Assembly (NCBI GenBank): GCA_934203355.1
Contig: CAKPZC010000010.1
Span: forward strand, 1 to 46,518
Length of the DNA: 46,518 nt
Reading direction: 5' to 3'
Origin: an uncultured Prevotella sp.
Lineage (GTDB): Bacteria; Bacteroidota; Bacteroidia; Bacteroidales; Bacteroidaceae
Of this stretch, positions 1 to 46,518 are shown in pieces. Position 1 is the first letter of the stretch. Every line of letters begins with the position of its first letter. Both the position numbers and the translations under genes were made by a program. The notes under the pieces were generated by a model, which did not search any database, was not told where the DNA came from, and saw only the letters and a program-made list of their open reading frames with translations.

Positions 1-108
1 GCCTCTGCTGAGTCTCTTAACGCTAAGATTAAACTCTTCAGAGCACAGTTGCATGGGGTTGTTGATGTTAAGTTCTTTCTGTTTAGGCTAAAAAATATCT
101 ATGCTTGA
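1..108 (+). mobile_element. C-terminal end of an ISL3-like transposase (partial)
   Basis: Frame 1 on the plus strand is open from the window edge to a TGA at 106-108 and encodes 35 residues including NAKIKLFRAQLHGVVD and FFLFRLKNIYA. This resembles the extreme C-terminus of DDE transposases of the ISL3 group (DDE_Tnp_ISL3), where an E-x-N-x-K-I-K helix carries the last acidic catalytic residue; here it reads ESLNAKIK. The rest lies outside the window, so completeness cannot be judged. It is the only plus-strand gene in the first 37 kb. Family assignment rests on motif memory only. Confidence 0.6.
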
Positions 109-117
109 CACAGGTTT

Positions 118-492
118 TTACAGGTGCTCCAGTTTGTAGCCGCTTTTTATATACATAATGTCCACCTCTTCTCTGTCGTCGTCAGATAGGTTCTCGTTTC
201 TCAACTTTTGGGTCAATTTAAAACACTCGCCATACTGTTCCAAATCCAAAAGACACATGCATGCAGAAGTCTGACTGAACACATACATCTTGCGTTCGTC
301 GTCGCTCCTTTTTGATTCGGTTTCTTTTCCTATGGCAATAAACACCTTTAGAGCCTCGTCAGTCTTATCGGCCTTCTTCAATTCGATGGCACGCGACAAA
401 CGCTTCTCCGTGTCTTCTATATTAAACGATTGTGCCCCCATCTGCATAAAATAGCAGATGAGGACAATAAGAGTTAGGGTTATTCTATTCAT
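118..492 (-). CDS. Exported TPR-like protein, probably truncated by the IS
   Basis: The 124-residue product has a signal peptide (MNRITLTLIVLICYFMQMGAQ) followed by helical, Lys/Glu-rich sequence with TPR-like spacing (AIELKKADKTDEALKVFIAIG near residues 35-55, then a second helix pair). It stops at 118, only 9 nt after the transposase stop, so the last codons and the stop are probably supplied by the insertion sequence. The intact relative would be a longer periplasmic TPR protein, possibly the sensor part of a regulator. A -7 box (520-527) and a paired palindrome lie directly upstream. Function unknown. Confidence 0.6.
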   Translation of the reverse strand: MNRITLTLIVLICYFMQMGAQSFNIEDTEKRLSRAIELKKADKTDEALKVFIAIGKETESKRSDDERKMYVFSQTSACMCLLDLEQYGECFKLTQKLRNENLSDDDREEVDIMYIKSGYKLEHL

Positions 493-519
493 ATTTCAGA
501 GCATATCTTGTATGTCCTA

Positions 520-585
520 CAAAGGTATACTTTTATTCGCTGCCACCGAAAAAAAAAGCGATTTTTATTCAGTGGTAGCGAATAA
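520..585 (-). promoter_or_regulatory. Promoter -7 box with paired palindromic operator (copy 1)
   Basis: On the minus strand TACCTTTG (520-527) matches the Bacteroidetes -7 box. Just upstream are two 21-nt imperfect palindromes, 533-553 and 565-585, with arms related to TTATTCG and CGAATAA. The starts are 32 nt apart, about three helical turns. The same pair occurs at 21817-21870 and 25685-25738. No good -33 box is visible. The arrangement suggests binding by a dimeric regulator. Confidence 0.5.
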
Positions 586-609
586 ATATTATTTTTTCTC
601 TTCATATCA

Positions 610-1209
610 TTACAATCCATAATATCCTTTTCCATGGCAACTCTTGCAAGTAATATGTGTATGTCCCCATGATTTCGGGAAGGATTTTCCGCATTCATTA
701 CATTTTACTTTATAAGAATTATCTAATCCATATTGTTCTGGAAAAGTATCGTATGGCATTCTTCCGCTTCCATTACAAGTTGTACATTTTTTGCTTGATG
801 CGTTAACGTTCGAATTATTTTGGACGCTATTGTTTGACTGGTTTCGATTGTTGTTCATCTGTGAATAGATTTCTCCCTTAAGTGCCCGCCATTCGCTTTT
901 GGTGTATTCAGAACCGTCAGCTTTTTTAAATTGTCTTTTAAAGTTTAGATATTCATTCTCTTCCTGAGCGTATACTTGGTCTATTGTTTGATTTGCCAAA
1001 GAATTCAACTCTGAGGTGTAATTTCTATTAAGGGCAGAAGTACCTGAGTTATAACTTGAAATACTTGTGCTTGTATAGGAAGCTGAGGGATAATAGCAGG
1101 TGTTTGCAAAATTTCCGAGACCAGCAAGGAAACCTTCGCCAAAACTACCACATGAAGTTAGGACTGTAGAAAAGGCAACACAGTAGATTAAAAACAACAA
1201 GTTCTTCAT
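610..1209 (-). CDS. Lipoprotein with two CxxCxGxG zinc-finger-like motifs
   Basis: The start is placed at MKNLLFL (1209) because it gives a lipoprotein signal with lipobox LTSC; the open frame extends 19 codons further upstream without a signal. The mature part is Ser/Asn/Tyr-rich, then has a charged segment (YLNFKRQFKKADGSEYTKSEW). Near the C-terminus are KKCTTCNGSGR and CKSCHGKGYYGL, flanking a CNECGK pair. These are DnaJ-type CxxCxGxG motifs, normally zinc ligands, which is unusual on a lipoprotein. It lies beyond the terminator at 1381-1412, so it is probably transcribed separately from the upstream operon. Function unknown. Confidence 0.7.
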   Translation of the reverse strand: MKNLLFLIYCVAFSTVLTSCGSFGEGFLAGLGNFANTCYYPSASYTSTSISSYNSGTSALNRNYTSELNSLANQTIDQVYAQEENEYLNFKRQFKKADGSEYTKSEWRALKGEIYSQMNNNRNQSNNSVQNNSNVNASSKKCTTCNGSGRMPYDTFPEQYGLDNSYKVKCNECGKSFPKSWGHTHITCKSCHGKGYYGL

Positions 1210-1380
1210 TTGAATATGCACTTTATTCGTGTCGTGCGCAACTTCTAAATGGTTTCTTTTTACCATTTATGATATAAGTTTAGGAAAAGTAACCAGTAGT
1301 ATTATTTTTTTTCTTCTTGTTCATGTCTTTACTGTTCCTACAAATGTTTATGTCTACTAAGACACAGCAAGGTATATAAA

Positions 1381-1412
1381 AGCCCGAATCAACAATATTG
1401 TCGGTTCGGGCT
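1381..1412 (-). terminator. Rho-independent terminator ending the long minus-strand unit
   Basis: An 8-bp GC-rich stem (AGCCCGAA paired with TTCGGGCT) encloses a 16-nt loop that can itself fold through CAATATTG. On the minus strand it is followed by TTTTATAT. It lies about 70 nt beyond the stop of the gene ending at 1485. The rest of the 1210-1484 gap shows no other clear feature. Confidence 0.75.
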
Positions 1413-1484
1413 TAAATATGTTTTTACGAAAAAATTAGAGAAGAGTAATAGCCTTTGCTATGTAAGAAACAAGCAGAAGCTACT

Positions 1485-2471
1485 TTAGTTATTCGGAATA
1501 AAGAAATCCTCTGGCGAGAAGTCGTCTTTTGTCTGGTTTGCTCTTCTGGGAGTCCAGGTTCTAACATGAATCTTCGGACTGCCTTCTTCTTGGAAATCCC
1601 AAAGCAGGAATACGTATCCGTCGTCGGAGTATTGTCTGCCGTTGTATTGCTGACTGTTCCATTTCTGGCGTAGTCTCACACCGTATATGTTAGGATTTGA
1701 ACCATGTCGCATCAGTTCAATGTCCGAAAAGTCGACATTTATGAATTCATTGCCTTTGAACAGATTCCTAAGATTATTGATATACTGCTGCTTGTTTTGT
1801 TTACTGTACACCACTTTCTCATTCACCTTTTGCGAGACACCGTCAATATTGTTTTTGCCTAATGTTCTGATAACACGACCAGTAATGATAAGAGCATCAT
1901 CGCTAAAGATTTCTTGCAGAGCATTGATGTTTTTCTCCACATAGTAGCTTCTGAAGTTCTCCACAAAGTTCAGAATCTCTCTTCTCATTCTAAGGTCAAC
2001 GTTAGAGTTGCTACCATGCAGAAGAGCTACATACGAGTTGTTGTCGATGGCTGTTCTAACACCCGTGATAACACCTTTCTTATTGAAGCTGATAGTCAAC
2101 TCCTTATGTATCTCGCCCTTGTAAGTATTGTCAATGGGTTTCATCTCCACAGGAATCTGTCTTATCTCATATCCAGTGAAGTCCTTCAGGCAAGACTGCA
2201 CATTATTGTTCCACTCACAACGAAAATGAATGTTTGTCCAAAGGCTTTTCAAACCACTTGCAGCCATTTCGTCAATGTCAACATTAGTGAGGTTCAACTG
2301 GCGATGGTTGGCTTCCGCATTGTTTATCTCGCTCAGCAACGACGACACGTTTCTTTCAACATTCACCTTAAGCGATTCATTGTATATGCCGTCGCTGAAC
2401 TGGAACGTCACCTGAGCAGACATCAACGATGAAACCAATACGACATAAAGTAAAAGAATATATCTTTTCAT
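1485..2471 (-). CDS. Exported hypothetical protein, paralogue of the gene at 23171-24136
   Basis: The 328-residue product has a signal peptide (MKRYILLLYVVLVSSLMSAQ). It resembles the protein at 23171-24136 along its length. Shared landmarks include VTFQF/VKFQF after the signal, a block of the form GYxxRQIPV, SFxKKGxITGVR, YYxEKNxxAL, and a C-terminal segment near VFxLWxFxxE. The middle (NFVENFRSYYVEKNINALQEIFSDDALIITG) recalls SnoaL/NTF2-like folds seen in DUF4440-type proteins, but this is a guess from sequence feel. It is the last gene before the terminator of the long unit. I do not recognise a named family. Confidence 0.7.
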   Translation of the reverse strand: MKRYILLLYVVLVSSLMSAQVTFQFSDGIYNESLKVNVERNVSSLLSEINNAEANHRQLNLTNVDIDEMAASGLKSLWTNIHFRCEWNNNVQSCLKDFTGYEIRQIPVEMKPIDNTYKGEIHKELTISFNKKGVITGVRTAIDNNSYVALLHGSNSNVDLRMRREILNFVENFRSYYVEKNINALQEIFSDDALIITGRVIRTLGKNNIDGVSQKVNEKVVYSKQNKQQYINNLRNLFKGNEFINVDFSDIELMRHGSNPNIYGVRLRQKWNSQQYNGRQYSDDGYVFLLWDFQEEGSPKIHVRTWTPRRANQTKDDFSPEDFFIPNN

Positions 2472-2497
2472 AAAGCTTTGATTATTTTATATGCAGA

Positions 2498-3205
2498 TTA
2501 TTTTACACGCACACATATAGGTGCACAGTTTTTAAATGATTTCATGCCTTCAGAGTCAACAACCATTCCTGTCTTCACGTCCGTTCTTGCGCCATTTTTC
2601 ACTGGTGAGAGAACACCCACTATTTGTCGGTCAACGTTCATCATCACAAGATAACATTCGTTTTGATTGAGCATGGAATTGAATTTGCCCCACGAGTCAA
2701 TAAGGTTGTTGTCCAAAGCCATGTCAAGCAAGTACTGCAACTGTACGAAGGAGCTCACATCACAAACCTTCTTGATTATGTCAGGCCAGTTAGCCGACCC
2801 CAATACTGGAGTTGTATTTGTATTATTGTTGTTAGTATTTGTGTTCACGCTTGTGTTGGGATGGAAAGTCATAGCCTCTTTCTTCTCAACAATGGTTTTA
2901 GCCACATACACCAACACCATTATAGCATCGCCACGGTTTACGCTCTTTTGTTGCAAGTTAGCCATTATCTTGTCCTCGCCAATCTCCTCTATCTCCATTT
3001 CCTCACAGTAGTTGGCTATATTCTCCTTAAGATAACTGAACGCTATGTTCTTAGCTTCGTCAACACTTGCGGCAGTAGCCTCAGCAGTGAAATATTTGCC
3101 CGACAGTTTTATTTCGTTGATAGCCTCAACAGTATCTTGTGCAAAGCACGACAGAGCGCAAGCAACCAGTGCCACAACAAATGTGCATAATCGTCTTAAT
3201 GTCAT
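2498..3205 (-). CDS. Exported hypothetical protein, LPP20/FlgT-like N-terminus
   Basis: The 235-residue product has a signal peptide ending ALSCFAQ. After it comes IKLSGKYFTAEATAASVDEAKNIAF, resembling the small alpha/beta module of LPP20/FlgT-like exported proteins, in which a strand-helix unit carries an SxxEAxxxA pattern. A Thr/Asn-rich linker (NTNTNNNNTNTT) separates it from a C-terminal domain (QLQYLLDMALDNNLIDSWGKFNSM) that I do not recognise. Its start overlaps the previous gene's stop by 4 nt, indicating translational coupling. Role unknown. Confidence 0.65.
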   Translation of the reverse strand: MTLRRLCTFVVALVACALSCFAQDTVEAINEIKLSGKYFTAEATAASVDEAKNIAFSYLKENIANYCEEMEIEEIGEDKIMANLQQKSVNRGDAIMVLVYVAKTIVEKKEAMTFHPNTSVNTNTNNNNTNTTPVLGSANWPDIIKKVCDVSSFVQLQYLLDMALDNNLIDSWGKFNSMLNQNECYLVMMNVDRQIVGVLSPVKNGARTDVKTGMVVDSEGMKSFKNCAPICVRVK

Positions 3206-4314
3206 TTCGCTTTCTTTGTTTTAATGTCGTTGTAGAGGTTCTTCACATTTGTCGTTGGAGTGTAGAGATATGCTTTTGAATTAATCATCAACTTGTTTGT
3301 GGCAATATCCTTCACATCACATTCCAGACTAAAGATATGGTCGTAGCCAGTCTCCTTATTATATATAAACATGGCACCATAAAACTTGCCATCCTTCATC
3401 TCCTCGAAACTGAAATAAGGAATGCAACCCTGACTCTTTACAAACTCCATAAACTGTCTTACACTGACGGTAGCAGTCTCGTTTTGCTTGTCGCTTGCTA
3501 TCATCGTAATCGACATCTTGGCTTCGGGAATACTCTTGCAGTTAAGCAACATAGTGTTAGCAATAGTCTGCACAGGATACTTTGGGTCGATCACTGGCAC
3601 ATAGTCCTGCTTTCCGCTGAGCCTATAATATGTTGTGTTGGTTACGGTAGGCAGTATATAGTTCTTGCCAGGCAGAGTATACAGAGTATCTTCAAGATCT
3701 CTAACCGTTCTTAGATTAGCTACGTCAATGTCGCATTCTGCAGGTTGCTGCTTAGGCTTATACGCTTTCAGGTCGCGCATAAAGTTATGCTCAAGTTCCT
3801 TGCGTGGCGTACTCAGCAAGAGGTCGTATTTTATGGGTATAAGCATGTTGACAACTTCCGTCTTGCCCTCTTTCCATACCGCTTGATACGCCTTGTTGTC
3901 TATCTTGCCTATAGTGAACGAAGCCGAGTCGGTAATGGCGAGCAAATTGCTCCATCCACCCTTAACAAACTTAGCGTCCATATACTTCAGATTGTTTCTT
4001 GTCAGTTTAAATGTCTGGCACAGCAGTCCGCTCTCTATGAACTCAAGCACGGCATTGTTGTCCTTCTGGCGGTAGGCATTGCGGAACAGACTTAATCCTA
4101 TATGCTCCACCATACCATTGTCATTCTTCTTGACAACAATCTTATACTTGTCCTTTGGGAAGACAGAATAGCCAACCTTAAGAGTGTCCAGACCGTCCAG
4201 CTTCAGTTCCGCAGCAACCCTTTTCAGTTCTTCCGTCTTGAACGACATGTTTTGTGCCACGCCTTCTGTTGCAACACACAACAGAAGGACAATGGCAGAT
4301 AAAATGGTTCTCAT
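3202..4314 (-). CDS. Exported hypothetical protein (370 aa)
   Basis: A clear signal peptide (MRTILSAIVLLLCVATEGVAQ) precedes a soluble protein with no motif that I recognise. It is rich in alternating strand-like segments (YKIVVKKNDNGMVEHIGLSLF; YRLSGKQDYVPVIDPKYPVQ) and contains two isolated cysteines. It sits between the Sel1 protein and the gene at 2498-3205, overlapping the latter by 4 nt, so the three are probably co-translated from one message. A periplasmic or outer-membrane-associated role in the same system is an inference from position. Confidence 0.65.
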   Translation of the reverse strand: MRTILSAIVLLLCVATEGVAQNMSFKTEELKRVAAELKLDGLDTLKVGYSVFPKDKYKIVVKKNDNGMVEHIGLSLFRNAYRQKDNNAVLEFIESGLLCQTFKLTRNNLKYMDAKFVKGGWSNLLAITDSASFTIGKIDNKAYQAVWKEGKTEVVNMLIPIKYDLLLSTPRKELEHNFMRDLKAYKPKQQPAECDIDVANLRTVRDLEDTLYTLPGKNYILPTVTNTTYYRLSGKQDYVPVIDPKYPVQTIANTMLLNCKSIPEAKMSITMIASDKQNETATVSVRQFMEFVKSQGCIPYFSFEEMKDGKFYGAMFIYNKETGYDHIFSLECDVKDIATNKLMINSKAYLYTPTTNVKNLYNDIKTKKAK

Positions 4315-4329
4315 ATATGTTTAGTTTTT

Positions 4330-5940
4330 TTATTCAAACGTTATGCCACGCAGCAAAGCAGTCCAGGCGTTGCCCACTTTTCCGCGCTTGGCAATCTCTT
4401 TTGCCATCTCGGCATCTTTCTTCACACCGCCAAGTCCCTGCTGATAGCAAGAAGCAAGATTGTCGGCAGCCTCCTTAGAGAGATAACCGTTCAGCAAGGC
4501 ATCATTATAATAAGCTATAGCCTTCGATATGTCCTTGTTGACAATCTTTCCAGTGAAATACAAGTTGCCAAGTTCACATTTTGCAGGTGCATATCCACCC
4601 TCAGATGCCTTTTCGTAGCATTCCACCACCTTGTTCTTGTCAGCCTTCACCGCATTACTTCCTTCAAAGTAGAGCTTTGCGAGCAGATAGTTGGCATAAG
4701 GGTCATCAGCCTTTGCAGCCTTGTCGTAATAAGCCATCATCTTCTTTTCGTTGGCTTTTTTCCACGACTTGTCGGCATAGCAGAGTCCGAGCAATGTAGA
4801 AGCCACGGCAATGTTTTTCTTTTCGAGAATAGTAAGCTCCTTCACAGCCGTAGCATAATCGGGCGTCGTCGATTCCATAAATGTCATGGCATGTACAAAC
4901 GAGTAGAAGTCGGTGTTCTTCCATCCGTTCTTTATCTCCACATTAGGTTCGTTGAGAAGCTTTTGGAAGTTGGCTTTCATTCCCTTTGAGGCTGCATCGG
5001 CAAGCCATTGCAGCGCAATGACATAGTTCTGCTTCACGCCCTGTCCGTTCTTATACATTATTCCCACATTCCATACTGCCACAGGATTGTTCTTGGCAGC
5101 CGCAAGTTTATACAAGCCCATAGCCTTGGCATAGTCCTGCTGAATGCCGTCGCCCTTGTACAGCAAGTCGCCGAGCATCATCATCGCATTAGGCACATTC
5201 TTTTTAGCAGCCTTGTCGAGATATGCCGCAGCCTGAGCCTTATTCACCTTAATGCCTTTGCCATTGCAGAGATAATCGCCACATTTATATTCCGACACAG
5301 CGTCGCCTTTGCTCGCAGCCTTTTGGTAGTAAGGCAAAGCCTCGGCATACATCTTTGCCTGGTCGTAGATGGTTGCCACTCTTACCGCAGCCTCAATGGA
5401 GTTGTTGGCTGCTGCCATCTTCAAGTATTTCAGTGCAAGCTCATTGTTCTTCTTCACAGTGTTTCCACATCCATTGTAGTAGATGTCGGCAAGCAGGTTT
5501 ATATCGAAAGCCGACTTGTTCTTTGCCACATTCTCTTCGCGTTGCTTCACCAATTCAGCGTTGCCAGCCTTTATCGACTCCTTATAGAGTTTCACAGCCA
5601 TCACAGAGTCCTGCTTAATGCCACGTCCAAATTGGTAGCAGAGTCCCATGTTAGCTATAGCCTTTACATGTTTCTGCTTGGCAGCCATACTAAACCATTT
5701 CAGAGCCACATCATAGTTCTGCTTCACTTTCTTGCCAGAGTAGTAGTATGTGCCGAGAGTGTTTTGAGCCTCGCTGTTGCCCTTCTTTGCAGCATCGGTC
5801 AACTTCCTCACCTCTACAGAGTCAGCATTCACTGCCGCAGGCTTTGCCTGTCTGTTCGGGGTTGTTTTTTTCTGAGCTGTGGCATTATAGGCAGTAAATA
5901 AAGCCATTGCCACAGTCAGCATTATACATTTATATCTCAT
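4330..5940 (-). CDS. Exported Sel1-repeat (TPR-like) protein
   Basis: The 536-residue product has a signal peptide (MRYKCIMLTVAMALFTAYNATA) and then roughly ten Sel1-like repeats. Each has the pattern A-x-x-x-LGxxYxxGxGVxxDxxxAxxxYxxAA; good examples are TLGTYYYSGKKVKQNYDVAL and MLGDLLYKGDGIQQDYAKAM. Sel1 repeats form alpha solenoids used for protein-protein contacts, and exported ones often act as adaptors in signalling or secretion. The gene lies 15 nt upstream of the 370-aa exported protein and downstream of the acidic protein at 5976-6782. A scaffold role in the phospho-signalling locus is plausible but unproven. Confidence 0.85.
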   Translation of the reverse strand: MRYKCIMLTVAMALFTAYNATAQKKTTPNRQAKPAAVNADSVEVRKLTDAAKKGNSEAQNTLGTYYYSGKKVKQNYDVALKWFSMAAKQKHVKAIANMGLCYQFGRGIKQDSVMAVKLYKESIKAGNAELVKQREENVAKNKSAFDINLLADIYYNGCGNTVKKNNELALKYLKMAAANNSIEAAVRVATIYDQAKMYAEALPYYQKAASKGDAVSEYKCGDYLCNGKGIKVNKAQAAAYLDKAAKKNVPNAMMMLGDLLYKGDGIQQDYAKAMGLYKLAAAKNNPVAVWNVGIMYKNGQGVKQNYVIALQWLADAASKGMKANFQKLLNEPNVEIKNGWKNTDFYSFVHAMTFMESTTPDYATAVKELTILEKKNIAVASTLLGLCYADKSWKKANEKKMMAYYDKAAKADDPYANYLLAKLYFEGSNAVKADKNKVVECYEKASEGGYAPAKCELGNLYFTGKIVNKDISKAIAYYNDALLNGYLSKEAADNLASCYQQGLGGVKKDAEMAKEIAKRGKVGNAWTALLRGITFE

Positions 5941-5975
5941 AGTTTTTGTTGGTCTTTTGATTTAACATACCTTTA

Positions 5976-6782
5976 TTATCCAAGGTCCACAACGTCGTCC
6001 ATAGCATTGTCCACAACAGCATCCGTTGGGTTGTCGCTATCGTTCTGTGCCAAATAGCCATAGTCATCATTGTTGGTGCCAATGATGCTTTCGGTGTCGC
6101 TCACAGTGAGAGTAGAAGGCACCTCAGCCAACACATTGCCAGTATCGTCGGTAACAACATCATACGAGCCATTTCCGTTTACGTCCACCATATACAGGGT
6201 TTCGCCATTGTCACCTACAATCTGTGCCGCTGTCAACACCTCGCCGTCAACGGTCTCCACTGTTCCCACCGCTGCAATATCCATATTCTCCATGTCGATG
6301 TCGGTAGGGTCAACCATTATAACGTCGTCTGTCAGGTTTTGTGCCACGAGGTTAGGGTCAACATCAGGAATATCGTCCACGTTGACTTCTGTGTTCACCT
6401 CATTAGTAGAAGATTCATTAGCCGATGGTCCATTGGTTTGAGCCGGTTCTTCTACAGTGGCCTGTGGTTGTGGCTCTGTGGTAGATGTTGTTGCAGCAGG
6501 TTCTGCTGTTTGTGTTGTTGCACTTGCGGCATTGTCTTGTGCTGCGTTGTGAGTGTCTGTAGCCTGTGTTGTTGCATTGTTGGCATTCGTCTCTCCTGCA
6601 ATAGGGGCAGTAGGGTTGTCATCTATTGAATCCACAATATCTATGTCTTCCTCACCTCTTATAATATCGGCAGTTACCATAACACCTGCACCAGCCATAG
6701 CTGCTCCAGCTAATGCTGCACCTTTCTTCAAGTTCTCTTTTGAGTTTTCGTTGATGTTCAAAGCCTGTGTCTCCATAATCAA
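5976..6782 (-). CDS. Acidic, low-complexity protein with Ala/Gly-rich N-terminal hydrophobic segment
   Basis: The start may be M1 or M3 (METQALN, 6776). Residues about 18-42 (KKGAALAGAAMAGAGVMVTA) form a small-residue hydrophobic stretch. Then come a Thr/Ala/Gln/Asn-rich disordered region and a strongly acidic tail with a DxNGxGxxDxV calcium-loop-like motif (DVNGNGSYDVVTDD). The N-terminal arrangement and an IMVDP motif are shared with the acidic protein at 31609-32202, at the other end of the SUMF/kinase region, so the two may be distant paralogues. A dedicated promoter (6828-6858) lies upstream. Function unknown. Confidence 0.65.
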   Translation of the reverse strand: MIMETQALNINENSKENLKKGAALAGAAMAGAGVMVTADIIRGEEDIDIVDSIDDNPTAPIAGETNANNATTQATDTHNAAQDNAASATTQTAEPAATTSTTEPQPQATVEEPAQTNGPSANESSTNEVNTEVNVDDIPDVDPNLVAQNLTDDVIMVDPTDIDMENMDIAAVGTVETVDGEVLTAAQIVGDNGETLYMVDVNGNGSYDVVTDDTGNVLAEVPSTLTVSDTESIIGTNNDDYGYLAQNDSDNPTDAVVDNAMDDVVDLG

Positions 6783-6827
6783 TGTTTTTATAGGGTTTAT
6801 AATTCCGTTTTGTTTTTATTTCTGATG

Positions 6828-6858
6828 CAAAGATAGGACTTATTTATATCTCAGCCAA
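6828..6858 (-). promoter_or_regulatory. Bacteroidetes-type promoter for the acidic protein gene
   Basis: On the minus strand a TTG (6856-6858) is followed after 20 nt by TATCTTTG (6828-6835), matching the TTG/TAnnTTTG pattern. It lies about 46 nt before the start at 6782. It implies that the left part of the unit can be transcribed independently of the SUMF array. Confidence 0.6.
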
Positions 6859-6885
6859 GTCTTTTTCTTCATGTTGCTTCAATGG

Positions 6886-7737
6886 CTAAGTTTCTTTGAC
6901 GAAACCAAGGGTTTCTCTGACGAAGTCGAAAAATCGGCTTTTTATTGTTTTCCTTGGCTTGTTTATTGTGTAGGTTATGTTCTCTTTCTTGTCTGTTCTG
7001 TCATCGTCTATGCCATCTATCTCTACGATATAAGCCGTGTTGTTGTCGTGGCTGTTTCTGCATATAGTCGCCAACTCTTTTGTTCTCTCTTCAAGAGAAA
7101 TGTCGGATGTCAGTATCTCAGCCAAGTCGTCGTTGTCGACCATACCATATACTCCATCTGTACATAGCATAAACACGTCATGTGGCTTTATGTCGCGTAT
7201 CAGGGTTATTGTCGGAGTCATATAGCGGTCTTTGTCGTCAGTAACGAACAAACATTTTGTTATGACATTACCTTTAGGATGATTTTTGACTTCCTCTGGC
7301 TTTATCTCTCCACTGTCGAGTAAATCGTTTACGAGCGAATGGTCTTTGGTTTGAAACACCACTCCCTCTCCCTTGCGTATCTGATAGATGCGACTGTCGC
7401 CAAGATGCGCCAAGAGCATTCCCTCGTCGGTCTTTGCCATAAAAGCAAGTGTTGTAGCCATTGATGCACAAACAGCCCTGTTTTTGTATAATGTCTTGTA
7501 TGCTTCGTTTGTAAGACTTACAATGTCAGTTGCTTTTAAATTGCCGCAGTCGTTATTAGCAAGATTATGTTCGAACGATTGACAAACAAGACTGCTGGCT
7601 ATCTCACCATGGTCTCTGCCACCAACACCATCGCATACAACAAAAAAAGAAGTGTGGGCTGTTGGCTCTGTTGGTGAAAGACAGTCTTGTTGAGAAGGGC
7701 GGTTGCCAAGTTGAGAGAAAAAACAATGGTGTAGCAT
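6886..7737 (-). CDS. PP2C-family protein phosphatase
   Basis: The 283-residue product carries PP2C motifs in order: NRPSQQDC near the N-terminus (metal-site Asp), VVCDGVGGRDHGEIAS near residues 33-48, LAHLGDSRIYQIR, and LCTDGVYGMVDNDDLAE. It lacks a signal peptide and membrane segments, so it should be cytoplasmic. Bacterial PP2C enzymes dephosphorylate Ser/Thr sites laid down by Hanks-type kinases; the matching kinase is at 27624-29138 with two FHA proteins beyond. Phosphatase and kinase flank the SUMF array. The last 30 residues are basic and then hydrophobic (KSRFFDFVRETLGFVKET) and are not part of the core fold. Confidence 0.88.
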   Translation of the reverse strand: MLHHCFFSQLGNRPSQQDCLSPTEPTAHTSFFVVCDGVGGRDHGEIASSLVCQSFEHNLANNDCGNLKATDIVSLTNEAYKTLYKNRAVCASMATTLAFMAKTDEGMLLAHLGDSRIYQIRKGEGVVFQTKDHSLVNDLLDSGEIKPEEVKNHPKGNVITKCLFVTDDKDRYMTPTITLIRDIKPHDVFMLCTDGVYGMVDNDDLAEILTSDISLEERTKELATICRNSHDNNTAYIVEIDGIDDDRTDKKENITYTINKPRKTIKSRFFDFVRETLGFVKET

Positions 7738-7790
7738 AGAAGAAATTTTAAAATGAAAAATGGAGTGGGGTGTTATGGGTGTTTTTTGAA

Positions 7791-7838
7791 GCTTAGGACA
7801 TTAATAATAAGAGTGGAAAACTCGAAACAAGAAAGTCG
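7791..7838 (-). repeat. 48-nt conserved tail after variable region A
   Basis: This is copy 1 of a non-coding sequence found directly after the stop codon of eight SUMF genes. In the coding direction it begins CGACTTTCTTGTTTCGAG and ends AATGTCCTAAGC. It accompanies only genes with the DGR-like signature. Confidence 0.8.
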
Positions 7839-9230
7839 TTATTCGGAGAGGACCAGGCGGAGCCCGAGGTTGCTGTCACGGACGTCAGGCGTGCTGATGC
7901 CACGGTATGACGAGCGACAGTCCCAGACATAGTTGCGCCAGCTACCTCCACGGTACACGCGGCAAGACCCACTGGTAGCACCTGTAGGATTGGTCTGAGA
8001 CGAACTACTGTAGTTGTCATACCAATCCAGGCACCATTCCCATACATTACCACTCATATCATATATGCCTAATTCATTAGCTTGCTTAGAACCTACAGCA
8101 TGAGTTTTGTTGTTACTGTTGTCACCGTACCAAGCCACGTCTAAGATATTAATACTGCCGCTATACTGATAGCCTCGGCTCTTCTTTCCACCACGAGCGG
8201 CATACTCCCATTCAGCTTCTGTAGGAAGACGGAACGACTTGCCTGTTATACTGTTCAGTTTGCTGATAAAATCTTGACAGTCTGTCCAACTAATCTTCTC
8301 TACTGGCAAGTTGTCACCCTTGAATTCTGAAGGATTACTGCTCATAATCGTTTGCCATAAAGCCTGAGTCACTTCGTATTTGCCAATGTAATAATTTTTG
8401 GTAAGAGTTACTTCGTGATCTGGTTTTTCCCAATCTTCTGGATCCTCCATCTCTGGTGTCGCTCCCATTGTAAACGTACCAGCCTCAACACGAACCATGT
8501 CAATACTTATGCCATCCTTAACTGGAATAGAGATATTATCACTGTTAGTAACTGGAGTTTGCGCCACTGGTTGTTGAGCCACTATTGGTTGAGAAACAGT
8601 ACTTTGTTGCGTTGCCGTTGCTTCTTTAGAAAGAGTAATCTGAAGATTACTTGGAGTTGAGGCTTTTAGTTTTACTGTTCCTTCTTCTGAGTCATATCCA
8701 TCACAAAAGACAATAAAAGAGTGCTGACCTACTGGCAATGTTGTCTGAGCAACACCATTCTTTCCTTTCACCATTTTGTTGTCTACAAGCACTGTGGCAG
8801 AACTTGGAGTATAGCGTATGGTTAACTTTTGTTTTTGTTCTGATTGCATTCCACCAGAAGCAGTTACAACCAGCTCATATGTTCTATTACTTTCTACTTT
8901 CTCCACTCCATAATCAGCAAACGTCACCATTACGGGAGCATAGTTAGCGTGCTTCACCTTGAGCATACGGTTGCCTTGCGGCATATAAACCCAATACTCT
9001 CCTGTCTTGTTTTCCACATTTCCCATGATGTTGCCCTCAAACTGCACTCCTTGCAGTCCGAGACCAACTTTTATTAACGCACAGTTGTGGTTGTTCAAGT
9101 CCTTGCGTGGCTGAGTTTGGGCTGTAAGGTCGCTTGAAGCAAGCTTGAAGGATTTTACTGTCAGCTCTTGAGCAAATGTGGATGATATTTCCGCAAAAAG
9201 CAGGAATAGAGACAAAATAAATCTTCGCAT
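7839..9230 (-). CDS. Secreted SUMF/PEGA protein A with DGR-like variable C-terminus
   Basis: The start is set at MRRFILS (9230), which begins a signal peptide ending STFAQ; the frame continues upstream through an antitoxin-like remnant. The 463-residue product has a Bacteroidales-specific N-terminal domain (VKSFKLASSDLTAQTQPRKD; type 1, with QGVQFEGNIMGNVENKTGEY). It then has one PEGA domain (near 145-205), a Gln/Thr/Val linker, and an FGE-sulfatase domain (VRVEAGTFTMGA, YYIGKYEVTQALW, FRLPTEAEWEYAARGG, YDMSGNVWEWC). The last 43 residues are the variable region. The FGE domain has a C-type-lectin-like fold; the catalytic cysteine pair of true FGE is not preserved, so binding rather than catalysis is expected. 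Confidence 0.85.
   Translation of the reverse strand: MRRFILSLFLLFAEISSTFAQELTVKSFKLASSDLTAQTQPRKDLNNHNCALIKVGLGLQGVQFEGNIMGNVENKTGEYWVYMPQGNRMLKVKHANYAPVMVTFADYGVEKVESNRTYELVVTASGGMQSEQKQKLTIRYTPSSATVLVDNKMVKGKNGVAQTTLPVGQHSFIVFCDGYDSEEGTVKLKASTPSNLQITLSKEATATQQSTVSQPIVAQQPVAQTPVTNSDNISIPVKDGISIDMVRVEAGTFTMGATPEMEDPEDWEKPDHEVTLTKNYYIGKYEVTQALWQTIMSSNPSEFKGDNLPVEKISWTDCQDFISKLNSITGKSFRLPTEAEWEYAARGGKKSRGYQYSGSINILDVAWYGDNSNNKTHAVGSKQANELGIYDMSGNVWEWCLDWYDNYSSSSQTNPTGATSGSCRVYRGGSWRNYVWDCRSSYRGISTPDVRDSNLGLRLVLSE
7842..7970 (-). other. DGR-type variable region A
   Basis: This 129-nt segment ends the gene. Fixed codons alternate with codons differing from other copies at inferred template adenines. 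Readout: GS-C-RV-Y-RGG-S-W-RNYVWD-C, then R-GIS-T and R-DSN-LGLRL. The last 27 nt before the stop are almost adenine-free. Confidence 0.85.
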
Positions 9231-9395
9231 AGTTGTTATATGACAATGTTCTTTTTCATAAGATTCCACAATATCTGTAACCTCCATAAGCTCTAACATC
9301 AGAGGGTCATCAGAAGCTGTATTTTCTGTTATCTGTGGCAACAAAGCATCTATTCTTGCTTGTGCATATTCATATTTTTCTTTAGTAATTCCCAT
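9231..9395 (-). pseudogene. N-terminal remnant of a HigA-like antitoxin, in frame with SUMF gene A
   Basis: Starting at MGITKEKYEYAQARIDALL (9395), about 55 codons encode a segment resembling the N-terminus of HigA-type antitoxins, which have a YExxxxRIDxLL helix, an acidic stretch and an LxxLVxxYExxH end. Here it ends VTDIVESYEKEHCHI, where the helix-turn-helix domain should follow. Instead the frame runs through ITT into the SUMF signal peptide. A -7 box (TACTTTTG, minus strand, 9409-9416) lies just upstream, suggesting that an antitoxin promoter was captured. A nearly identical remnant precedes SUMF gene D (15048-15212). Whether it is translated as a fusion is unknown. Confidence 0.55.
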
Positions 9396-9408
9396 AAGCT
9401 TTTCTTTG

Positions 9409-9416
9409 CAAAAGTA
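9409..9416 (-). promoter_or_regulatory. -7 promoter box upstream of the antitoxin remnant
   Basis: TACTTTTG on the minus strand fits TAnnTTTG, 14 nt before the remnant's ATG. No -33 box at the usual spacing is evident, so activity is doubtful. The remaining gap to 9516 shows nothing else. Confidence 0.35.
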
Positions 9417-9516
9417 AGAAAATAAATTCAAGTCATAAAAAATTCTACATAATGTTTATATCACTTTTTGCTATATACTCTAAGTAATGGAGTGGGGAAC
9501 ACAAACCAAAAAGTCG

Positions 9517-10680
9517 TTACTCGGAGAGGACTAAGCGGAGTCCAAGGTCGTAGTCACGGTTGTCAGGCGTGCTATTTCCACGGTAAGACGAGCGACAGAA
9601 CCTGGCAAAGTAGCACCAGCAACCTCCACGGCTCACGCGTTTAGATCCACTATTAGCACCTGTTGGATTTACTTGTGAAGAACTACTGTATTTGCCAAAC
9701 CTATTCTGACACCATTCCCACACATTCCCACTCATATCATATATGCCTAATTCATTAGCTTGTTTTGAACCAACAGTATGAGTTTTACTTCCGCTATTAT
9801 CTTCATACCAAGCCACATCAGAAAGGTTACTGCTACCGCTATACTGATAGCTTCGACTCTTGTTTCCGCCACGAGCAGCAAATTCCCATTCAGCTTATGT
9901 AGGGAGCCGGAACTTTTTGCCAGTTATTCTATTCAGCTTGCTAATAAATTTTTGGCAGTCTTTCCAACTAACTCTCTCTACTGGCAAGTTGTCACCCTTA
10001 AAGTAAGAAGGATTGTTGTCCATAACAGCTTGCCATAAAGCCTGTGTTACCTCGTATTTGCCAATGTAATAATCGTTGGTAAGAGTTACTTGATGTGCAG
10101 GCATCTCGCCATAAAATGGATTCTCCATCTCTGGTGTCGCCCCCATAGTAAATGTTCCTGCCTCAACACGAACCATCTCAATGCTTATACCTTCCTTTAC
10201 AGGTATTGAAATAGTATTCTCAGATACTGTTGGATGTGGTAGAGACGTTGATTGTTGAGGATTTAAGGACTGATTTGTCATATTAGGAGTTATTGCATAT
10301 TGTGGATATGTAACAATAATCAACTCATATGTTCTGTTGCTCTCCACCTTCTCTACTCCATAATCAGCAAACGTTACCATTACGGGAGCATAGTTAGCGT
10401 GTTTCACCTTGAGCATACGGTTACCTTGGGGCATATACACCCAGTACTCACCTGTCTTGTTCTCCACATTTCCCATGATGCTACCTTCGAACTGAACGCC
10501 TTGAAGTCCGAGACCAACTTTTATTAACGCACAGTTACGGTTGTTAAGATCTTTGCGTGGTTGAGTCTGGACAGTCAAGTCGCTTGGGACAAGCTTGAAG
10601 GACTTTATTGTCAGCTCTTGGGCAAGTGAGGATGATATTGCCGCAAAGAGAATTAATATGAATAAAAGTATCTTTTGCAT
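9517..10680 (-). pseudogene. SUMF gene B, interrupted by an in-frame nonsense codon
   Basis: The frame from MQKILLF (10680) to the stop at 9517 is intact in register but has a TAA at 9895-9897. The paralogues have GAA there, in the conserved LPTEAEW motif, so a single G-to-T change made the stop after 261 codons. The protein would have a signal peptide, a type 1 N-terminal domain, no PEGA domain, a short linker (TYPQYAITPNMTNQ) and the FGE domain. The truncated product loses half the FGE domain and the whole variable region. The downstream half keeps a normal open variable region. Sequencing error or a recent loss are both possible. Confidence 0.8.
9520..9648 (-). other. DGR-type variable region B (in the interrupted gene)
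   Basis: This is a 129-nt copy with the same fixed framework. Readout: GS-K-RV-S-RGG-C-W-CYFARF-C, R-GNS-T, D-N-R-DYD-LGLRL. It keeps the reading frame and the adenine-poor 3' block although the nonsense codon upstream prevents its translation. The 48-nt tail is mostly replaced by unrelated sequence. Confidence 0.8.
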
Positions 10681-10702
10681 AATTCTATATCATACATTAA
10701 TC

Positions 10703-12082
10703 TTATATTGAATGGGCAAGTCGAAGTCCAAGATTTTTAAATTTATTTTGTGGAGCCGTACCATTTCTATACGAACAACGGCAATACGTATCACCATTGT
10801 CATAGCCTCCACCACGAAAAACTTTATTGTAAGCCTTTATTGGTCCTGTTGGATAATATGCCGTTTTTTTGCCGTATGATCCATACCAATCTTGACACCA
10901 CTCCCATACATTACCCGACATATCATAAAGTCCCAATTCGTTAGGTTTCATCATTCCAACCGTATGAGTCTTATCCATACTATTGCGGAAACACCACGAT
11001 AAATATTCCAAGTAGTTTCCTCCACTATATTTATAATGCATGCTGTTACTTCCTCCACGAGCAGCATATTCCCATTCCGCTTCTGTGGGGAGTCTGTATT
11101 TTTTACCCGTAAGTTCATTTAACTTCATTATAAACTTTTGACAATCATCCCAGCTTACATTTTCTACTGGTAGATTTTTTCCTTTAAAATGTGAAGGATT
11201 ATCACCCATCACAGTCTCCCATAGTTCTTGAGTCACCTCATATTTGCATAAATAAAAACAATTCAATACAACTGGATGAGCAGGTTTTTCATCTGAATTA
11301 GCTTCTCCTTTCTGTTCTTTTGTCGCTCCCATAGTGAATTCCACTGCTTCAATATACACCATATCATCATTGAGTTTTTCTAATAATTTCGCAACACTGT
11401 CATTATCTGTTGTTTCATTTATATCCTCAATATGTTGGTTATTGTTTTCTGAAATACCATTGTCTACTATAGATTCTTTTAGTAAAGTTATCTGAATGGT
11501 ACTTGGAGCAGATGCTTTCAGTTTTACAGTTCCTTCCTCCGACTCATATCCATCACAAGCAACAATATATGAATGTTGACCAACCGTCAATGTTGTTTCT
11601 GCTATACCATTCGTTCCTTTAACAAATTTATTGTCAACAAGAACGGAAGCCGAAGTTGGTGAATATTTTATTCTCAACTTCTGGGTTTGTCGTTCAGCAA
11701 TGGTATTTGGCTTTTTCAATGTCAACACATACGTCGCTCCACTCTCCACCTTACCAATACCATAATCGTAAAAGTTAATCATAAGAGGAGTGTAGTTCTT
11801 ATGTAAAACTTGTAGCATGGAAACACCTTTTGGCATATAAACCCAATATTCACCAAGCTTTTGAACTGGTTCCCCCATAATGCTACCATCAAACTTCACA
11901 CCATCAAGAGCTATACCTACTTTTATGAGTGCACAGTTGCTGTCGTTCAAGTCCTTGCGTGGCTGAGTTTGGGCAGTAAGGTCGCTTGAGGCAAGCTTGA
12001 AGGACTCGACAGTGAGCTTTTGCGCAATGGCTGATGATATTGCTGCAAAGAGCAAGACAAGGGATAGAAGTATTTTACGCAT
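10703..12082 (-). CDS. Secreted SUMF/PEGA paralogue without the variable-region signature
   Basis: This 459-residue protein has a signal peptide (MRKILLSLVLLFAAISSAIA), a type 3 N-terminal domain (ALDGVKFDGSIMGEPVQK, shared with the 593-aa member), one PEGA domain (IKYSPTSASVLVDNKFVKG), an acidic linker and an FGE domain. The C-terminus is much more AT-rich and reads KVFRGGGYDNGDTYCRCSYR, then NGTAPQNKFKNLGLRLAHS. It lacks the nucleotide identity to the other variable regions, the adenine-poor end block and the 48-nt tail. It is therefore probably not a retroelement target, although it keeps the same fold and several Asn at the equivalent sites. Confidence 0.85.
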   Translation of the reverse strand: MRKILLSLVLLFAAISSAIAQKLTVESFKLASSDLTAQTQPRKDLNDSNCALIKVGIALDGVKFDGSIMGEPVQKLGEYWVYMPKGVSMLQVLHKNYTPLMINFYDYGIGKVESGATYVLTLKKPNTIAERQTQKLRIKYSPTSASVLVDNKFVKGTNGIAETTLTVGQHSYIVACDGYESEEGTVKLKASAPSTIQITLLKESIVDNGISENNNQHIEDINETTDNDSVAKLLEKLNDDMVYIEAVEFTMGATKEQKGEANSDEKPAHPVVLNCFYLCKYEVTQELWETVMGDNPSHFKGKNLPVENVSWDDCQKFIMKLNELTGKKYRLPTEAEWEYAARGGSNSMHYKYSGGNYLEYLSWCFRNSMDKTHTVGMMKPNELGLYDMSGNVWEWCQDWYGSYGKKTAYYPTGPIKAYNKVFRGGGYDNGDTYCRCSYRNGTAPQNKFKNLGLRLAHSI

Positions 12083-12103
12083 AAAATTTATTTTTGTTTG
12101 AGG

Positions 12104-12151
12104 GCTTAGGACATTAATAATAAGAGCGGATAACTCGAAATAAGAAAGTCG
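12104..12151 (-). repeat. 48-nt conserved tail after variable region C
   Basis: Copy 2 of the post-stop tail. It lies between SUMF gene C and the start of the gene at 12082, so here it also forms part of the next gene's leader. Confidence 0.8.
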
Positions 12152-13594
12152 TTACTCGGAGAGGACTAAGCGGAACCCGAGGGTGTAGCTTCGGATATCA
12201 GGTGTAAAGAAGTAACGGTATGATGAGCGACAGTACCCGGCTGCGTAGAACCAGCAACCACCACGGAACACGCGTTCAGACCCACTATTAGCACCAGTAG
12301 GATTAACCTGTGAGGAGCTACTGTAAGTACCTTTCCAATCTTGACACCATTCCCATACATTACCACTCATATCATATATACCTAATTCATTACCTTGTTT
12401 TGAACCTACAGCATGAGTTTTACTGTCGCTATTATCTTCATACCAAGCCACATCAGAAATATTATTGCTACCACTATACTGATAGCCTTTAACGACACGA
12501 GCTACAGACCACACCGAGGAAATGATAGAGCGAAGCACTCTATTCTCCTTTCCACCACGAGCAGCATATTCCCATTCGGCTTCTGTAGGAAGACGGAATG
12601 ACTTGCCAGTTATACTGTTCAGTTTGCTGATGAATTCCTGACAGTCGTACCAACTAACCTGCTCTACAGGCAAGTCGTCACCCTTAAAGTAAGAAGGATT
12701 ATTGCCCATCACGGCTTTCCATAAAGCCTGTGTTACCTCGTATTTACCAATATAATAATCATTGGTAAGAGTAACTTGATGTGTAGGTTTTTCACCATCC
12801 CATGGATTCACCATCTCTGGTGTTGCTCCCATTGTAAACGTTCCAGCCTCAACACGAACCATATCGATGCTTATGCCATCCTTTACGGGAATAGTAATGT
12901 TATCCCTATTAACAACTGGAGTTTGCTCCACAGATTGCTGAGCCACTATCGGTTGAGAAACATTACTTTGTTGTGTTGCCGTTGCTTCTTTAGACAGAGT
13001 AATCTGAAGATTGCTTGGAGTTGAGGCTTTTAGTTTTACAGTTCCTTCCTCTGAGTCATACCCATCACAAAAGACAATATACGAGTGCTGACCTACTGGT
13101 AATGTCGTTTGAGCCACACCATTCATGCCTTTCACCATTTTATTATCCACAAGCACAGTGGCAGAACTTGGAGTATATCTGATTGTAAGAGTCTGCGACT
13201 GCTGCGCTTGTTGTTGACTGCTGCCCAAAAGTGTAAGCACATACGTGCGGTTGCTCTCTAACTTTTCAATATCATAGTCGGCGAATGTCACCATCAGAGG
13301 CAAATAGTTTTTGGTAATCACTTTCATCTGCCGTGTGTTCTGCGGCATATATACCCACGTTTCATTATTTCGCTTTACCAAAGGCATAATGACATTGCCC
13401 TCTATATTGGTTAGCTCACCTACAAACTGTACTTTTATCAAGGCACAGTTACGGTTGTTAAGGTCCTTGTGTGGCTGAGTCTGGGCTGTAAGGTCGCTTG
13501 GAGTAAGCTTGAAGGACTCGACTGTAAGCTTTTGGGCAAAGACTGATGATATTGCTGCAAATAGCAAAACGATTGATAGAAGTATTTTACGCAT
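12152..13594 (-). CDS. Secreted SUMF/PEGA protein C with a 17-residue insertion in the FGE domain
   Basis: The start is placed at MRKILLSIVLLFAA (13594), which opens a signal peptide; the longer open frame upstream is an out-of-frame reading of gene D's tail. The 480-residue product has a type 2 N-terminal domain (VQFVGELTNIEGNVIMPLVK), one PEGA domain, a Gln-rich linker and an FGE domain. After AARGGKENR there are 17 extra residues (VLRSIISSVWSVARVVK) absent from every paralogue; without them the length is the standard 463. The insertion lies beside a strongly conserved FGE core and could disturb folding. The C-terminal variable region is intact. Confidence 0.85.
   Translation of the reverse strand: MRKILLSIVLLFAAISSVFAQKLTVESFKLTPSDLTAQTQPHKDLNNRNCALIKVQFVGELTNIEGNVIMPLVKRNNETWVYMPQNTRQMKVITKNYLPLMVTFADYDIEKLESNRTYVLTLLGSSQQQAQQSQTLTIRYTPSSATVLVDNKMVKGMNGVAQTTLPVGQHSYIVFCDGYDSEEGTVKLKASTPSNLQITLSKEATATQQSNVSQPIVAQQSVEQTPVVNRDNITIPVKDGISIDMVRVEAGTFTMGATPEMVNPWDGEKPTHQVTLTNDYYIGKYEVTQALWKAVMGNNPSYFKGDDLPVEQVSWYDCQEFISKLNSITGKSFRLPTEAEWEYAARGGKENRVLRSIISSVWSVARVVKGYQYSGSNNISDVAWYEDNSDSKTHAVGSKQGNELGIYDMSGNVWEWCQDWKGTYSSSSQVNPTGANSGSERVFRGGCWFYAAGYCRSSYRYFFTPDIRSYTLGFRLVLSE
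12155..12283 (-). other. DGR-type variable region C
   Basis: A 129-nt copy. Readout: GS-E-RV-F-RGG-C-W-FYAAGY-C, R-YFF-T, D-I-R-SYT-LGFRL. Silent G/C/T changes (for example CGT GGT in place of CGT GGA) show that it has also drifted slightly at fixed positions. Confidence 0.83.
12488..12538 (-). other. 51-nt in-frame insertion within SUMF gene C
   Basis: Exactly 17 codons are inserted relative to all other SUMF genes. The insert contains a small inverted repeat (ATAGAG, 7-nt gap, CTCTAT). No target duplication was obvious by eye. Confidence 0.7.
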
Positions 13595-13615
13595 AAAATT
13601 TATATTTGTTTGAGG

Positions 13616-13661
13616 GCTTAGGATATTAATAATAAGAGTGGAAACTCGAAACAAGAAGTAG
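13616..13661 (-). repeat. Conserved tail after variable region D
   Basis: Copy 3 of the post-stop tail, 46 nt here, with small deletions and one change (GGATATTAATAATAAG). Confidence 0.78.
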
Positions 13662-15047
13662 TTACTCGGAGAAGACCAGGCGGAGTCCAAGGTTGCCGCT
13701 GCGGTTGCCAGGCTCGTTGTAGGTACGGTATGACGAGTGACAGCCCGTGGCGCGCCAGCCACCTCCACGGATCACGCGGCCAGACCCACTGGCAGCACCT
13801 GTAGGATTAACCTGTGAAGAACTACTGTAAGAACCTTTCCAATCTTGACACCACTCCCACACATTACCAGACATATCATATATGCCTAATTCATTAGCTT
13901 GCTTAGAACCAACAGTATGGGGTTTGCTGTTGCTATTATCTTTATACCAAGCCACATCAGAAAGGTTACTGCTACCGCTATACTGAAAGCCTCGGCTCTT
14001 CTTTCCACCACGCGCAGCATATTCCCATTCGGCTTCTGTGGGAAGACGGAACTTTTTACCAGTTATACTGTTCAGCTTGCCGATGAATTTCTGACAGTCA
14101 TTCCAACTAACTTTCTCTACTGGTAAGCTTTCACCCTTGAATTCTGAAGGATTCTTACCCATTACGGCTTTCCACAAAGCCTGTGTTACCTCGTATTTGC
14201 CAATGTAATAATCATTGGTAAGAGTAACTTTATGTGTAGGTTTCTCATGTTCCAAAGGATTCTCCATCTCTGGAGTCGCTCCCATTGTAAACGTTCCTGC
14301 CTCAACACGAACCATATCAATGCTTATGCCATCCTTTACGGGGATAGAGATATTGTCACTATTAGTAACTGGAGTTTGCATCACTGGTTGCTGAGCTACT
14401 ATTTGTTGAGCAACAGTACTTTGTTGCGTTGCCGTAGCTTCTTTAGACAGAGTAATCTGAAGATTGCTCGGTGCTGAAGCCTTAAGCTTTACCATGCCTT
14501 CTTCCGACTCATAACCATCGCAAACCACAATATACGAGTGCTGACCTACGGGTAGTGTCGTTTGAGCAACACCATTCTTTCCCTTCACCATTTTGTTGTC
14601 CACAAGCACAGTAGCAGAACTTGGAGTATATCGTATGGTTAACTTTTGTTTTTGCTCAGCTTGCGCTCCACCTGAAGCAGTTACAACCAACTCATACGTT
14701 CTGTTGCTTTCCAACTTCTCAACCCCATAATCAGCAAAGTTCGCCATTACGGGTGCATAGTTAGGATGCTTCACTTTTAGCATACGATTGCCTTGTGGCA
14801 TATACACCCAGTACTCACCTGTCTTGTTATCCACATTTCCCATGATACTACCCTCAAACTGAACTCCTTGAAGTCCGAGGCCAACTTTTATTAACGCACA
14901 GTTACGGTTGTTAAGGTCCTTACGTGGCTGAGTTTGGGCTGTAAGGTCGCTTGAAGCAAGCTTGAATGATTTAACAGTTAGTTCTTGGGCAAGGGTAGAT
15001 GATATTGACGCAAAGAGCAGGAATAGAGACAAAATAAATCTTCGCAT
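13662..15047 (-). CDS. Secreted SUMF/PEGA protein D with DGR-like variable C-terminus
   Basis: The start is set at MRRFILSLFLLFASISS (15047), the signal peptide; the frame is open upstream through an antitoxin remnant, as in gene A. The 461-residue product has a type 1 N-terminal domain, one PEGA domain (IRYTPSSATVLVDNKMVKG), a Gln/Val linker and an FGE domain. It resembles gene A across the whole unit, including the remnant, so A and D look like a duplication. The variable region is two codons shorter than the standard, and one fixed Arg is His (CHSSYR). Confidence 0.85.
   Translation of the reverse strand: MRRFILSLFLLFASISSTLAQELTVKSFKLASSDLTAQTQPRKDLNNRNCALIKVGLGLQGVQFEGSIMGNVDNKTGEYWVYMPQGNRMLKVKHPNYAPVMANFADYGVEKLESNRTYELVVTASGGAQAEQKQKLTIRYTPSSATVLVDNKMVKGKNGVAQTTLPVGQHSYIVVCDGYESEEGMVKLKASAPSNLQITLSKEATATQQSTVAQQIVAQQPVMQTPVTNSDNISIPVKDGISIDMVRVEAGTFTMGATPEMENPLEHEKPTHKVTLTNDYYIGKYEVTQALWKAVMGKNPSEFKGESLPVEKVSWNDCQKFIGKLNSITGKKFRLPTEAEWEYAARGGKKSRGFQYSGSSNLSDVAWYKDNSNSKPHTVGSKQANELGIYDMSGNVWEWCQDWKGSYSSSSQVNPTGAASGSGRVIRGGGWRATGCHSSYRTYNEPGNRSGNLGLRLVFSE
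13665..13787 (-). other. DGR-type variable region D (6-nt deletion)
   Basis: At 123 nt it lacks two codons between the fixed Trp and Cys. Readout: GS-G-RV-I-RGG-G-W-RATG-C, R-TYN-E, G-N-R-SGN-LGLRL. It also has several changes not explained by template adenines (CAC for CGC, GAG for ACG), so it is drifting or older. Confidence 0.75.
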
Positions 15048-15212
15048 AGTTGTTATATGACAATGTTCTTTTTCATAAGATTCCACAATATCAGTAACCT
15101 CCATAAGCTCCAACATCAGAGGGTCTTCAGAAGCTGTTTTTTCTGTTATCTGTTGCAACAAAGCATCTATTCTTGCTTGTGCATATTCATATTTTTCTTT
15201 AGTGATTTCCAT
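15048..15212 (-). pseudogene. N-terminal remnant of a HigA-like antitoxin, in frame with SUMF gene D
   Basis: Fifty-five codons from MEITKEKYEYAQARIDALL encode the same antitoxin-like N-terminus as at 9231-9395, with a few substitutions, ending ESYEKEHCHITT just before the SUMF signal peptide. The DNA-binding domain is absent. Unlike the other copy, no clear TAnnTTTG box precedes it. Two copies with the same junction indicate that the remnant and SUMF gene were duplicated together. Confidence 0.55.
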
Positions 15213-15287
15213 AAGATTTACTCTATAAAAATAGAAAACAAACTCAAGGTATAAAAATTTCCACTTAGTGTTTATATCACTTTTTGA

Positions 15288-15333
15288 TTAGGACATTAAT
15301 AATAAGAGTGGATAACTCGAGAACAAGAAGTCG
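15288..15333 (-). repeat. Conserved tail after variable region E
   Basis: Copy 4 of the post-stop tail, 46 nt. Its distal end joins sequence upstream of the antitoxin remnant (TTTTTGATTAGGACATTAAT on the plus strand), marking a cassette boundary. Confidence 0.78.
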
Positions 15334-16725
15334 TTACTCGGAGAGAACCAAGCGGAGTCCATGATTTTTGTAACGGAAGTCAGGCGTACTGCAGAGACGG
15401 TCAGACGAGCGACAGTCCCTGGCAGTGTTGCCCCAGCTACCTCCACGGATCACGCGTTTAGACCCACCATCTGCACCTGTAGGATTTACCTGTGAGGAAC
15501 TACTATAACCTTCATACCAATCCTGACACCACTCCCACACATTACCACTCATATCATATATGCCTAATTCATTAGCTTGCTTAGAACCTACAGCATGAGT
15601 CTTGCTATCGCTATTATCTACATACCAAGCCACATCTTGAATACTATTACTACCGCTATACTGATAACCCCTACTCTTTTTTCCACCACGAGCGGCATAC
15701 TCCCATTCTGCTTCTGTTGGAAGACGGAACGTCTTTCCTGTCATACTGTTCAACTTACTGATGAATTCTTGACAGTCCTTCCAACTAACTTTCTCTACTG
15801 GCAAGTTATCACCCTTGAATTTTGAAGGATTATTACTCATAACCGCTTGCCATAAAGCCTGTGTTACCTCGTATTTACCAATATAATAATCGTTGGTAAG
15901 AATTACTTGATGAGCTACTTTCTCAAAATAAAACGGATCCTCAATCTTTGGTATCCCTCCCATAGTGAACGTTCCAGCCTCAACACGAACCATGTCGATG
16001 CTGATGCCATCCTTTACGGGAATGGAGATATTATCAACATTAGTAACTGGAGTTTGCGCCAAAGGTTCCTGAGCCACTGTTGATTGAGAAACTGTACTTT
16101 GTTGTATTGCCACTGCTTCTTTAGACAGAGTAATCTGAAGATTGCTTGGAGTAGAGGCTTTTAGTTTTACAGTTCCTTCCTCCGAGTCATACCCATCACA
16201 AGCCACAATATACGAGTGCTGCCCTACAGGCAATGTTGTCTGAGCAACACCATTCATGCCTTTCACCATTTTGTTGTCCACAAGCACAGTGGCTGTCGTT
16301 GGAGTATATCTTATTGTAAGAGTTTGCGACTGCTGCGCTTGTTGTTGGCTGTTACCCAAAAGCGTAAGCACATACGTGCGGTTGCTCTCCAAACGTTCAA
16401 TACCATAATCGGAGAATGTCACCATCAAAGGCAAAAAGTTTTTGGTGATTACTTTCATCTGTCGTGTGTTTTGCGGCATATATACCCACGTCTCGTTATT
16501 TCGCTTCACCAAAGGCATAATGACATTGCCTTCAACATTGAGAATGTCGCCTACAAACTGCACCTTAACAACAGCACAGTTGCGATTGTTAAGATCCTTG
16601 CGTGACTGACTTTGGGCAGTAAGGTCGCTTCCAGCGAGCTTGAAGGATTTTACCGTCAGCTCTTGAGCAAGTGTGGATGATATTGCTGCAAAGAGCAGGA
16701 CGATGGATAAAAGAATATTTCGCAT
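15334..16725 (-). CDS. Secreted SUMF/PEGA protein E with DGR-like variable C-terminus
   Basis: The 463-residue product has a signal peptide (MRNILLSIVLLFAAISSTLA) and a type 2 N-terminal domain (VQFVGDILNVEGNVIMPLVK, WVYMPQNTRQMKV). One PEGA domain (IRYTPTTATVLVDNKMVKG) and a linker rich in Gln/Ser/Thr/Val follow. The FGE domain contains VRVEAGTFTMGG and YEVTQALWQAVM. The last 43 residues are variable. It belongs to the type 2 group with genes C, H and J, showing that N-terminal type and variable region assort independently along the array. Confidence 0.85.
   Translation of the reverse strand: MRNILLSIVLLFAAISSTLAQELTVKSFKLAGSDLTAQSQSRKDLNNRNCAVVKVQFVGDILNVEGNVIMPLVKRNNETWVYMPQNTRQMKVITKNFLPLMVTFSDYGIERLESNRTYVLTLLGNSQQQAQQSQTLTIRYTPTTATVLVDNKMVKGMNGVAQTTLPVGQHSYIVACDGYDSEEGTVKLKASTPSNLQITLSKEAVAIQQSTVSQSTVAQEPLAQTPVTNVDNISIPVKDGISIDMVRVEAGTFTMGGIPKIEDPFYFEKVAHQVILTNDYYIGKYEVTQALWQAVMSNNPSKFKGDNLPVEKVSWKDCQEFISKLNSMTGKTFRLPTEAEWEYAARGGKKSRGYQYSGSNSIQDVAWYVDNSDSKTHAVGSKQANELGIYDMSGNVWEWCQDWYEGYSSSSQVNPTGADGGSKRVIRGGSWGNTARDCRSSDRLCSTPDFRYKNHGLRLVLSE
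15337..15465 (-). other. DGR-type variable region E
   Basis: A 129-nt copy. Readout: GS-K-RV-I-RGG-S-W-GNTARD-C, then SSD-R-LCS-T, D-F-R-YKN-HGLRL. The NTAR segment is close to the inferred template. Leu to His in the end block is not explained by adenine mutagenesis. Confidence 0.83.
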
Positions 16726-16748
16726 AATTATAGTTTATGTTGTCCTTT

Positions 16749-17834
16749 TTAAAAATTATTAGATGATAGGGCGAGGCGGAAACCAAGGTCCATTAGACGG
16801 TTATTGGGATTATCGCCACCACGGAAGGACGAGCGACAATATTCATCACTGAAAAGCCAACAACCTCCACGACTAACCCGTGCTCCACCTATAGCACCCA
16901 AAGGATTGGTCTGTGAAGACTTATTGTATTTCTCTCTCCAATCTTGACACCATTCCCACACATTTCCACTCATATCATAAATGCCTAATTCGTTGGGAAG
17001 CTTTAAGCCAACGGGATGTGTTTTGATGTCACTATTATCAGTATACCAAGCAACATCTGAGAGATTATTGCTTCCACTATACTGATAGCCTCGGCTCTTG
17101 TTTCCGCCGCGGGCTGCATATTCCCATTCTGCTTCTGTAGGCAAACGAAATTTCTTTCGGGTAATGTTATTCAATTTGCTTATAAACAGCTGACAATCAT
17201 TCCAATTAACTTGTTCCACTGGCAAATCATCACCTTTAAAATTTGATGGATTATCACCCATTACTGCTTTCCATAAAGCTTGCGTCACCTCGTACTTACC
17301 AATGTAATAATCGTTGGTCAATGTTACTTGATGCACAGGTTTTTCATCTTTCCTTGGTTTCTTCATTTCACGAGTTGCTCCCATCATGAATGTTCCAGCT
17401 TCTACACGCACCATATCTATACTAACTCCATCTGCAACAGGAATAGAAATTACATTAGCCATAAACGAAACTATTAGTTCATATGTTCGGTTGCTCAACA
17501 ATTTCTCAATACCATAGTCGGCAAATGTCACTATAATGGGTGAATAGTTAGCGTGCTTCACCTTCAACCGATGGTTGCCTTGCGGCATATACACCCAATA
17601 TTCCCCTGTTTTATTATCTACGTCACCAACAATATCACCTTCAAACTCAGCCCCCTGCAAACCAAGTCCAACCTTTACTAAGGCGCAGTTCTTATCATTA
17701 AGGTCCTTACGCGGCTGTGTCTGAGCTGTAAGGTCACCTTCTGCCATCTTAAATGACTCAACGGTAAGATTTTGAGCAAGAGCGGAGCAGATTGGTGCTA
17801 TGAAAAGGAAAAGAAAAAGAAGAAGTCTTCGCAT
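16749..17834 (-). CDS. Short SUMF paralogue without PEGA and without the variable-region signature
   Basis: The start is set at MRRLLLFLFLFIA (17834); an ATG three codons upstream is also possible. The 361-residue product has a signal peptide, a type 1 N-terminal domain (EGDLTAQTQPRKDLND), no PEGA domain and a very short junction (SFMANVISIPVADG) into the FGE domain. The C-terminus reads RVSRGGCWLFSDEYCRSSFR, then GGDNPNNRLMDLGFRLALS with three extra residues. At the nucleotide level it has diverged from the fixed framework and lacks the adenine-poor end block and tail, so it is probably no longer a target. Confidence 0.83.
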   Translation of the reverse strand: MRRLLLFLFLFIAPICSALAQNLTVESFKMAEGDLTAQTQPRKDLNDKNCALVKVGLGLQGAEFEGDIVGDVDNKTGEYWVYMPQGNHRLKVKHANYSPIIVTFADYGIEKLLSNRTYELIVSFMANVISIPVADGVSIDMVRVEAGTFMMGATREMKKPRKDEKPVHQVTLTNDYYIGKYEVTQALWKAVMGDNPSNFKGDDLPVEQVNWNDCQLFISKLNNITRKKFRLPTEAEWEYAARGGNKSRGYQYSGSNNLSDVAWYTDNSDIKTHPVGLKLPNELGIYDMSGNVWEWCQDWREKYNKSSQTNPLGAIGGARVSRGGCWLFSDEYCRSSFRGGDNPNNRLMDLGFRLALSSNNF

Positions 17835-17863
17835 AGTTGACATTCTGTTTATATTAAAACGTA

Positions 17864-19042
17864 TTACTCAGAGATAACTAAACGGAGACCTACAAAAGAT
17901 CTACCTTCATTAGGAGGGTAACTGTAGCGGCATGATGAGCGACAGTATCTTGGTATATCAAACCAACTACCTCCACGAGTTACCCTATTCTTACCTTTCT
18001 GTGTGCCAGTAGGATTTGTCTGTGGTGAATTTTTGTAGTTGCCAAACTTATCTTGACACCATTCAGCAACATTACCAGCCATATCATAAATCCCCAACTC
18101 GTTGGGGGCTTTAGTTCCGACTGGATGAGACTTTTCTTTTACATTAGTCTCATACCAGGCAACATCATAAACATCGTCACTTCCGCTATATTGATAGCCC
18201 TTGCTCTTTTTTCCACCACGGGCAGCATACTCCCATTCCGCTTCTGTAGGCAGACGAAACTCCCTACCCGTCATATTATTCAATTTATTAATAAATTCTT
18301 GGCAGTCGTCCCATCTTACACATTCTACTGGCAAATTGAGCCCCTTGTTCATAGAAGGATTATTGCCCATAACTGCTTGCCATAAAGCCTGAGTCACTTC
18401 ATATTTGCCTATATAGAAATTGTTGGTTAAAGTTACTTGATGCACTGGTTTTTCATTTTCGTATGGATACTTCATTTCAGGAGTTGCACCCATCATAAAT
18501 GTTCCTGCTTCTACGCGTACCAACTCTATTTTTAGTCCATCCTTTACTGGTATGGAATATGTGGTATTGTTTGACGATTCAGAAACATGTTGAGGAGTAG
18601 GTTGATATTCTATAGGTTGTTGTGGAGCAACAGACAGACTTGTTGCATTGGGGACATTTATATATTGTTGAAACGAAACAATAAGTTCATATGTTTTGTT
18701 GCTCTCAACTTTCTCCACACCATAGTTAGCAAAGTTTACCATTACTGGGGCATAGTTAGAGTGCTTTACCTTTAGCATACGGTTGCCTTGCGGCATATAT
18801 ACCCAATATTCTCCAGTCTTGTTCTCCACACTACCCATGATGCTACCTTCAAACTGAACTCCTTGAAGTCCGAGACCAACTTTTATTAACGCACAGTTGA
18901 GGTTGTTAAGATCCTTGCGTGGCTGAGTCTGGGCAGTAAGGTCGCTTGGGGCAAGTTTGAAGGATTCGACTGTGAGCTTTTGGGCTATGGCTGATGATAT
19001 TACAGCAAAGAGCCAAACGATAGATAAGAGAATTTTACGCAT
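17864..19042 (-). CDS. SUMF paralogue without PEGA and without the variable-region signature
   Basis: The 392-residue product has a signal peptide (MRKILLSIVWLFAVISSAIA), a type 1 N-terminal domain, a Gln/Pro linker (NVPNATSLSVAPQQPIEYQP) in place of PEGA, and an FGE domain (VRVEAGTFMMGA, YDMAGNVAEWC). The C-terminus reads RVTRGGSWFDIPRYCRSSCR, then YSYPPNEGRSFVGLRLVIS. Many fixed-framework codons differ, including AGA in place of CGT and a Pro within the loop. It has no 48-nt tail. It looks like a member of the array that has left the diversifying set. Confidence 0.83.
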   Translation of the reverse strand: MRKILLSIVWLFAVISSAIAQKLTVESFKLAPSDLTAQTQPRKDLNNLNCALIKVGLGLQGVQFEGSIMGSVENKTGEYWVYMPQGNRMLKVKHSNYAPVMVNFANYGVEKVESNKTYELIVSFQQYINVPNATSLSVAPQQPIEYQPTPQHVSESSNNTTYSIPVKDGLKIELVRVEAGTFMMGATPEMKYPYENEKPVHQVTLTNNFYIGKYEVTQALWQAVMGNNPSMNKGLNLPVECVRWDDCQEFINKLNNMTGREFRLPTEAEWEYAARGGKKSKGYQYSGSDDVYDVAWYETNVKEKSHPVGTKAPNELGIYDMAGNVAEWCQDKFGNYKNSPQTNPTGTQKGKNRVTRGGSWFDIPRYCRSSCRYSYPPNEGRSFVGLRLVISE

Positions 19043-19062
19043 AAAATTTTATATATTTGAGG

Positions 19063-19110
19063 GCTTAGGACATTAATAATAAGAGCGAATAACTCGAAAC
19101 AAGAAAGTCG
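19063..19110 (-). repeat. 48-nt conserved tail after variable region H
   Basis: Copy 5 of the post-stop tail, between SUMF gene H and the start at 19042. Confidence 0.8.
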
Positions 19111-20502
19111 TTACTCAGAGAGGACTAGGCGGAGCCCAAGGTTGCCGTAACGGTCGTCAGGCGTGAAGAGGCCACGGCATGACCAGCGACAGCACTCGGC
19201 AGAGTGGAACCAGCCACCTCCACGGAACACGCGGTAAGACCCACTATTAGCACCTGTAGGATTGATCTGAGAAGAACTACTGTATTTGTCATACCAATCC
19301 TGACACCACTCAAACACATTACCAGTCATATCATATATGCCTAATTCATTAGCTTGCTTAGAACCAATAGTATGGGTTTTGCTACCGCTATTATCTTTAT
19401 ACCATGCCACATCAGAAAGATTATTGCTACCACTATACTGATAGCCTCGGCTCTTCTTTCCACCACGGGCGGCATATTCCCATTCGGCTTCTGTGGGGAG
19501 ACGGAACGTCTTGCCAGTTATTCTATTCAGCTTGTTGATGAATTCCTGACAGTCGTCCCAACTAACATTCTCTACAGGCAAGTTCTCACCCTTAAAGTTA
19601 GAAGGATTATTGCTCATAACAGCTTGCCATAAAGCCTGAGTAATTTCGTATTTGCCAATGTAATAATCGTTGGTCAGAGTTACTTGATGTGTTGGTTTTT
19701 CATCATCATCAGATTCTTTCATCTCTGGTGTCGCTCCCATTGTAAACGTTCCAGCCTCAACACGAACCATATCAATGCTTATGCCATCCTTTACTGGAAT
19801 AGAGATATTGTCACTATTAGTAACTGGAGTTTGCATCACTGATTGCTGGGCTACTGTTGGTTGAGAAACTGTACTTTGTTGTATTGCCGTTGCTTCTTTA
19901 GACAGAGTAATCTGAAGATTGCTTGGAGTAGAGGCTTTTAGTTTTACAGTTCCTTCCTCCGACTCATATCCATCGCAAGCCACAATATACGAGTGCTGAC
20001 CTACGGGCAATGTCGTCCTTGCCACACCATTCATGCTTTTCACCATTTTGTTATCCACAAGCACTGTAGCAGAACTTGGAGTATATTTGATTGTAAGAGT
20101 TTGTGTCTGCTGCGCTTGTTGTTGACTGCTGCCCAAAAGCGTAAGCACATACGTGCGATTGCTCTCTAACCGTTCAACATCATAGTCGGCGAATGTTACC
20201 ATCAGAGGCAAATAGTTTTTGGTGATAACTTTCATCTGCGGAGTATTATGCGTCATATAAACCCACGTCTCGTTGTTGCGCCTTACCAAAGGCATAATAA
20301 CATTGCCCTCAATATTGGTTAACTCACCTACAAACTGTACTTTCACAACAGCACAGTTGCGGTCGTTAAGGTCCTTGCGATACTGACTTTGGGCAGTAAG
20401 GTCGCTTGGGACAAGCTTAAAGGATTTTACTGTCAGCTCTTGCGCAAGGGCTGATGATATTGCCGCAAAGAGCATAAATAAGGATAAAAGAATATTTCGC
20501 AT
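19111..20502 (-). CDS. Secreted SUMF/PEGA protein H with DGR-like variable C-terminus
   Basis: The 463-residue product has a signal peptide (MRNILLSLFMLFAAISSALA), a type 2 N-terminal domain (VQFVGELTNIEGNVIMPLVR), one PEGA domain (IKYTPSSATVLVDNKMVKS), the usual Gln/Thr/Val linker and an FGE domain (YDMTGNVFEWCQDWYDKYS). The fixed GNVWEWC motif is GNVFEWC here. It starts only 15 nt after the stop of the DUF4143 ATPase gene upstream, so the ATPase promoter may drive it. The last 43 residues are variable. Confidence 0.85.
   Translation of the reverse strand: MRNILLSLFMLFAAISSALAQELTVKSFKLVPSDLTAQSQYRKDLNDRNCAVVKVQFVGELTNIEGNVIMPLVRRNNETWVYMTHNTPQMKVITKNYLPLMVTFADYDVERLESNRTYVLTLLGSSQQQAQQTQTLTIKYTPSSATVLVDNKMVKSMNGVARTTLPVGQHSYIVACDGYESEEGTVKLKASTPSNLQITLSKEATAIQQSTVSQPTVAQQSVMQTPVTNSDNISIPVKDGISIDMVRVEAGTFTMGATPEMKESDDDEKPTHQVTLTNDYYIGKYEITQALWQAVMSNNPSNFKGENLPVENVSWDDCQEFINKLNRITGKTFRLPTEAEWEYAARGGKKSRGYQYSGSNNLSDVAWYKDNSGSKTHTIGSKQANELGIYDMTGNVFEWCQDWYDKYSSSSQINPTGANSGSYRVFRGGGWFHSAECCRWSCRGLFTPDDRYGNLGLRLVLSE
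19114..19242 (-). other. DGR-type variable region H
   Basis: A 129-nt copy. Readout: GS-Y-RV-F-RGG-G-W-FHSAEC-C, then WSC-R-GLF-T, D-D-R-YGN-LGLRL. Ser to Trp after CR (TCG to TGG) is one of the few changes at a non-adenine site. Confidence 0.83.
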
Positions 20503-20517
20503 AGTTATTGTTTATTT

Positions 20518-21786
20518 TTATTGTTTCTGTGTCTCACCATTCAGCACCCATTTCCAAACAGGCACAATCTCTATTTTCAACCCATCACGCTCCATCACTC
20601 CCTCGTCCTCGTATGTCACAATCATTGCCCTTTTCAGAGGATATAAAGAATTAAGGGCTACCAAGGCTTTTAGCTCACGCTTCAATGTAGACTCGTCGCT
20701 CATTCTATAACTGGCTTGAACAGCTATACCCTCGTCGGGCACATAGAAGTCAACCTCAATATTGCGGTTGAAATAATAGACGCCACTGCCATACTTCTTA
20801 TATAATGTAATGGCACATAGGTTTTCAAGCAACAGAGTGTCGGGGTTGTTGATGAAGAGGTGCAACAGTCCGTTGTCCACAAAATAGTGCTTCTTCACCG
20901 TTTCTTTTTCTGTGAACTTAGAGGCATAGTTGTCTAATGATATCAACAGACAAGACTCCTGCAAATATCTCACATACTCCATAATGGTGGACGCGCTGCA
21001 TGGAACACCAGTCGACTTAACCAAATTGCTCAATCTGTTCAACGAGCAGGGTTGCATCACGCTTTCTGCCAAGCGACGCACACACAGACGCAGGGCATCC
21101 TCGTTCTTTATCTTATGGCGCACAATAAGGTCGTTGAAGAATATGCGATTGTATAAGCTATTGAGCCAGATGCGCTTCTCGCGGAAGTTGACCAATTCCG
21201 GGAAACCACCCCAATCAAAATAAGTTCTGAAATGTCGTTGCAACTCATTAGCCTTCCTTCCATACTGCCATCCTCCAGCAATGTTTACACCAACAGCCGT
21301 AAGATATTCGCTAAAGCTATACGGAAAGACATTCACACTAAGATACCTGCCTCCCAAAACGGTCTCTATGTCACGGCTCAACATCTTGGCATTGCTTCCC
21401 GTCACATAAACACGATATTTCAAGTTGGCAAGGCGACGTGCAAAGTTAGCCCAACCGTCCACATTCTGTATTTCATCAAAGAAGAATATCGGCTGACCGC
21501 TATACATGCTGTGGTAGGCCTGAAGTATAAGGTCGAAGTCGGTAGCTGCCATCCCTTGCAGACGCTCATCGTCGAAGTTGACATAAACAATGTCCTCCAA
21601 CAGCTTTCCTTCTGCCAATAATTGCTGCACACGTTGATACAACAAGTAGGACTTTCCTGCCTGTCTTACACCTACAAACACGTAGTTGCCATACTCTTCC
21701 AAGTCAAGAGGACGCTCCACCAACGGTATGCTTCCTATATATTCTTGATTCTCAGATATTATCGTTCTTAACAATTCCTTATCCAT
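20518..21786 (-). CDS. AAA-family ATPase with DUF4143-type C-terminus
   Basis: The 422-residue product has Walker A GVRQAGKS (39-46) and Walker B FFFDEIQ (about 101-107), then a sensor-like segment RVYVTGSNAKML. The C-terminal half (LINNPDTLLLENLCAITLYKKYG, VYYFNRNIEVDFYV) looks like the DUF4143 domain, whose fold is related to restriction endonucleases. These AAA_14/DUF4143 proteins are common in Bacteroidetes and archaea, and their role is poorly known. It interrupts the SUMF array, has its own promoter overlapped by a paired palindrome, and ends 15 nt before SUMF gene H. It may be a passenger. Confidence 0.9.
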   Translation of the reverse strand: MDKELLRTIISENQEYIGSIPLVERPLDLEEYGNYVFVGVRQAGKSYLLYQRVQQLLAEGKLLEDIVYVNFDDERLQGMAATDFDLILQAYHSMYSGQPIFFFDEIQNVDGWANFARRLANLKYRVYVTGSNAKMLSRDIETVLGGRYLSVNVFPYSFSEYLTAVGVNIAGGWQYGRKANELQRHFRTYFDWGGFPELVNFREKRIWLNSLYNRIFFNDLIVRHKIKNEDALRLCVRRLAESVMQPCSLNRLSNLVKSTGVPCSASTIMEYVRYLQESCLLISLDNYASKFTEKETVKKHYFVDNGLLHLFINNPDTLLLENLCAITLYKKYGSGVYYFNRNIEVDFYVPDEGIAVQASYRMSDESTLKRELKALVALNSLYPLKRAMIVTYEDEGVMERDGLKIEIVPVWKWVLNGETQKQ

Positions 21787-21802
21787 ACTCTGCTTTTTCC
21801 TA

Positions 21803-21870
21803 CAAAGATATGATTTTTATTCGGTGGCACAAAATAAAATACGGTAATTTTATTCGGTGGCAGCGAATAA
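21803..21870 (-). promoter_or_regulatory. ATPase promoter overlapped by paired palindromic operator (copy 2)
   Basis: On the minus strand TTTG (21830-21833), a 19-nt spacer and TATCTTTG (21803-21810) form a good promoter 17 nt before the ATPase start. One imperfect palindrome (21817-21837) covers the -33 box and spacer. A better one (21850-21870: TTATTCG, 7 nt, CGAATAA) lies 33 nt upstream, on the same helix face. This is a classic repressor layout. Confidence 0.65.
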
Positions 21871-21898
21871 AAAATAAGCAAAGACATCTCGTGTTGAG

Positions 21899-21946
21899 GC
21901 TTAGGACATTAATAATAGGAGTGGATAACTCAAAACAAGAAAGTCG
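21899..21946 (-). repeat. 48-nt conserved tail after variable region I
   Basis: Copy 6 of the post-stop tail, directly abutting the operator region of the ATPase gene. Confidence 0.8.
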
Positions 21947-23119
21947 TTACTCGGAGAGGACCAAGCGGAGCCCAAGGAAGCTGTAACGGCAGTCAGGCGT
22001 GCCGTAGCTACGGTACGACGAGCGACAGCCCCAGTCAGTGAAGATCCAGCTACCTCCACGTTCCACGCGGTTAGACCCAGTGGTAGCACCAGTAGGATTG
22101 GTCTGAGACGAACTACTGTAGTTGTCATACCTATCCTGACACCATTCATAGACGTTACCACTCATATCATATATGCCTAATTCATTAGCTTGCTTAGAAC
22201 CTACATCATGAGTTTTGTTGCCGCTATTATCACCATACCATGCCACATCAGAAAGGTTATTGCTACCGCTATACTGATACCCTCTGCTCTTGTTTCCGCC
22301 ACGGGCAGCATATTCCCATTCGGCTTCAGTAGGGAGACGGAACGTCTTGCCTGTTATACTGTTCAGTTTGCTGATAAATTTTTGGCAGTCCTTCCAACTA
22401 ACATTCTCAACTGGCAAATTGTCTCCCTTAAATCCCGAAGGATTATTACCCATTACGGCTTTCCATAAAGCCTGTGTCACCTCGTATTTGCCAATGTAAT
22501 AATCATTGGTAAGAGTAACTTGGTGTGTTGGTTCCTCATTATCAAATGGAGCCCACAGATTCTTCATCTCCCGTGTTGCTCCCATTGTGAACGTACCAGC
22601 CTCAACACGAACCATATCAATGCTTATACCATCCTTTATTGGTATTGAAATAGTATTATCTGATACTGTTGGAGGTATTTGAGGTGTGGATTGTTGAGGC
22701 TTTACTGGCTGATTTGTCACATTAGGAGTAATAGCATATTGTGGGTATGTAACGACAACCAACTCATATGTTCTGTTGCTCTCCACCTTCTCCACTCCAT
22801 AATCAGCAAAGTTCACCATTACGGGAGCATAGTTAGCGTGCTTCACTTTTAGCATACGGTTGCCTTGCGGCATATACACCCAATATTCTCCAGTTTTGTT
22901 CTCCACACTACCCATGATGCTGCCCTCGAACTGAACTCCTTGCAGTCCAAGACCAACTTTTATCAAGGCACAGTTTTTGTTATTCAAGTCTTTGCGTGGC
23001 TGAGTTTGGGCTGTAAGGTCGCTTGAAGCAAGCTTGAAGGACTCGACTGTGAGTTTTTGCGCTGAGGCATTATACAAAACACAAAATGCAAGAAAAACAA
23101 AAAATAATACTTTTTTCAT
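21947..23119 (-). CDS. Secreted SUMF protein I with DGR-like variable C-terminus, no PEGA
   Basis: The 390-residue product has a different signal peptide (MKKVLFFVFLAFCVLYNASA), a type 1 N-terminal domain, a linker almost the same as in interrupted gene B (TYPQYAITPNVTNQPVKPQQ) and no PEGA domain. The FGE domain contains VRVEAGTFTMGA with a short insertion (NLWAPFDNEEPTHQV). The final 43 residues are variable. Its signal peptide and leader differ from the rest of the array, suggesting that a recombination junction lies near its start. Confidence 0.85.
   Translation of the reverse strand: MKKVLFFVFLAFCVLYNASAQKLTVESFKLASSDLTAQTQPRKDLNNKNCALIKVGLGLQGVQFEGSIMGSVENKTGEYWVYMPQGNRMLKVKHANYAPVMVNFADYGVEKVESNRTYELVVVTYPQYAITPNVTNQPVKPQQSTPQIPPTVSDNTISIPIKDGISIDMVRVEAGTFTMGATREMKNLWAPFDNEEPTHQVTLTNDYYIGKYEVTQALWKAVMGNNPSGFKGDNLPVENVSWKDCQKFISKLNSITGKTFRLPTEAEWEYAARGGNKSRGYQYSGSNNLSDVAWYGDNSGNKTHDVGSKQANELGIYDMSGNVYEWCQDRYDNYSSSSQTNPTGATTGSNRVERGGSWIFTDWGCRSSYRSYGTPDCRYSFLGLRLVLSE
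21950..22078 (-). other. DGR-type variable region I
   Basis: A 129-nt copy. Readout: GS-N-RV-E-RGG-S-W-IFTDWG-C, R-SYG-T, D-C-R-YSF-LGLRL. Confidence 0.84.
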
Positions 23120-23170
23120 AAAATATGTCTTTCATAAATAGTGAACAATAAGAAGATATTTGATTTTCTA

Positions 23171-24136
23171 TTATATATATATATCCAAAAAGTAATCATT
23201 ATTCTCTTGAATTATTCCTTTCTGGACCCAAATTTTAATTGGTGTCACAGGATGATCTTCATCTTCAAAATTCCATAATATGAACACCATTCCATCTACT
23301 GTTTGCTGAGTAGTTTTGTTTGAGACAATGTCTATATTAAACCATAATGCATAATAATTCGGATTTACACTATGTCGGTTTAGTTCTATATTCGAAATAT
23401 TGATATTGAAAAAGTCATTATCGCAAAACATTTTTCTTATTATATTGATATATCTTTTTGGCTTGAAAGCTATTGAATCTTTATGATTATTAAGTAATAC
23501 ATAGCGACATAATTCCGACTTTTCTATAGGTTTACCATTATCGTTATAAACACAGAACAAATCGTTAGAAAAATCATTTTTAAGAGCATCTAAATTCTTT
23601 TCCATATAGTAGCTACAATAGTCCTCAATTGTTTTAAGCATATAACGTACTCTTTTCAGATCGGATGTCGTGGAAATTGTACTAAATACATCTATTGTCA
23701 AATTATCTTCGATACCAATTCTTACACCAGTTATAGTACCTTTTTTGTCAAAACTAATCACAAGACTCTTATTTTTCTTTTCATTGTCATTTCCAACAGG
23801 AGTAACAATTACTGGTATTTGTCGCACTTGATAACCATTAACATCATGTAAATATCCCTGTACATTGAATTTAAACAAACAATGAATAGTGTAATTTTTA
23901 CAAAGATATTTCAAACGACGTGACGCCTCCTTGCTTATATTAACCCCAGACAATCTGATGGTATCATTATTACTTGTTTTGGTTAATTCTGTCAATAAAG
24001 CAGATATATTGTTCTCTACTTTTTGTTTAAACTCTTTATTTTTGAAATCATAAGCAAATTGAAATTTAACTTGAGCACATGAAATTAAAGAAAAACAGAA
24101 CTCAAAGACTATACTTATTATAATTGACTTAAACAT
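23171..24136 (-). CDS. Exported hypothetical protein, paralogue of the gene at 1485-2471
   Basis: The 321-residue product has a signal peptide (MFKSIIISIVFEFCFSLISC), possibly a lipobox ending ISC. It resembles the 328-aa protein at 1485-2471: VKFQFAYDF after the signal, GYQVRQIPVIV, SFDKKGTITGVR, YYMEKNLDALKNDF, and VFILWNFEDE. It is markedly more AT-rich than its paralogue and its SUMF neighbours, suggesting separate history or relaxed selection. It sits inside the array between SUMF genes I and J. The flanking gap 24137-24216 holds a short CCCTTA/TAAGGG palindrome and nothing else clear. Function unknown. Confidence 0.7.
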   Translation of the reverse strand: MFKSIIISIVFEFCFSLISCAQVKFQFAYDFKNKEFKQKVENNISALLTELTKTSNNDTIRLSGVNISKEASRRLKYLCKNYTIHCLFKFNVQGYLHDVNGYQVRQIPVIVTPVGNDNEKKNKSLVISFDKKGTITGVRIGIEDNLTIDVFSTISTTSDLKRVRYMLKTIEDYCSYYMEKNLDALKNDFSNDLFCVYNDNGKPIEKSELCRYVLLNNHKDSIAFKPKRYINIIRKMFCDNDFFNINISNIELNRHSVNPNYYALWFNIDIVSNKTTQQTVDGMVFILWNFEDEDHPVTPIKIWVQKGIIQENNDYFLDIYI

Positions 24137-24216
24137 GTTGTTAACTTGTAAAATGATGTAGATTTATTTTTGTTATTATTTTCTTTAAACCCTTATTAAG
24201 GGCATCTCGTTTTGAA

Positions 24217-24264
24217 GCTTAGGACATTAATAATAAGAGTGGATGACTCGAAACAAGAAAGTCG
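24217..24264 (-). repeat. 48-nt conserved tail after variable region J
   Basis: Copy 7 of the post-stop tail. The adjoining GGCATCTCGTTTTGAAG (plus strand) is shared with the copies at 21899 and 25767, so the repeat extends about 20 nt further at these three sites. Confidence 0.8.
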
Positions 24265-25653
24265 TTACTCGGAGAGAACCAGACGGAGCCCAAGTCCGCT
24301 GCCACGGTCGTCAGGCGTGCTGCCAATACGGCATGACGAGCGACAGCCCCAGTCAATAATCTCCCAGCTACCTCCACGGATCACGCGTTTAGACCCACTA
24401 TTAGCACCAGTAGGATTGGTCTGAGAAGAACTGCTGTATTTGCCATACTTATCCTGACACCATTCCCATACATTACCACTCATATCATATATGCCTAATT
24501 CATTAGCTTGCTTAGAACCTACATCATGAGTTTTGTTGCCGCTATTATCTTCATACCATGCTACATCAGAAAGGTTACTGCTACCACTATACTGATAGCC
24601 TCGGCTCTTCTTGCCGCCACGAGCAGCATATTCCCATTCGGCTTCTGTAGGAAGACGGAACGTCTTGCCAGTTGTATTATTCAACTTGCTCAAGAATTCT
24701 TGACAGTCCTTCCAACTAACATTCTCTACTGGCAAGTTGTCACCCTTAAAGTTAGAAGGATTATTGCCCATAACCGCTTTCCATAAAGCCTGAGTTACCT
24801 CGTATTTACCTATGTAATAATTGTTGGTAAGAGTTACTTGATGTGTAGGTCTCTCATCTTCATAAGATTCATTCATTTCAGATGCTGTTCCCATTACAAA
24901 CGTTCCTACCTCAACCCGAACCATTTCAATGCTTATGCCATCCTTTACTGGAATGGAGATATTATCACCATTAGAAACAGGAGTTTGTGCCACTGGTTGC
25001 TGGGCTACTATTGGTTGAGAAACAGTACTTTGCGTTGCCATTGCTTCTTTTGTCAGCGTAATTTGCAGATTGCTTGGTGCTGAAGCTTTAAGCTTTACTG
25101 TTCCTTCTTCCGACTCATATCCATTACAAGCCACAACAAAAGAGTGTTGACCTACAGGCAATGTTGTTTGTGCTACGCCATTTGAGCCATTAATCATTTT
25201 ATTGTCTACAAGAACAGTAGCGATAGACGGTGAGTATCTTATGGTGAGAGTTTGCGACTGCTGCGCTTGTTGTTGACTGTTCCCAACAAGTGTAAGCACA
25301 TACGTGCGGTTGCTCTCCAATCTATCTACTCCGTAGTCTTCAAATGTAACCATAAGCGGAAGATAGTCTTTGGTTGTGATTTTTAATTGCCGTGATCTTT
25401 GTGGCATATACACCCATGTCTCATTCGTGTACTTAACAACAGGCTTGACTATATTTCCATCGAAATCAATAATGTCGCCAACAAACAACACTTTGACAAC
25501 AGCACAATTGTAATTGTTGGTATCCTTGCGTGGCTGAGTTTGGGCAGTAAGGTCGCTTGAAGCAAGCTTGAAGGACTTTACTGTTAGCTCTTGGGCAAGG
25601 GCTGATGATATTGCAGCAAAGAGCAATAAGAAGGATAAAAGTATATTTCGCAT
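24265..25653 (-). CDS. Secreted SUMF/PEGA protein J with DGR-like variable C-terminus
   Basis: The 462-residue product has a signal peptide (MRNILLSFLLLFAAISSALA), a diverged type 2 N-terminal domain (VLFVGDIIDFDGNIVKPVVK), one PEGA domain (IRYSPSIATVLVDNKMING), the linker, and an FGE domain in which VRVEVGTFVMGT replaces the usual VRVEAGTFTMGA. A paired palindrome like the ATPase operator lies 32 nt upstream, but without the ATPase gene or a -7 box. This suggests that an ATPase gene was once here and was lost. Confidence 0.85.
   Translation of the reverse strand: MRNILLSFLLLFAAISSALAQELTVKSFKLASSDLTAQTQPRKDTNNYNCAVVKVLFVGDIIDFDGNIVKPVVKYTNETWVYMPQRSRQLKITTKDYLPLMVTFEDYGVDRLESNRTYVLTLVGNSQQQAQQSQTLTIRYSPSIATVLVDNKMINGSNGVAQTTLPVGQHSFVVACNGYESEEGTVKLKASAPSNLQITLTKEAMATQSTVSQPIVAQQPVAQTPVSNGDNISIPVKDGISIEMVRVEVGTFVMGTASEMNESYEDERPTHQVTLTNNYYIGKYEVTQALWKAVMGNNPSNFKGDNLPVENVSWKDCQEFLSKLNNTTGKTFRLPTEAEWEYAARGGKKSRGYQYSGSSNLSDVAWYEDNSGNKTHDVGSKQANELGIYDMSGNVWEWCQDKYGKYSSSSQTNPTGANSGSKRVIRGGSWEIIDWGCRSSCRIGSTPDDRGSGLGLRLVLSE
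24268..24396 (-). other. DGR-type variable region J
   Basis: A 129-nt copy. Readout: GS-K-RV-I-RGG-S-W-EIIDWG-C, then SSC-R-IGS-T, D-D-R-GSG-LGLRL. It shares the DWG-C stretch with copy I. Confidence 0.84.
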
Positions 25654-25684
25654 AGTTATTGTTTATGTTTTCTTACACTTATTT

Positions 25685-25738
25685 TTATTCGGTGGCACAA
25701 AATAAAAAACGGTGATTTTATTCGGTGGCAGCGAATAA
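25685..25738 (-). promoter_or_regulatory. Orphan paired palindromic operator (copy 3)
   Basis: Palindromes at 25685-25705 and 25718-25738 match those upstream of the ATPase almost base for base, with the same 33-nt period. There is no TAnnTTTG between them and SUMF gene J and no ATPase gene follows. It appears to be a remnant left by deletion or recombination. Confidence 0.6.
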
Positions 25739-25766
25739 AAATCAAGCAAAGCCTTCTCGTTTTGAG

Positions 25767-25814
25767 GCTTAGGACATTAATAATAAAAGTGGATGACTCA
25801 AAACAAGAAAGTCG
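25767..25814 (-). repeat. 48-nt conserved tail after variable region K
   Basis: Copy 8 of the post-stop tail, followed by the orphan operator. Confidence 0.8.
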
Positions 25815-27596
25815 TTACTCGGAGAGGACCAGGCGGAGCCCGAGGATGCAGTAGCGGATGCCAGGCGCGTCGTAGGCACGGTATGACGAGCGACAGTCCC
25901 TGGCAGAGCTGCAGCAGCTACCTCCACGGTTCACGCGGTTAGACCCACTATTAGCACCAGTAGGATTGGTCTGAGAAGAACTGCTGTATTTGCCATACCA
26001 ATCCTGGCACCATTCCCATACATTACCACTCATATCATATATGCCTAATTCATTAGCTTGTTTTGAACCAACAGCATGAGTTTTACTGCCGCTATTATCT
26101 TCATACCAAGCCACATCAGCAAGGTTATTGCTGCCGCTATACTGATAACCTCTACTCTTCTTTCCGCCACGAGCGGCAAATTCCCATTCGGCTTCTGTGG
26201 GGAGACGGAACGCCTTGCCAGTTATTCTATTCAGCTTGTTGATGAATTCCTGACAGTCGTTCCAACTCACCTGTTCTACTGGTAAGTTGTCACCCTTAAA
26301 GTTAGAAGGATTGTTGCTCATCACCGCTTTCCATAAAGCTTGAGTAACCTCGTATTTACCTATATAATAATCATTGGTAAGAGTTACTTGATGCGTTGGT
26401 TTTTCATCATCATACGGATCCTTCATCTCAGGTGTTGCTCCCATAGTAAACGTTCCTGCCTCAACACGGACCATATCGATGCTTATGCCTTTCTTTACGG
26501 GAATAGTTATTGTATTACCAGACGATGAAACTCCTGATACTACGGATGATGAAGAATTGGTTGTCAACATGCCCGCTAAAGTAGCTGTCTGACCTTCCAA
26601 TATATTCACTTGTTTGCTTTCCGTGCCATATCCGTCCTTCTTTATCTCCACTTTATGATTACCCACCAATAAACCATTGAACACACGTGGACTTTGTCCT
26701 ATCTTCTTTCCATCGACATAGACATCAGCTCCAAATGGCTTATAGTTTACAGAAAGGTTGCCTTGTATGGCTGCAAGTTCTGTAAAAGCCACATCAAGTT
26801 TCTGTTGTTGAGACAGATTGATGGTGCGCTGCAGACTGCGGTAGCCATCCTTCTTTGCCTCGATAAGGTGCATACCCTCTTTTAGGCTTCCAGTCCAAGG
26901 TATCGTGCCAACGGATTTCTTGTCAACATATAGCGACACGGCAGGTGTTGGGCAGGTGACAGAGACCGTAGCCATAGCAGAGACAAGGCTGACATTGATG
27001 GGAGTCATATCGCTATTGCTGATGGTGAACGAGCCACTCTTGGAGATATAGCCTCCTGCCTCCACCTTATAAGTATGACTACCATAAGGAAGCATGGCAG
27101 AATACTCACCGTCGGTGGATACCGTCTGCTGATTGCCATCGATGGTGACGACAGCATTCTTGGGGTTAACAGTGAGCGCATAGAAGTTGCCTCCGGCATC
27201 AGCAGGCTCTGTGCTGCCTGAAGGCTTTGACAATGTAAGGATGTATGTCATTCCACTCTCCACCTTGCCTACACCATAGTCGTAGAAATTGACCATAAGG
27301 GGAGTGTAGTTCTTGTGCAAAATCTGAAGCATGGGAGCACCCTTAGGCATATACACCCAATACTCGCCCAACTTCTGAATTGGTTCGCCCATAATGCTAC
27401 CATCAAACTTAACGCCATCGAGAGCGATGCCCACCTTGACAAGAGCACAATTAAGATTGTTGAGGTCCTTGCGAGGGTGCGATTGGGCAGTGATGTCGTT
27501 TGAGGCAAGCTTGAAGGACTCCACCTTGAGCTTCTGGGCAAAGACAGTAGACATTATTGCAAAAAGCATGAAAAAGGATAATAATATCTTTCGCAT
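25815..27596 (-). CDS. Secreted SUMF protein K with three PEGA domains and DGR-like variable C-terminus
   Basis: At 593 residues this is the largest member. It has a signal peptide (MRKILLSFFMLFAIMSTVFA) and a type 3 N-terminal domain (ALDGVKFDGSIMGEPIQK). Three successive PEGA-type domains follow: VNPKNAVVTIDGNQQTV, PAVSLYVDKKSVGTIPWTG and KPFGADVYVDGKKIGQSP. A Ser/Val linker, the FGE domain and the variable region complete it. PEGA domains are short beta modules found on exported bacterial proteins. It is the first SUMF gene after the kinase (27 nt gap), so the two are almost certainly co-transcribed. The fixed Trp of the variable region is Cys here (RGGSCC). Confidence 0.87.
   Translation of the reverse strand: MRKILLSFFMLFAIMSTVFAQKLKVESFKLASNDITAQSHPRKDLNNLNCALVKVGIALDGVKFDGSIMGEPIQKLGEYWVYMPKGAPMLQILHKNYTPLMVNFYDYGVGKVESGMTYILTLSKPSGSTEPADAGGNFYALTVNPKNAVVTIDGNQQTVSTDGEYSAMLPYGSHTYKVEAGGYISKSGSFTISNSDMTPINVSLVSAMATVSVTCPTPAVSLYVDKKSVGTIPWTGSLKEGMHLIEAKKDGYRSLQRTINLSQQQKLDVAFTELAAIQGNLSVNYKPFGADVYVDGKKIGQSPRVFNGLLVGNHKVEIKKDGYGTESKQVNILEGQTATLAGMLTTNSSSSVVSGVSSSGNTITIPVKKGISIDMVRVEAGTFTMGATPEMKDPYDDEKPTHQVTLTNDYYIGKYEVTQALWKAVMSNNPSNFKGDNLPVEQVSWNDCQEFINKLNRITGKAFRLPTEAEWEFAARGGKKSRGYQYSGSNNLADVAWYEDNSGSKTHAVGSKQANELGIYDMSGNVWEWCQDWYGKYSSSSQTNPTGANSGSNRVNRGGSCCSSARDCRSSYRAYDAPGIRYCILGLRLVLSE
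25818..25946 (-). other. DGR-type variable region K
   Basis: A 129-nt copy. Readout: GS-N-RV-N-RGG-S-C-CSSARD-C, R-AYD-A, G-I-R-YCI-LGLRL. The TGG to TGC change at the fixed Trp is not explained by adenine mutagenesis. Confidence 0.83.
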
Positions 27597-27623
27597 GATT
27601 GTTGTTTTTCTTTTATAATGTTA

Positions 27624-29138
27624 TTATCTGATGATAGTGTCTATCTTCTTTCCATCACGGAAGAGACCACCATTCTGAACCACTCCGTTTTCGCAGTAGC
27701 CAATGATATAATCGCCAGCTTGAGGGGTCATAGAACAACCGCTAACGGCATGAGAACTATGGAACTTCATTGTGCCATTGCCATGAGGCTTGCCGTTAAG
27801 CAGACCACCAGTCCATGTGGCATAACCAAGATTTACTGTGCCAGACTTGGGAGATGAGGTAGGCTTGGGAGAAGGCGTAGGTGTTGGCTTTAGCTCCTCA
27901 TTTTTAGGAGTTGGCTTTAGCTCCTCTTTTTTAGAGTCTGTAGCTACATGAGTTTTAACAATTTCTATAGACGTTTTCTTTTCAGTGTCAGCTGTGGCAG
28001 ACGTGGAGTCCTTCTTCTGAGACGGCAACGTATCGTTAGCTGCTGGAGTTTGCTCAGTAGCATTGCCCCCGCCACCTTTATAGAATTTATCCCAGGCAAA
28101 CCATCCACCAATAGCCACTACAACCACACATGCTATAGCAATGAGTTTGGTACCTATAGGCTTAGGAGAATCAGAAATGATAGTGTCGGTAGGAATACGT
28201 CCGTCGCCTGCATTATTAGAGAATGAGCCGTTGGCAGTAGAAGGTTTGCCATGCTCCAATATATTCTGGAAGGAAGCAATGTCGTTAGGTCGGTCGGCAG
28301 CGTCTTTCAGCAATCCACATATAATGGCATCCATAGTGTTCGACGACACAGATTCGGGCAATGTCTTATAGATTTTGTGAATACTTTGCTCCTCAGCATC
28401 ACACGGGTCAACACCGCTAAGCATATAGAGCAATGTGGCAGCAAGCGAATAGATGTCGAGCGAGGGAGAGAAGGTGCTGACGTTTTGTTTCAGTTCCAAA
28501 GGAGAATAACCCTTGGAATAGCCACGGATGCCCTTATCCTTTTTAGGTTTGCCATTAACGAAATACATAGCCTGACCGAAGTCAATCAATACAGGTTTTA
28601 TGGTGTTGCCATGCCTAACCATCATGATATTGTCGGGCTTGATGTCGAGATGCAGGATGTTGCGGTTGTGCAGATAGGCAAGAGCACTCGTAAGCGGCAA
28701 GATGATGCCTTTGGCTTGAGACTCCTGCAATGCCCCACAATTCTCAGCCACATACTGATAGAGCGACACATTGCCGAGATAGCTCATGACATAATACACA
28801 GTGTTGTTCTGCTCAAACACCTCGTTCACTGGCACAATGTTGTCGTGCTTGAGCGAGTGCAGAATCTCAGCCTCGGTCTTGAAGTCGGCCTTGGCATTCT
28901 TAAACGCCTGCTGGTTTTCAGCAGCCACCACAACATTGCCATTGGCATCCCTTGAGCAAATCTTGCCGATAAAGAACTCCTTGATGGTGAATGTGGCAGT
29001 CTGCGGAATGTTGCCCACCATGATTTGAGCTGTGGCACGATAGGTGATGCCAAAGCCACCACTATGCAATGGCTCTGCTATAGTATAAAGAACGGCTCCT
29101 TTCAAAGAGGAGCCGATAGTTAGAGCGTTATGTATCAT
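27624..29138 (-). CDS. Transmembrane Hanks-type Ser/Thr protein kinase with MORN-like C-terminus
   Basis: The 504-residue product has a kinase domain with glycine loop SGGFGITY (26-33), a VAIK-like Lys in TIKEFF, catalytic loop HLDIKPDN (HxD in the HLD form) and LIDFGQAM (DFG). A Gly/Ser linker and one membrane helix (LIAIACVVVVAIGGWFAW, near 328-345) follow. Outside the membrane are a Thr/Pro/Lys-rich stalk with an EELKPTPKN repeat and a MORN-like module (GYATWTGGLLNGKPHGNGTM). This topology fits a receptor kinase: cytoplasmic catalysis with an external sensor. The gene sits between FHA proteins and the SUMF array; PP2C at 6886-7737 is its likely antagonist. Confidence 0.92.
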   Translation of the reverse strand: MIHNALTIGSSLKGAVLYTIAEPLHSGGFGITYRATAQIMVGNIPQTATFTIKEFFIGKICSRDANGNVVVAAENQQAFKNAKADFKTEAEILHSLKHDNIVPVNEVFEQNNTVYYVMSYLGNVSLYQYVAENCGALQESQAKGIILPLTSALAYLHNRNILHLDIKPDNIMMVRHGNTIKPVLIDFGQAMYFVNGKPKKDKGIRGYSKGYSPLELKQNVSTFSPSLDIYSLAATLLYMLSGVDPCDAEEQSIHKIYKTLPESVSSNTMDAIICGLLKDAADRPNDIASFQNILEHGKPSTANGSFSNNAGDGRIPTDTIISDSPKPIGTKLIAIACVVVVAIGGWFAWDKFYKGGGGNATEQTPAANDTLPSQKKDSTSATADTEKKTSIEIVKTHVATDSKKEELKPTPKNEELKPTPTPSPKPTSSPKSGTVNLGYATWTGGLLNGKPHGNGTMKFHSSHAVSGCSMTPQAGDYIIGYCENGVVQNGGLFRDGKKIDTIIR

Positions 29139-29143
29139 GTTGT

Positions 29144-29758
29144 TTATTTAGAAAGACAAAAATGAGTTCTACCAAGCACAAACTCCTGGTTTGGCTGGAT
29201 ATAAATAGAAGTGCCCTCGGCAATAGGTTTGCCAGAGAGATAAACGGGATTTTTGGAACGGTTGACAGAGAACAGATACTTATAGGAGCTGCCCACAGAC
29301 TCAACTGTTATAGTAACAGAGCGATGGCTGATGGTACGGTCGCCCTCAATCATGATGTCGGAAGGCGACTGCGGGTCGAACATACCAATGGTGTTGACAC
29401 CCAGATGCAGCTCATGAAACTTATCCTTGTTGTAGAAATGCTTCTTTTTCTGCAATAGTCGGGCAATAACACCCGAAGGAGTGCCACCAGTGTTTACAAT
29501 AGGGTCGGTGACGGGATGAGACCCTCCTTGCTGTTGCTGCGCATCAGACTGTTGCTGTGTGCCAGACTGTTGCTGTGTGGCACCATTGCCAAGATGAATT
29601 TCCTTCTGTGTGATTTTCACTCCAAAAACATGTCCGCATTTCTGTTGCGGACATGTTAATTTTACCACACATCCCTGCTCAGGCATATAGAACTTCACAA
29701 CCTGTCCGCATTTGGGACATTTGGCTGCCATTACTTTTCTTTTATTATCTTCTGCCAT
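29144..29758 (-). CDS. Zinc-ribbon plus FHA-domain protein
   Basis: The 204-residue cytoplasmic protein begins with a zinc ribbon (CPKCGQ at about 14-19, second pair in CPQQKCGHVFG). A Gln-rich linker (QQQSGTQQQSDAQQQQGG) follows. The C-terminal FHA domain is recognisable from DIMIEGDRTISHRSVTI, with the SxxH core, and a final beta sandwich (VYLSGKPIAEGTSIYIQPNQ). FHA domains bind phosphothreonine, so it is a candidate reader of the neighbouring kinase's signal. Its stop is 6 nt from the kinase start. Confidence 0.85.
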   Translation of the reverse strand: MAEDNKRKVMAAKCPKCGQVVKFYMPEQGCVVKLTCPQQKCGHVFGVKITQKEIHLGNGATQQQSGTQQQSDAQQQQGGSHPVTDPIVNTGGTPSGVIARLLQKKKHFYNKDKFHELHLGVNTIGMFDPQSPSDIMIEGDRTISHRSVTITVESVGSSYKYLFSVNRSKNPVYLSGKPIAEGTSIYIQPNQEFVLGRTHFCLSK

Positions 29759-29769
29759 ATTGATGTACC

Positions 29770-30534
29770 TTACCAGCTCATTAGAACATTATCGTATAGT
29801 GACTTGGAAGTGACCAGTTGCGGATGCTGCTTGTTGTTATGCAGTTGCACATCCTTATGTACATACTTAAACAATTCCATCACAGTAATCTTCTTGTCGT
29901 CGTTGCTGTCAGCCTTGCCACGCAATCCCTTGATGACACCATTGGTGAGGAATCCCGAACCAACAAGTGGACTTTCTGCCGAGAGTTCATCAGAGCGTGA
30001 GGACAGAAAGACAATATATCGAGGATTGTTCTTCACGATGGTTTTCCAAGCAATGCGGTTCATGTCCTTGGTGTTCATCTCTTTTGTATTCATATTGCTG
30101 ACAGCTGTTCCTGAGAAACAAGCGTCAATATAGCAAACAATGTCCTTAGCCTGGCATTTGTCCAACTCGCTGAACAACTCATTATAGGCAAGCATCTTTG
30201 AGCCCCCCGACACATAAGTACAAATATAATTCTCCATGCCATGTCCGCTATACGAGAACACGATGTGGTCGTTGGCATTGGCAACAGCCTTCACCTTACG
30301 GATGGCAGCAATGACATTGGCACGTGTGGCATTCTTGGAAGTAAGCAAAACCACAGTAGCGTCTTTAGTCTTGTAGAGCGAGGCAAGACGCTTGGCATCT
30401 TTGGTAGACTGGGCAAGGTCGTTCTGGTCGCCCTCATAGTTTGATACACCTGTAATGATGGCATAGGTTTTCTGAGCCTCTGCCGACATACAGAGCAGAA
30501 GCATAGCAATGATAGTAGAGAACAGTCGCTTCAT
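29770..30534 (-). CDS. Secreted caspase-like (C14 family) cysteine protease
   Basis: The 254-residue product has a signal peptide (MKRLFSTIIAMLLLCMSAEA) directly followed by a caspase-like domain with YAIITGVSNYEG, catalytic His in FSYSGHGME (His98) and catalytic Cys in YIDACFSGTA (Cys139). Both active-site residues and the preceding beta strands are intact. Prokaryotic caspase-like proteins occur with signalling modules and in conflict or cell-death systems. A signal peptide places this one outside the cytoplasm, where the SUMF proteins and the kinase's sensor would be. It lies between the two FHA genes. Substrate unknown. Confidence 0.9.
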   Translation of the reverse strand: MKRLFSTIIAMLLLCMSAEAQKTYAIITGVSNYEGDQNDLAQSTKDAKRLASLYKTKDATVVLLTSKNATRANVIAAIRKVKAVANANDHIVFSYSGHGMENYICTYVSGGSKMLAYNELFSELDKCQAKDIVCYIDACFSGTAVSNMNTKEMNTKDMNRIAWKTIVKNNPRYIVFLSSRSDELSAESPLVGSGFLTNGVIKGLRGKADSNDDKKITVMELFKYVHKDVQLHNNKQHPQLVTSKSLYDNVLMSW

Positions 30535-30558
30535 ATTTGTTTTCTTTGTTTTTTTATG

Positions 30559-31206
30559 TTAAGCATGAGCTTTGCACCTGCTGCACATTTGATTTTTAAA
30601 TTCTATTTCGGAGAGAAGTTTAGAGCAGCAAGGACATATAAGCTTGTTGGAATATTTGGCGTTGAAATTCTTCAAGTTGGAGTCCTTGCCCAAATAGAAG
30701 TTGATGATAGCCTGCAGAAGAGCCGTGAACACAGCTGTAACAGCCACACCATACACCTTCTGGTTGAAGGGAAGAAGCAATGTAAGCAAAAGACCAATGA
30801 CTGCCGAGACAACACCCGGCAAGAATCTCATCATACTCTTCTTTTGTATCTTGGCATCAATATCAGCCTTCTCTTTCAAAGCCTTGTCGTGAATGCGAAG
30901 AACATATTGAAACTCAGCCTTATAATTTTTTGGATCTTCCTCAACAACATGGTGGGCAAAGAATGAGAACCCCATACTTGTCTGGTCGGCAAGTACGACA
31001 CGAGTAAACTCAGTGATGTTCACCTTCTTGATTTGAACAAGTTCGTCGTTGTCGTCGATGATATAAGTGCCGTTGGTGGAATTAAGGTCTTCAAGAGTCC
31101 ATTGTCCACTGTCCGATACAGTAATCTTGGCATGTTGTCGGCTAACTCTCGAATTGTTGATAGGGAACTTCTGCGTTCCCTCCTTTCCTATGATGACTTC
31201 CTTCAT
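30559..31206 (-). CDS. FHA-domain membrane protein with C-terminal zinc ribbon
   Basis: The 215-residue product begins with an FHA domain with a full pThr-binding signature: RVSRQHAKI and LEDLNSTNGTYI (residues about 20-62). A charged helix leads to two membrane segments (FLPGVVSAVIGLLLTLLLPF and VYGVAVTAVFTALLQAIINF). A short C-terminal zinc ribbon (CPCCSK and CSRCKAH) follows. It should present the FHA domain to the cytoplasm at the membrane, where the kinase is. Its start overlaps the LytTR gene by 4 nt, so the two are translationally coupled. Confidence 0.88.
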   Translation of the reverse strand: MKEVIIGKEGTQKFPINNSRVSRQHAKITVSDSGQWTLEDLNSTNGTYIIDDNDELVQIKKVNITEFTRVVLADQTSMGFSFFAHHVVEEDPKNYKAEFQYVLRIHDKALKEKADIDAKIQKKSMMRFLPGVVSAVIGLLLTLLLPFNQKVYGVAVTAVFTALLQAIINFYLGKDSNLKNFNAKYSNKLICPCCSKLLSEIEFKNQMCSRCKAHA

Positions 31207-31583
31207 ATAGTCTTTTTAGTATTTAAGTTGCTCTGGCCCACCATATCCTTATACTTTTTGAGCAATGGCTTGGGCAGTTTGAGCGTTACTGAATTTTTAA
31301 GACAGTCGGACAACACAAGATGCTGTTTCAAGACATTGATGTCGTAGAGGAACATCTGGTTGATGATGACACTACGTCCAAGGCGTATAAACGGGCTCGT
31401 CGTTCCTTTGGGGTAAGCCTGCGACAACATAGTCTCAATTTTTGAGATACCCAACGATAGCACCGTAGAAAGTCCACCGATATAACATATTTTGGTGTAG
31501 TTGCCGTCTGCCATGATATATGCAATATTATCGACAAACAGTAGAATCATCTCGTCGCGATTGTTGATACAAATCTTTTTCAT
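31203..31583 (-). CDS. Stand-alone LytTR DNA-binding regulator
   Basis: The 126-residue protein is essentially one LytTR domain: DEMILLFVDNIAYIMADGNYT, then ISKIETML, FIRLGRSVIINQMFL and VTLKLPKPLLKKYKDMV. The IxADGNYT strand and RxGRSxIIN motif are typical. There is no receiver domain, so it would be controlled by level, by partner protein or by phosphorylation from the adjacent kinase. It lies within the signalling cluster and overlaps the FHA membrane protein gene by 4 nt. Its target sites are unknown; the leader of this unit or the paired palindromes are candidates only. Confidence 0.88.
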   Translation of the reverse strand: MKKICINNRDEMILLFVDNIAYIMADGNYTKICYIGGLSTVLSLGISKIETMLSQAYPKGTTSPFIRLGRSVIINQMFLYDINVLKQHLVLSDCLKNSVTLKLPKPLLKKYKDMVGQSNLNTKKTI

Positions 31584-31608
31584 AAGCTTTATGTTTTGAA
31601 ATGATAAT

Positions 31609-32202
31609 TTAGACCCCTTCTATGTCATTGACATATAATTCATCATTAGGACCACCATACATGTCAGGTTCTGGATATATCATATTATCGCACATACCAG
31701 GACCTCCGTACATTAAAACATCATCTTGTATAGGGCCTAAAGGGTCGTCTATAAAAATTGGTTCTTCTGGCTCAACCGGTTCTTCTGGCTCAACCGGTTC
31801 TTCTGGCTCAACCGGTTCTTCTGGCTCAACCGGTTCTTCTGGCTCAACTGGTTCTTCTGGCTCTTCTGGTTCAACTGGTTCTTCTGGCTCAACTGGTTCT
31901 TCCGGTTCAACCAGTTCAATCAGTTCTTCCTGTTCTTCAGGTTTAAGAGGCTCTTCTGGTTCAAGGGGATCAACCATAATCGTTTGATCTATATCTTCAG
32001 TAAAGTCATGAAGTGCATGCGGACTTAGTTGATCTTGTACATTGTCTTCATTCACAACCTCAACAATAAAATCTTCTTCTGGACTATCGTTATTGGTTGA
32101 TTTTTTGTCGATTATTACATCCGCCCCAAATGATCCTCCAACACTTCCTACAGCAGCTGCCGCAGAAAGAGCAGCTGCGCGTTTAGCTTTTTCTTTATCC
32201 AT
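31609..32202 (-). CDS. Acidic Glu/Pro hexapeptide-repeat protein next to the radical SAM gene
   Basis: The 197-residue product starts MDKEKAKRAAALSAAAAVGS, a small-residue hydrophobic N-terminus like that of the protein at 5976-6782, and then has an IMVDP motif also shared with it. The middle is a tandem repeat of EPEEPV-type units (about ten). The C-terminus has two YGGP motifs (VLMYGGPGMC and DMYGGPNDE) and one Cys. The stop of the radical SAM gene is 1 nt from its start. It could be a substrate of that enzyme or a stalk-like spacer; neither is shown by sequence. Confidence 0.75.
   Translation of the reverse strand: MDKEKAKRAAALSAAAAVGSVGGSFGADVIIDKKSTNNDSPEEDFIVEVVNEDNVQDQLSPHALHDFTEDIDQTIMVDPLEPEEPLKPEEQEELIELVEPEEPVEPEEPVEPEEPEEPVEPEEPVEPEEPVEPEEPVEPEEPVEPEEPIFIDDPLGPIQDDVLMYGGPGMCDNMIYPEPDMYGGPNDELYVNDIEGV
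31758..31910 (-). repeat. 18-nt tandem repeat within the Glu/Pro protein gene
   Basis: The unit on the plus strand is close to GGTTCTTCTGGCTCAACC, repeated with a few 9-nt or single-base variants, encoding EPEEPV units. Such repeats often vary in copy number between strains. Confidence 0.8.
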
Positions 32203-32203
32203 A

Positions 32204-33271
32204 TCATTTGCTATTAAAAAGTTTGTTATAATTACAGAACATCAGGCTTCCATCATTATTTCTCAAATGCATTCCATTGCCTTGGCAATATTTGAACACC
32301 TTGCAGTCGGCACACTCACCACTACGCATCCACTCACGATTACGATATTTGTCAAAACGATTTTCCCATACGTTCCAAAAACCATCCTTATATATATTTC
32401 CCTGATGATAGTTGCTTCGAATGCTCAAACAACCAGAAATCGAACCATCACTCAACACTGATGCCGTAGTGAGACCTGCACTACATAAGAAATGCGACCT
32501 ACGCACAAGCCCTTCATAATCTCCCAAATATCCCTCGCATGCATACGACAGTTGTATCTTGCCCTCCATTCGAGTTTTTACAATAAAGTCCATAAGGTAA
32601 CGGTATTGACTGTTAGACAAAACCAATTCTTCATCATCTTTAGCTCTGCCCATTGGTACTATTGAAAAACATCGCCATTTTGTGACACCAGCTTCAATAA
32701 GCATGCGCTTTATTTCTTCCAATTGCGATATATTCCTACTGTTTACACATGTGATGACATCCCAAATTAAATGAGGAGCCTTCTTTATATGTCCAATAGC
32801 ATTATATACAACATCAAAACTATTGTTATCGTTACGGAGCCAATTATGTGTGTCGCGTAATCCGTCAACATCAACAGCCAATGAACGCAGACCTGCATCC
32901 GAAAGCTCGTTCATCATATAAGAATCGATAAGCTTGCCATTAGAAACCATTCCCCATAAGAATCCCTTCTCTGTTATTGTACGTCCACATTCAATAATGT
33001 CTTTTCTGACCAATGGTTCACCACCTACAGTAAAGACCATTGTTTTTATGTGGGGTTGATGGAGTCGCACCTCGTCAAGCACTGGTATGAAATCTTCAAA
33101 TGGCATATCTGGGACATTTGAAACAGTCTTGCAATCACTGCCACAATGTCTACAAGCCATATTGCAACGTAGGGTACATTCCCAAAAGAGTTGTCGGAGA
33201 GGGTGAAGAAGTTTCAGTCGCTCTCGATACCAATAGGTAATTTCTTGGTCTATTTCTTGTAGTTTATTCAT
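32204..33271 (-). CDS. Radical SAM protein with SPASM-type C-terminus
   Basis: The 355-residue product has a CX3CX2C radical SAM cluster motif (C36, C40, C43 in ECTLRCNMACRHC), TVGGEPLVRKDI as the GGE motif, and a Cys-rich C-terminal region typical of SPASM/twitch domains (FLCSAGL, SGCLSI, CADCKVFKYCQG, final FCNY). SPASM enzymes modify peptides or proteins, or mature partner enzymes. The adjacent Glu/Pro repeat protein is the obvious candidate partner. I recall a Bacteroidetes rSAM/lipoprotein family with a similar N-terminus but cannot confirm membership. A weak -7 box (TAGATTTG, 33313-33320) lies upstream without a -33 box. Confidence 0.88.
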   Translation of the reverse strand: MNKLQEIDQEITYWYRERLKLLHPLRQLFWECTLRCNMACRHCGSDCKTVSNVPDMPFEDFIPVLDEVRLHQPHIKTMVFTVGGEPLVRKDIIECGRTITEKGFLWGMVSNGKLIDSYMMNELSDAGLRSLAVDVDGLRDTHNWLRNDNNSFDVVYNAIGHIKKAPHLIWDVITCVNSRNISQLEEIKRMLIEAGVTKWRCFSIVPMGRAKDDEELVLSNSQYRYLMDFIVKTRMEGKIQLSYACEGYLGDYEGLVRRSHFLCSAGLTTASVLSDGSISGCLSIRSNYHQGNIYKDGFWNVWENRFDKYRNREWMRSGECADCKVFKYCQGNGMHLRNNDGSLMFCNYNKLFNSK

Positions 33272-33338
33272 CTGTTTTAGATAATTGTTTTCTTATGAGT
33301 GGCTTAATATACCAAATCTACTATTTTCATTACTTCCT

Positions 33339-33977
33339 CTAAATCTTCTTAATAAACGCGCTCGGTATATATGCCGTTGTCACCATGCATATTCCGTCGA
33401 GTTCCACCACAACTCTTTGTTGTCCTGCCACGCGAGCCACTCTTCCAACGATGCCTTTGAATTCTCCTTCGATGATGCGTACGTTGTCGCCGCTGCGGTA
33501 GTGGCATTGGTCGGGACGTATCATGCGGATGTGTTCGTTGTCGATTGAGGTGATGCGTATGAAGTTGTCCATCTCATTGTAGGGAATTGTTAGAGGAATG
33601 TTTTTGCCGTCGTTTTTGGTTCGGAAATGGTCGAAATAAAACGATATGAGTTTTTTTGTGTTGGTCTTGCTGCTGATAGACTTTACAATGTGGTCTATCG
33701 TTTCTAATTTTGAATAGACGAAGAGTAGACTGTGGAGCATTGGGGTGGTGACTCGCCGGTTGTGGCCGTTGATGTTGCGAATTGTGTAGCGTACCGGCAT
33801 GTACACCTCTATGCCTTCTTGGGTAGAGAGAACGTCGTGGGCTTTTAGCACTCTACCGTAGGTGATACGCAGCACGAACCAATGTTTGTCGGGATCTTTA
33901 TAGAATCGTTCTTGCGTCTTTGGCGATTCGTTAGTCATGGGAATTTTGTAGTGTAGATTGTGTTGATTGAAGGACAT
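33339..33977 (-). CDS. NusG/UpxY-like transcription antiterminator
   Basis: The 212-residue protein may start at M1 or at MTNESPKTQERF (33938). It has a NusG N-terminal domain (KHWFVLRITYGRVLKAHDVL, then VYMPVRYTI and SLLFVYSKL) and a C-terminal KOW domain (GDNVRIIEGEFKGIVGRVAR). In Bacteroides, such specialised NusG paralogues (UpxY family) are the first genes of long capsule operons, and act on their own leader to prevent early termination. Here it heads about 33 kb of co-directional genes, with a promoter and a leader hairpin upstream. A comparable local role is a strong inference. Confidence 0.88.
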   Translation of the reverse strand: MSFNQHNLHYKIPMTNESPKTQERFYKDPDKHWFVLRITYGRVLKAHDVLSTQEGIEVYMPVRYTIRNINGHNRRVTTPMLHSLLFVYSKLETIDHIVKSISSKTNTKKLISFYFDHFRTKNDGKNIPLTIPYNEMDNFIRITSIDNEHIRMIRPDQCHYRSGDNVRIIEGEFKGIVGRVARVAGQQRVVVELDGICMVTTAYIPSAFIKKI

Positions 33978-34021
33978 TTTCTACCGACACCCCTGTATAT
34001 GAGCCATAGGCTTCGGGGATG

Positions 34022-34043
34022 ACATTGGAGGTAAGTCCAATGT
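34022..34043 (-). promoter_or_regulatory. Leader hairpin upstream of the NusG-like gene
   Basis: A perfect 8-bp stem (ACATTGGA / TCCAATGT) with a 6-nt loop lies between promoter and start codon. It has no U tract. It could be a pause or recruitment site for the antiterminator. Confidence 0.4.
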
Positions 34044-34186
34044 AGGAGGATAGGTTCCGCCTCGTCGGATTTTTGCATTAGACAATGCACTCATGAATAG
34101 ACTGTTTATGAGGTCTATATATTTGATATATAAAGATGACGCTAATTGGAGTTGTTGAAAGGTGCAACAGATATTAACGTCTACAA

Positions 34187-34217
34187 CAAAATTAAGACAT
34201 TTTTTAAACTTTGACAA
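34187..34217 (-). promoter_or_regulatory. Promoter of the NusG-like gene and the long unit
   Basis: On the minus strand TTG (34215-34217), 20 nt, then TAATTTTG (34187-34194) match the Bacteroidetes consensus well. A leader of about 200 nt would precede the NusG-like start. Beyond it, 34218-34455 is AT-rich with no recognisable gene. Confidence 0.65.
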
Positions 34218-34455
34218 GAAAGCGAAAGAGAAAAAGTAATAAAAATACAATATTTAACAAACGGGTTTCGGGCAAATACATACAGAGATGTATTATTTTT
34301 GTGGACCGAATTGGCGTTTTCCATGAACAAAATGCAATATACGTGTTCAAACTGCATTTTTAACATTTTGAAAGACAAAATTTGTATTAGATGGCTTTTA
34401 ATGAATGTTAACAAGAAATTCGGATTTATTGAGCAAATATGTGTGTAGGATTAAG

Positions 34456-34559
34456 GGGTGGATATACAATAAAGACAACTCGGGCAACAAGGGAAAGGCA
34501 GTGGCAATTGCTACTGTGTTTCTCTTGTTGTCCGAGTTGTCTTTGCTGTATATATCACC
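34456..34559. terminator. Very long near-perfect hairpin, possible terminator of the lut operon
   Basis: The core 34471-34544 folds into a stem from AAAGACAACTCGG to CCGAGTTGTCTTT with only a 2-4 nt loop at CAATTG. The outer arms extend the palindrome with a small bulge. As plus-strand RNA the few non-Watson-Crick pairs are G-U wobbles; as minus-strand RNA they are A-C mismatches. It lies just after the lutC stop. A T-rich run (TCTTTATTGTAT, minus strand) follows. Terminator, palindromic repeat and plus-strand RNA are all possible. Confidence 0.55.
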
Positions 34560-34580
34560 TATAATAATAAGGTGTTGTGC

Positions 34581-35162
34581 TTAACATGTAATGATGACAG
34601 TCACACCTCTTGCCGCCTGTGCTCCCATTACGAGTGCTTGCTCGATGTCGGCTGTCTTCGACGGACCAGATATGAATGTTCCGAGTCCTGTCGCAGGCAT
34701 TGTGATGCGGTCGTATGCCTCGTGCATATTGTTGACGATGCCACTTTTGGGCAGTACAATAACAAGGTATTCGGAGATGAAGCATACGGCTTTCTCCTTC
34801 ATGGACTGTGGAATCCATACGCAGCCGTTCTCAGCCACACCAATCTCGCCAGCCACGACCCCCACGTCGGTGCCGTTAAGCGCCTGTGCATCGTTTACGG
34901 TGTCGGGGTTGAGTGTGGCGATGTCGCCAAGTTCTGTCAAGTTGGATGCTATCACCTTGGCTTCGGGATAGGCTTGGCGTACAAGATTTGGGAGAGAGTC
35001 GCCTTGTTGCGCCACGATGACGTTAGCACCGACAGTCTTGCTCATTTCGATGAACTGCGCCACGGTGTCTTCGTAGCTTATGCTGTGAATGTCGGTTGTG
35101 GGCATGTCGTATTGTTCGCTTGTGTTGCGTCGTAGCTTTGCTAATAGTTCTTCCTTATACAT
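34581..35162 (-). CDS. lutC: Lactate utilization protein C (LUD domain)
   Basis: The 193-residue product is a LUD/YkgG-type protein with the signature GVVAGEIGVAENGCVWIP and the C-terminal FISGPSKTADIEQ motif. LutC is the small subunit of the LutABC complex, which oxidises L-lactate to pyruvate in the cytoplasm. It is the last gene of a three-gene operon, 10 nt after lutB. A long hairpin follows. Length and motifs are normal for the family. Confidence 0.9.
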   Translation of the reverse strand: MYKEELLAKLRRNTSEQYDMPTTDIHSISYEDTVAQFIEMSKTVGANVIVAQQGDSLPNLVRQAYPEAKVIASNLTELGDIATLNPDTVNDAQALNGTDVGVVAGEIGVAENGCVWIPQSMKEKAVCFISEYLVIVLPKSGIVNNMHEAYDRITMPATGLGTFISGPSKTADIEQALVMGAQAARGVTVIITC

Positions 35163-35172
35163 AATGTATGAT

Positions 35173-36546
35173 TTACTTTATTTTTCCCTTCTTCCACATT
35201 GTTTGGAACGACTCCTTTGCAAATTCCGGTTTTGCGTGTCCAACGCCCCATGGGTTTATGGTACGTATGTGGGTGATATTGTCGGGGACGATGTTAGCCA
35301 TGGGTGCGAGTTTCAGTACCGACGCATACAGCTGAGGGTGCTCAAACAGAAGTTCCATGCCCTCCGACATCATCTTCTTCATACGGTCGGCACGATGGAG
35401 TGAGTCGAGCTTTTGGCGCCACATGTAAACCTGAGAGCCAGGATTGACCTTCGACGGACATACATTGTCGCACGACAGACATAGTGAGCATGCCGACACA
35501 TTGTCGGAGAAATGTCGAGGGTCGTGCAGCATACCGAGGTTGATGCCAATAGGACCAGGGATGAAATAGGTGTAGGAATAGCCGCCCGAGCGTCGGTAGA
35601 CGGGGCATGTGTTCATACATGAGCCACAACGAATACACTTCAGTGTCTCCCAATGCTCAGGGTCGGCAAGTATGTCGCTTCGCCCGTTGTCTACGAGTAT
35701 CACGTGCATTTCGGCACCAGGACGAGCCTGACGGAAGTGTGACGTGTAGGCAGTTGTGGGCTGACCCGTAGCCGAACGGCATAGTAGTCGTTGGAAAACA
35801 GCCAATGACTTATAGTCGGGCACAATCTTCTCTATGCCCATAGCCACAAGATGCAATTGCGGCATGGATGTAGACATGTCGGCGTTGCCCTCGTTGGTGC
35901 ACACTACAATGTCGCCAGTCTTTGCCACGCCGAAGTTGCAGCCAGTCATACCAGCTCCTGCTTCCATGAACTCCTTGCGCAGGTGATGGCGAGCGCATAG
36001 AGTGAGATATGTCGGGTCGTAGTTGCCAATATCCTTGCTTATGCCTTTTGCTTCGAACATGCGTCCCACCTCCTCGCGCTTTAGGTGTATTGCAGGCATT
36101 ACGATGTGGCTTGGTTTCTGATGCAGAAGTTGAAGGATGCGTTCGCCGAGGTCGGTCTCCACCACGTCTATTCCGTTTTGTTCGAGGAAGGGGTTCATGC
36201 CGCACTCTTCGGTGAGCATCGATTTCGACTTCACCATTTTCTTTACGTTGTGTTGGCGCAGGATGTCGAGCACCGTAGAGTTGAAGTCGTCGGCAGTCTT
36301 AGCCCAATGTACAATGACACCCCGACTTTCAAGTTGTGCGGAGAACATTTCCAGATAGTCGGCGAGATGTGTTATGGTGTGTCGCTTGATTTGACTGGCA
36401 TGTTCGCGCAGGTCTTCCCATTCGGACAATCCTGTAGCCATGGCGTCGCGTTTTTGGCGCAACGACCAGAAAGTGGCATCGTGCCACGTTGTCTTTTCTC
36501 TGTTTTCGTTGAAGCGTCGAGCCGCTTCGCTGTGTAGTGTGCTCAT
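35173..36546 (-). CDS. lutB: Lactate utilization iron-sulfur protein B
   Basis: The start is set at MSTLHSEAARRF (36546), which overlaps the lutA stop as ATGA; the open frame extends 29 codons further into lutA. The 457-residue product has an N-terminal LUD domain (GMTGCNFGVAKTGDIVVCTN) and two 4Fe-4S ferredoxin-like motifs (CIRCGSCMNTCPVY and CSLCLSCDNVCPSK), followed by a C-terminal LutB-type region ending NPWGVGHAKPEFAKESF. Electrons from lactate oxidation would pass through these clusters. Confidence 0.92.
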   Translation of the reverse strand: MSTLHSEAARRFNENREKTTWHDATFWSLRQKRDAMATGLSEWEDLREHASQIKRHTITHLADYLEMFSAQLESRGVIVHWAKTADDFNSTVLDILRQHNVKKMVKSKSMLTEECGMNPFLEQNGIDVVETDLGERILQLLHQKPSHIVMPAIHLKREEVGRMFEAKGISKDIGNYDPTYLTLCARHHLRKEFMEAGAGMTGCNFGVAKTGDIVVCTNEGNADMSTSMPQLHLVAMGIEKIVPDYKSLAVFQRLLCRSATGQPTTAYTSHFRQARPGAEMHVILVDNGRSDILADPEHWETLKCIRCGSCMNTCPVYRRSGGYSYTYFIPGPIGINLGMLHDPRHFSDNVSACSLCLSCDNVCPSKVNPGSQVYMWRQKLDSLHRADRMKKMMSEGMELLFEHPQLYASVLKLAPMANIVPDNITHIRTINPWGVGHAKPEFAKESFQTMWKKGKIK

Positions 36547-37280
36547 AGTCCTGCTGCTAAAATCTGTACAACATGTATGAATTTGATAGGTTTGTTTTCC
36601 TTCTTGGCAATGCCCTGCATATGCATTAGGCACGACGAGTCGGGACCAGTGACATATTCTGCTCCGGTAGCGATGTGGCGTGCTATCTTATCTTCGCCCA
36701 TGCGTGTGGACACATCGGGCTCCTCAACCGAGAACATACCGCCGAATCCGCAGCACTCGTCCTTGCGCTCAGGCTCTTTGATTGTGATGCCGTCGACAAG
36801 GCGTAGGAGGTCGATAATCTTGTTGAACTGAGGCATGTTGCGCTCTGAAGGTGATGAGAGTCCCAGTTCGCGCACACCATGGCATGAGTTATGCACGCTA
36901 ACTACGTGAGGAAACTTAGCCTTGAGGCTTTGTGGTTTCACTACATCGTGCAGGAACTCCACGACATCCATTATTTTCTTGGACGTCAGACACTCGTGCT
37001 TGCCTTTTGCGAGACGAGGGTGATACAGTTTTACGAAGGCGGCACATGAAGCCGACGGAGCGACTACATAGTCGAATCCGTTGAACAGCTCGTCGAAATG
37101 ATCGGCAATCTTGCCTGCCATCTTCTCGAATCCGGCGTTTGCCATGGGTTGCCCGCAACAAGTCTGGTTGAGAGGGTAGGTGATGTCGAGATTCAGACTC
37201 TTAAGGAGTTTGTAGGTGGCGACACCCACTTCTGGATAGAGCGCATCGACGTAGCAGGGTATAAACAATCCTATTTTCAT
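36543..37280 (-). CDS. lutA: Lactate utilization protein A (CCG-domain)
   Basis: The 245-residue product has two CCG domains, each with a Cys-rich motif: NQTCCGQPMANAG (C41-C42) and DECCGFGGMF. CCG domains bind an unusual Fe-S cluster and are shared by LutA, GlpC and heterodisulfide reductase subunits. It begins with KIGLFIPCYVD, the standard start. It is the first gene of lutABC, with a -7 box upstream (37333-37340). Confidence 0.92.
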   Translation of the reverse strand: MKIGLFIPCYVDALYPEVGVATYKLLKSLNLDITYPLNQTCCGQPMANAGFEKMAGKIADHFDELFNGFDYVVAPSASCAAFVKLYHPRLAKGKHECLTSKKIMDVVEFLHDVVKPQSLKAKFPHVVSVHNSCHGVRELGLSSPSERNMPQFNKIIDLLRLVDGITIKEPERKDECCGFGGMFSVEEPDVSTRMGEDKIARHIATGAEYVTGPDSSCLMHMQGIAKKENKPIKFIHVVQILAAGL

Positions 37281-37332
37281 AATGTTAGAAAGCTATCCGC
37301 TTATAAAGTGTTTTATGCTGTTAAAGTTGATG

Positions 37333-37340
37333 CAAAAGTA
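37333..37340 (-). promoter_or_regulatory. -7 box of the lut operon promoter
   Basis: TACTTTTG on the minus strand lies 52 nt before lutA. The upstream region has TTG at only about 14 nt, so the -33 box is non-canonical. It shares the intergenic gap with the divergent promoter at 37392-37423. Confidence 0.45.
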
Positions 37341-37391
37341 CAAATTTTGTCTGACAATGTAAATAATGTCATGTGTGTTTTTCTGATTTTT

Positions 37392-37423
37392 TTTGTTGAC
37401 ACATGCAATATTATGTAATTTTG
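37392..37423 (+). promoter_or_regulatory. Promoter of the lipoprotein-sigma-barrel operon
   Basis: TTTG (37392-37395), 20 nt, then TAATTTTG (37416-37423). It is a near-ideal Bacteroidetes promoter 33 nt before the start at 37456. Confidence 0.65.
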
Positions 37424-37455
37424 CACATTATAAGAATGAATAAGACATTTTGTGT

Positions 37456-38031
37456 ATGACAAAAAATATACTACTTACAGGTTTGATGGCCCTCATGTCG
37501 TTGTTGCTCTCCACTTCGTGCAGTTCCTACGACGATACGTATGATTTTGCAAATGGCATTCCCAATGCGGCAGTGCGCATGGTGTATGACGGCAAGTGGG
37601 ATGTCGACGGAGCAGCAGGTACAAAGACACTGGCTGTGGACTATGGCAAGAGTTTTGGTATAGCCGAACTGCCATACGCCGAGGTTTTAAGAATATTGTT
37701 TCCTGGCGATGACGTTGATATAATAGGTGTGGATTATGAGAATGGCAATGTGCCATACAGTATGACAGTCATGCCCGACAAATCTATACTCTATTCGCTA
37801 CAGCCAAATGCTTGGGGCATAGTGGCAAATATCAACGGTGTGGAGCATAGGCTAAAGATATCGTTTTCGAACATAAACTCTACGGAGAAGACACAATGGG
37901 GCACATTGTCGAAGAACGGCTTGTTGTCGCTCGTAATGCGTGTTACATCATATAGTGTTGATGGTGGCTCGGAACAACAAACTTCGATAAAAATAACATT
38001 CACCGCTACACGGAAACAAAACAGTAAATAA
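37456..38031 (+). CDS. Lipoprotein of unknown function
   Basis: The start is taken as ATG at 37456 (MTKNILLTG), two codons inside a TTG-initiated frame. A lipoprotein signal with lipobox LSTSC precedes a 170-residue beta-rich domain that I do not recognise. Its features include VRMVYDGKWDVDG, a Trp/Gly strand (NAWGIVANINGVEHRLKISF) and a Ser-rich C-terminus. Its stop overlaps the sigma factor start (TAATG), so the two are translationally coupled, suggesting a role in the same envelope response. It may be a Bacteroidetes DUF4840-like lipoprotein, but this is uncertain. Confidence 0.75.
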   Translation: MTKNILLTGLMALMSLLLSTSCSSYDDTYDFANGIPNAAVRMVYDGKWDVDGAAGTKTLAVDYGKSFGIAELPYAEVLRILFPGDDVDIIGVDYENGNVPYSMTVMPDKSILYSLQPNAWGIVANINGVEHRLKISFSNINSTEKTQWGTLSKNGLLSLVMRVTSYSVDGGSEQQTSIKITFTATRKQNSK

Positions 38032-38573
38032 TGAAAACCGAACAGCGGCTTGCATACAACATTCAACACGGCGACAGGGCTGCCATGCGCCAGCTCTACA
38101 ACCTGTATTCGGGATATGCGATGGCATTGGCCTTGCGTTATGTTCCGGACAGGGACGATGCGTCGGATATTTTGCAGGACTCATTCGTTAAGATATTCTC
38201 GTCGATAAGTACCTATGAGTATCGCGGCGAGGGTTCGCTGAAGTCGTGGGTGGCACGCATCGTGGTAAACGAGGCTTTGGGTTTCTTGAGGCGCCGGTCG
38301 GGCATAACGTTCACCGACGAGATACCCGAGAGTACCACTGAGGAAGAACCTGATATTGGGTTGGTGTCCGACGAAAAACTCTCGGAGTTTATAGCCTCAT
38401 TGCCCGAAGGCTACCGTGTGGTTCTCAACCTATATGTGTTTGGCGGAATGAGCCATAAGGAGATAGCCGAAGAGTTGGGCATTACGCCGAGCACATCGGC
38501 ATCGCAGTTTTTCCACGCCAAGAAGATGTTGGCGCGAATGATAAATGAATATACTAAAAAGAAAGCAATATGA
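38031..38573 (+). CDS. ECF-type RNA polymerase sigma factor
   Basis: The 180-residue product has sigma region 2 (YVPDRDDASDILQDSFVKIF, with the DAxDxxQ helix) and region 4 (LPEGYRVVLNLYVFGGMSHK followed by an EIAEELGI helix-turn-helix). There is no region 3 or 1, which defines the ECF group. It overlaps the preceding lipoprotein gene and the following membrane gene (ATGA), so all three form one tightly coupled operon. The downstream protein probably controls it. Confidence 0.93.
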   Translation: MKTEQRLAYNIQHGDRAAMRQLYNLYSGYAMALALRYVPDRDDASDILQDSFVKIFSSISTYEYRGEGSLKSWVARIVVNEALGFLRRRSGITFTDEIPESTTEEEPDIGLVSDEKLSEFIASLPEGYRVVLNLYVFGGMSHKEIAEELGITPSTSASQFFHAKKMLARMINEYTKKKAI

Positions 38574-39901
38574 AGCAAAACGATTGGACACAAAATCTTC
38601 GCTCTCGTCTTGGCGAACGGCAGGCACCAGTGCCCGACGATTTGTGGGACAAGATAGAGAGCAGGCTCGATAAAAATGCCGTGCAATTGAAAGGCGACAA
38701 GAATGCTGTTGATACGAAACCGCATGCTAAGCGCCACATATCTCTTGTGCGCTATTCGGCATGGGCTGTTTCGGCGGCAGCGGCAATAGCATTGCTTGTG
38801 ACAATTGGCTATCGAGCCAACAAGGAAACTATTGAGCGTCTTGCCGACAACCGCCAAGGTGGTGGCAAAGAGTCTTGCGCCAATGTTGTGGGGCAAGGAT
38901 TGAAACAACCTGTGTTGGCTGACAATAGCCGTGTGGCAGCAGATAGCAGGGGCGTTAATGGCAGTGGCTTAAAACATGTAGTTAAGGACAGTGGCACGGA
39001 GCCCGTAGTTGAGGACAGTGGCATTGAATCCGTAGCCATTTGTGATGAGGCTCATGGCGATATGCGAGAAGTGGCAGAGACGAAGGTTGCAGAGAGAGAG
39101 CAGCGCGACATGGAGCAAGAGACAACAGAGACTGTTGGTACATCCGACAACAAAGGTCGTAGTCCTCAAAGTAATGCGCATTATGCTTTACCCCGTTACG
39201 CTGCGAGTGGTGACGAGTCTTACTCGCATTCAGCGACAGGAGCGCGATGGAGTGTGTCAGCCCATACGGGTGGCACTTTTACGGATAACCGCGGTTCATA
39301 TTCTCCAGCCCAGAGAGTGTTGAAGACGTCGTCGTTGGCGACATCCGATAATCCCGACGCAATGGGTGGAGATATGATGTATGTCACCAATGTGGCATTG
39401 ATGTCGAAATACAAAGAGGTGAAGCATCATGCACAGCCAGTGTCGTTGGGATTGTCGATGGCTTATGCGTTGACCAATCGGTTGTCGGTAACAACCGGAG
39501 TGGTTTACACTCGTGCCTTGTCGGACATTACTAAATCGGTGGATGGCGACGATGTTGTGGAGAATCAGCGTCTATATTATGTGGGTGTGCCGCTTGGAGT
39601 GAAATATAATGTGTGGCAAAATTCAAGTATTCAAGCCTATACAACAGTAGGTGCACAGGCCGACTTCAATGTTTCGGCATCGGTGACAACTGGCGATTTG
39701 ACAGATGATATCGACAAGGACCGTCCACAGTTTTCGGTGAATGCTGCAGCTGGTTTGCAGGTGAACGTGGTGCCTCATGTGGGTGTGTTTGCTGAACCTG
39801 GAGTGAGATATTACTTCAACAACAAGAGCAAGGTGGAGACAATATTCAAGGACACGCCATGGAACTTCAATCTACAATTGGGATTGAGACTCGATTTTTG
39901 A
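38570..39901 (+). CDS. Inner-membrane anchored protein with beta-barrel-like C-terminus, candidate anti-sigma partner
   Basis: The 443-residue product has a short cytoplasmic N-terminus (LGERQAPVPDDLWDKIESRL), a single membrane helix (YSAWAVSAAAAIALLVTIGY, near 64-83), a low-complexity region with a VVxDSGxE-type repeat, and a C-terminal domain like outer-membrane beta-barrel proteins. Strands such as LGLSMAYALTNRLSVTTGVV and LYYVGVPLGVKYNV lead to a final LQLGLRLDF ending in Phe. The N-terminal part is where an anti-sigma domain would sit. Bacteroidetes often pair an ECF sigma factor with such a hybrid protein. Topology needs testing, since one chain would have to span two compartments. Confidence 0.8.
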   Translation: MKQNDWTQNLRSRLGERQAPVPDDLWDKIESRLDKNAVQLKGDKNAVDTKPHAKRHISLVRYSAWAVSAAAAIALLVTIGYRANKETIERLADNRQGGGKESCANVVGQGLKQPVLADNSRVAADSRGVNGSGLKHVVKDSGTEPVVEDSGIESVAICDEAHGDMREVAETKVAEREQRDMEQETTETVGTSDNKGRSPQSNAHYALPRYAASGDESYSHSATGARWSVSAHTGGTFTDNRGSYSPAQRVLKTSSLATSDNPDAMGGDMMYVTNVALMSKYKEVKHHAQPVSLGLSMAYALTNRLSVTTGVVYTRALSDITKSVDGDDVVENQRLYYVGVPLGVKYNVWQNSSIQAYTTVGAQADFNVSASVTTGDLTDDIDKDRPQFSVNAAAGLQVNVVPHVGVFAEPGVRYYFNNKSKVETIFKDTPWNFNLQLGLRLDF

Positions 39902-39943
39902 AAGATAAATCCTTCTAAAGGAATGAAAAAGTGAATAAATGCG

Positions 39944-39974
39944 ATGAGGGTGCGCCATTTAGGCACACCCTCAT
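39944..39974. terminator. Bidirectional hairpin terminator
   Basis: ATGAGGGTG pairs with CACCCTCAT, extended by GCC/GGC around a 5-nt loop. The plus strand continues TTTTTAG. It separates two convergent genes. Confidence 0.75.
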
Positions 39975-39996
39975 TTTTAGTTATAAGTAAATTTTA

Positions 39997-41652
39997 TTAT
40001 TTTATTGCTTTTGCAGCCATGGTCTTAGCCTTTGCTGTGGCTTTGTCAAGAGCTGCTTGAGCCTTCTTCTTTGCGTTGGCGTTCTTAGCGTTCTGCACGT
40101 TGTCGTAGAGCTGCCAGAGCTTCAACTGTGCAGTAGCCTCTTTGTATGCCTTTGTGAATGCGTTGGCAGTAGCTTCTGTGGCAGCCTCCTCTTCAGGAGT
40201 GGCATATGCGTGACGATAGCCCTTCTCCTTGTTCCATAGTCCACGTGTGAAGTCGGGGAAAGCCACCGGAGCGCAATCGTTGTCGAGCGACAGAGCTGTG
40301 AGCTCAGCTATGGCGCACCATTCAGCCAAGTCGTAAACGTCCATATCGAGAGGCAACCCGTGCTGTAGACAGTAAACAAGACGAGCCACCATAACGAAGT
40401 CCATACCGCCGTGGCCACCTACTTCCTTTGCCAACTTGCCGAACTTCTTAAGTATTGGGCTTTCGTATTTCTCCTCAAGAGCCTTGCGCTGTTCGTCGGG
40501 CATGAAGCTGTGTGATGAGAGGTTGTCCACCTTAGGAGCGTTGCCTGTAGAGCTGAGCTGTTTAGAGTCAACGGCATAGCCTTCAATAGGATACTTGTTG
40601 GCGAAGCCGCGTGAGCCAGTGAGCTGATATAGTCGGCTATAGGGTTGTGGGTTCATCACGTCGTGCTGCAACTCGATAACCTTCTCGTTGGCTGTGCGGA
40701 TGAGAGTTGTGGTGTGGTCGCCGTTGCGGAAGTCGTTGCATGGTTTTCCGGTCTTCTTCTCCACGAGTTCCTTGCCATGCACGCTCTTAGTGTCCATTGA
40801 TACGAGAGTAGTCATGCGGTCGCCACGGTGAATGTCGAGAGCCTGGGCCACAGGACCAAGTCCATGGGTAGCGTAAAGGTCGCCACGGTTTTCGCGGTTA
40901 TACTTCAGACGCCATCCGAGCTGTTCAGGGTCAGAGCCGTTAGGGTTCTTCCAGTAGTAGTCCCAGAAGTCGTCGAGGTTGTGGATGTAAGCTCCCTGAG
41001 CACGGATGATTTCGCCGAACACTCCGTGCTGAGCCATGTTCAGAGTGCGCATCTCGAACCAGTCGTAGCAGCAGTTTTCAAGAATCATACAGTTGAGCTG
41101 TTTCTGCTCGGCGAGGTTCACGAGTTCCCAGCACTCCTCAAGGTTCATTGCCGATGGTACCTCGTCGGCAACGTTCTTGCCGTTCTCAAGTGCGCATTTA
41201 GCCACAAGTGCGTGGTGTTCCCAGTCGGTTGCTATATATACAAGGTCGATGTCCGGTCGGCGACACAACTCCTCGTAGCCCTTTTCGCCACTATATATAG
41301 TAGCAGGAGCAAGGCCTTGTTTGCGCAACTTCTCGTTTTGCTTCTCGGCACGCTTCTCCTCGAAGTCGCACAGAGCCACAATCTCTACACCAGGGATGAG
41401 GCTGAAGTCGGCAACGGCTCCAGGACCGCGCATACCAAGACCCACGAAACCAACTCTTACGGTTTTCATCTTGGGCAATCTCAGTCCAATAACATCCTTC
41501 TGTCCGGCAGGGCGTTCGGGCGACTCAATCATGATTTTACCCTTGTTCCAATGCCACTTGGTTGATGGCGACAGCGACTGTGCGTTAGCTGCCAATGATC
41601 CGAATGAGAGCATTGCCGCTAATGCAAGACTGTAAAGTTTAAATTTCTTCAT
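39997..41652 (-). CDS. Secreted Gfo/Idh/MocA-family oxidoreductase (GH109-like)
   Basis: The 551-residue product has a signal peptide (MKKFKLYSLALAAMLSFGSL, cleaving after ANAQ). An NAD-binding Rossmann motif (VGFVGLGMRGPGA) leads into the acidic strand end VALCDFEEKRAEK. The DLVYIATDWEHHALVAKCAL and GKNVADEVPSAM segments follow the Gfo/Idh/MocA pattern, with Glu in place of the usual Lys of EKP. The C-terminus has an Ala/Lys-rich helix. Exported members of this family in Bacteroidetes include GH109 glycosidases, which use bound NAD to cleave N-acetylgalactosaminides. The exact substrate cannot be read from sequence. Confidence 0.85.
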   Translation of the reverse strand: MKKFKLYSLALAAMLSFGSLAANAQSLSPSTKWHWNKGKIMIESPERPAGQKDVIGLRLPKMKTVRVGFVGLGMRGPGAVADFSLIPGVEIVALCDFEEKRAEKQNEKLRKQGLAPATIYSGEKGYEELCRRPDIDLVYIATDWEHHALVAKCALENGKNVADEVPSAMNLEECWELVNLAEQKQLNCMILENCCYDWFEMRTLNMAQHGVFGEIIRAQGAYIHNLDDFWDYYWKNPNGSDPEQLGWRLKYNRENRGDLYATHGLGPVAQALDIHRGDRMTTLVSMDTKSVHGKELVEKKTGKPCNDFRNGDHTTTLIRTANEKVIELQHDVMNPQPYSRLYQLTGSRGFANKYPIEGYAVDSKQLSSTGNAPKVDNLSSHSFMPDEQRKALEEKYESPILKKFGKLAKEVGGHGGMDFVMVARLVYCLQHGLPLDMDVYDLAEWCAIAELTALSLDNDCAPVAFPDFTRGLWNKEKGYRHAYATPEEEAATEATANAFTKAYKEATAQLKLWQLYDNVQNAKNANAKKKAQAALDKATAKAKTMAAKAIK

Positions 41653-41718
41653 CGTTTTTTATGTTTTAGTAAATAGTATAAATCGCAACAGTAATAATTT
41701 CGTTTGTTGATATTTTTG

Positions 41719-41726
41719 CAAAGGTA
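41719..41726 (-). promoter_or_regulatory. -7 box for the oxidoreductase gene
   Basis: TACCTTTG on the minus strand lies about 66 nt before the start. The -33 region is not canonical. Confidence 0.4.
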
Positions 41727-41756
41727 CTGCTTTTTTTGCAAAAAAGCCTATCGGTA

Positions 41757-41788
41757 TTGTCTTTTTTTAAAATAATTCCGTACATTTG
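41757..41788 (+). promoter_or_regulatory. Promoter of mnmA, very close to the start codon
   Basis: TTG (41757-41759), 21 nt, then TACATTTG (41781-41788). The ATG is at 41794, only 5 nt after the box, so the transcript would be almost leaderless. Confidence 0.6.
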
Positions 41789-41793
41789 CAAGC

Positions 41794-42885
41794 ATGAATA
41801 CTACAAATTTATATAATGACTTAAACGACAAGCGTATAGCCGTTCTGCTTTCTGGCGGAGTGGACAGTTCGGTCGTGGTTTATGAGTTGGCTCAGCGTGG
41901 GTTGCATCCCGACTGCTTCTACATAAAAATTGGTCCTGAGGAAAAGGAGGAATGGGATTGCACGTCGGAGGAAGATCTTGAGATGGCGACAGCCGTGGCT
42001 CGACGATATGGATGCAAGCTTGAGGTGGTTGACTGTCATAAGGAATATTGGGACCAGGTGACACGCTACACTATGGATAAGGTGCGTTCTGGTTTTACGC
42101 CCAATCCCGATGTGATGTGCAACCGTCTTATAAAGTTTGGAGCTTTTCACGAGAAGCGTGGTCACGAATACGACCTTATTGCCACTGGTCACTACGCTCA
42201 GACCGAGATTGATGATGAGGGTAGAAAATGGCTTGTCACCAGTCCCGACCCAGTGAAGGATCAGACCGACTTTTTGGCCCAGATAGAGTCGTGGCAGTTG
42301 CGCAAGGCGATATTTCCTATAGGTCATTTCGAGAAGAACGAGGTGCGCGAGATTGCCGAGCGTGAGTATCTCATTAATGCCAAGCGCAAGGACTCGCAGG
42401 GCATATGCTTCTTGGGACAGATTAACTACAACGACTATGTGCGCCGGTATTTGGGCGAGAATCCGGGCGATGTTGTGGAGCTTGAGACCGGCAAGCGCAT
42501 CGGAGAGCATAAGGGATTGTGGTTTCACACTATAGGTCAGCGCAAGGGTCTCGGATTTGGCGGTGGACCGTGGTTTGTGATTAAGAAGGATGTGGCTAAC
42601 AATATATTATATGTGAGTCATGGCTACGACCCGCAGACAGCCTACAAGAAGGATTTCCCCGTACACGACTTCCATTTCCTAACGTGTGAGGTGCCAATGA
42701 AGCGCGTGACATTCAAGATACGTCATACGCCAGAATATCATCCTGCCACAGTGGAACGGCTCGACGACGGACGATTGATGATACATTCCGACGAGCCAAT
42801 TCATGGTGTGGCACCAGGACAGTTTTGTGTTATTTACGACGAGTGTCATCATCGATGCTATGGATCGGGCGAAATAACTATTTAA
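41794..42885 (+). CDS. mnmA: tRNA-specific 2-thiouridylase MnmA
   Basis: The 363-residue product has the PP-loop ATP motif SGGVDSS (20-26), the catalytic Cys in NPDVMCNRLIKFG (Cys109) and the second catalytic Cys in DSQGICFLG (Cys205). The ATGHYAQ and HTIGQRKGLG motifs are also present. MnmA adds sulfur to U34 of tRNAs for Lys, Glu and Gln in the cytoplasm, using sulfur from a persulfide relay. Length and motifs are typical. It is monocistronic. Confidence 0.96.
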   Translation: MNTTNLYNDLNDKRIAVLLSGGVDSSVVVYELAQRGLHPDCFYIKIGPEEKEEWDCTSEEDLEMATAVARRYGCKLEVVDCHKEYWDQVTRYTMDKVRSGFTPNPDVMCNRLIKFGAFHEKRGHEYDLIATGHYAQTEIDDEGRKWLVTSPDPVKDQTDFLAQIESWQLRKAIFPIGHFEKNEVREIAEREYLINAKRKDSQGICFLGQINYNDYVRRYLGENPGDVVELETGKRIGEHKGLWFHTIGQRKGLGFGGGPWFVIKKDVANNILYVSHGYDPQTAYKKDFPVHDFHFLTCEVPMKRVTFKIRHTPEYHPATVERLDDGRLMIHSDEPIHGVAPGQFCVIYDECHHRCYGSGEITI

Positions 42886-42937
42886 AGGAAGTGTCTTGAG
42901 TTTCGGGGAAAAATTAACGATAACGCAGATAAAAATG

Positions 42938-43120
42938 ATGAGAGGGTAAAGTCAAAATAGGAGTTAACGGAAGTTTGGGCTTCGCCCGAAGTTAACGGAA
43001 GTTAGCGGACATATGTATAAATTGCTGAAAATAAAGCATTTGTCTGTTAACTCCCATCCATCGTATATGGATTAACTTCTTCTTAACTTCCTCTAACTCC
43101 TATTTTGACCCTCTCTTATC
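42938..43120. repeat. Imperfect inverted-repeat element between convergent genes
   Basis: The left arm (about 42938-42975) and right arm (about 43085-43120) share AGTCAAAATAGGAGTTA-like sequence in opposite orientation. The interior has GTTAACGGAAGTT-type direct repeats and a GGGCTTCGCCC hairpin (42977-42987). It may act as a bidirectional terminator or be a dispersed intergenic repeat. No coding capacity is visible. Confidence 0.55.
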
Positions 43121-43124
43121 GTTT

Positions 43125-44810
43125 TTAGTAAATCAATGTTCCCGAGATGCACCAGTAGCTGTTGCTTCCACCTTCGGGCGCACCTTGTGGTATCTTCACG
43201 CTCATGGTGTGTTTGCCAGCCTTTAGTGAGCCTATATATATATACTCAGGGTTGGTCATTGTACCTGGACACCAGTTGGAGCGGCTCAAGTCCGACGAGC
43301 TTAATCCGTTAGAGAAGTTGCCAGAGCAAGGATTCCAGTTGCGGTATGTGCCGCAGTCGTCGCGCCATGGAATGAATGTGATAATCTTCTGTCCGTCCAC
43401 ATAGATAGTATTTGGCTTCTGATTGAATTCGTCGCCGCCTCCCCAGCCACCGTGTCCGGTGGTGAGATAGAACAGGCGTGCGTCCTTCACGTCCTCCTTC
43501 AGTTCGAAGCTCACGTTGAGCGAGTCGTCGAGCATAAAGATGGGGTAGGGTTGACCTGCCTGCTCCATGTAGTTCACAGTGTTGAACAGTGGCAGTGCTT
43601 TCGGCATCTTGTGCTCTGCTTCTGGATAATACTTCAGTTTCACGCTTAGTCGATGGCCCTTGGCATCCCAGTTGCCGATATATGCACCTATCCACACCTC
43701 GCCCTTGAGCTGTTCGGCAACCGATGTCACCTCAGCCTTGTAGAGCACAGAGTCGGTCCATGTCTGTCCTGGCACCTTATTGTGGTTGTATTTGCGCACT
43801 CCGAATCCGGTGAAGAATCTCATCAACTCCAGTGGCACGTCGTATTTGTCGGTAGACACGAGACCATGATAGTCGGTGTCGCCGCTATGGAACGACGGCA
43901 CACTGTTGAGGTTGCGCAGAGCGTCGATGAACGATTGTGCCTTGTCGGTAGGAATCATAAATATAGAACCAGTGCGGTCGTAGGCGTCGCCGTCAGAATA
44001 CTGTATGGCCTCCACAAACACCTGTCGTTCGTTGATGTTCTCGGGCAGTTTCACTTTCTTCAGTACAACAGTACCGCCAGCTGCCACATACACCTTGTCC
44101 TCGTCGAGGCTTTCGGGCAACTTCGCACCGTTGAAGCAGATAGTTTGCTGGTCGAACACCGGTACACTTATAACGCCACTCTGATTGATGGCATAGGTGT
44201 AGTTGCTAGCGTCGAGATAGTGTCCCCAGTCAGAAGGTAACAATTGTGTTGGGTTCTTTACGGCTTTGATGTCGGTTGCCTCCTGCACAGAGTCGCCATT
44301 GCGCACCACGCGTAGCACAAGTCCGTCGGGTACTCCTACTGCAGCCTGAGGAGTGCCGCGCAATGCAATGTCGTTGGTATACCACACATCGATGGTATTG
44401 GAATTGATAATTGTGCGCACCACCTTGCAGTTGAGTCCGAGGTATTTCTCCTCGCCCACCTCCTTGAATCCTTCTCCATATTCAAACGGACTGTTGGTGT
44501 AAACCAGTTCGTCGTTTGGCATTATGGCACGTCGTAGACTAAGTCGGCGGCTATAGTCGATGAAGCTTTGTTGACGCAGAGTTTTCTCTTTAGGCTGAAC
44601 CACTTTGCCGTCAGCCGACAGACTCTCCAGTTTCACTTCGTCGCCATTTACTGTCATAAGTGTGCCGCCGGGATATGCTTTGCCTTTATATACAGAGCGG
44701 TAGACAACAGTTATGCCATTTGCTTTTTTTAGTTTCTTGGCATAGTTTTGTGCTTCGGCTGTGGTGATGACGCACAGTCCGATAAGCAGTGTTAAGATTT
44801 TTTTTCTCAT
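43125..44810 (-). CDS. PNGase F-like secreted N-glycosidase
   Basis: The 561-residue product has a signal peptide (MRKKILTLLIGLCVITTAEA). An N-terminal region of about 200 residues (NGITVVYRSVYKGKAYPGGT) fits the extra N-terminal domain of longer PNGase F relatives. The C-terminal half contains PNGase F-type segments: YLTTGHGGWGGGDEFNQKPN, then TIYVDGQ and FIPWRDDCGTYRNWNP, and near the end GSLKAGKHTMSVKIPQG. PNGase F cleaves N-glycans from Asn in glycoproteins, which fits a gut or oral habitat. The acidic catalytic residues were not mapped. A clear promoter lies upstream. Confidence 0.88.
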   Translation of the reverse strand: MRKKILTLLIGLCVITTAEAQNYAKKLKKANGITVVYRSVYKGKAYPGGTLMTVNGDEVKLESLSADGKVVQPKEKTLRQQSFIDYSRRLSLRRAIMPNDELVYTNSPFEYGEGFKEVGEEKYLGLNCKVVRTIINSNTIDVWYTNDIALRGTPQAAVGVPDGLVLRVVRNGDSVQEATDIKAVKNPTQLLPSDWGHYLDASNYTYAINQSGVISVPVFDQQTICFNGAKLPESLDEDKVYVAAGGTVVLKKVKLPENINERQVFVEAIQYSDGDAYDRTGSIFMIPTDKAQSFIDALRNLNSVPSFHSGDTDYHGLVSTDKYDVPLELMRFFTGFGVRKYNHNKVPGQTWTDSVLYKAEVTSVAEQLKGEVWIGAYIGNWDAKGHRLSVKLKYYPEAEHKMPKALPLFNTVNYMEQAGQPYPIFMLDDSLNVSFELKEDVKDARLFYLTTGHGGWGGGDEFNQKPNTIYVDGQKIITFIPWRDDCGTYRNWNPCSGNFSNGLSSSDLSRSNWCPGTMTNPEYIYIGSLKAGKHTMSVKIPQGAPEGGSNSYWCISGTLIY

Positions 44811-44855
44811 CTTTTGATTGTTGTATTTTTTTTAAGTTAGTTGGTGTTATGACTA

Positions 44856-44887
44856 CAAAATTACAAAAAACGTCTCTTAGAGCCAAA
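44856..44887 (-). promoter_or_regulatory. Promoter of the PNGase F-like gene
   Basis: On the minus strand TTTG (44884-44887), 20 nt, then TAATTTTG (44856-44863), about 46 nt before the start. It is a near-consensus site. The remaining gap up to 45037 shows nothing else. Confidence 0.65.
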
Positions 44888-45037
44888 TGAGTAGGCAAGT
44901 AATTGGCTAAAAGTTGCATTTTTCGACCGATTGATAGTTTCCAAAATAAGGTGTGGGGTTGTTAGGAGTCGCTTAATCTATGATTACGGAATTATAACAA
45001 TTCCTTATAATATTATGTAAAATTGAAAGTGACTGTA

Positions 45038-45067
45038 TTGTTTTCTCATTTATTTGTTGTATTTTTG
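45038..45067 (+). promoter_or_regulatory. Promoter of the Cys-rich repeat protein gene
   Basis: TTG (45038-45040), 19 nt, then TATTTTTG (45060-45067). It lies 54 nt before the ATG. Confidence 0.6.
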
Positions 45068-45121
45068 CAACGAGATATTTCAGAAAACAATAGTAAAATC
45101 AAATAAAACCAAATTATCGTT

Positions 45122-45601
45122 ATGAAGAAGACTTTATTATTTTTCGCGATGCTGTTTTCGGTGATTATAGCATCGGCAAGGGACATCAATACCAATAATA
45201 ATTGTGTGGTGTTGGATGGACAGAAGAAGGAATGCAAGGGCAAAAAAGCTAACTGCGACGGACAGAAGAAAGATTGCAAGAAAGTTTGCGACGGTAAAAA
45301 GTCTTGTGGCGATTGCAAGAATCAGACCGGCAAGAAGGAGTCTTGTGGCGATTGCAAGAGTCAGACAGGTAAGAAGGAGTCTTGTGGCGATTGCAAGAAT
45401 CAGACCGGCAAGAAGGAGTCTTGTGGCGGTTGCAAGAATCAGGCCGGCAAGAAGGAGTCTTGTGGCGGTTGCAAGAATCAGGCCGGCAAGAAGGAGTCTT
45501 GTGGCGATTGCAAGAATCTGGCCGGCAAGAAGGAGTCTTGTGGCGGTTGCAAGAATCAGGCCGGCAAGAAGGAGTCTTGCGGTGGTTGCAAGCAGAAATA
45601 A
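45122..45601 (+). CDS. Exported CGxC tandem-repeat protein
   Basis: The 159-residue product has a signal peptide (MKKTLLFFAMLFSVIIASA), a short region with spaced cysteines (KKECKGKKANCDGQKKDCKK) and about eight 13-residue repeats of the form GKKESCG(D/G)CKNQ(T/A). Each repeat has a CxxC pair and basic residues. The pattern suggests metal binding or a disulfide-linked rod, in the style of metallothioneins, but I know of no named family. The antisense frame is open only because of repeat composition. It has its own promoter and a terminator. Confidence 0.85.
   Translation: MKKTLLFFAMLFSVIIASARDINTNNNCVVLDGQKKECKGKKANCDGQKKDCKKVCDGKKSCGDCKNQTGKKESCGDCKSQTGKKESCGDCKNQTGKKESCGGCKNQAGKKESCGGCKNQAGKKESCGDCKNLAGKKESCGGCKNQAGKKESCGGCKQK
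45297..45598 (+). repeat. 39-nt tandem repeat in the Cys-rich gene
   Basis: About 7.5 units, each containing AAGAAGGAGTCTTGTGGCG. The units are nearly identical, indicating recent expansion or ongoing homogenisation. Confidence 0.88.
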
Positions 45602-45623
45602 ATATAAACAGTTGAATATAGGT

Positions 45624-45653
45624 GAGGGTGTTTCAAGAAGCCGAAACACCCTC
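45624..45653. terminator. Bidirectional hairpin terminator
   Basis: A perfect 11-bp stem (GAGGGTGTTTC / GAAACACCCTC) with an 8-nt loop separates two convergent genes. Confidence 0.8.
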
Positions 45654-45692
45654 TCTTACTATATTGGTATTCATTTGTGATTATTATGATTT

Positions 45693-46439
45693 TTATCTGT
45701 CGGTAGCCTCCAACAGTTCGTTCCACAAGTTGCAGAGTTCTGTCATTTGTCCAAGCACTATGTTGGCACCGTTGTCGGCGAGAGCAGAGTCGGGTAGAGG
45801 TCCGCTGTTGATGCCGATAGTGAAGCAGTTGGCAGCCGATCCGGCACGCACACCGAGAGGAGCATTCTCTACCACGATGCCCTGCCACGGATTGTAGTTG
45901 CCAGTTTTGCGTAGTCCCATGAGGTATGGGTCGGGATTGGGTTTGCCACGTTCCACGTCGTAGGCAGTAACAATATGGTCCTCGGTTAGGAAACCATCGA
46001 AGTCGTTGAGCAATCGTTTTATGAGTGGTCGCTGTCCGCTGCCAGTCACTACACCTATGGTCATGCCAGCCGACTTGATTTTCTGCATTATGTCGGTCAC
46101 GCCTGGGAATATCTGTGCTACAGGCATACGGTGGAAAATCTCGGTCTTCACGTCGTACATTCTCTGTGCTTCCTCAGGTGATATTTCTTTGCCCTGCTGT
46201 TGGCGCACATACTTGCGTATGGTGTCAACACCTCGTGCACCCTCTGTAGCGTAGGAGTCGTCGGCGGTGAAGTGTATACCAAATTGCTTCATTGCCTCGT
46301 GCCATGCCACGGCATGATTGGGCATGGAGTTGTAGAGCACGCCGTCCATATCGAAGAGTACGCATTGTGGCGTGAACTCCTGGAAACAGTGTGCCTTTTT
46401 GTAGGCGATAATAGGGTCTTTTATATTAGTCATATTCAA
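45693..46439 (-). CDS. HAD-superfamily hydrolase, beta-phosphoglucomutase-like
   Basis: The 248-residue product may start at M1 or M3 (MTNIKDP). It has the HAD motif I FDMDGVLYNS (nucleophile D30, acid D32), a helical cap (HAVAWHEAMKQFGI), motif II VVTGSG, motif III with Lys in ERGKPNPDPYL, and motif IV VVENAPLGVRAG. In this subfamily the Asp of motif IV is usually the first acidic position (VxEDA); here it is Glu-Asn. Sugar-phosphate phosphatase or mutase activity is likely, with substrate uncertain. Confidence 0.9.
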   Translation of the reverse strand: MNMTNIKDPIIAYKKAHCFQEFTPQCVLFDMDGVLYNSMPNHAVAWHEAMKQFGIHFTADDSYATEGARGVDTIRKYVRQQQGKEISPEEAQRMYDVKTEIFHRMPVAQIFPGVTDIMQKIKSAGMTIGVVTGSGQRPLIKRLLNDFDGFLTEDHIVTAYDVERGKPNPDPYLMGLRKTGNYNPWQGIVVENAPLGVRAGSAANCFTIGINSGPLPDSALADNGANIVLGQMTELCNLWNELLEATDR

Positions 46440-46475
46440 TACCAGAAAGTACGTATTTTTTATAAGTGATTGAGA

Positions 46476-46497
46476 ATGAGATAAGTTTTTATCTCAT
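46476..46497. promoter_or_regulatory. Perfect 9-bp palindrome upstream of the HAD gene
   Basis: ATGAGATAA, 4 nt, TTATCTCAT. There is no T tract on either side, so it may be an operator rather than a terminator. Confidence 0.35.
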
Positions 46498-46518
46498 AAA
46501 AAGAAGAGGTTACGAATT

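Follow-up and report, generated by a model that had tools for sequence, protein, structure and literature searches.

Support for DGR-type variable regions at nine FGE-fold gene ends in an array of Leyella (Prevotella) stercorea

RESULTS

Gene content of the array

The window, meaning the whole 46,518-nucleotide stretch analyzed, comes from the gut bacterium Leyella (Prevotella) stercorea and carries 12 genes of the FGE/SUMF fold (Pfam PF03781). Nine of them have a variable region at the 3′ end, all on the minus strand. These regions, recognized by codon alignment and the template test described below, lie at 7839 to 7964 in FGE gene 7839-9230, 9517 to 9642 in FGE pseudogene 9517-10680, 12152 to 12277 in gene 12152-13594, 13662 to 13781 in gene 13662-15047, 15334 to 15459 in gene 15334-16725, 19111 to 19236 in gene 19111-20502, 21947 to 22072 in gene 21947-23119, 24265 to 24390 in gene 24265-25653, and 25815 to 25940 in gene 25815-27596, the first coordinate in each case being the stop-codon end of the gene. 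Eight regions are 126 nt long, and the region of gene 13662 is two codons shorter (120 nt). The pseudogene is broken by an in-frame TAG upstream of its variable region.

The first-pass annotation had described nine SUMF genes in tandem with a shared variable end, one of them shortened. The nine ends are indeed present, but the row is less regular than proposed, with one of the nine being a pseudogene and other genes interspersed. Three further FGE genes on the minus strand are without such a variable region: 10703 to 12082, which serves as an internal control, 16749 to 17843, and 17864 to 19042, which has a diverged end. An AAA_14/DUF4143 ATPase gene (20518 to 21786, minus strand) and a gene of unknown kind (23171-24136) also interrupt the array.

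A conserved noncoding 3′ tail (for example, 7793 to 7838, minus strand) follows eight of the nine variable genes in the window, 6/6 in the conspecific strain An906, and two in the sister genome G338. It follows none of the window's three other FGE genes. The tail motif was also matched in G187. No hairpin with a perfect stem of 6 to 12 bp and a loop of 3 to 8 was found in the conserved tail; in three rows, matches from the hairpin search coincide with the start of the following gene.

The genes around the array are likewise on the minus strand. A Ser/Thr protein kinase gene (27624 to 29138), whose product, on visual inspection, apparently spans the membrane once, lies directly upstream, and a PP2C phosphatase gene (6886 to 7737) lies directly downstream. 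Beyond the kinase are genes for a caspase-like peptidase (profile match to Peptidase_C14; 29770 to 30534), an FHA-domain protein (30559 to 31206), a radical SAM/SPASM protein (TIGR04133; 32204 to 33271), and an UpxY-family transcription antiterminator (33339 to 33977), the last two scoring above their family cutoffs. Judged by intergenic gaps, the UpxY-family gene is likely the first gene of the operon, and the array with its flanking kinase and phosphatase probably forms one antiterminator-led operon. What is new is this layout, with nine variable ends within 18 kb, a kinase on one side, and a PP2C phosphatase on the other.

Variation falls on template adenines

Five template repeats of diversity-generating retroelements (DGRs) from the same genus, which were not inferred from the ends under test, were used as outside templates. 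Fifteen regions were compared with them, nine from the window and six from An906; genes 10703, 16749, and 17864 were excluded, a six-base gap was inserted to align the 13662 region, and columns with entropy of >0.9 were scored as variable. Variable columns made up 29 of 33 template-A columns and 9 of 81 others (Fisher p=4e-15). Substitutions are therefore not spread evenly over the template bases but are concentrated at A, as the adenine-directed, DGR-type variation proposed in the first pass would have it. The proposal that most variable codons keep C (or T) at the third position also held, with C in 176 of 209 template-Asn codons. For comparison, C is the third base in 631 of 2781 upstream codons for NNC-reachable residues in eight of the genes. 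When diverged ends of the window were admitted as well, giving a looser set of 11, C stood at 99/154 third bases.

The A-only pattern has exceptions, namely, the 33 of 209 third bases that are not C. In the same 15 regions, A was never seen at the first position of codon 20, TGG changed to TGC once, and silent changes occurred at codons 29, 33, and 37. When residues were ranked by variability across 78 homologues (proteins of >440 and <500 amino acids among 120 listed of 6769 matches), all 16 template-A codon positions tested came within the top 40. Taken together, these sequence comparisons support the reading of the nine ends as DGR-type variable regions; that a DGR acts on them today is a possibility, and the function of their products is a prediction.

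Silent sites and haplotypes

Repeated overwriting from one template predicts low silent divergence at non-A sites, and this was observed. With the 13662 region omitted here and from the haplotype comparison, 0.066 to 0.096 of silent non-A sites differ between copies within the regions, compared with 0.25 to 0.26 just upstream in the same genes, while the mean difference at the first and second bases of template-Asn codons is 0.67 and 0.62, respectively. At four-fold sites, the minor fraction is 0.04 to 0.09 for non-A positions in the regions (16 sites) and 0.26 upstream (33 sites); for four-fold A positions in the regions it is 0.29, from two sites only. Between the window strain and An906, seven conserved neighbors plus FGE gene 10703 differ by 103/1229=0.084. 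The similarity of this figure to the silent divergence within the regions suggests that the overwriting is about as old as the split between the two strains.

Variable codons are little shared between copies. None of the 91 pairs from 14 regions had more than 6 of the 17 variable codons in common, and shared runs did not exceed 3. Framework codons were 74% identical on average. The FGE bodies are mosaic in two genes that are orthologous between the strains, with 75 to 93% identity per tile and the best match moving between paralogs. Gene 10703 is conserved, matching An906 at 92 to 100% identity in 11 tiles of 120 nt, with 77.5% in the tile covering the start.

Natural protein variants were also compared. 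P0014 and P0018 match over residues 1 to 417 and differ at 20 sites, all within residues 418 to 453, in or just beside the region. P0017 differs from P0018 only within residues 422 to 434, a partial change that looks like recombination. Of 35 close protein pairs, 20 showed no difference at variable positions; large replacements occurred in five pairs, every one of which involves P0014, and this protein could be an assembly chimera.

Search for a writer

A YxDD scan and a Pfam search of 40 of the 73 listed open reading frames (the rest mostly overlap those) revealed no RT in the window, and framework and template-like scans of both strands matched only the known ends. No accessory gene of the Avd or HRDC type was recognized there. 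Neither a DGR RT with the (I/V/L)GxxxSQ motif nor a template matching the regions at non-A sites was found in the window or in the draft genomes of An906 and G338. These results make loss of the element, or its action in trans, likely.

Several candidates were rejected. The single RT of An906 was ruled out as the writer, since it carries QGGPLSP, like the RTs of group II introns. A phage origin was dismissed when two patterns and two protein queries found no match in viral contigs; phage and plasmid records held only FGE relatives of <60% identity. Among the 120 matches listed of 2188 to a DGR RT protein query, most of them without a name, none was named L. stercorea. Six template-like matches turned up in the genomes searched, one of which, L128, proved on inspection to be no template.

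Related RT/template pairs do exist in the genus. In four genomes, an SQ-motif RT adjoins a template with a similar framework. The genus DGRs at loci L114, L199, L200, and L201 resemble the array in having an FGE-type gene; their RTs carry LPIGNLTSQ or VPIGNLTSQ, and their templates encode NRVNRGGSWNN..xNCR..NRNNN.P.NRNNNLG.RL, a framework similar to that of the array. L114 also has a RecQ C-terminus-like (HRDC) gene. In contrast with the array, the loci read have a single FGE-type gene beside the RT and template, and they show CRV or CRT where the array has CRSS, which argues that they are relatives and not the writer of the array. Two relatives, G018 and G295, have RT-like remnants, which in G018 follow an FGE gene and extend over about 200 bases, and elsewhere in the genus FGE genes have DGR-like variable ends in genomes where no clear DGR RT was found.

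Predicted fold of the products

The best solved structural relative of the product of gene 24265-25653 is the Treponema denticola variable protein (2y3c). When this product is aligned with FGE 6muj, hypervariable I432 falls opposite the first cysteine of the enzyme's LCHDSYC, whose cysteines we take to be the catalytic pair, and invariant C437 falls opposite the second. None of the 15 regions has cysteine at the I432 position, so the active-site cysteine pair of FGE is absent. The FGE proteins of the array have signal peptides with no obvious lipobox cysteine (read by eye). The products are predicted to be exported, noncatalytic binding proteins of the C-type-lectin fold, like the T. denticola protein, and the nine copies likely make up a secreted set whose binding parts change fast.

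DISCUSSION

The array has partial parallels in known systems. In T. denticola, targets likewise have the FGE/CLec fold, C-terminal variable regions, and asparagine-type template codons; there are several per genome, and 8 of 17 genomes retain 2 to 6 target genes with RT and TR absent (PMC4891356). Those targets lie scattered around the genome, with lipoprotein signals in 62% of them, whereas the array gathers nine ends in one 18-kb operon-like unit with kinase and phosphatase flanks. Marichromatium purpuratum also has tandem FGE-sulfatase paralogs that each bear a variable region, but these are three paralogs in one open reading frame beside a DGR RT (PMC3521204), not nine separate gene ends with no RT. 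DGR-diversified putative antigen sensors (PMC10907252) and cyanobacterial kinase/caspase targets (PMC7517822) likewise link FGE/CLec variable domains with kinases, with caspase-like peptidases, or with conflict systems. In those systems the variable domain is often fused to the signaling or effector domain, while in the array it is on separate, apparently exported proteins beside signaling genes.

Because the changes sit on template-adenine positions of genus DGRs, the ends were very probably written by a DGR of the genus type acting from outside the window. Two explanations dispense with such an element. One is that paralogs simply diverged under positive selection on their surface loops. It draws on the FGE ends of other species, which vary at the same positions and in part lack the NNC signature (in a census of 28 ends, 12 have C at <10 of 14 third positions). 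However, selection on residues would neither put variation on template-A columns nor hold silent non-A sites at about one-third of upstream divergence while the first two bases of template-Asn codons saturate, and we consider this explanation improbable. The other is gene conversion from silent cassettes of the kind known from antigenic variation loci, which would account for the mosaic FGE bodies and for the protein pair whose differences are limited to one part of the region. Conversion should leave shared haplotypes, which the 91 pairs do not show, and the window has no donor copies outside the genes; error-prone copying is preferred, and conversion appears very unlikely.

A genus-type DGR outside the window can take two forms. 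The DGR may have been lost from the lineage, with strain differences now arising from paralog recombination and imports and no new retrohoming. This form, which we rate just short of an even chance, agrees with the failure to find an RT or template in the An906 and G338 drafts, with mosaic bodies in two orthologous genes alongside a conserved gene 10703, with the remnants in G018 and G295, and with the T. denticola strains that keep targets after RT and TR are gone. Yet no variable region is common to any two of 14 copies, silent sites date the overwriting to about the strain split, and both close genomes are drafts. The absence of shared regions and this dating together make it likely that writing continued within the lifetime of the species. 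Alternatively, an element elsewhere in the genome or on a mobile element may write all nine ends now, a possibility that we hold somewhat tentatively. The conserved 3′ tail marks most of the variable genes in the window and none of its three other FGE genes, as expected of a cis recognition site; remote-target diversification is argued for Thiohalocapsa PB-PSB1 (PMC10907252), and in T. denticola strains a single RT/TR is accompanied by as many as seven scattered targets (PMC4891356). Against it, neither of the two nearest genomes, both drafts, yielded such an element, and the pattern scans and protein searches of viral contigs gave nothing.

Under the genus-type DGR explanation, an RT would misread adenines while copying template RNA, and the resulting cDNA would replace the ends of FGE genes. 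The RT and template would be variably present in the species, working in trans or lost; after loss, the variable ends would persist and be swapped by recombination among paralogs and strains. The hypervariable pocket is predicted to sit on the FGE active-site region, and ligand signals may be read by the adjacent kinase, PP2C, FHA, and caspase-like proteins. A broader and more speculative view, which we regard as rather unlikely in its entirety, is that Prevotellaceae of the gut maintain an antibody-like repertoire of exported binding proteins, nine members in tandem, in an antiterminator-led kinase/phosphatase/caspase operon, which a visiting trans DGR that comes and goes between strains would rewrite in bursts. 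The array, and not the retroelement, would then be the stable inherited part.

DGRs are usually discovered through an RT that adjoins its template and targets. RT-centered scans would miss the heavily diversified targets gathered in the array; a survey of the global microbiome states that remote targets would escape its own approach (PMC8144416). Should the RT act in trans and be transient, a diversified repertoire outlives its writer. Further, the placement of the array between a kinase and a phosphatase makes sensing by bacterial hypervariable C-type-lectin proteins testable.

Nine of 12 clustered FGE-fold genes carry variable 3′ ends

Twelve genes of the formylglycine-generating-enzyme fold (FGE/SUMF; PF03781) occupy 7839-27596 on the minus strand. 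Nine terminate in a 126-nt region (120 nt in one) in which the framework codons are fixed and about 17 codons vary. The first-pass annotation had described nine SUMF genes in tandem with variable C termini and a common end of 129 nt (123 nt in one). The nine ends, the framework, and the number of varying codons stand, but the tandem is less regular than claimed: FGE genes 10703, 16749, and 17864 (named by lower coordinate) have no such end, an ATPase gene and one gene of unknown kind are interspersed, and one member of the nine is disrupted, having an in-frame TAG upstream of its region. The ATPase (AAA_14/DUF4143; PADLOC candidate PDC-S01) lies at 20518-21786 (minus strand), and a similar gene in a sister-species draft, G338, is also between FGE genes (L194:1090-2346). 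A similar 55-residue segment (ITKEKYEYAQARIDALL...) stands in frame before FGE genes 7839 (9231-9395, minus strand) and 13662 (15048-15212, minus strand); it had no Pfam family above the cutoff and no NCBIfam match, and it resembles a twice-repeated remnant of another gene. By eye, the gene at 12152-13594 (minus strand) has an insertion of about 17 residues inside the FGE domain that is absent from its paralogs.

Positions 1485-7783 are 97.4% identical to a locus of strain An906 (L003), and 24211-33325 are 92% identical to a different An906 contig (L002); the window comes from Leyella (Prevotella) stercorea or from a strain very close to it.

Templates elsewhere in the genus predict which columns vary

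To find templates outside the array, 398 genomes from the genus were scanned with a degenerate pattern. The pattern matched six, and five matches are template repeats, translating as NRVNRGGSWNN[NT]x[RT]NCRxxNRNNNxPxN[RT]NNNLG[LF]RLAL. In four genomes (G018, G187, G335, and G402), a reverse transcriptase (RT) gene with an LPIGNLTSQ or VPIGNLTSQ motif directly precedes the template. Three of these loci (G018, G187, and G402) include an FGE gene whose end is variable; the FGE gene at the G335 locus has an end running out of frame. Gene order in G018 is FGE target, RecQ-C-terminus-like (HRDC) accessory gene, RT, and template. RTs matching that of a diversity-generating retroelement (DGR) in a relative (L114) at an E value of ≤1e-20 occur in 18/398 genomes, with DGR class checked for part of them and with other SQ-motif RTs, for example in G012 and G014, missed by this cutoff. 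A template repeat in G394 (L198, contig 24), where the query used found no RT, is possibly a template without its RT. Besides its intact DGR, G018 has an apparently decayed one: about 200 bases past a second FGE gene lies an RT remnant with stop codons after it (L217; C2:136432).

Fifteen regions, nine from the window and six from An906, were compared with the consensus of the five external templates. Columns with entropy above 0.9 comprised 29/33 template-A columns versus 9/81 others (p = 4e-15), which bears out the earlier proposal that substitutions concentrate at template adenines. At template-Asn codons, the first base was A in 74, T in 75, G in 50, and C in 10 cases, and the second was A in 87, G in 62, T in 44, and C in 16. 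The claim that most variable codons keep C (or T) in third position likewise held: C was found in 176/209 template-Asn codons versus 631/2781 upstream codons for NNC-reachable residues in eight of the genes. In a looser set that included diverged ends, the counts were 99/154 (window) and 76/98 (An906), with upstream fractions of 0.17 and 0.16. Any two of 14 regions had at most 6 of the 17 variable codons in common (mean, 2.4), in runs of at most 3.

Silent sites offered a test whose outcome amino acid selection would not imitate. Upstream of the regions, the minor base at conserved four-fold codons of 14 genes had a mean fraction of 0.26 (33 sites); inside the regions it was 0.04 at C (7 sites), 0.09 at G (4), 0.04 at T (5), and 0.29 at A (two sites). 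Silent non-A sites differed pairwise, within and between strains, by 0.066 to 0.096 in the regions versus 0.25 to 0.26 upstream. Seven conserved neighbor genes plus FGE gene 10703 differ between the window and An906 at 103/1229 four-fold sites (0.084). These figures suggest that the framework was overwritten from a single source around the time of the strain split, with the A columns saturated. Gene conversion alone would have homogenized framework and A columns alike.

Ends differ between strains and among natural proteins

The ends of orthologous genes 24265 and 25815 are quite different in An906; the operon upstream is mostly 93 to 99% identical per 150 bases. The FGE parts of these two genes are mosaics (75 to 93% per tile, different paralogs matching best in different tiles), and their N-terminal parts are mostly 85 to 98% identical. 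FGE gene 10703, the internal control lacking such an end, is 92 to 100% identical to An906 in 11 tiles of 120 nt and 77.5% in the start tile.

Among 78 proteins of similar length, out of 120 homologues listed, all 16 template-A codon positions tested fell among the 40 most variable residues. Entropy in these 78 averaged 2.86 at template-A positions, versus 0.46 for other residues of the region, 0.42 for the remaining FGE domain, and 0.36 for the N-terminal part. Natural homologues P0014 and P0018 are identical over residues 1 to 417, and all 20 differences lie in 418 to 453. Replacement of ends reads as episodic, with partial exchange, because 20 of the 35 pairs at least 97% identical outside the region show no difference at variable positions, P0014 takes part in each of the five large replacements, and a third homologue, P0017, differs from P0018 only within residues 422 to 434. 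Single proteins may, however, be assembly chimeras.

A noncoding tail of about 45 nt (core, CTCTTATTATTAATGTCCTAA) is conserved 3′ of eight of the nine variable genes; that of gene 9517 has decayed. It follows all six variable genes in An906 and two in G338, and with up to 3 mismatches it was found nowhere else in either genome. It is absent after FGE genes 10703, 16749, and 17864. The search gave one match in G187 and none in G018 or G088, and no hairpin was found in the tail. The tail may be a recognition site or merely reflect common ancestry.

The array stands apart from any RT and template found

Neither RT nor template was found within the window. The genomes searched for them were largely drafts. 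In the An906 draft, two different RT queries found no DGR RT, there was no template, and the single RVT_1 match was of the group II intron type. G338, which shares the array flank at 94% identity, yielded no template and no DGR RT with two queries; its RT-like match (L214) has no visible SQ motif. C occupied at least 10 of 14 third positions in 16/28 census FGE ends, two of them from DGR-RT genomes (G402 and G187), and in 3/6 ends of an array in G088. Thirteen genomes with such ends, including An906 and G338, were queried with two RTs. Nine matched neither, and the LPIG-LTSQ form was not seen among the matches inspected in the other four (An906, G338, G105, and G295; one weak G105 match left out). 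The G105 match reads IGLRSSQ in one frame, with one stop in the matched stretch, and may be an SQ-type RT. That of G295 showed no motif, and an additional 31-residue RT-like fragment is present. A different species in the genus, G088, has six FGE genes within 8 kb whose ends are similar (L197, contig 18), and neither DGR RT query matched; this is possibly a second orphan array.

Loss of RT and template with persistence of targets has precedent, since in T. denticola target genes are kept without RT or TR in 8/17 genomes (PMC4891356). FGE-fold, remote, and RT-less DGR targets are already known. T. denticola strains with a DGR have two to seven targets, scattered, in contrast with nine in one tandem array here. 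Up to four variable regions per cassette are reported, including a single ORF that holds three FGE paralogs in tandem (PMC3521204), versus nine variable-end FGE genes here. Other published cases are 15 targets across nine loci in Thiohalocapsa (PMC10907252) and larger counts in atypical repeats (PMC6642488). No tandem array with nine members came up in our searches of open-access papers.

Predicted products and neighborhood of the array

By eye, the FGE products begin with a signal-peptide-like sequence and have no obvious lipobox cysteine. The closest solved structure is a T. denticola variable protein (2y3c; E = 2.5e-35). When aligned with 6muj, a formylglycine-generating enzyme, the array has a hypervariable residue (codon 11) opposite the first cysteine of LCHDSYC, a motif whose cysteines we take to be catalytic. 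This residue is never Cys in 15 regions (nine window, six An906), making sulfatase-activating activity unlikely.

Glycoprotein use is suggested by a protein resembling peptide-N-glycosidase F, in which three Pfam parts were recognized (43125-44810, minus strand), and by a nearby GH109-like gene (39997-41652). On one side of the array is a kinase that apparently spans the membrane once (27624-29138, minus strand), and on the other is a PP2C phosphatase (6886-7737). Upstream genes encode a weakly FHA-like protein, a caspase-like peptidase, an FHA protein, a weakly LytTR-like protein, an acidic repeat protein, a radical SAM/SPASM protein, and an UpxY antiterminator. Because the genes taken as real from 33977 down to 1485 all share a strand and no gap between them exceeds 281 bases, a single long operon is plausible. 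Related sensor proposals have been made for cyanobacteria (PMC7517822) and purple sulfur bacteria (PMC10907252). We infer that the array products would be sensors feeding phosphorylation signaling.
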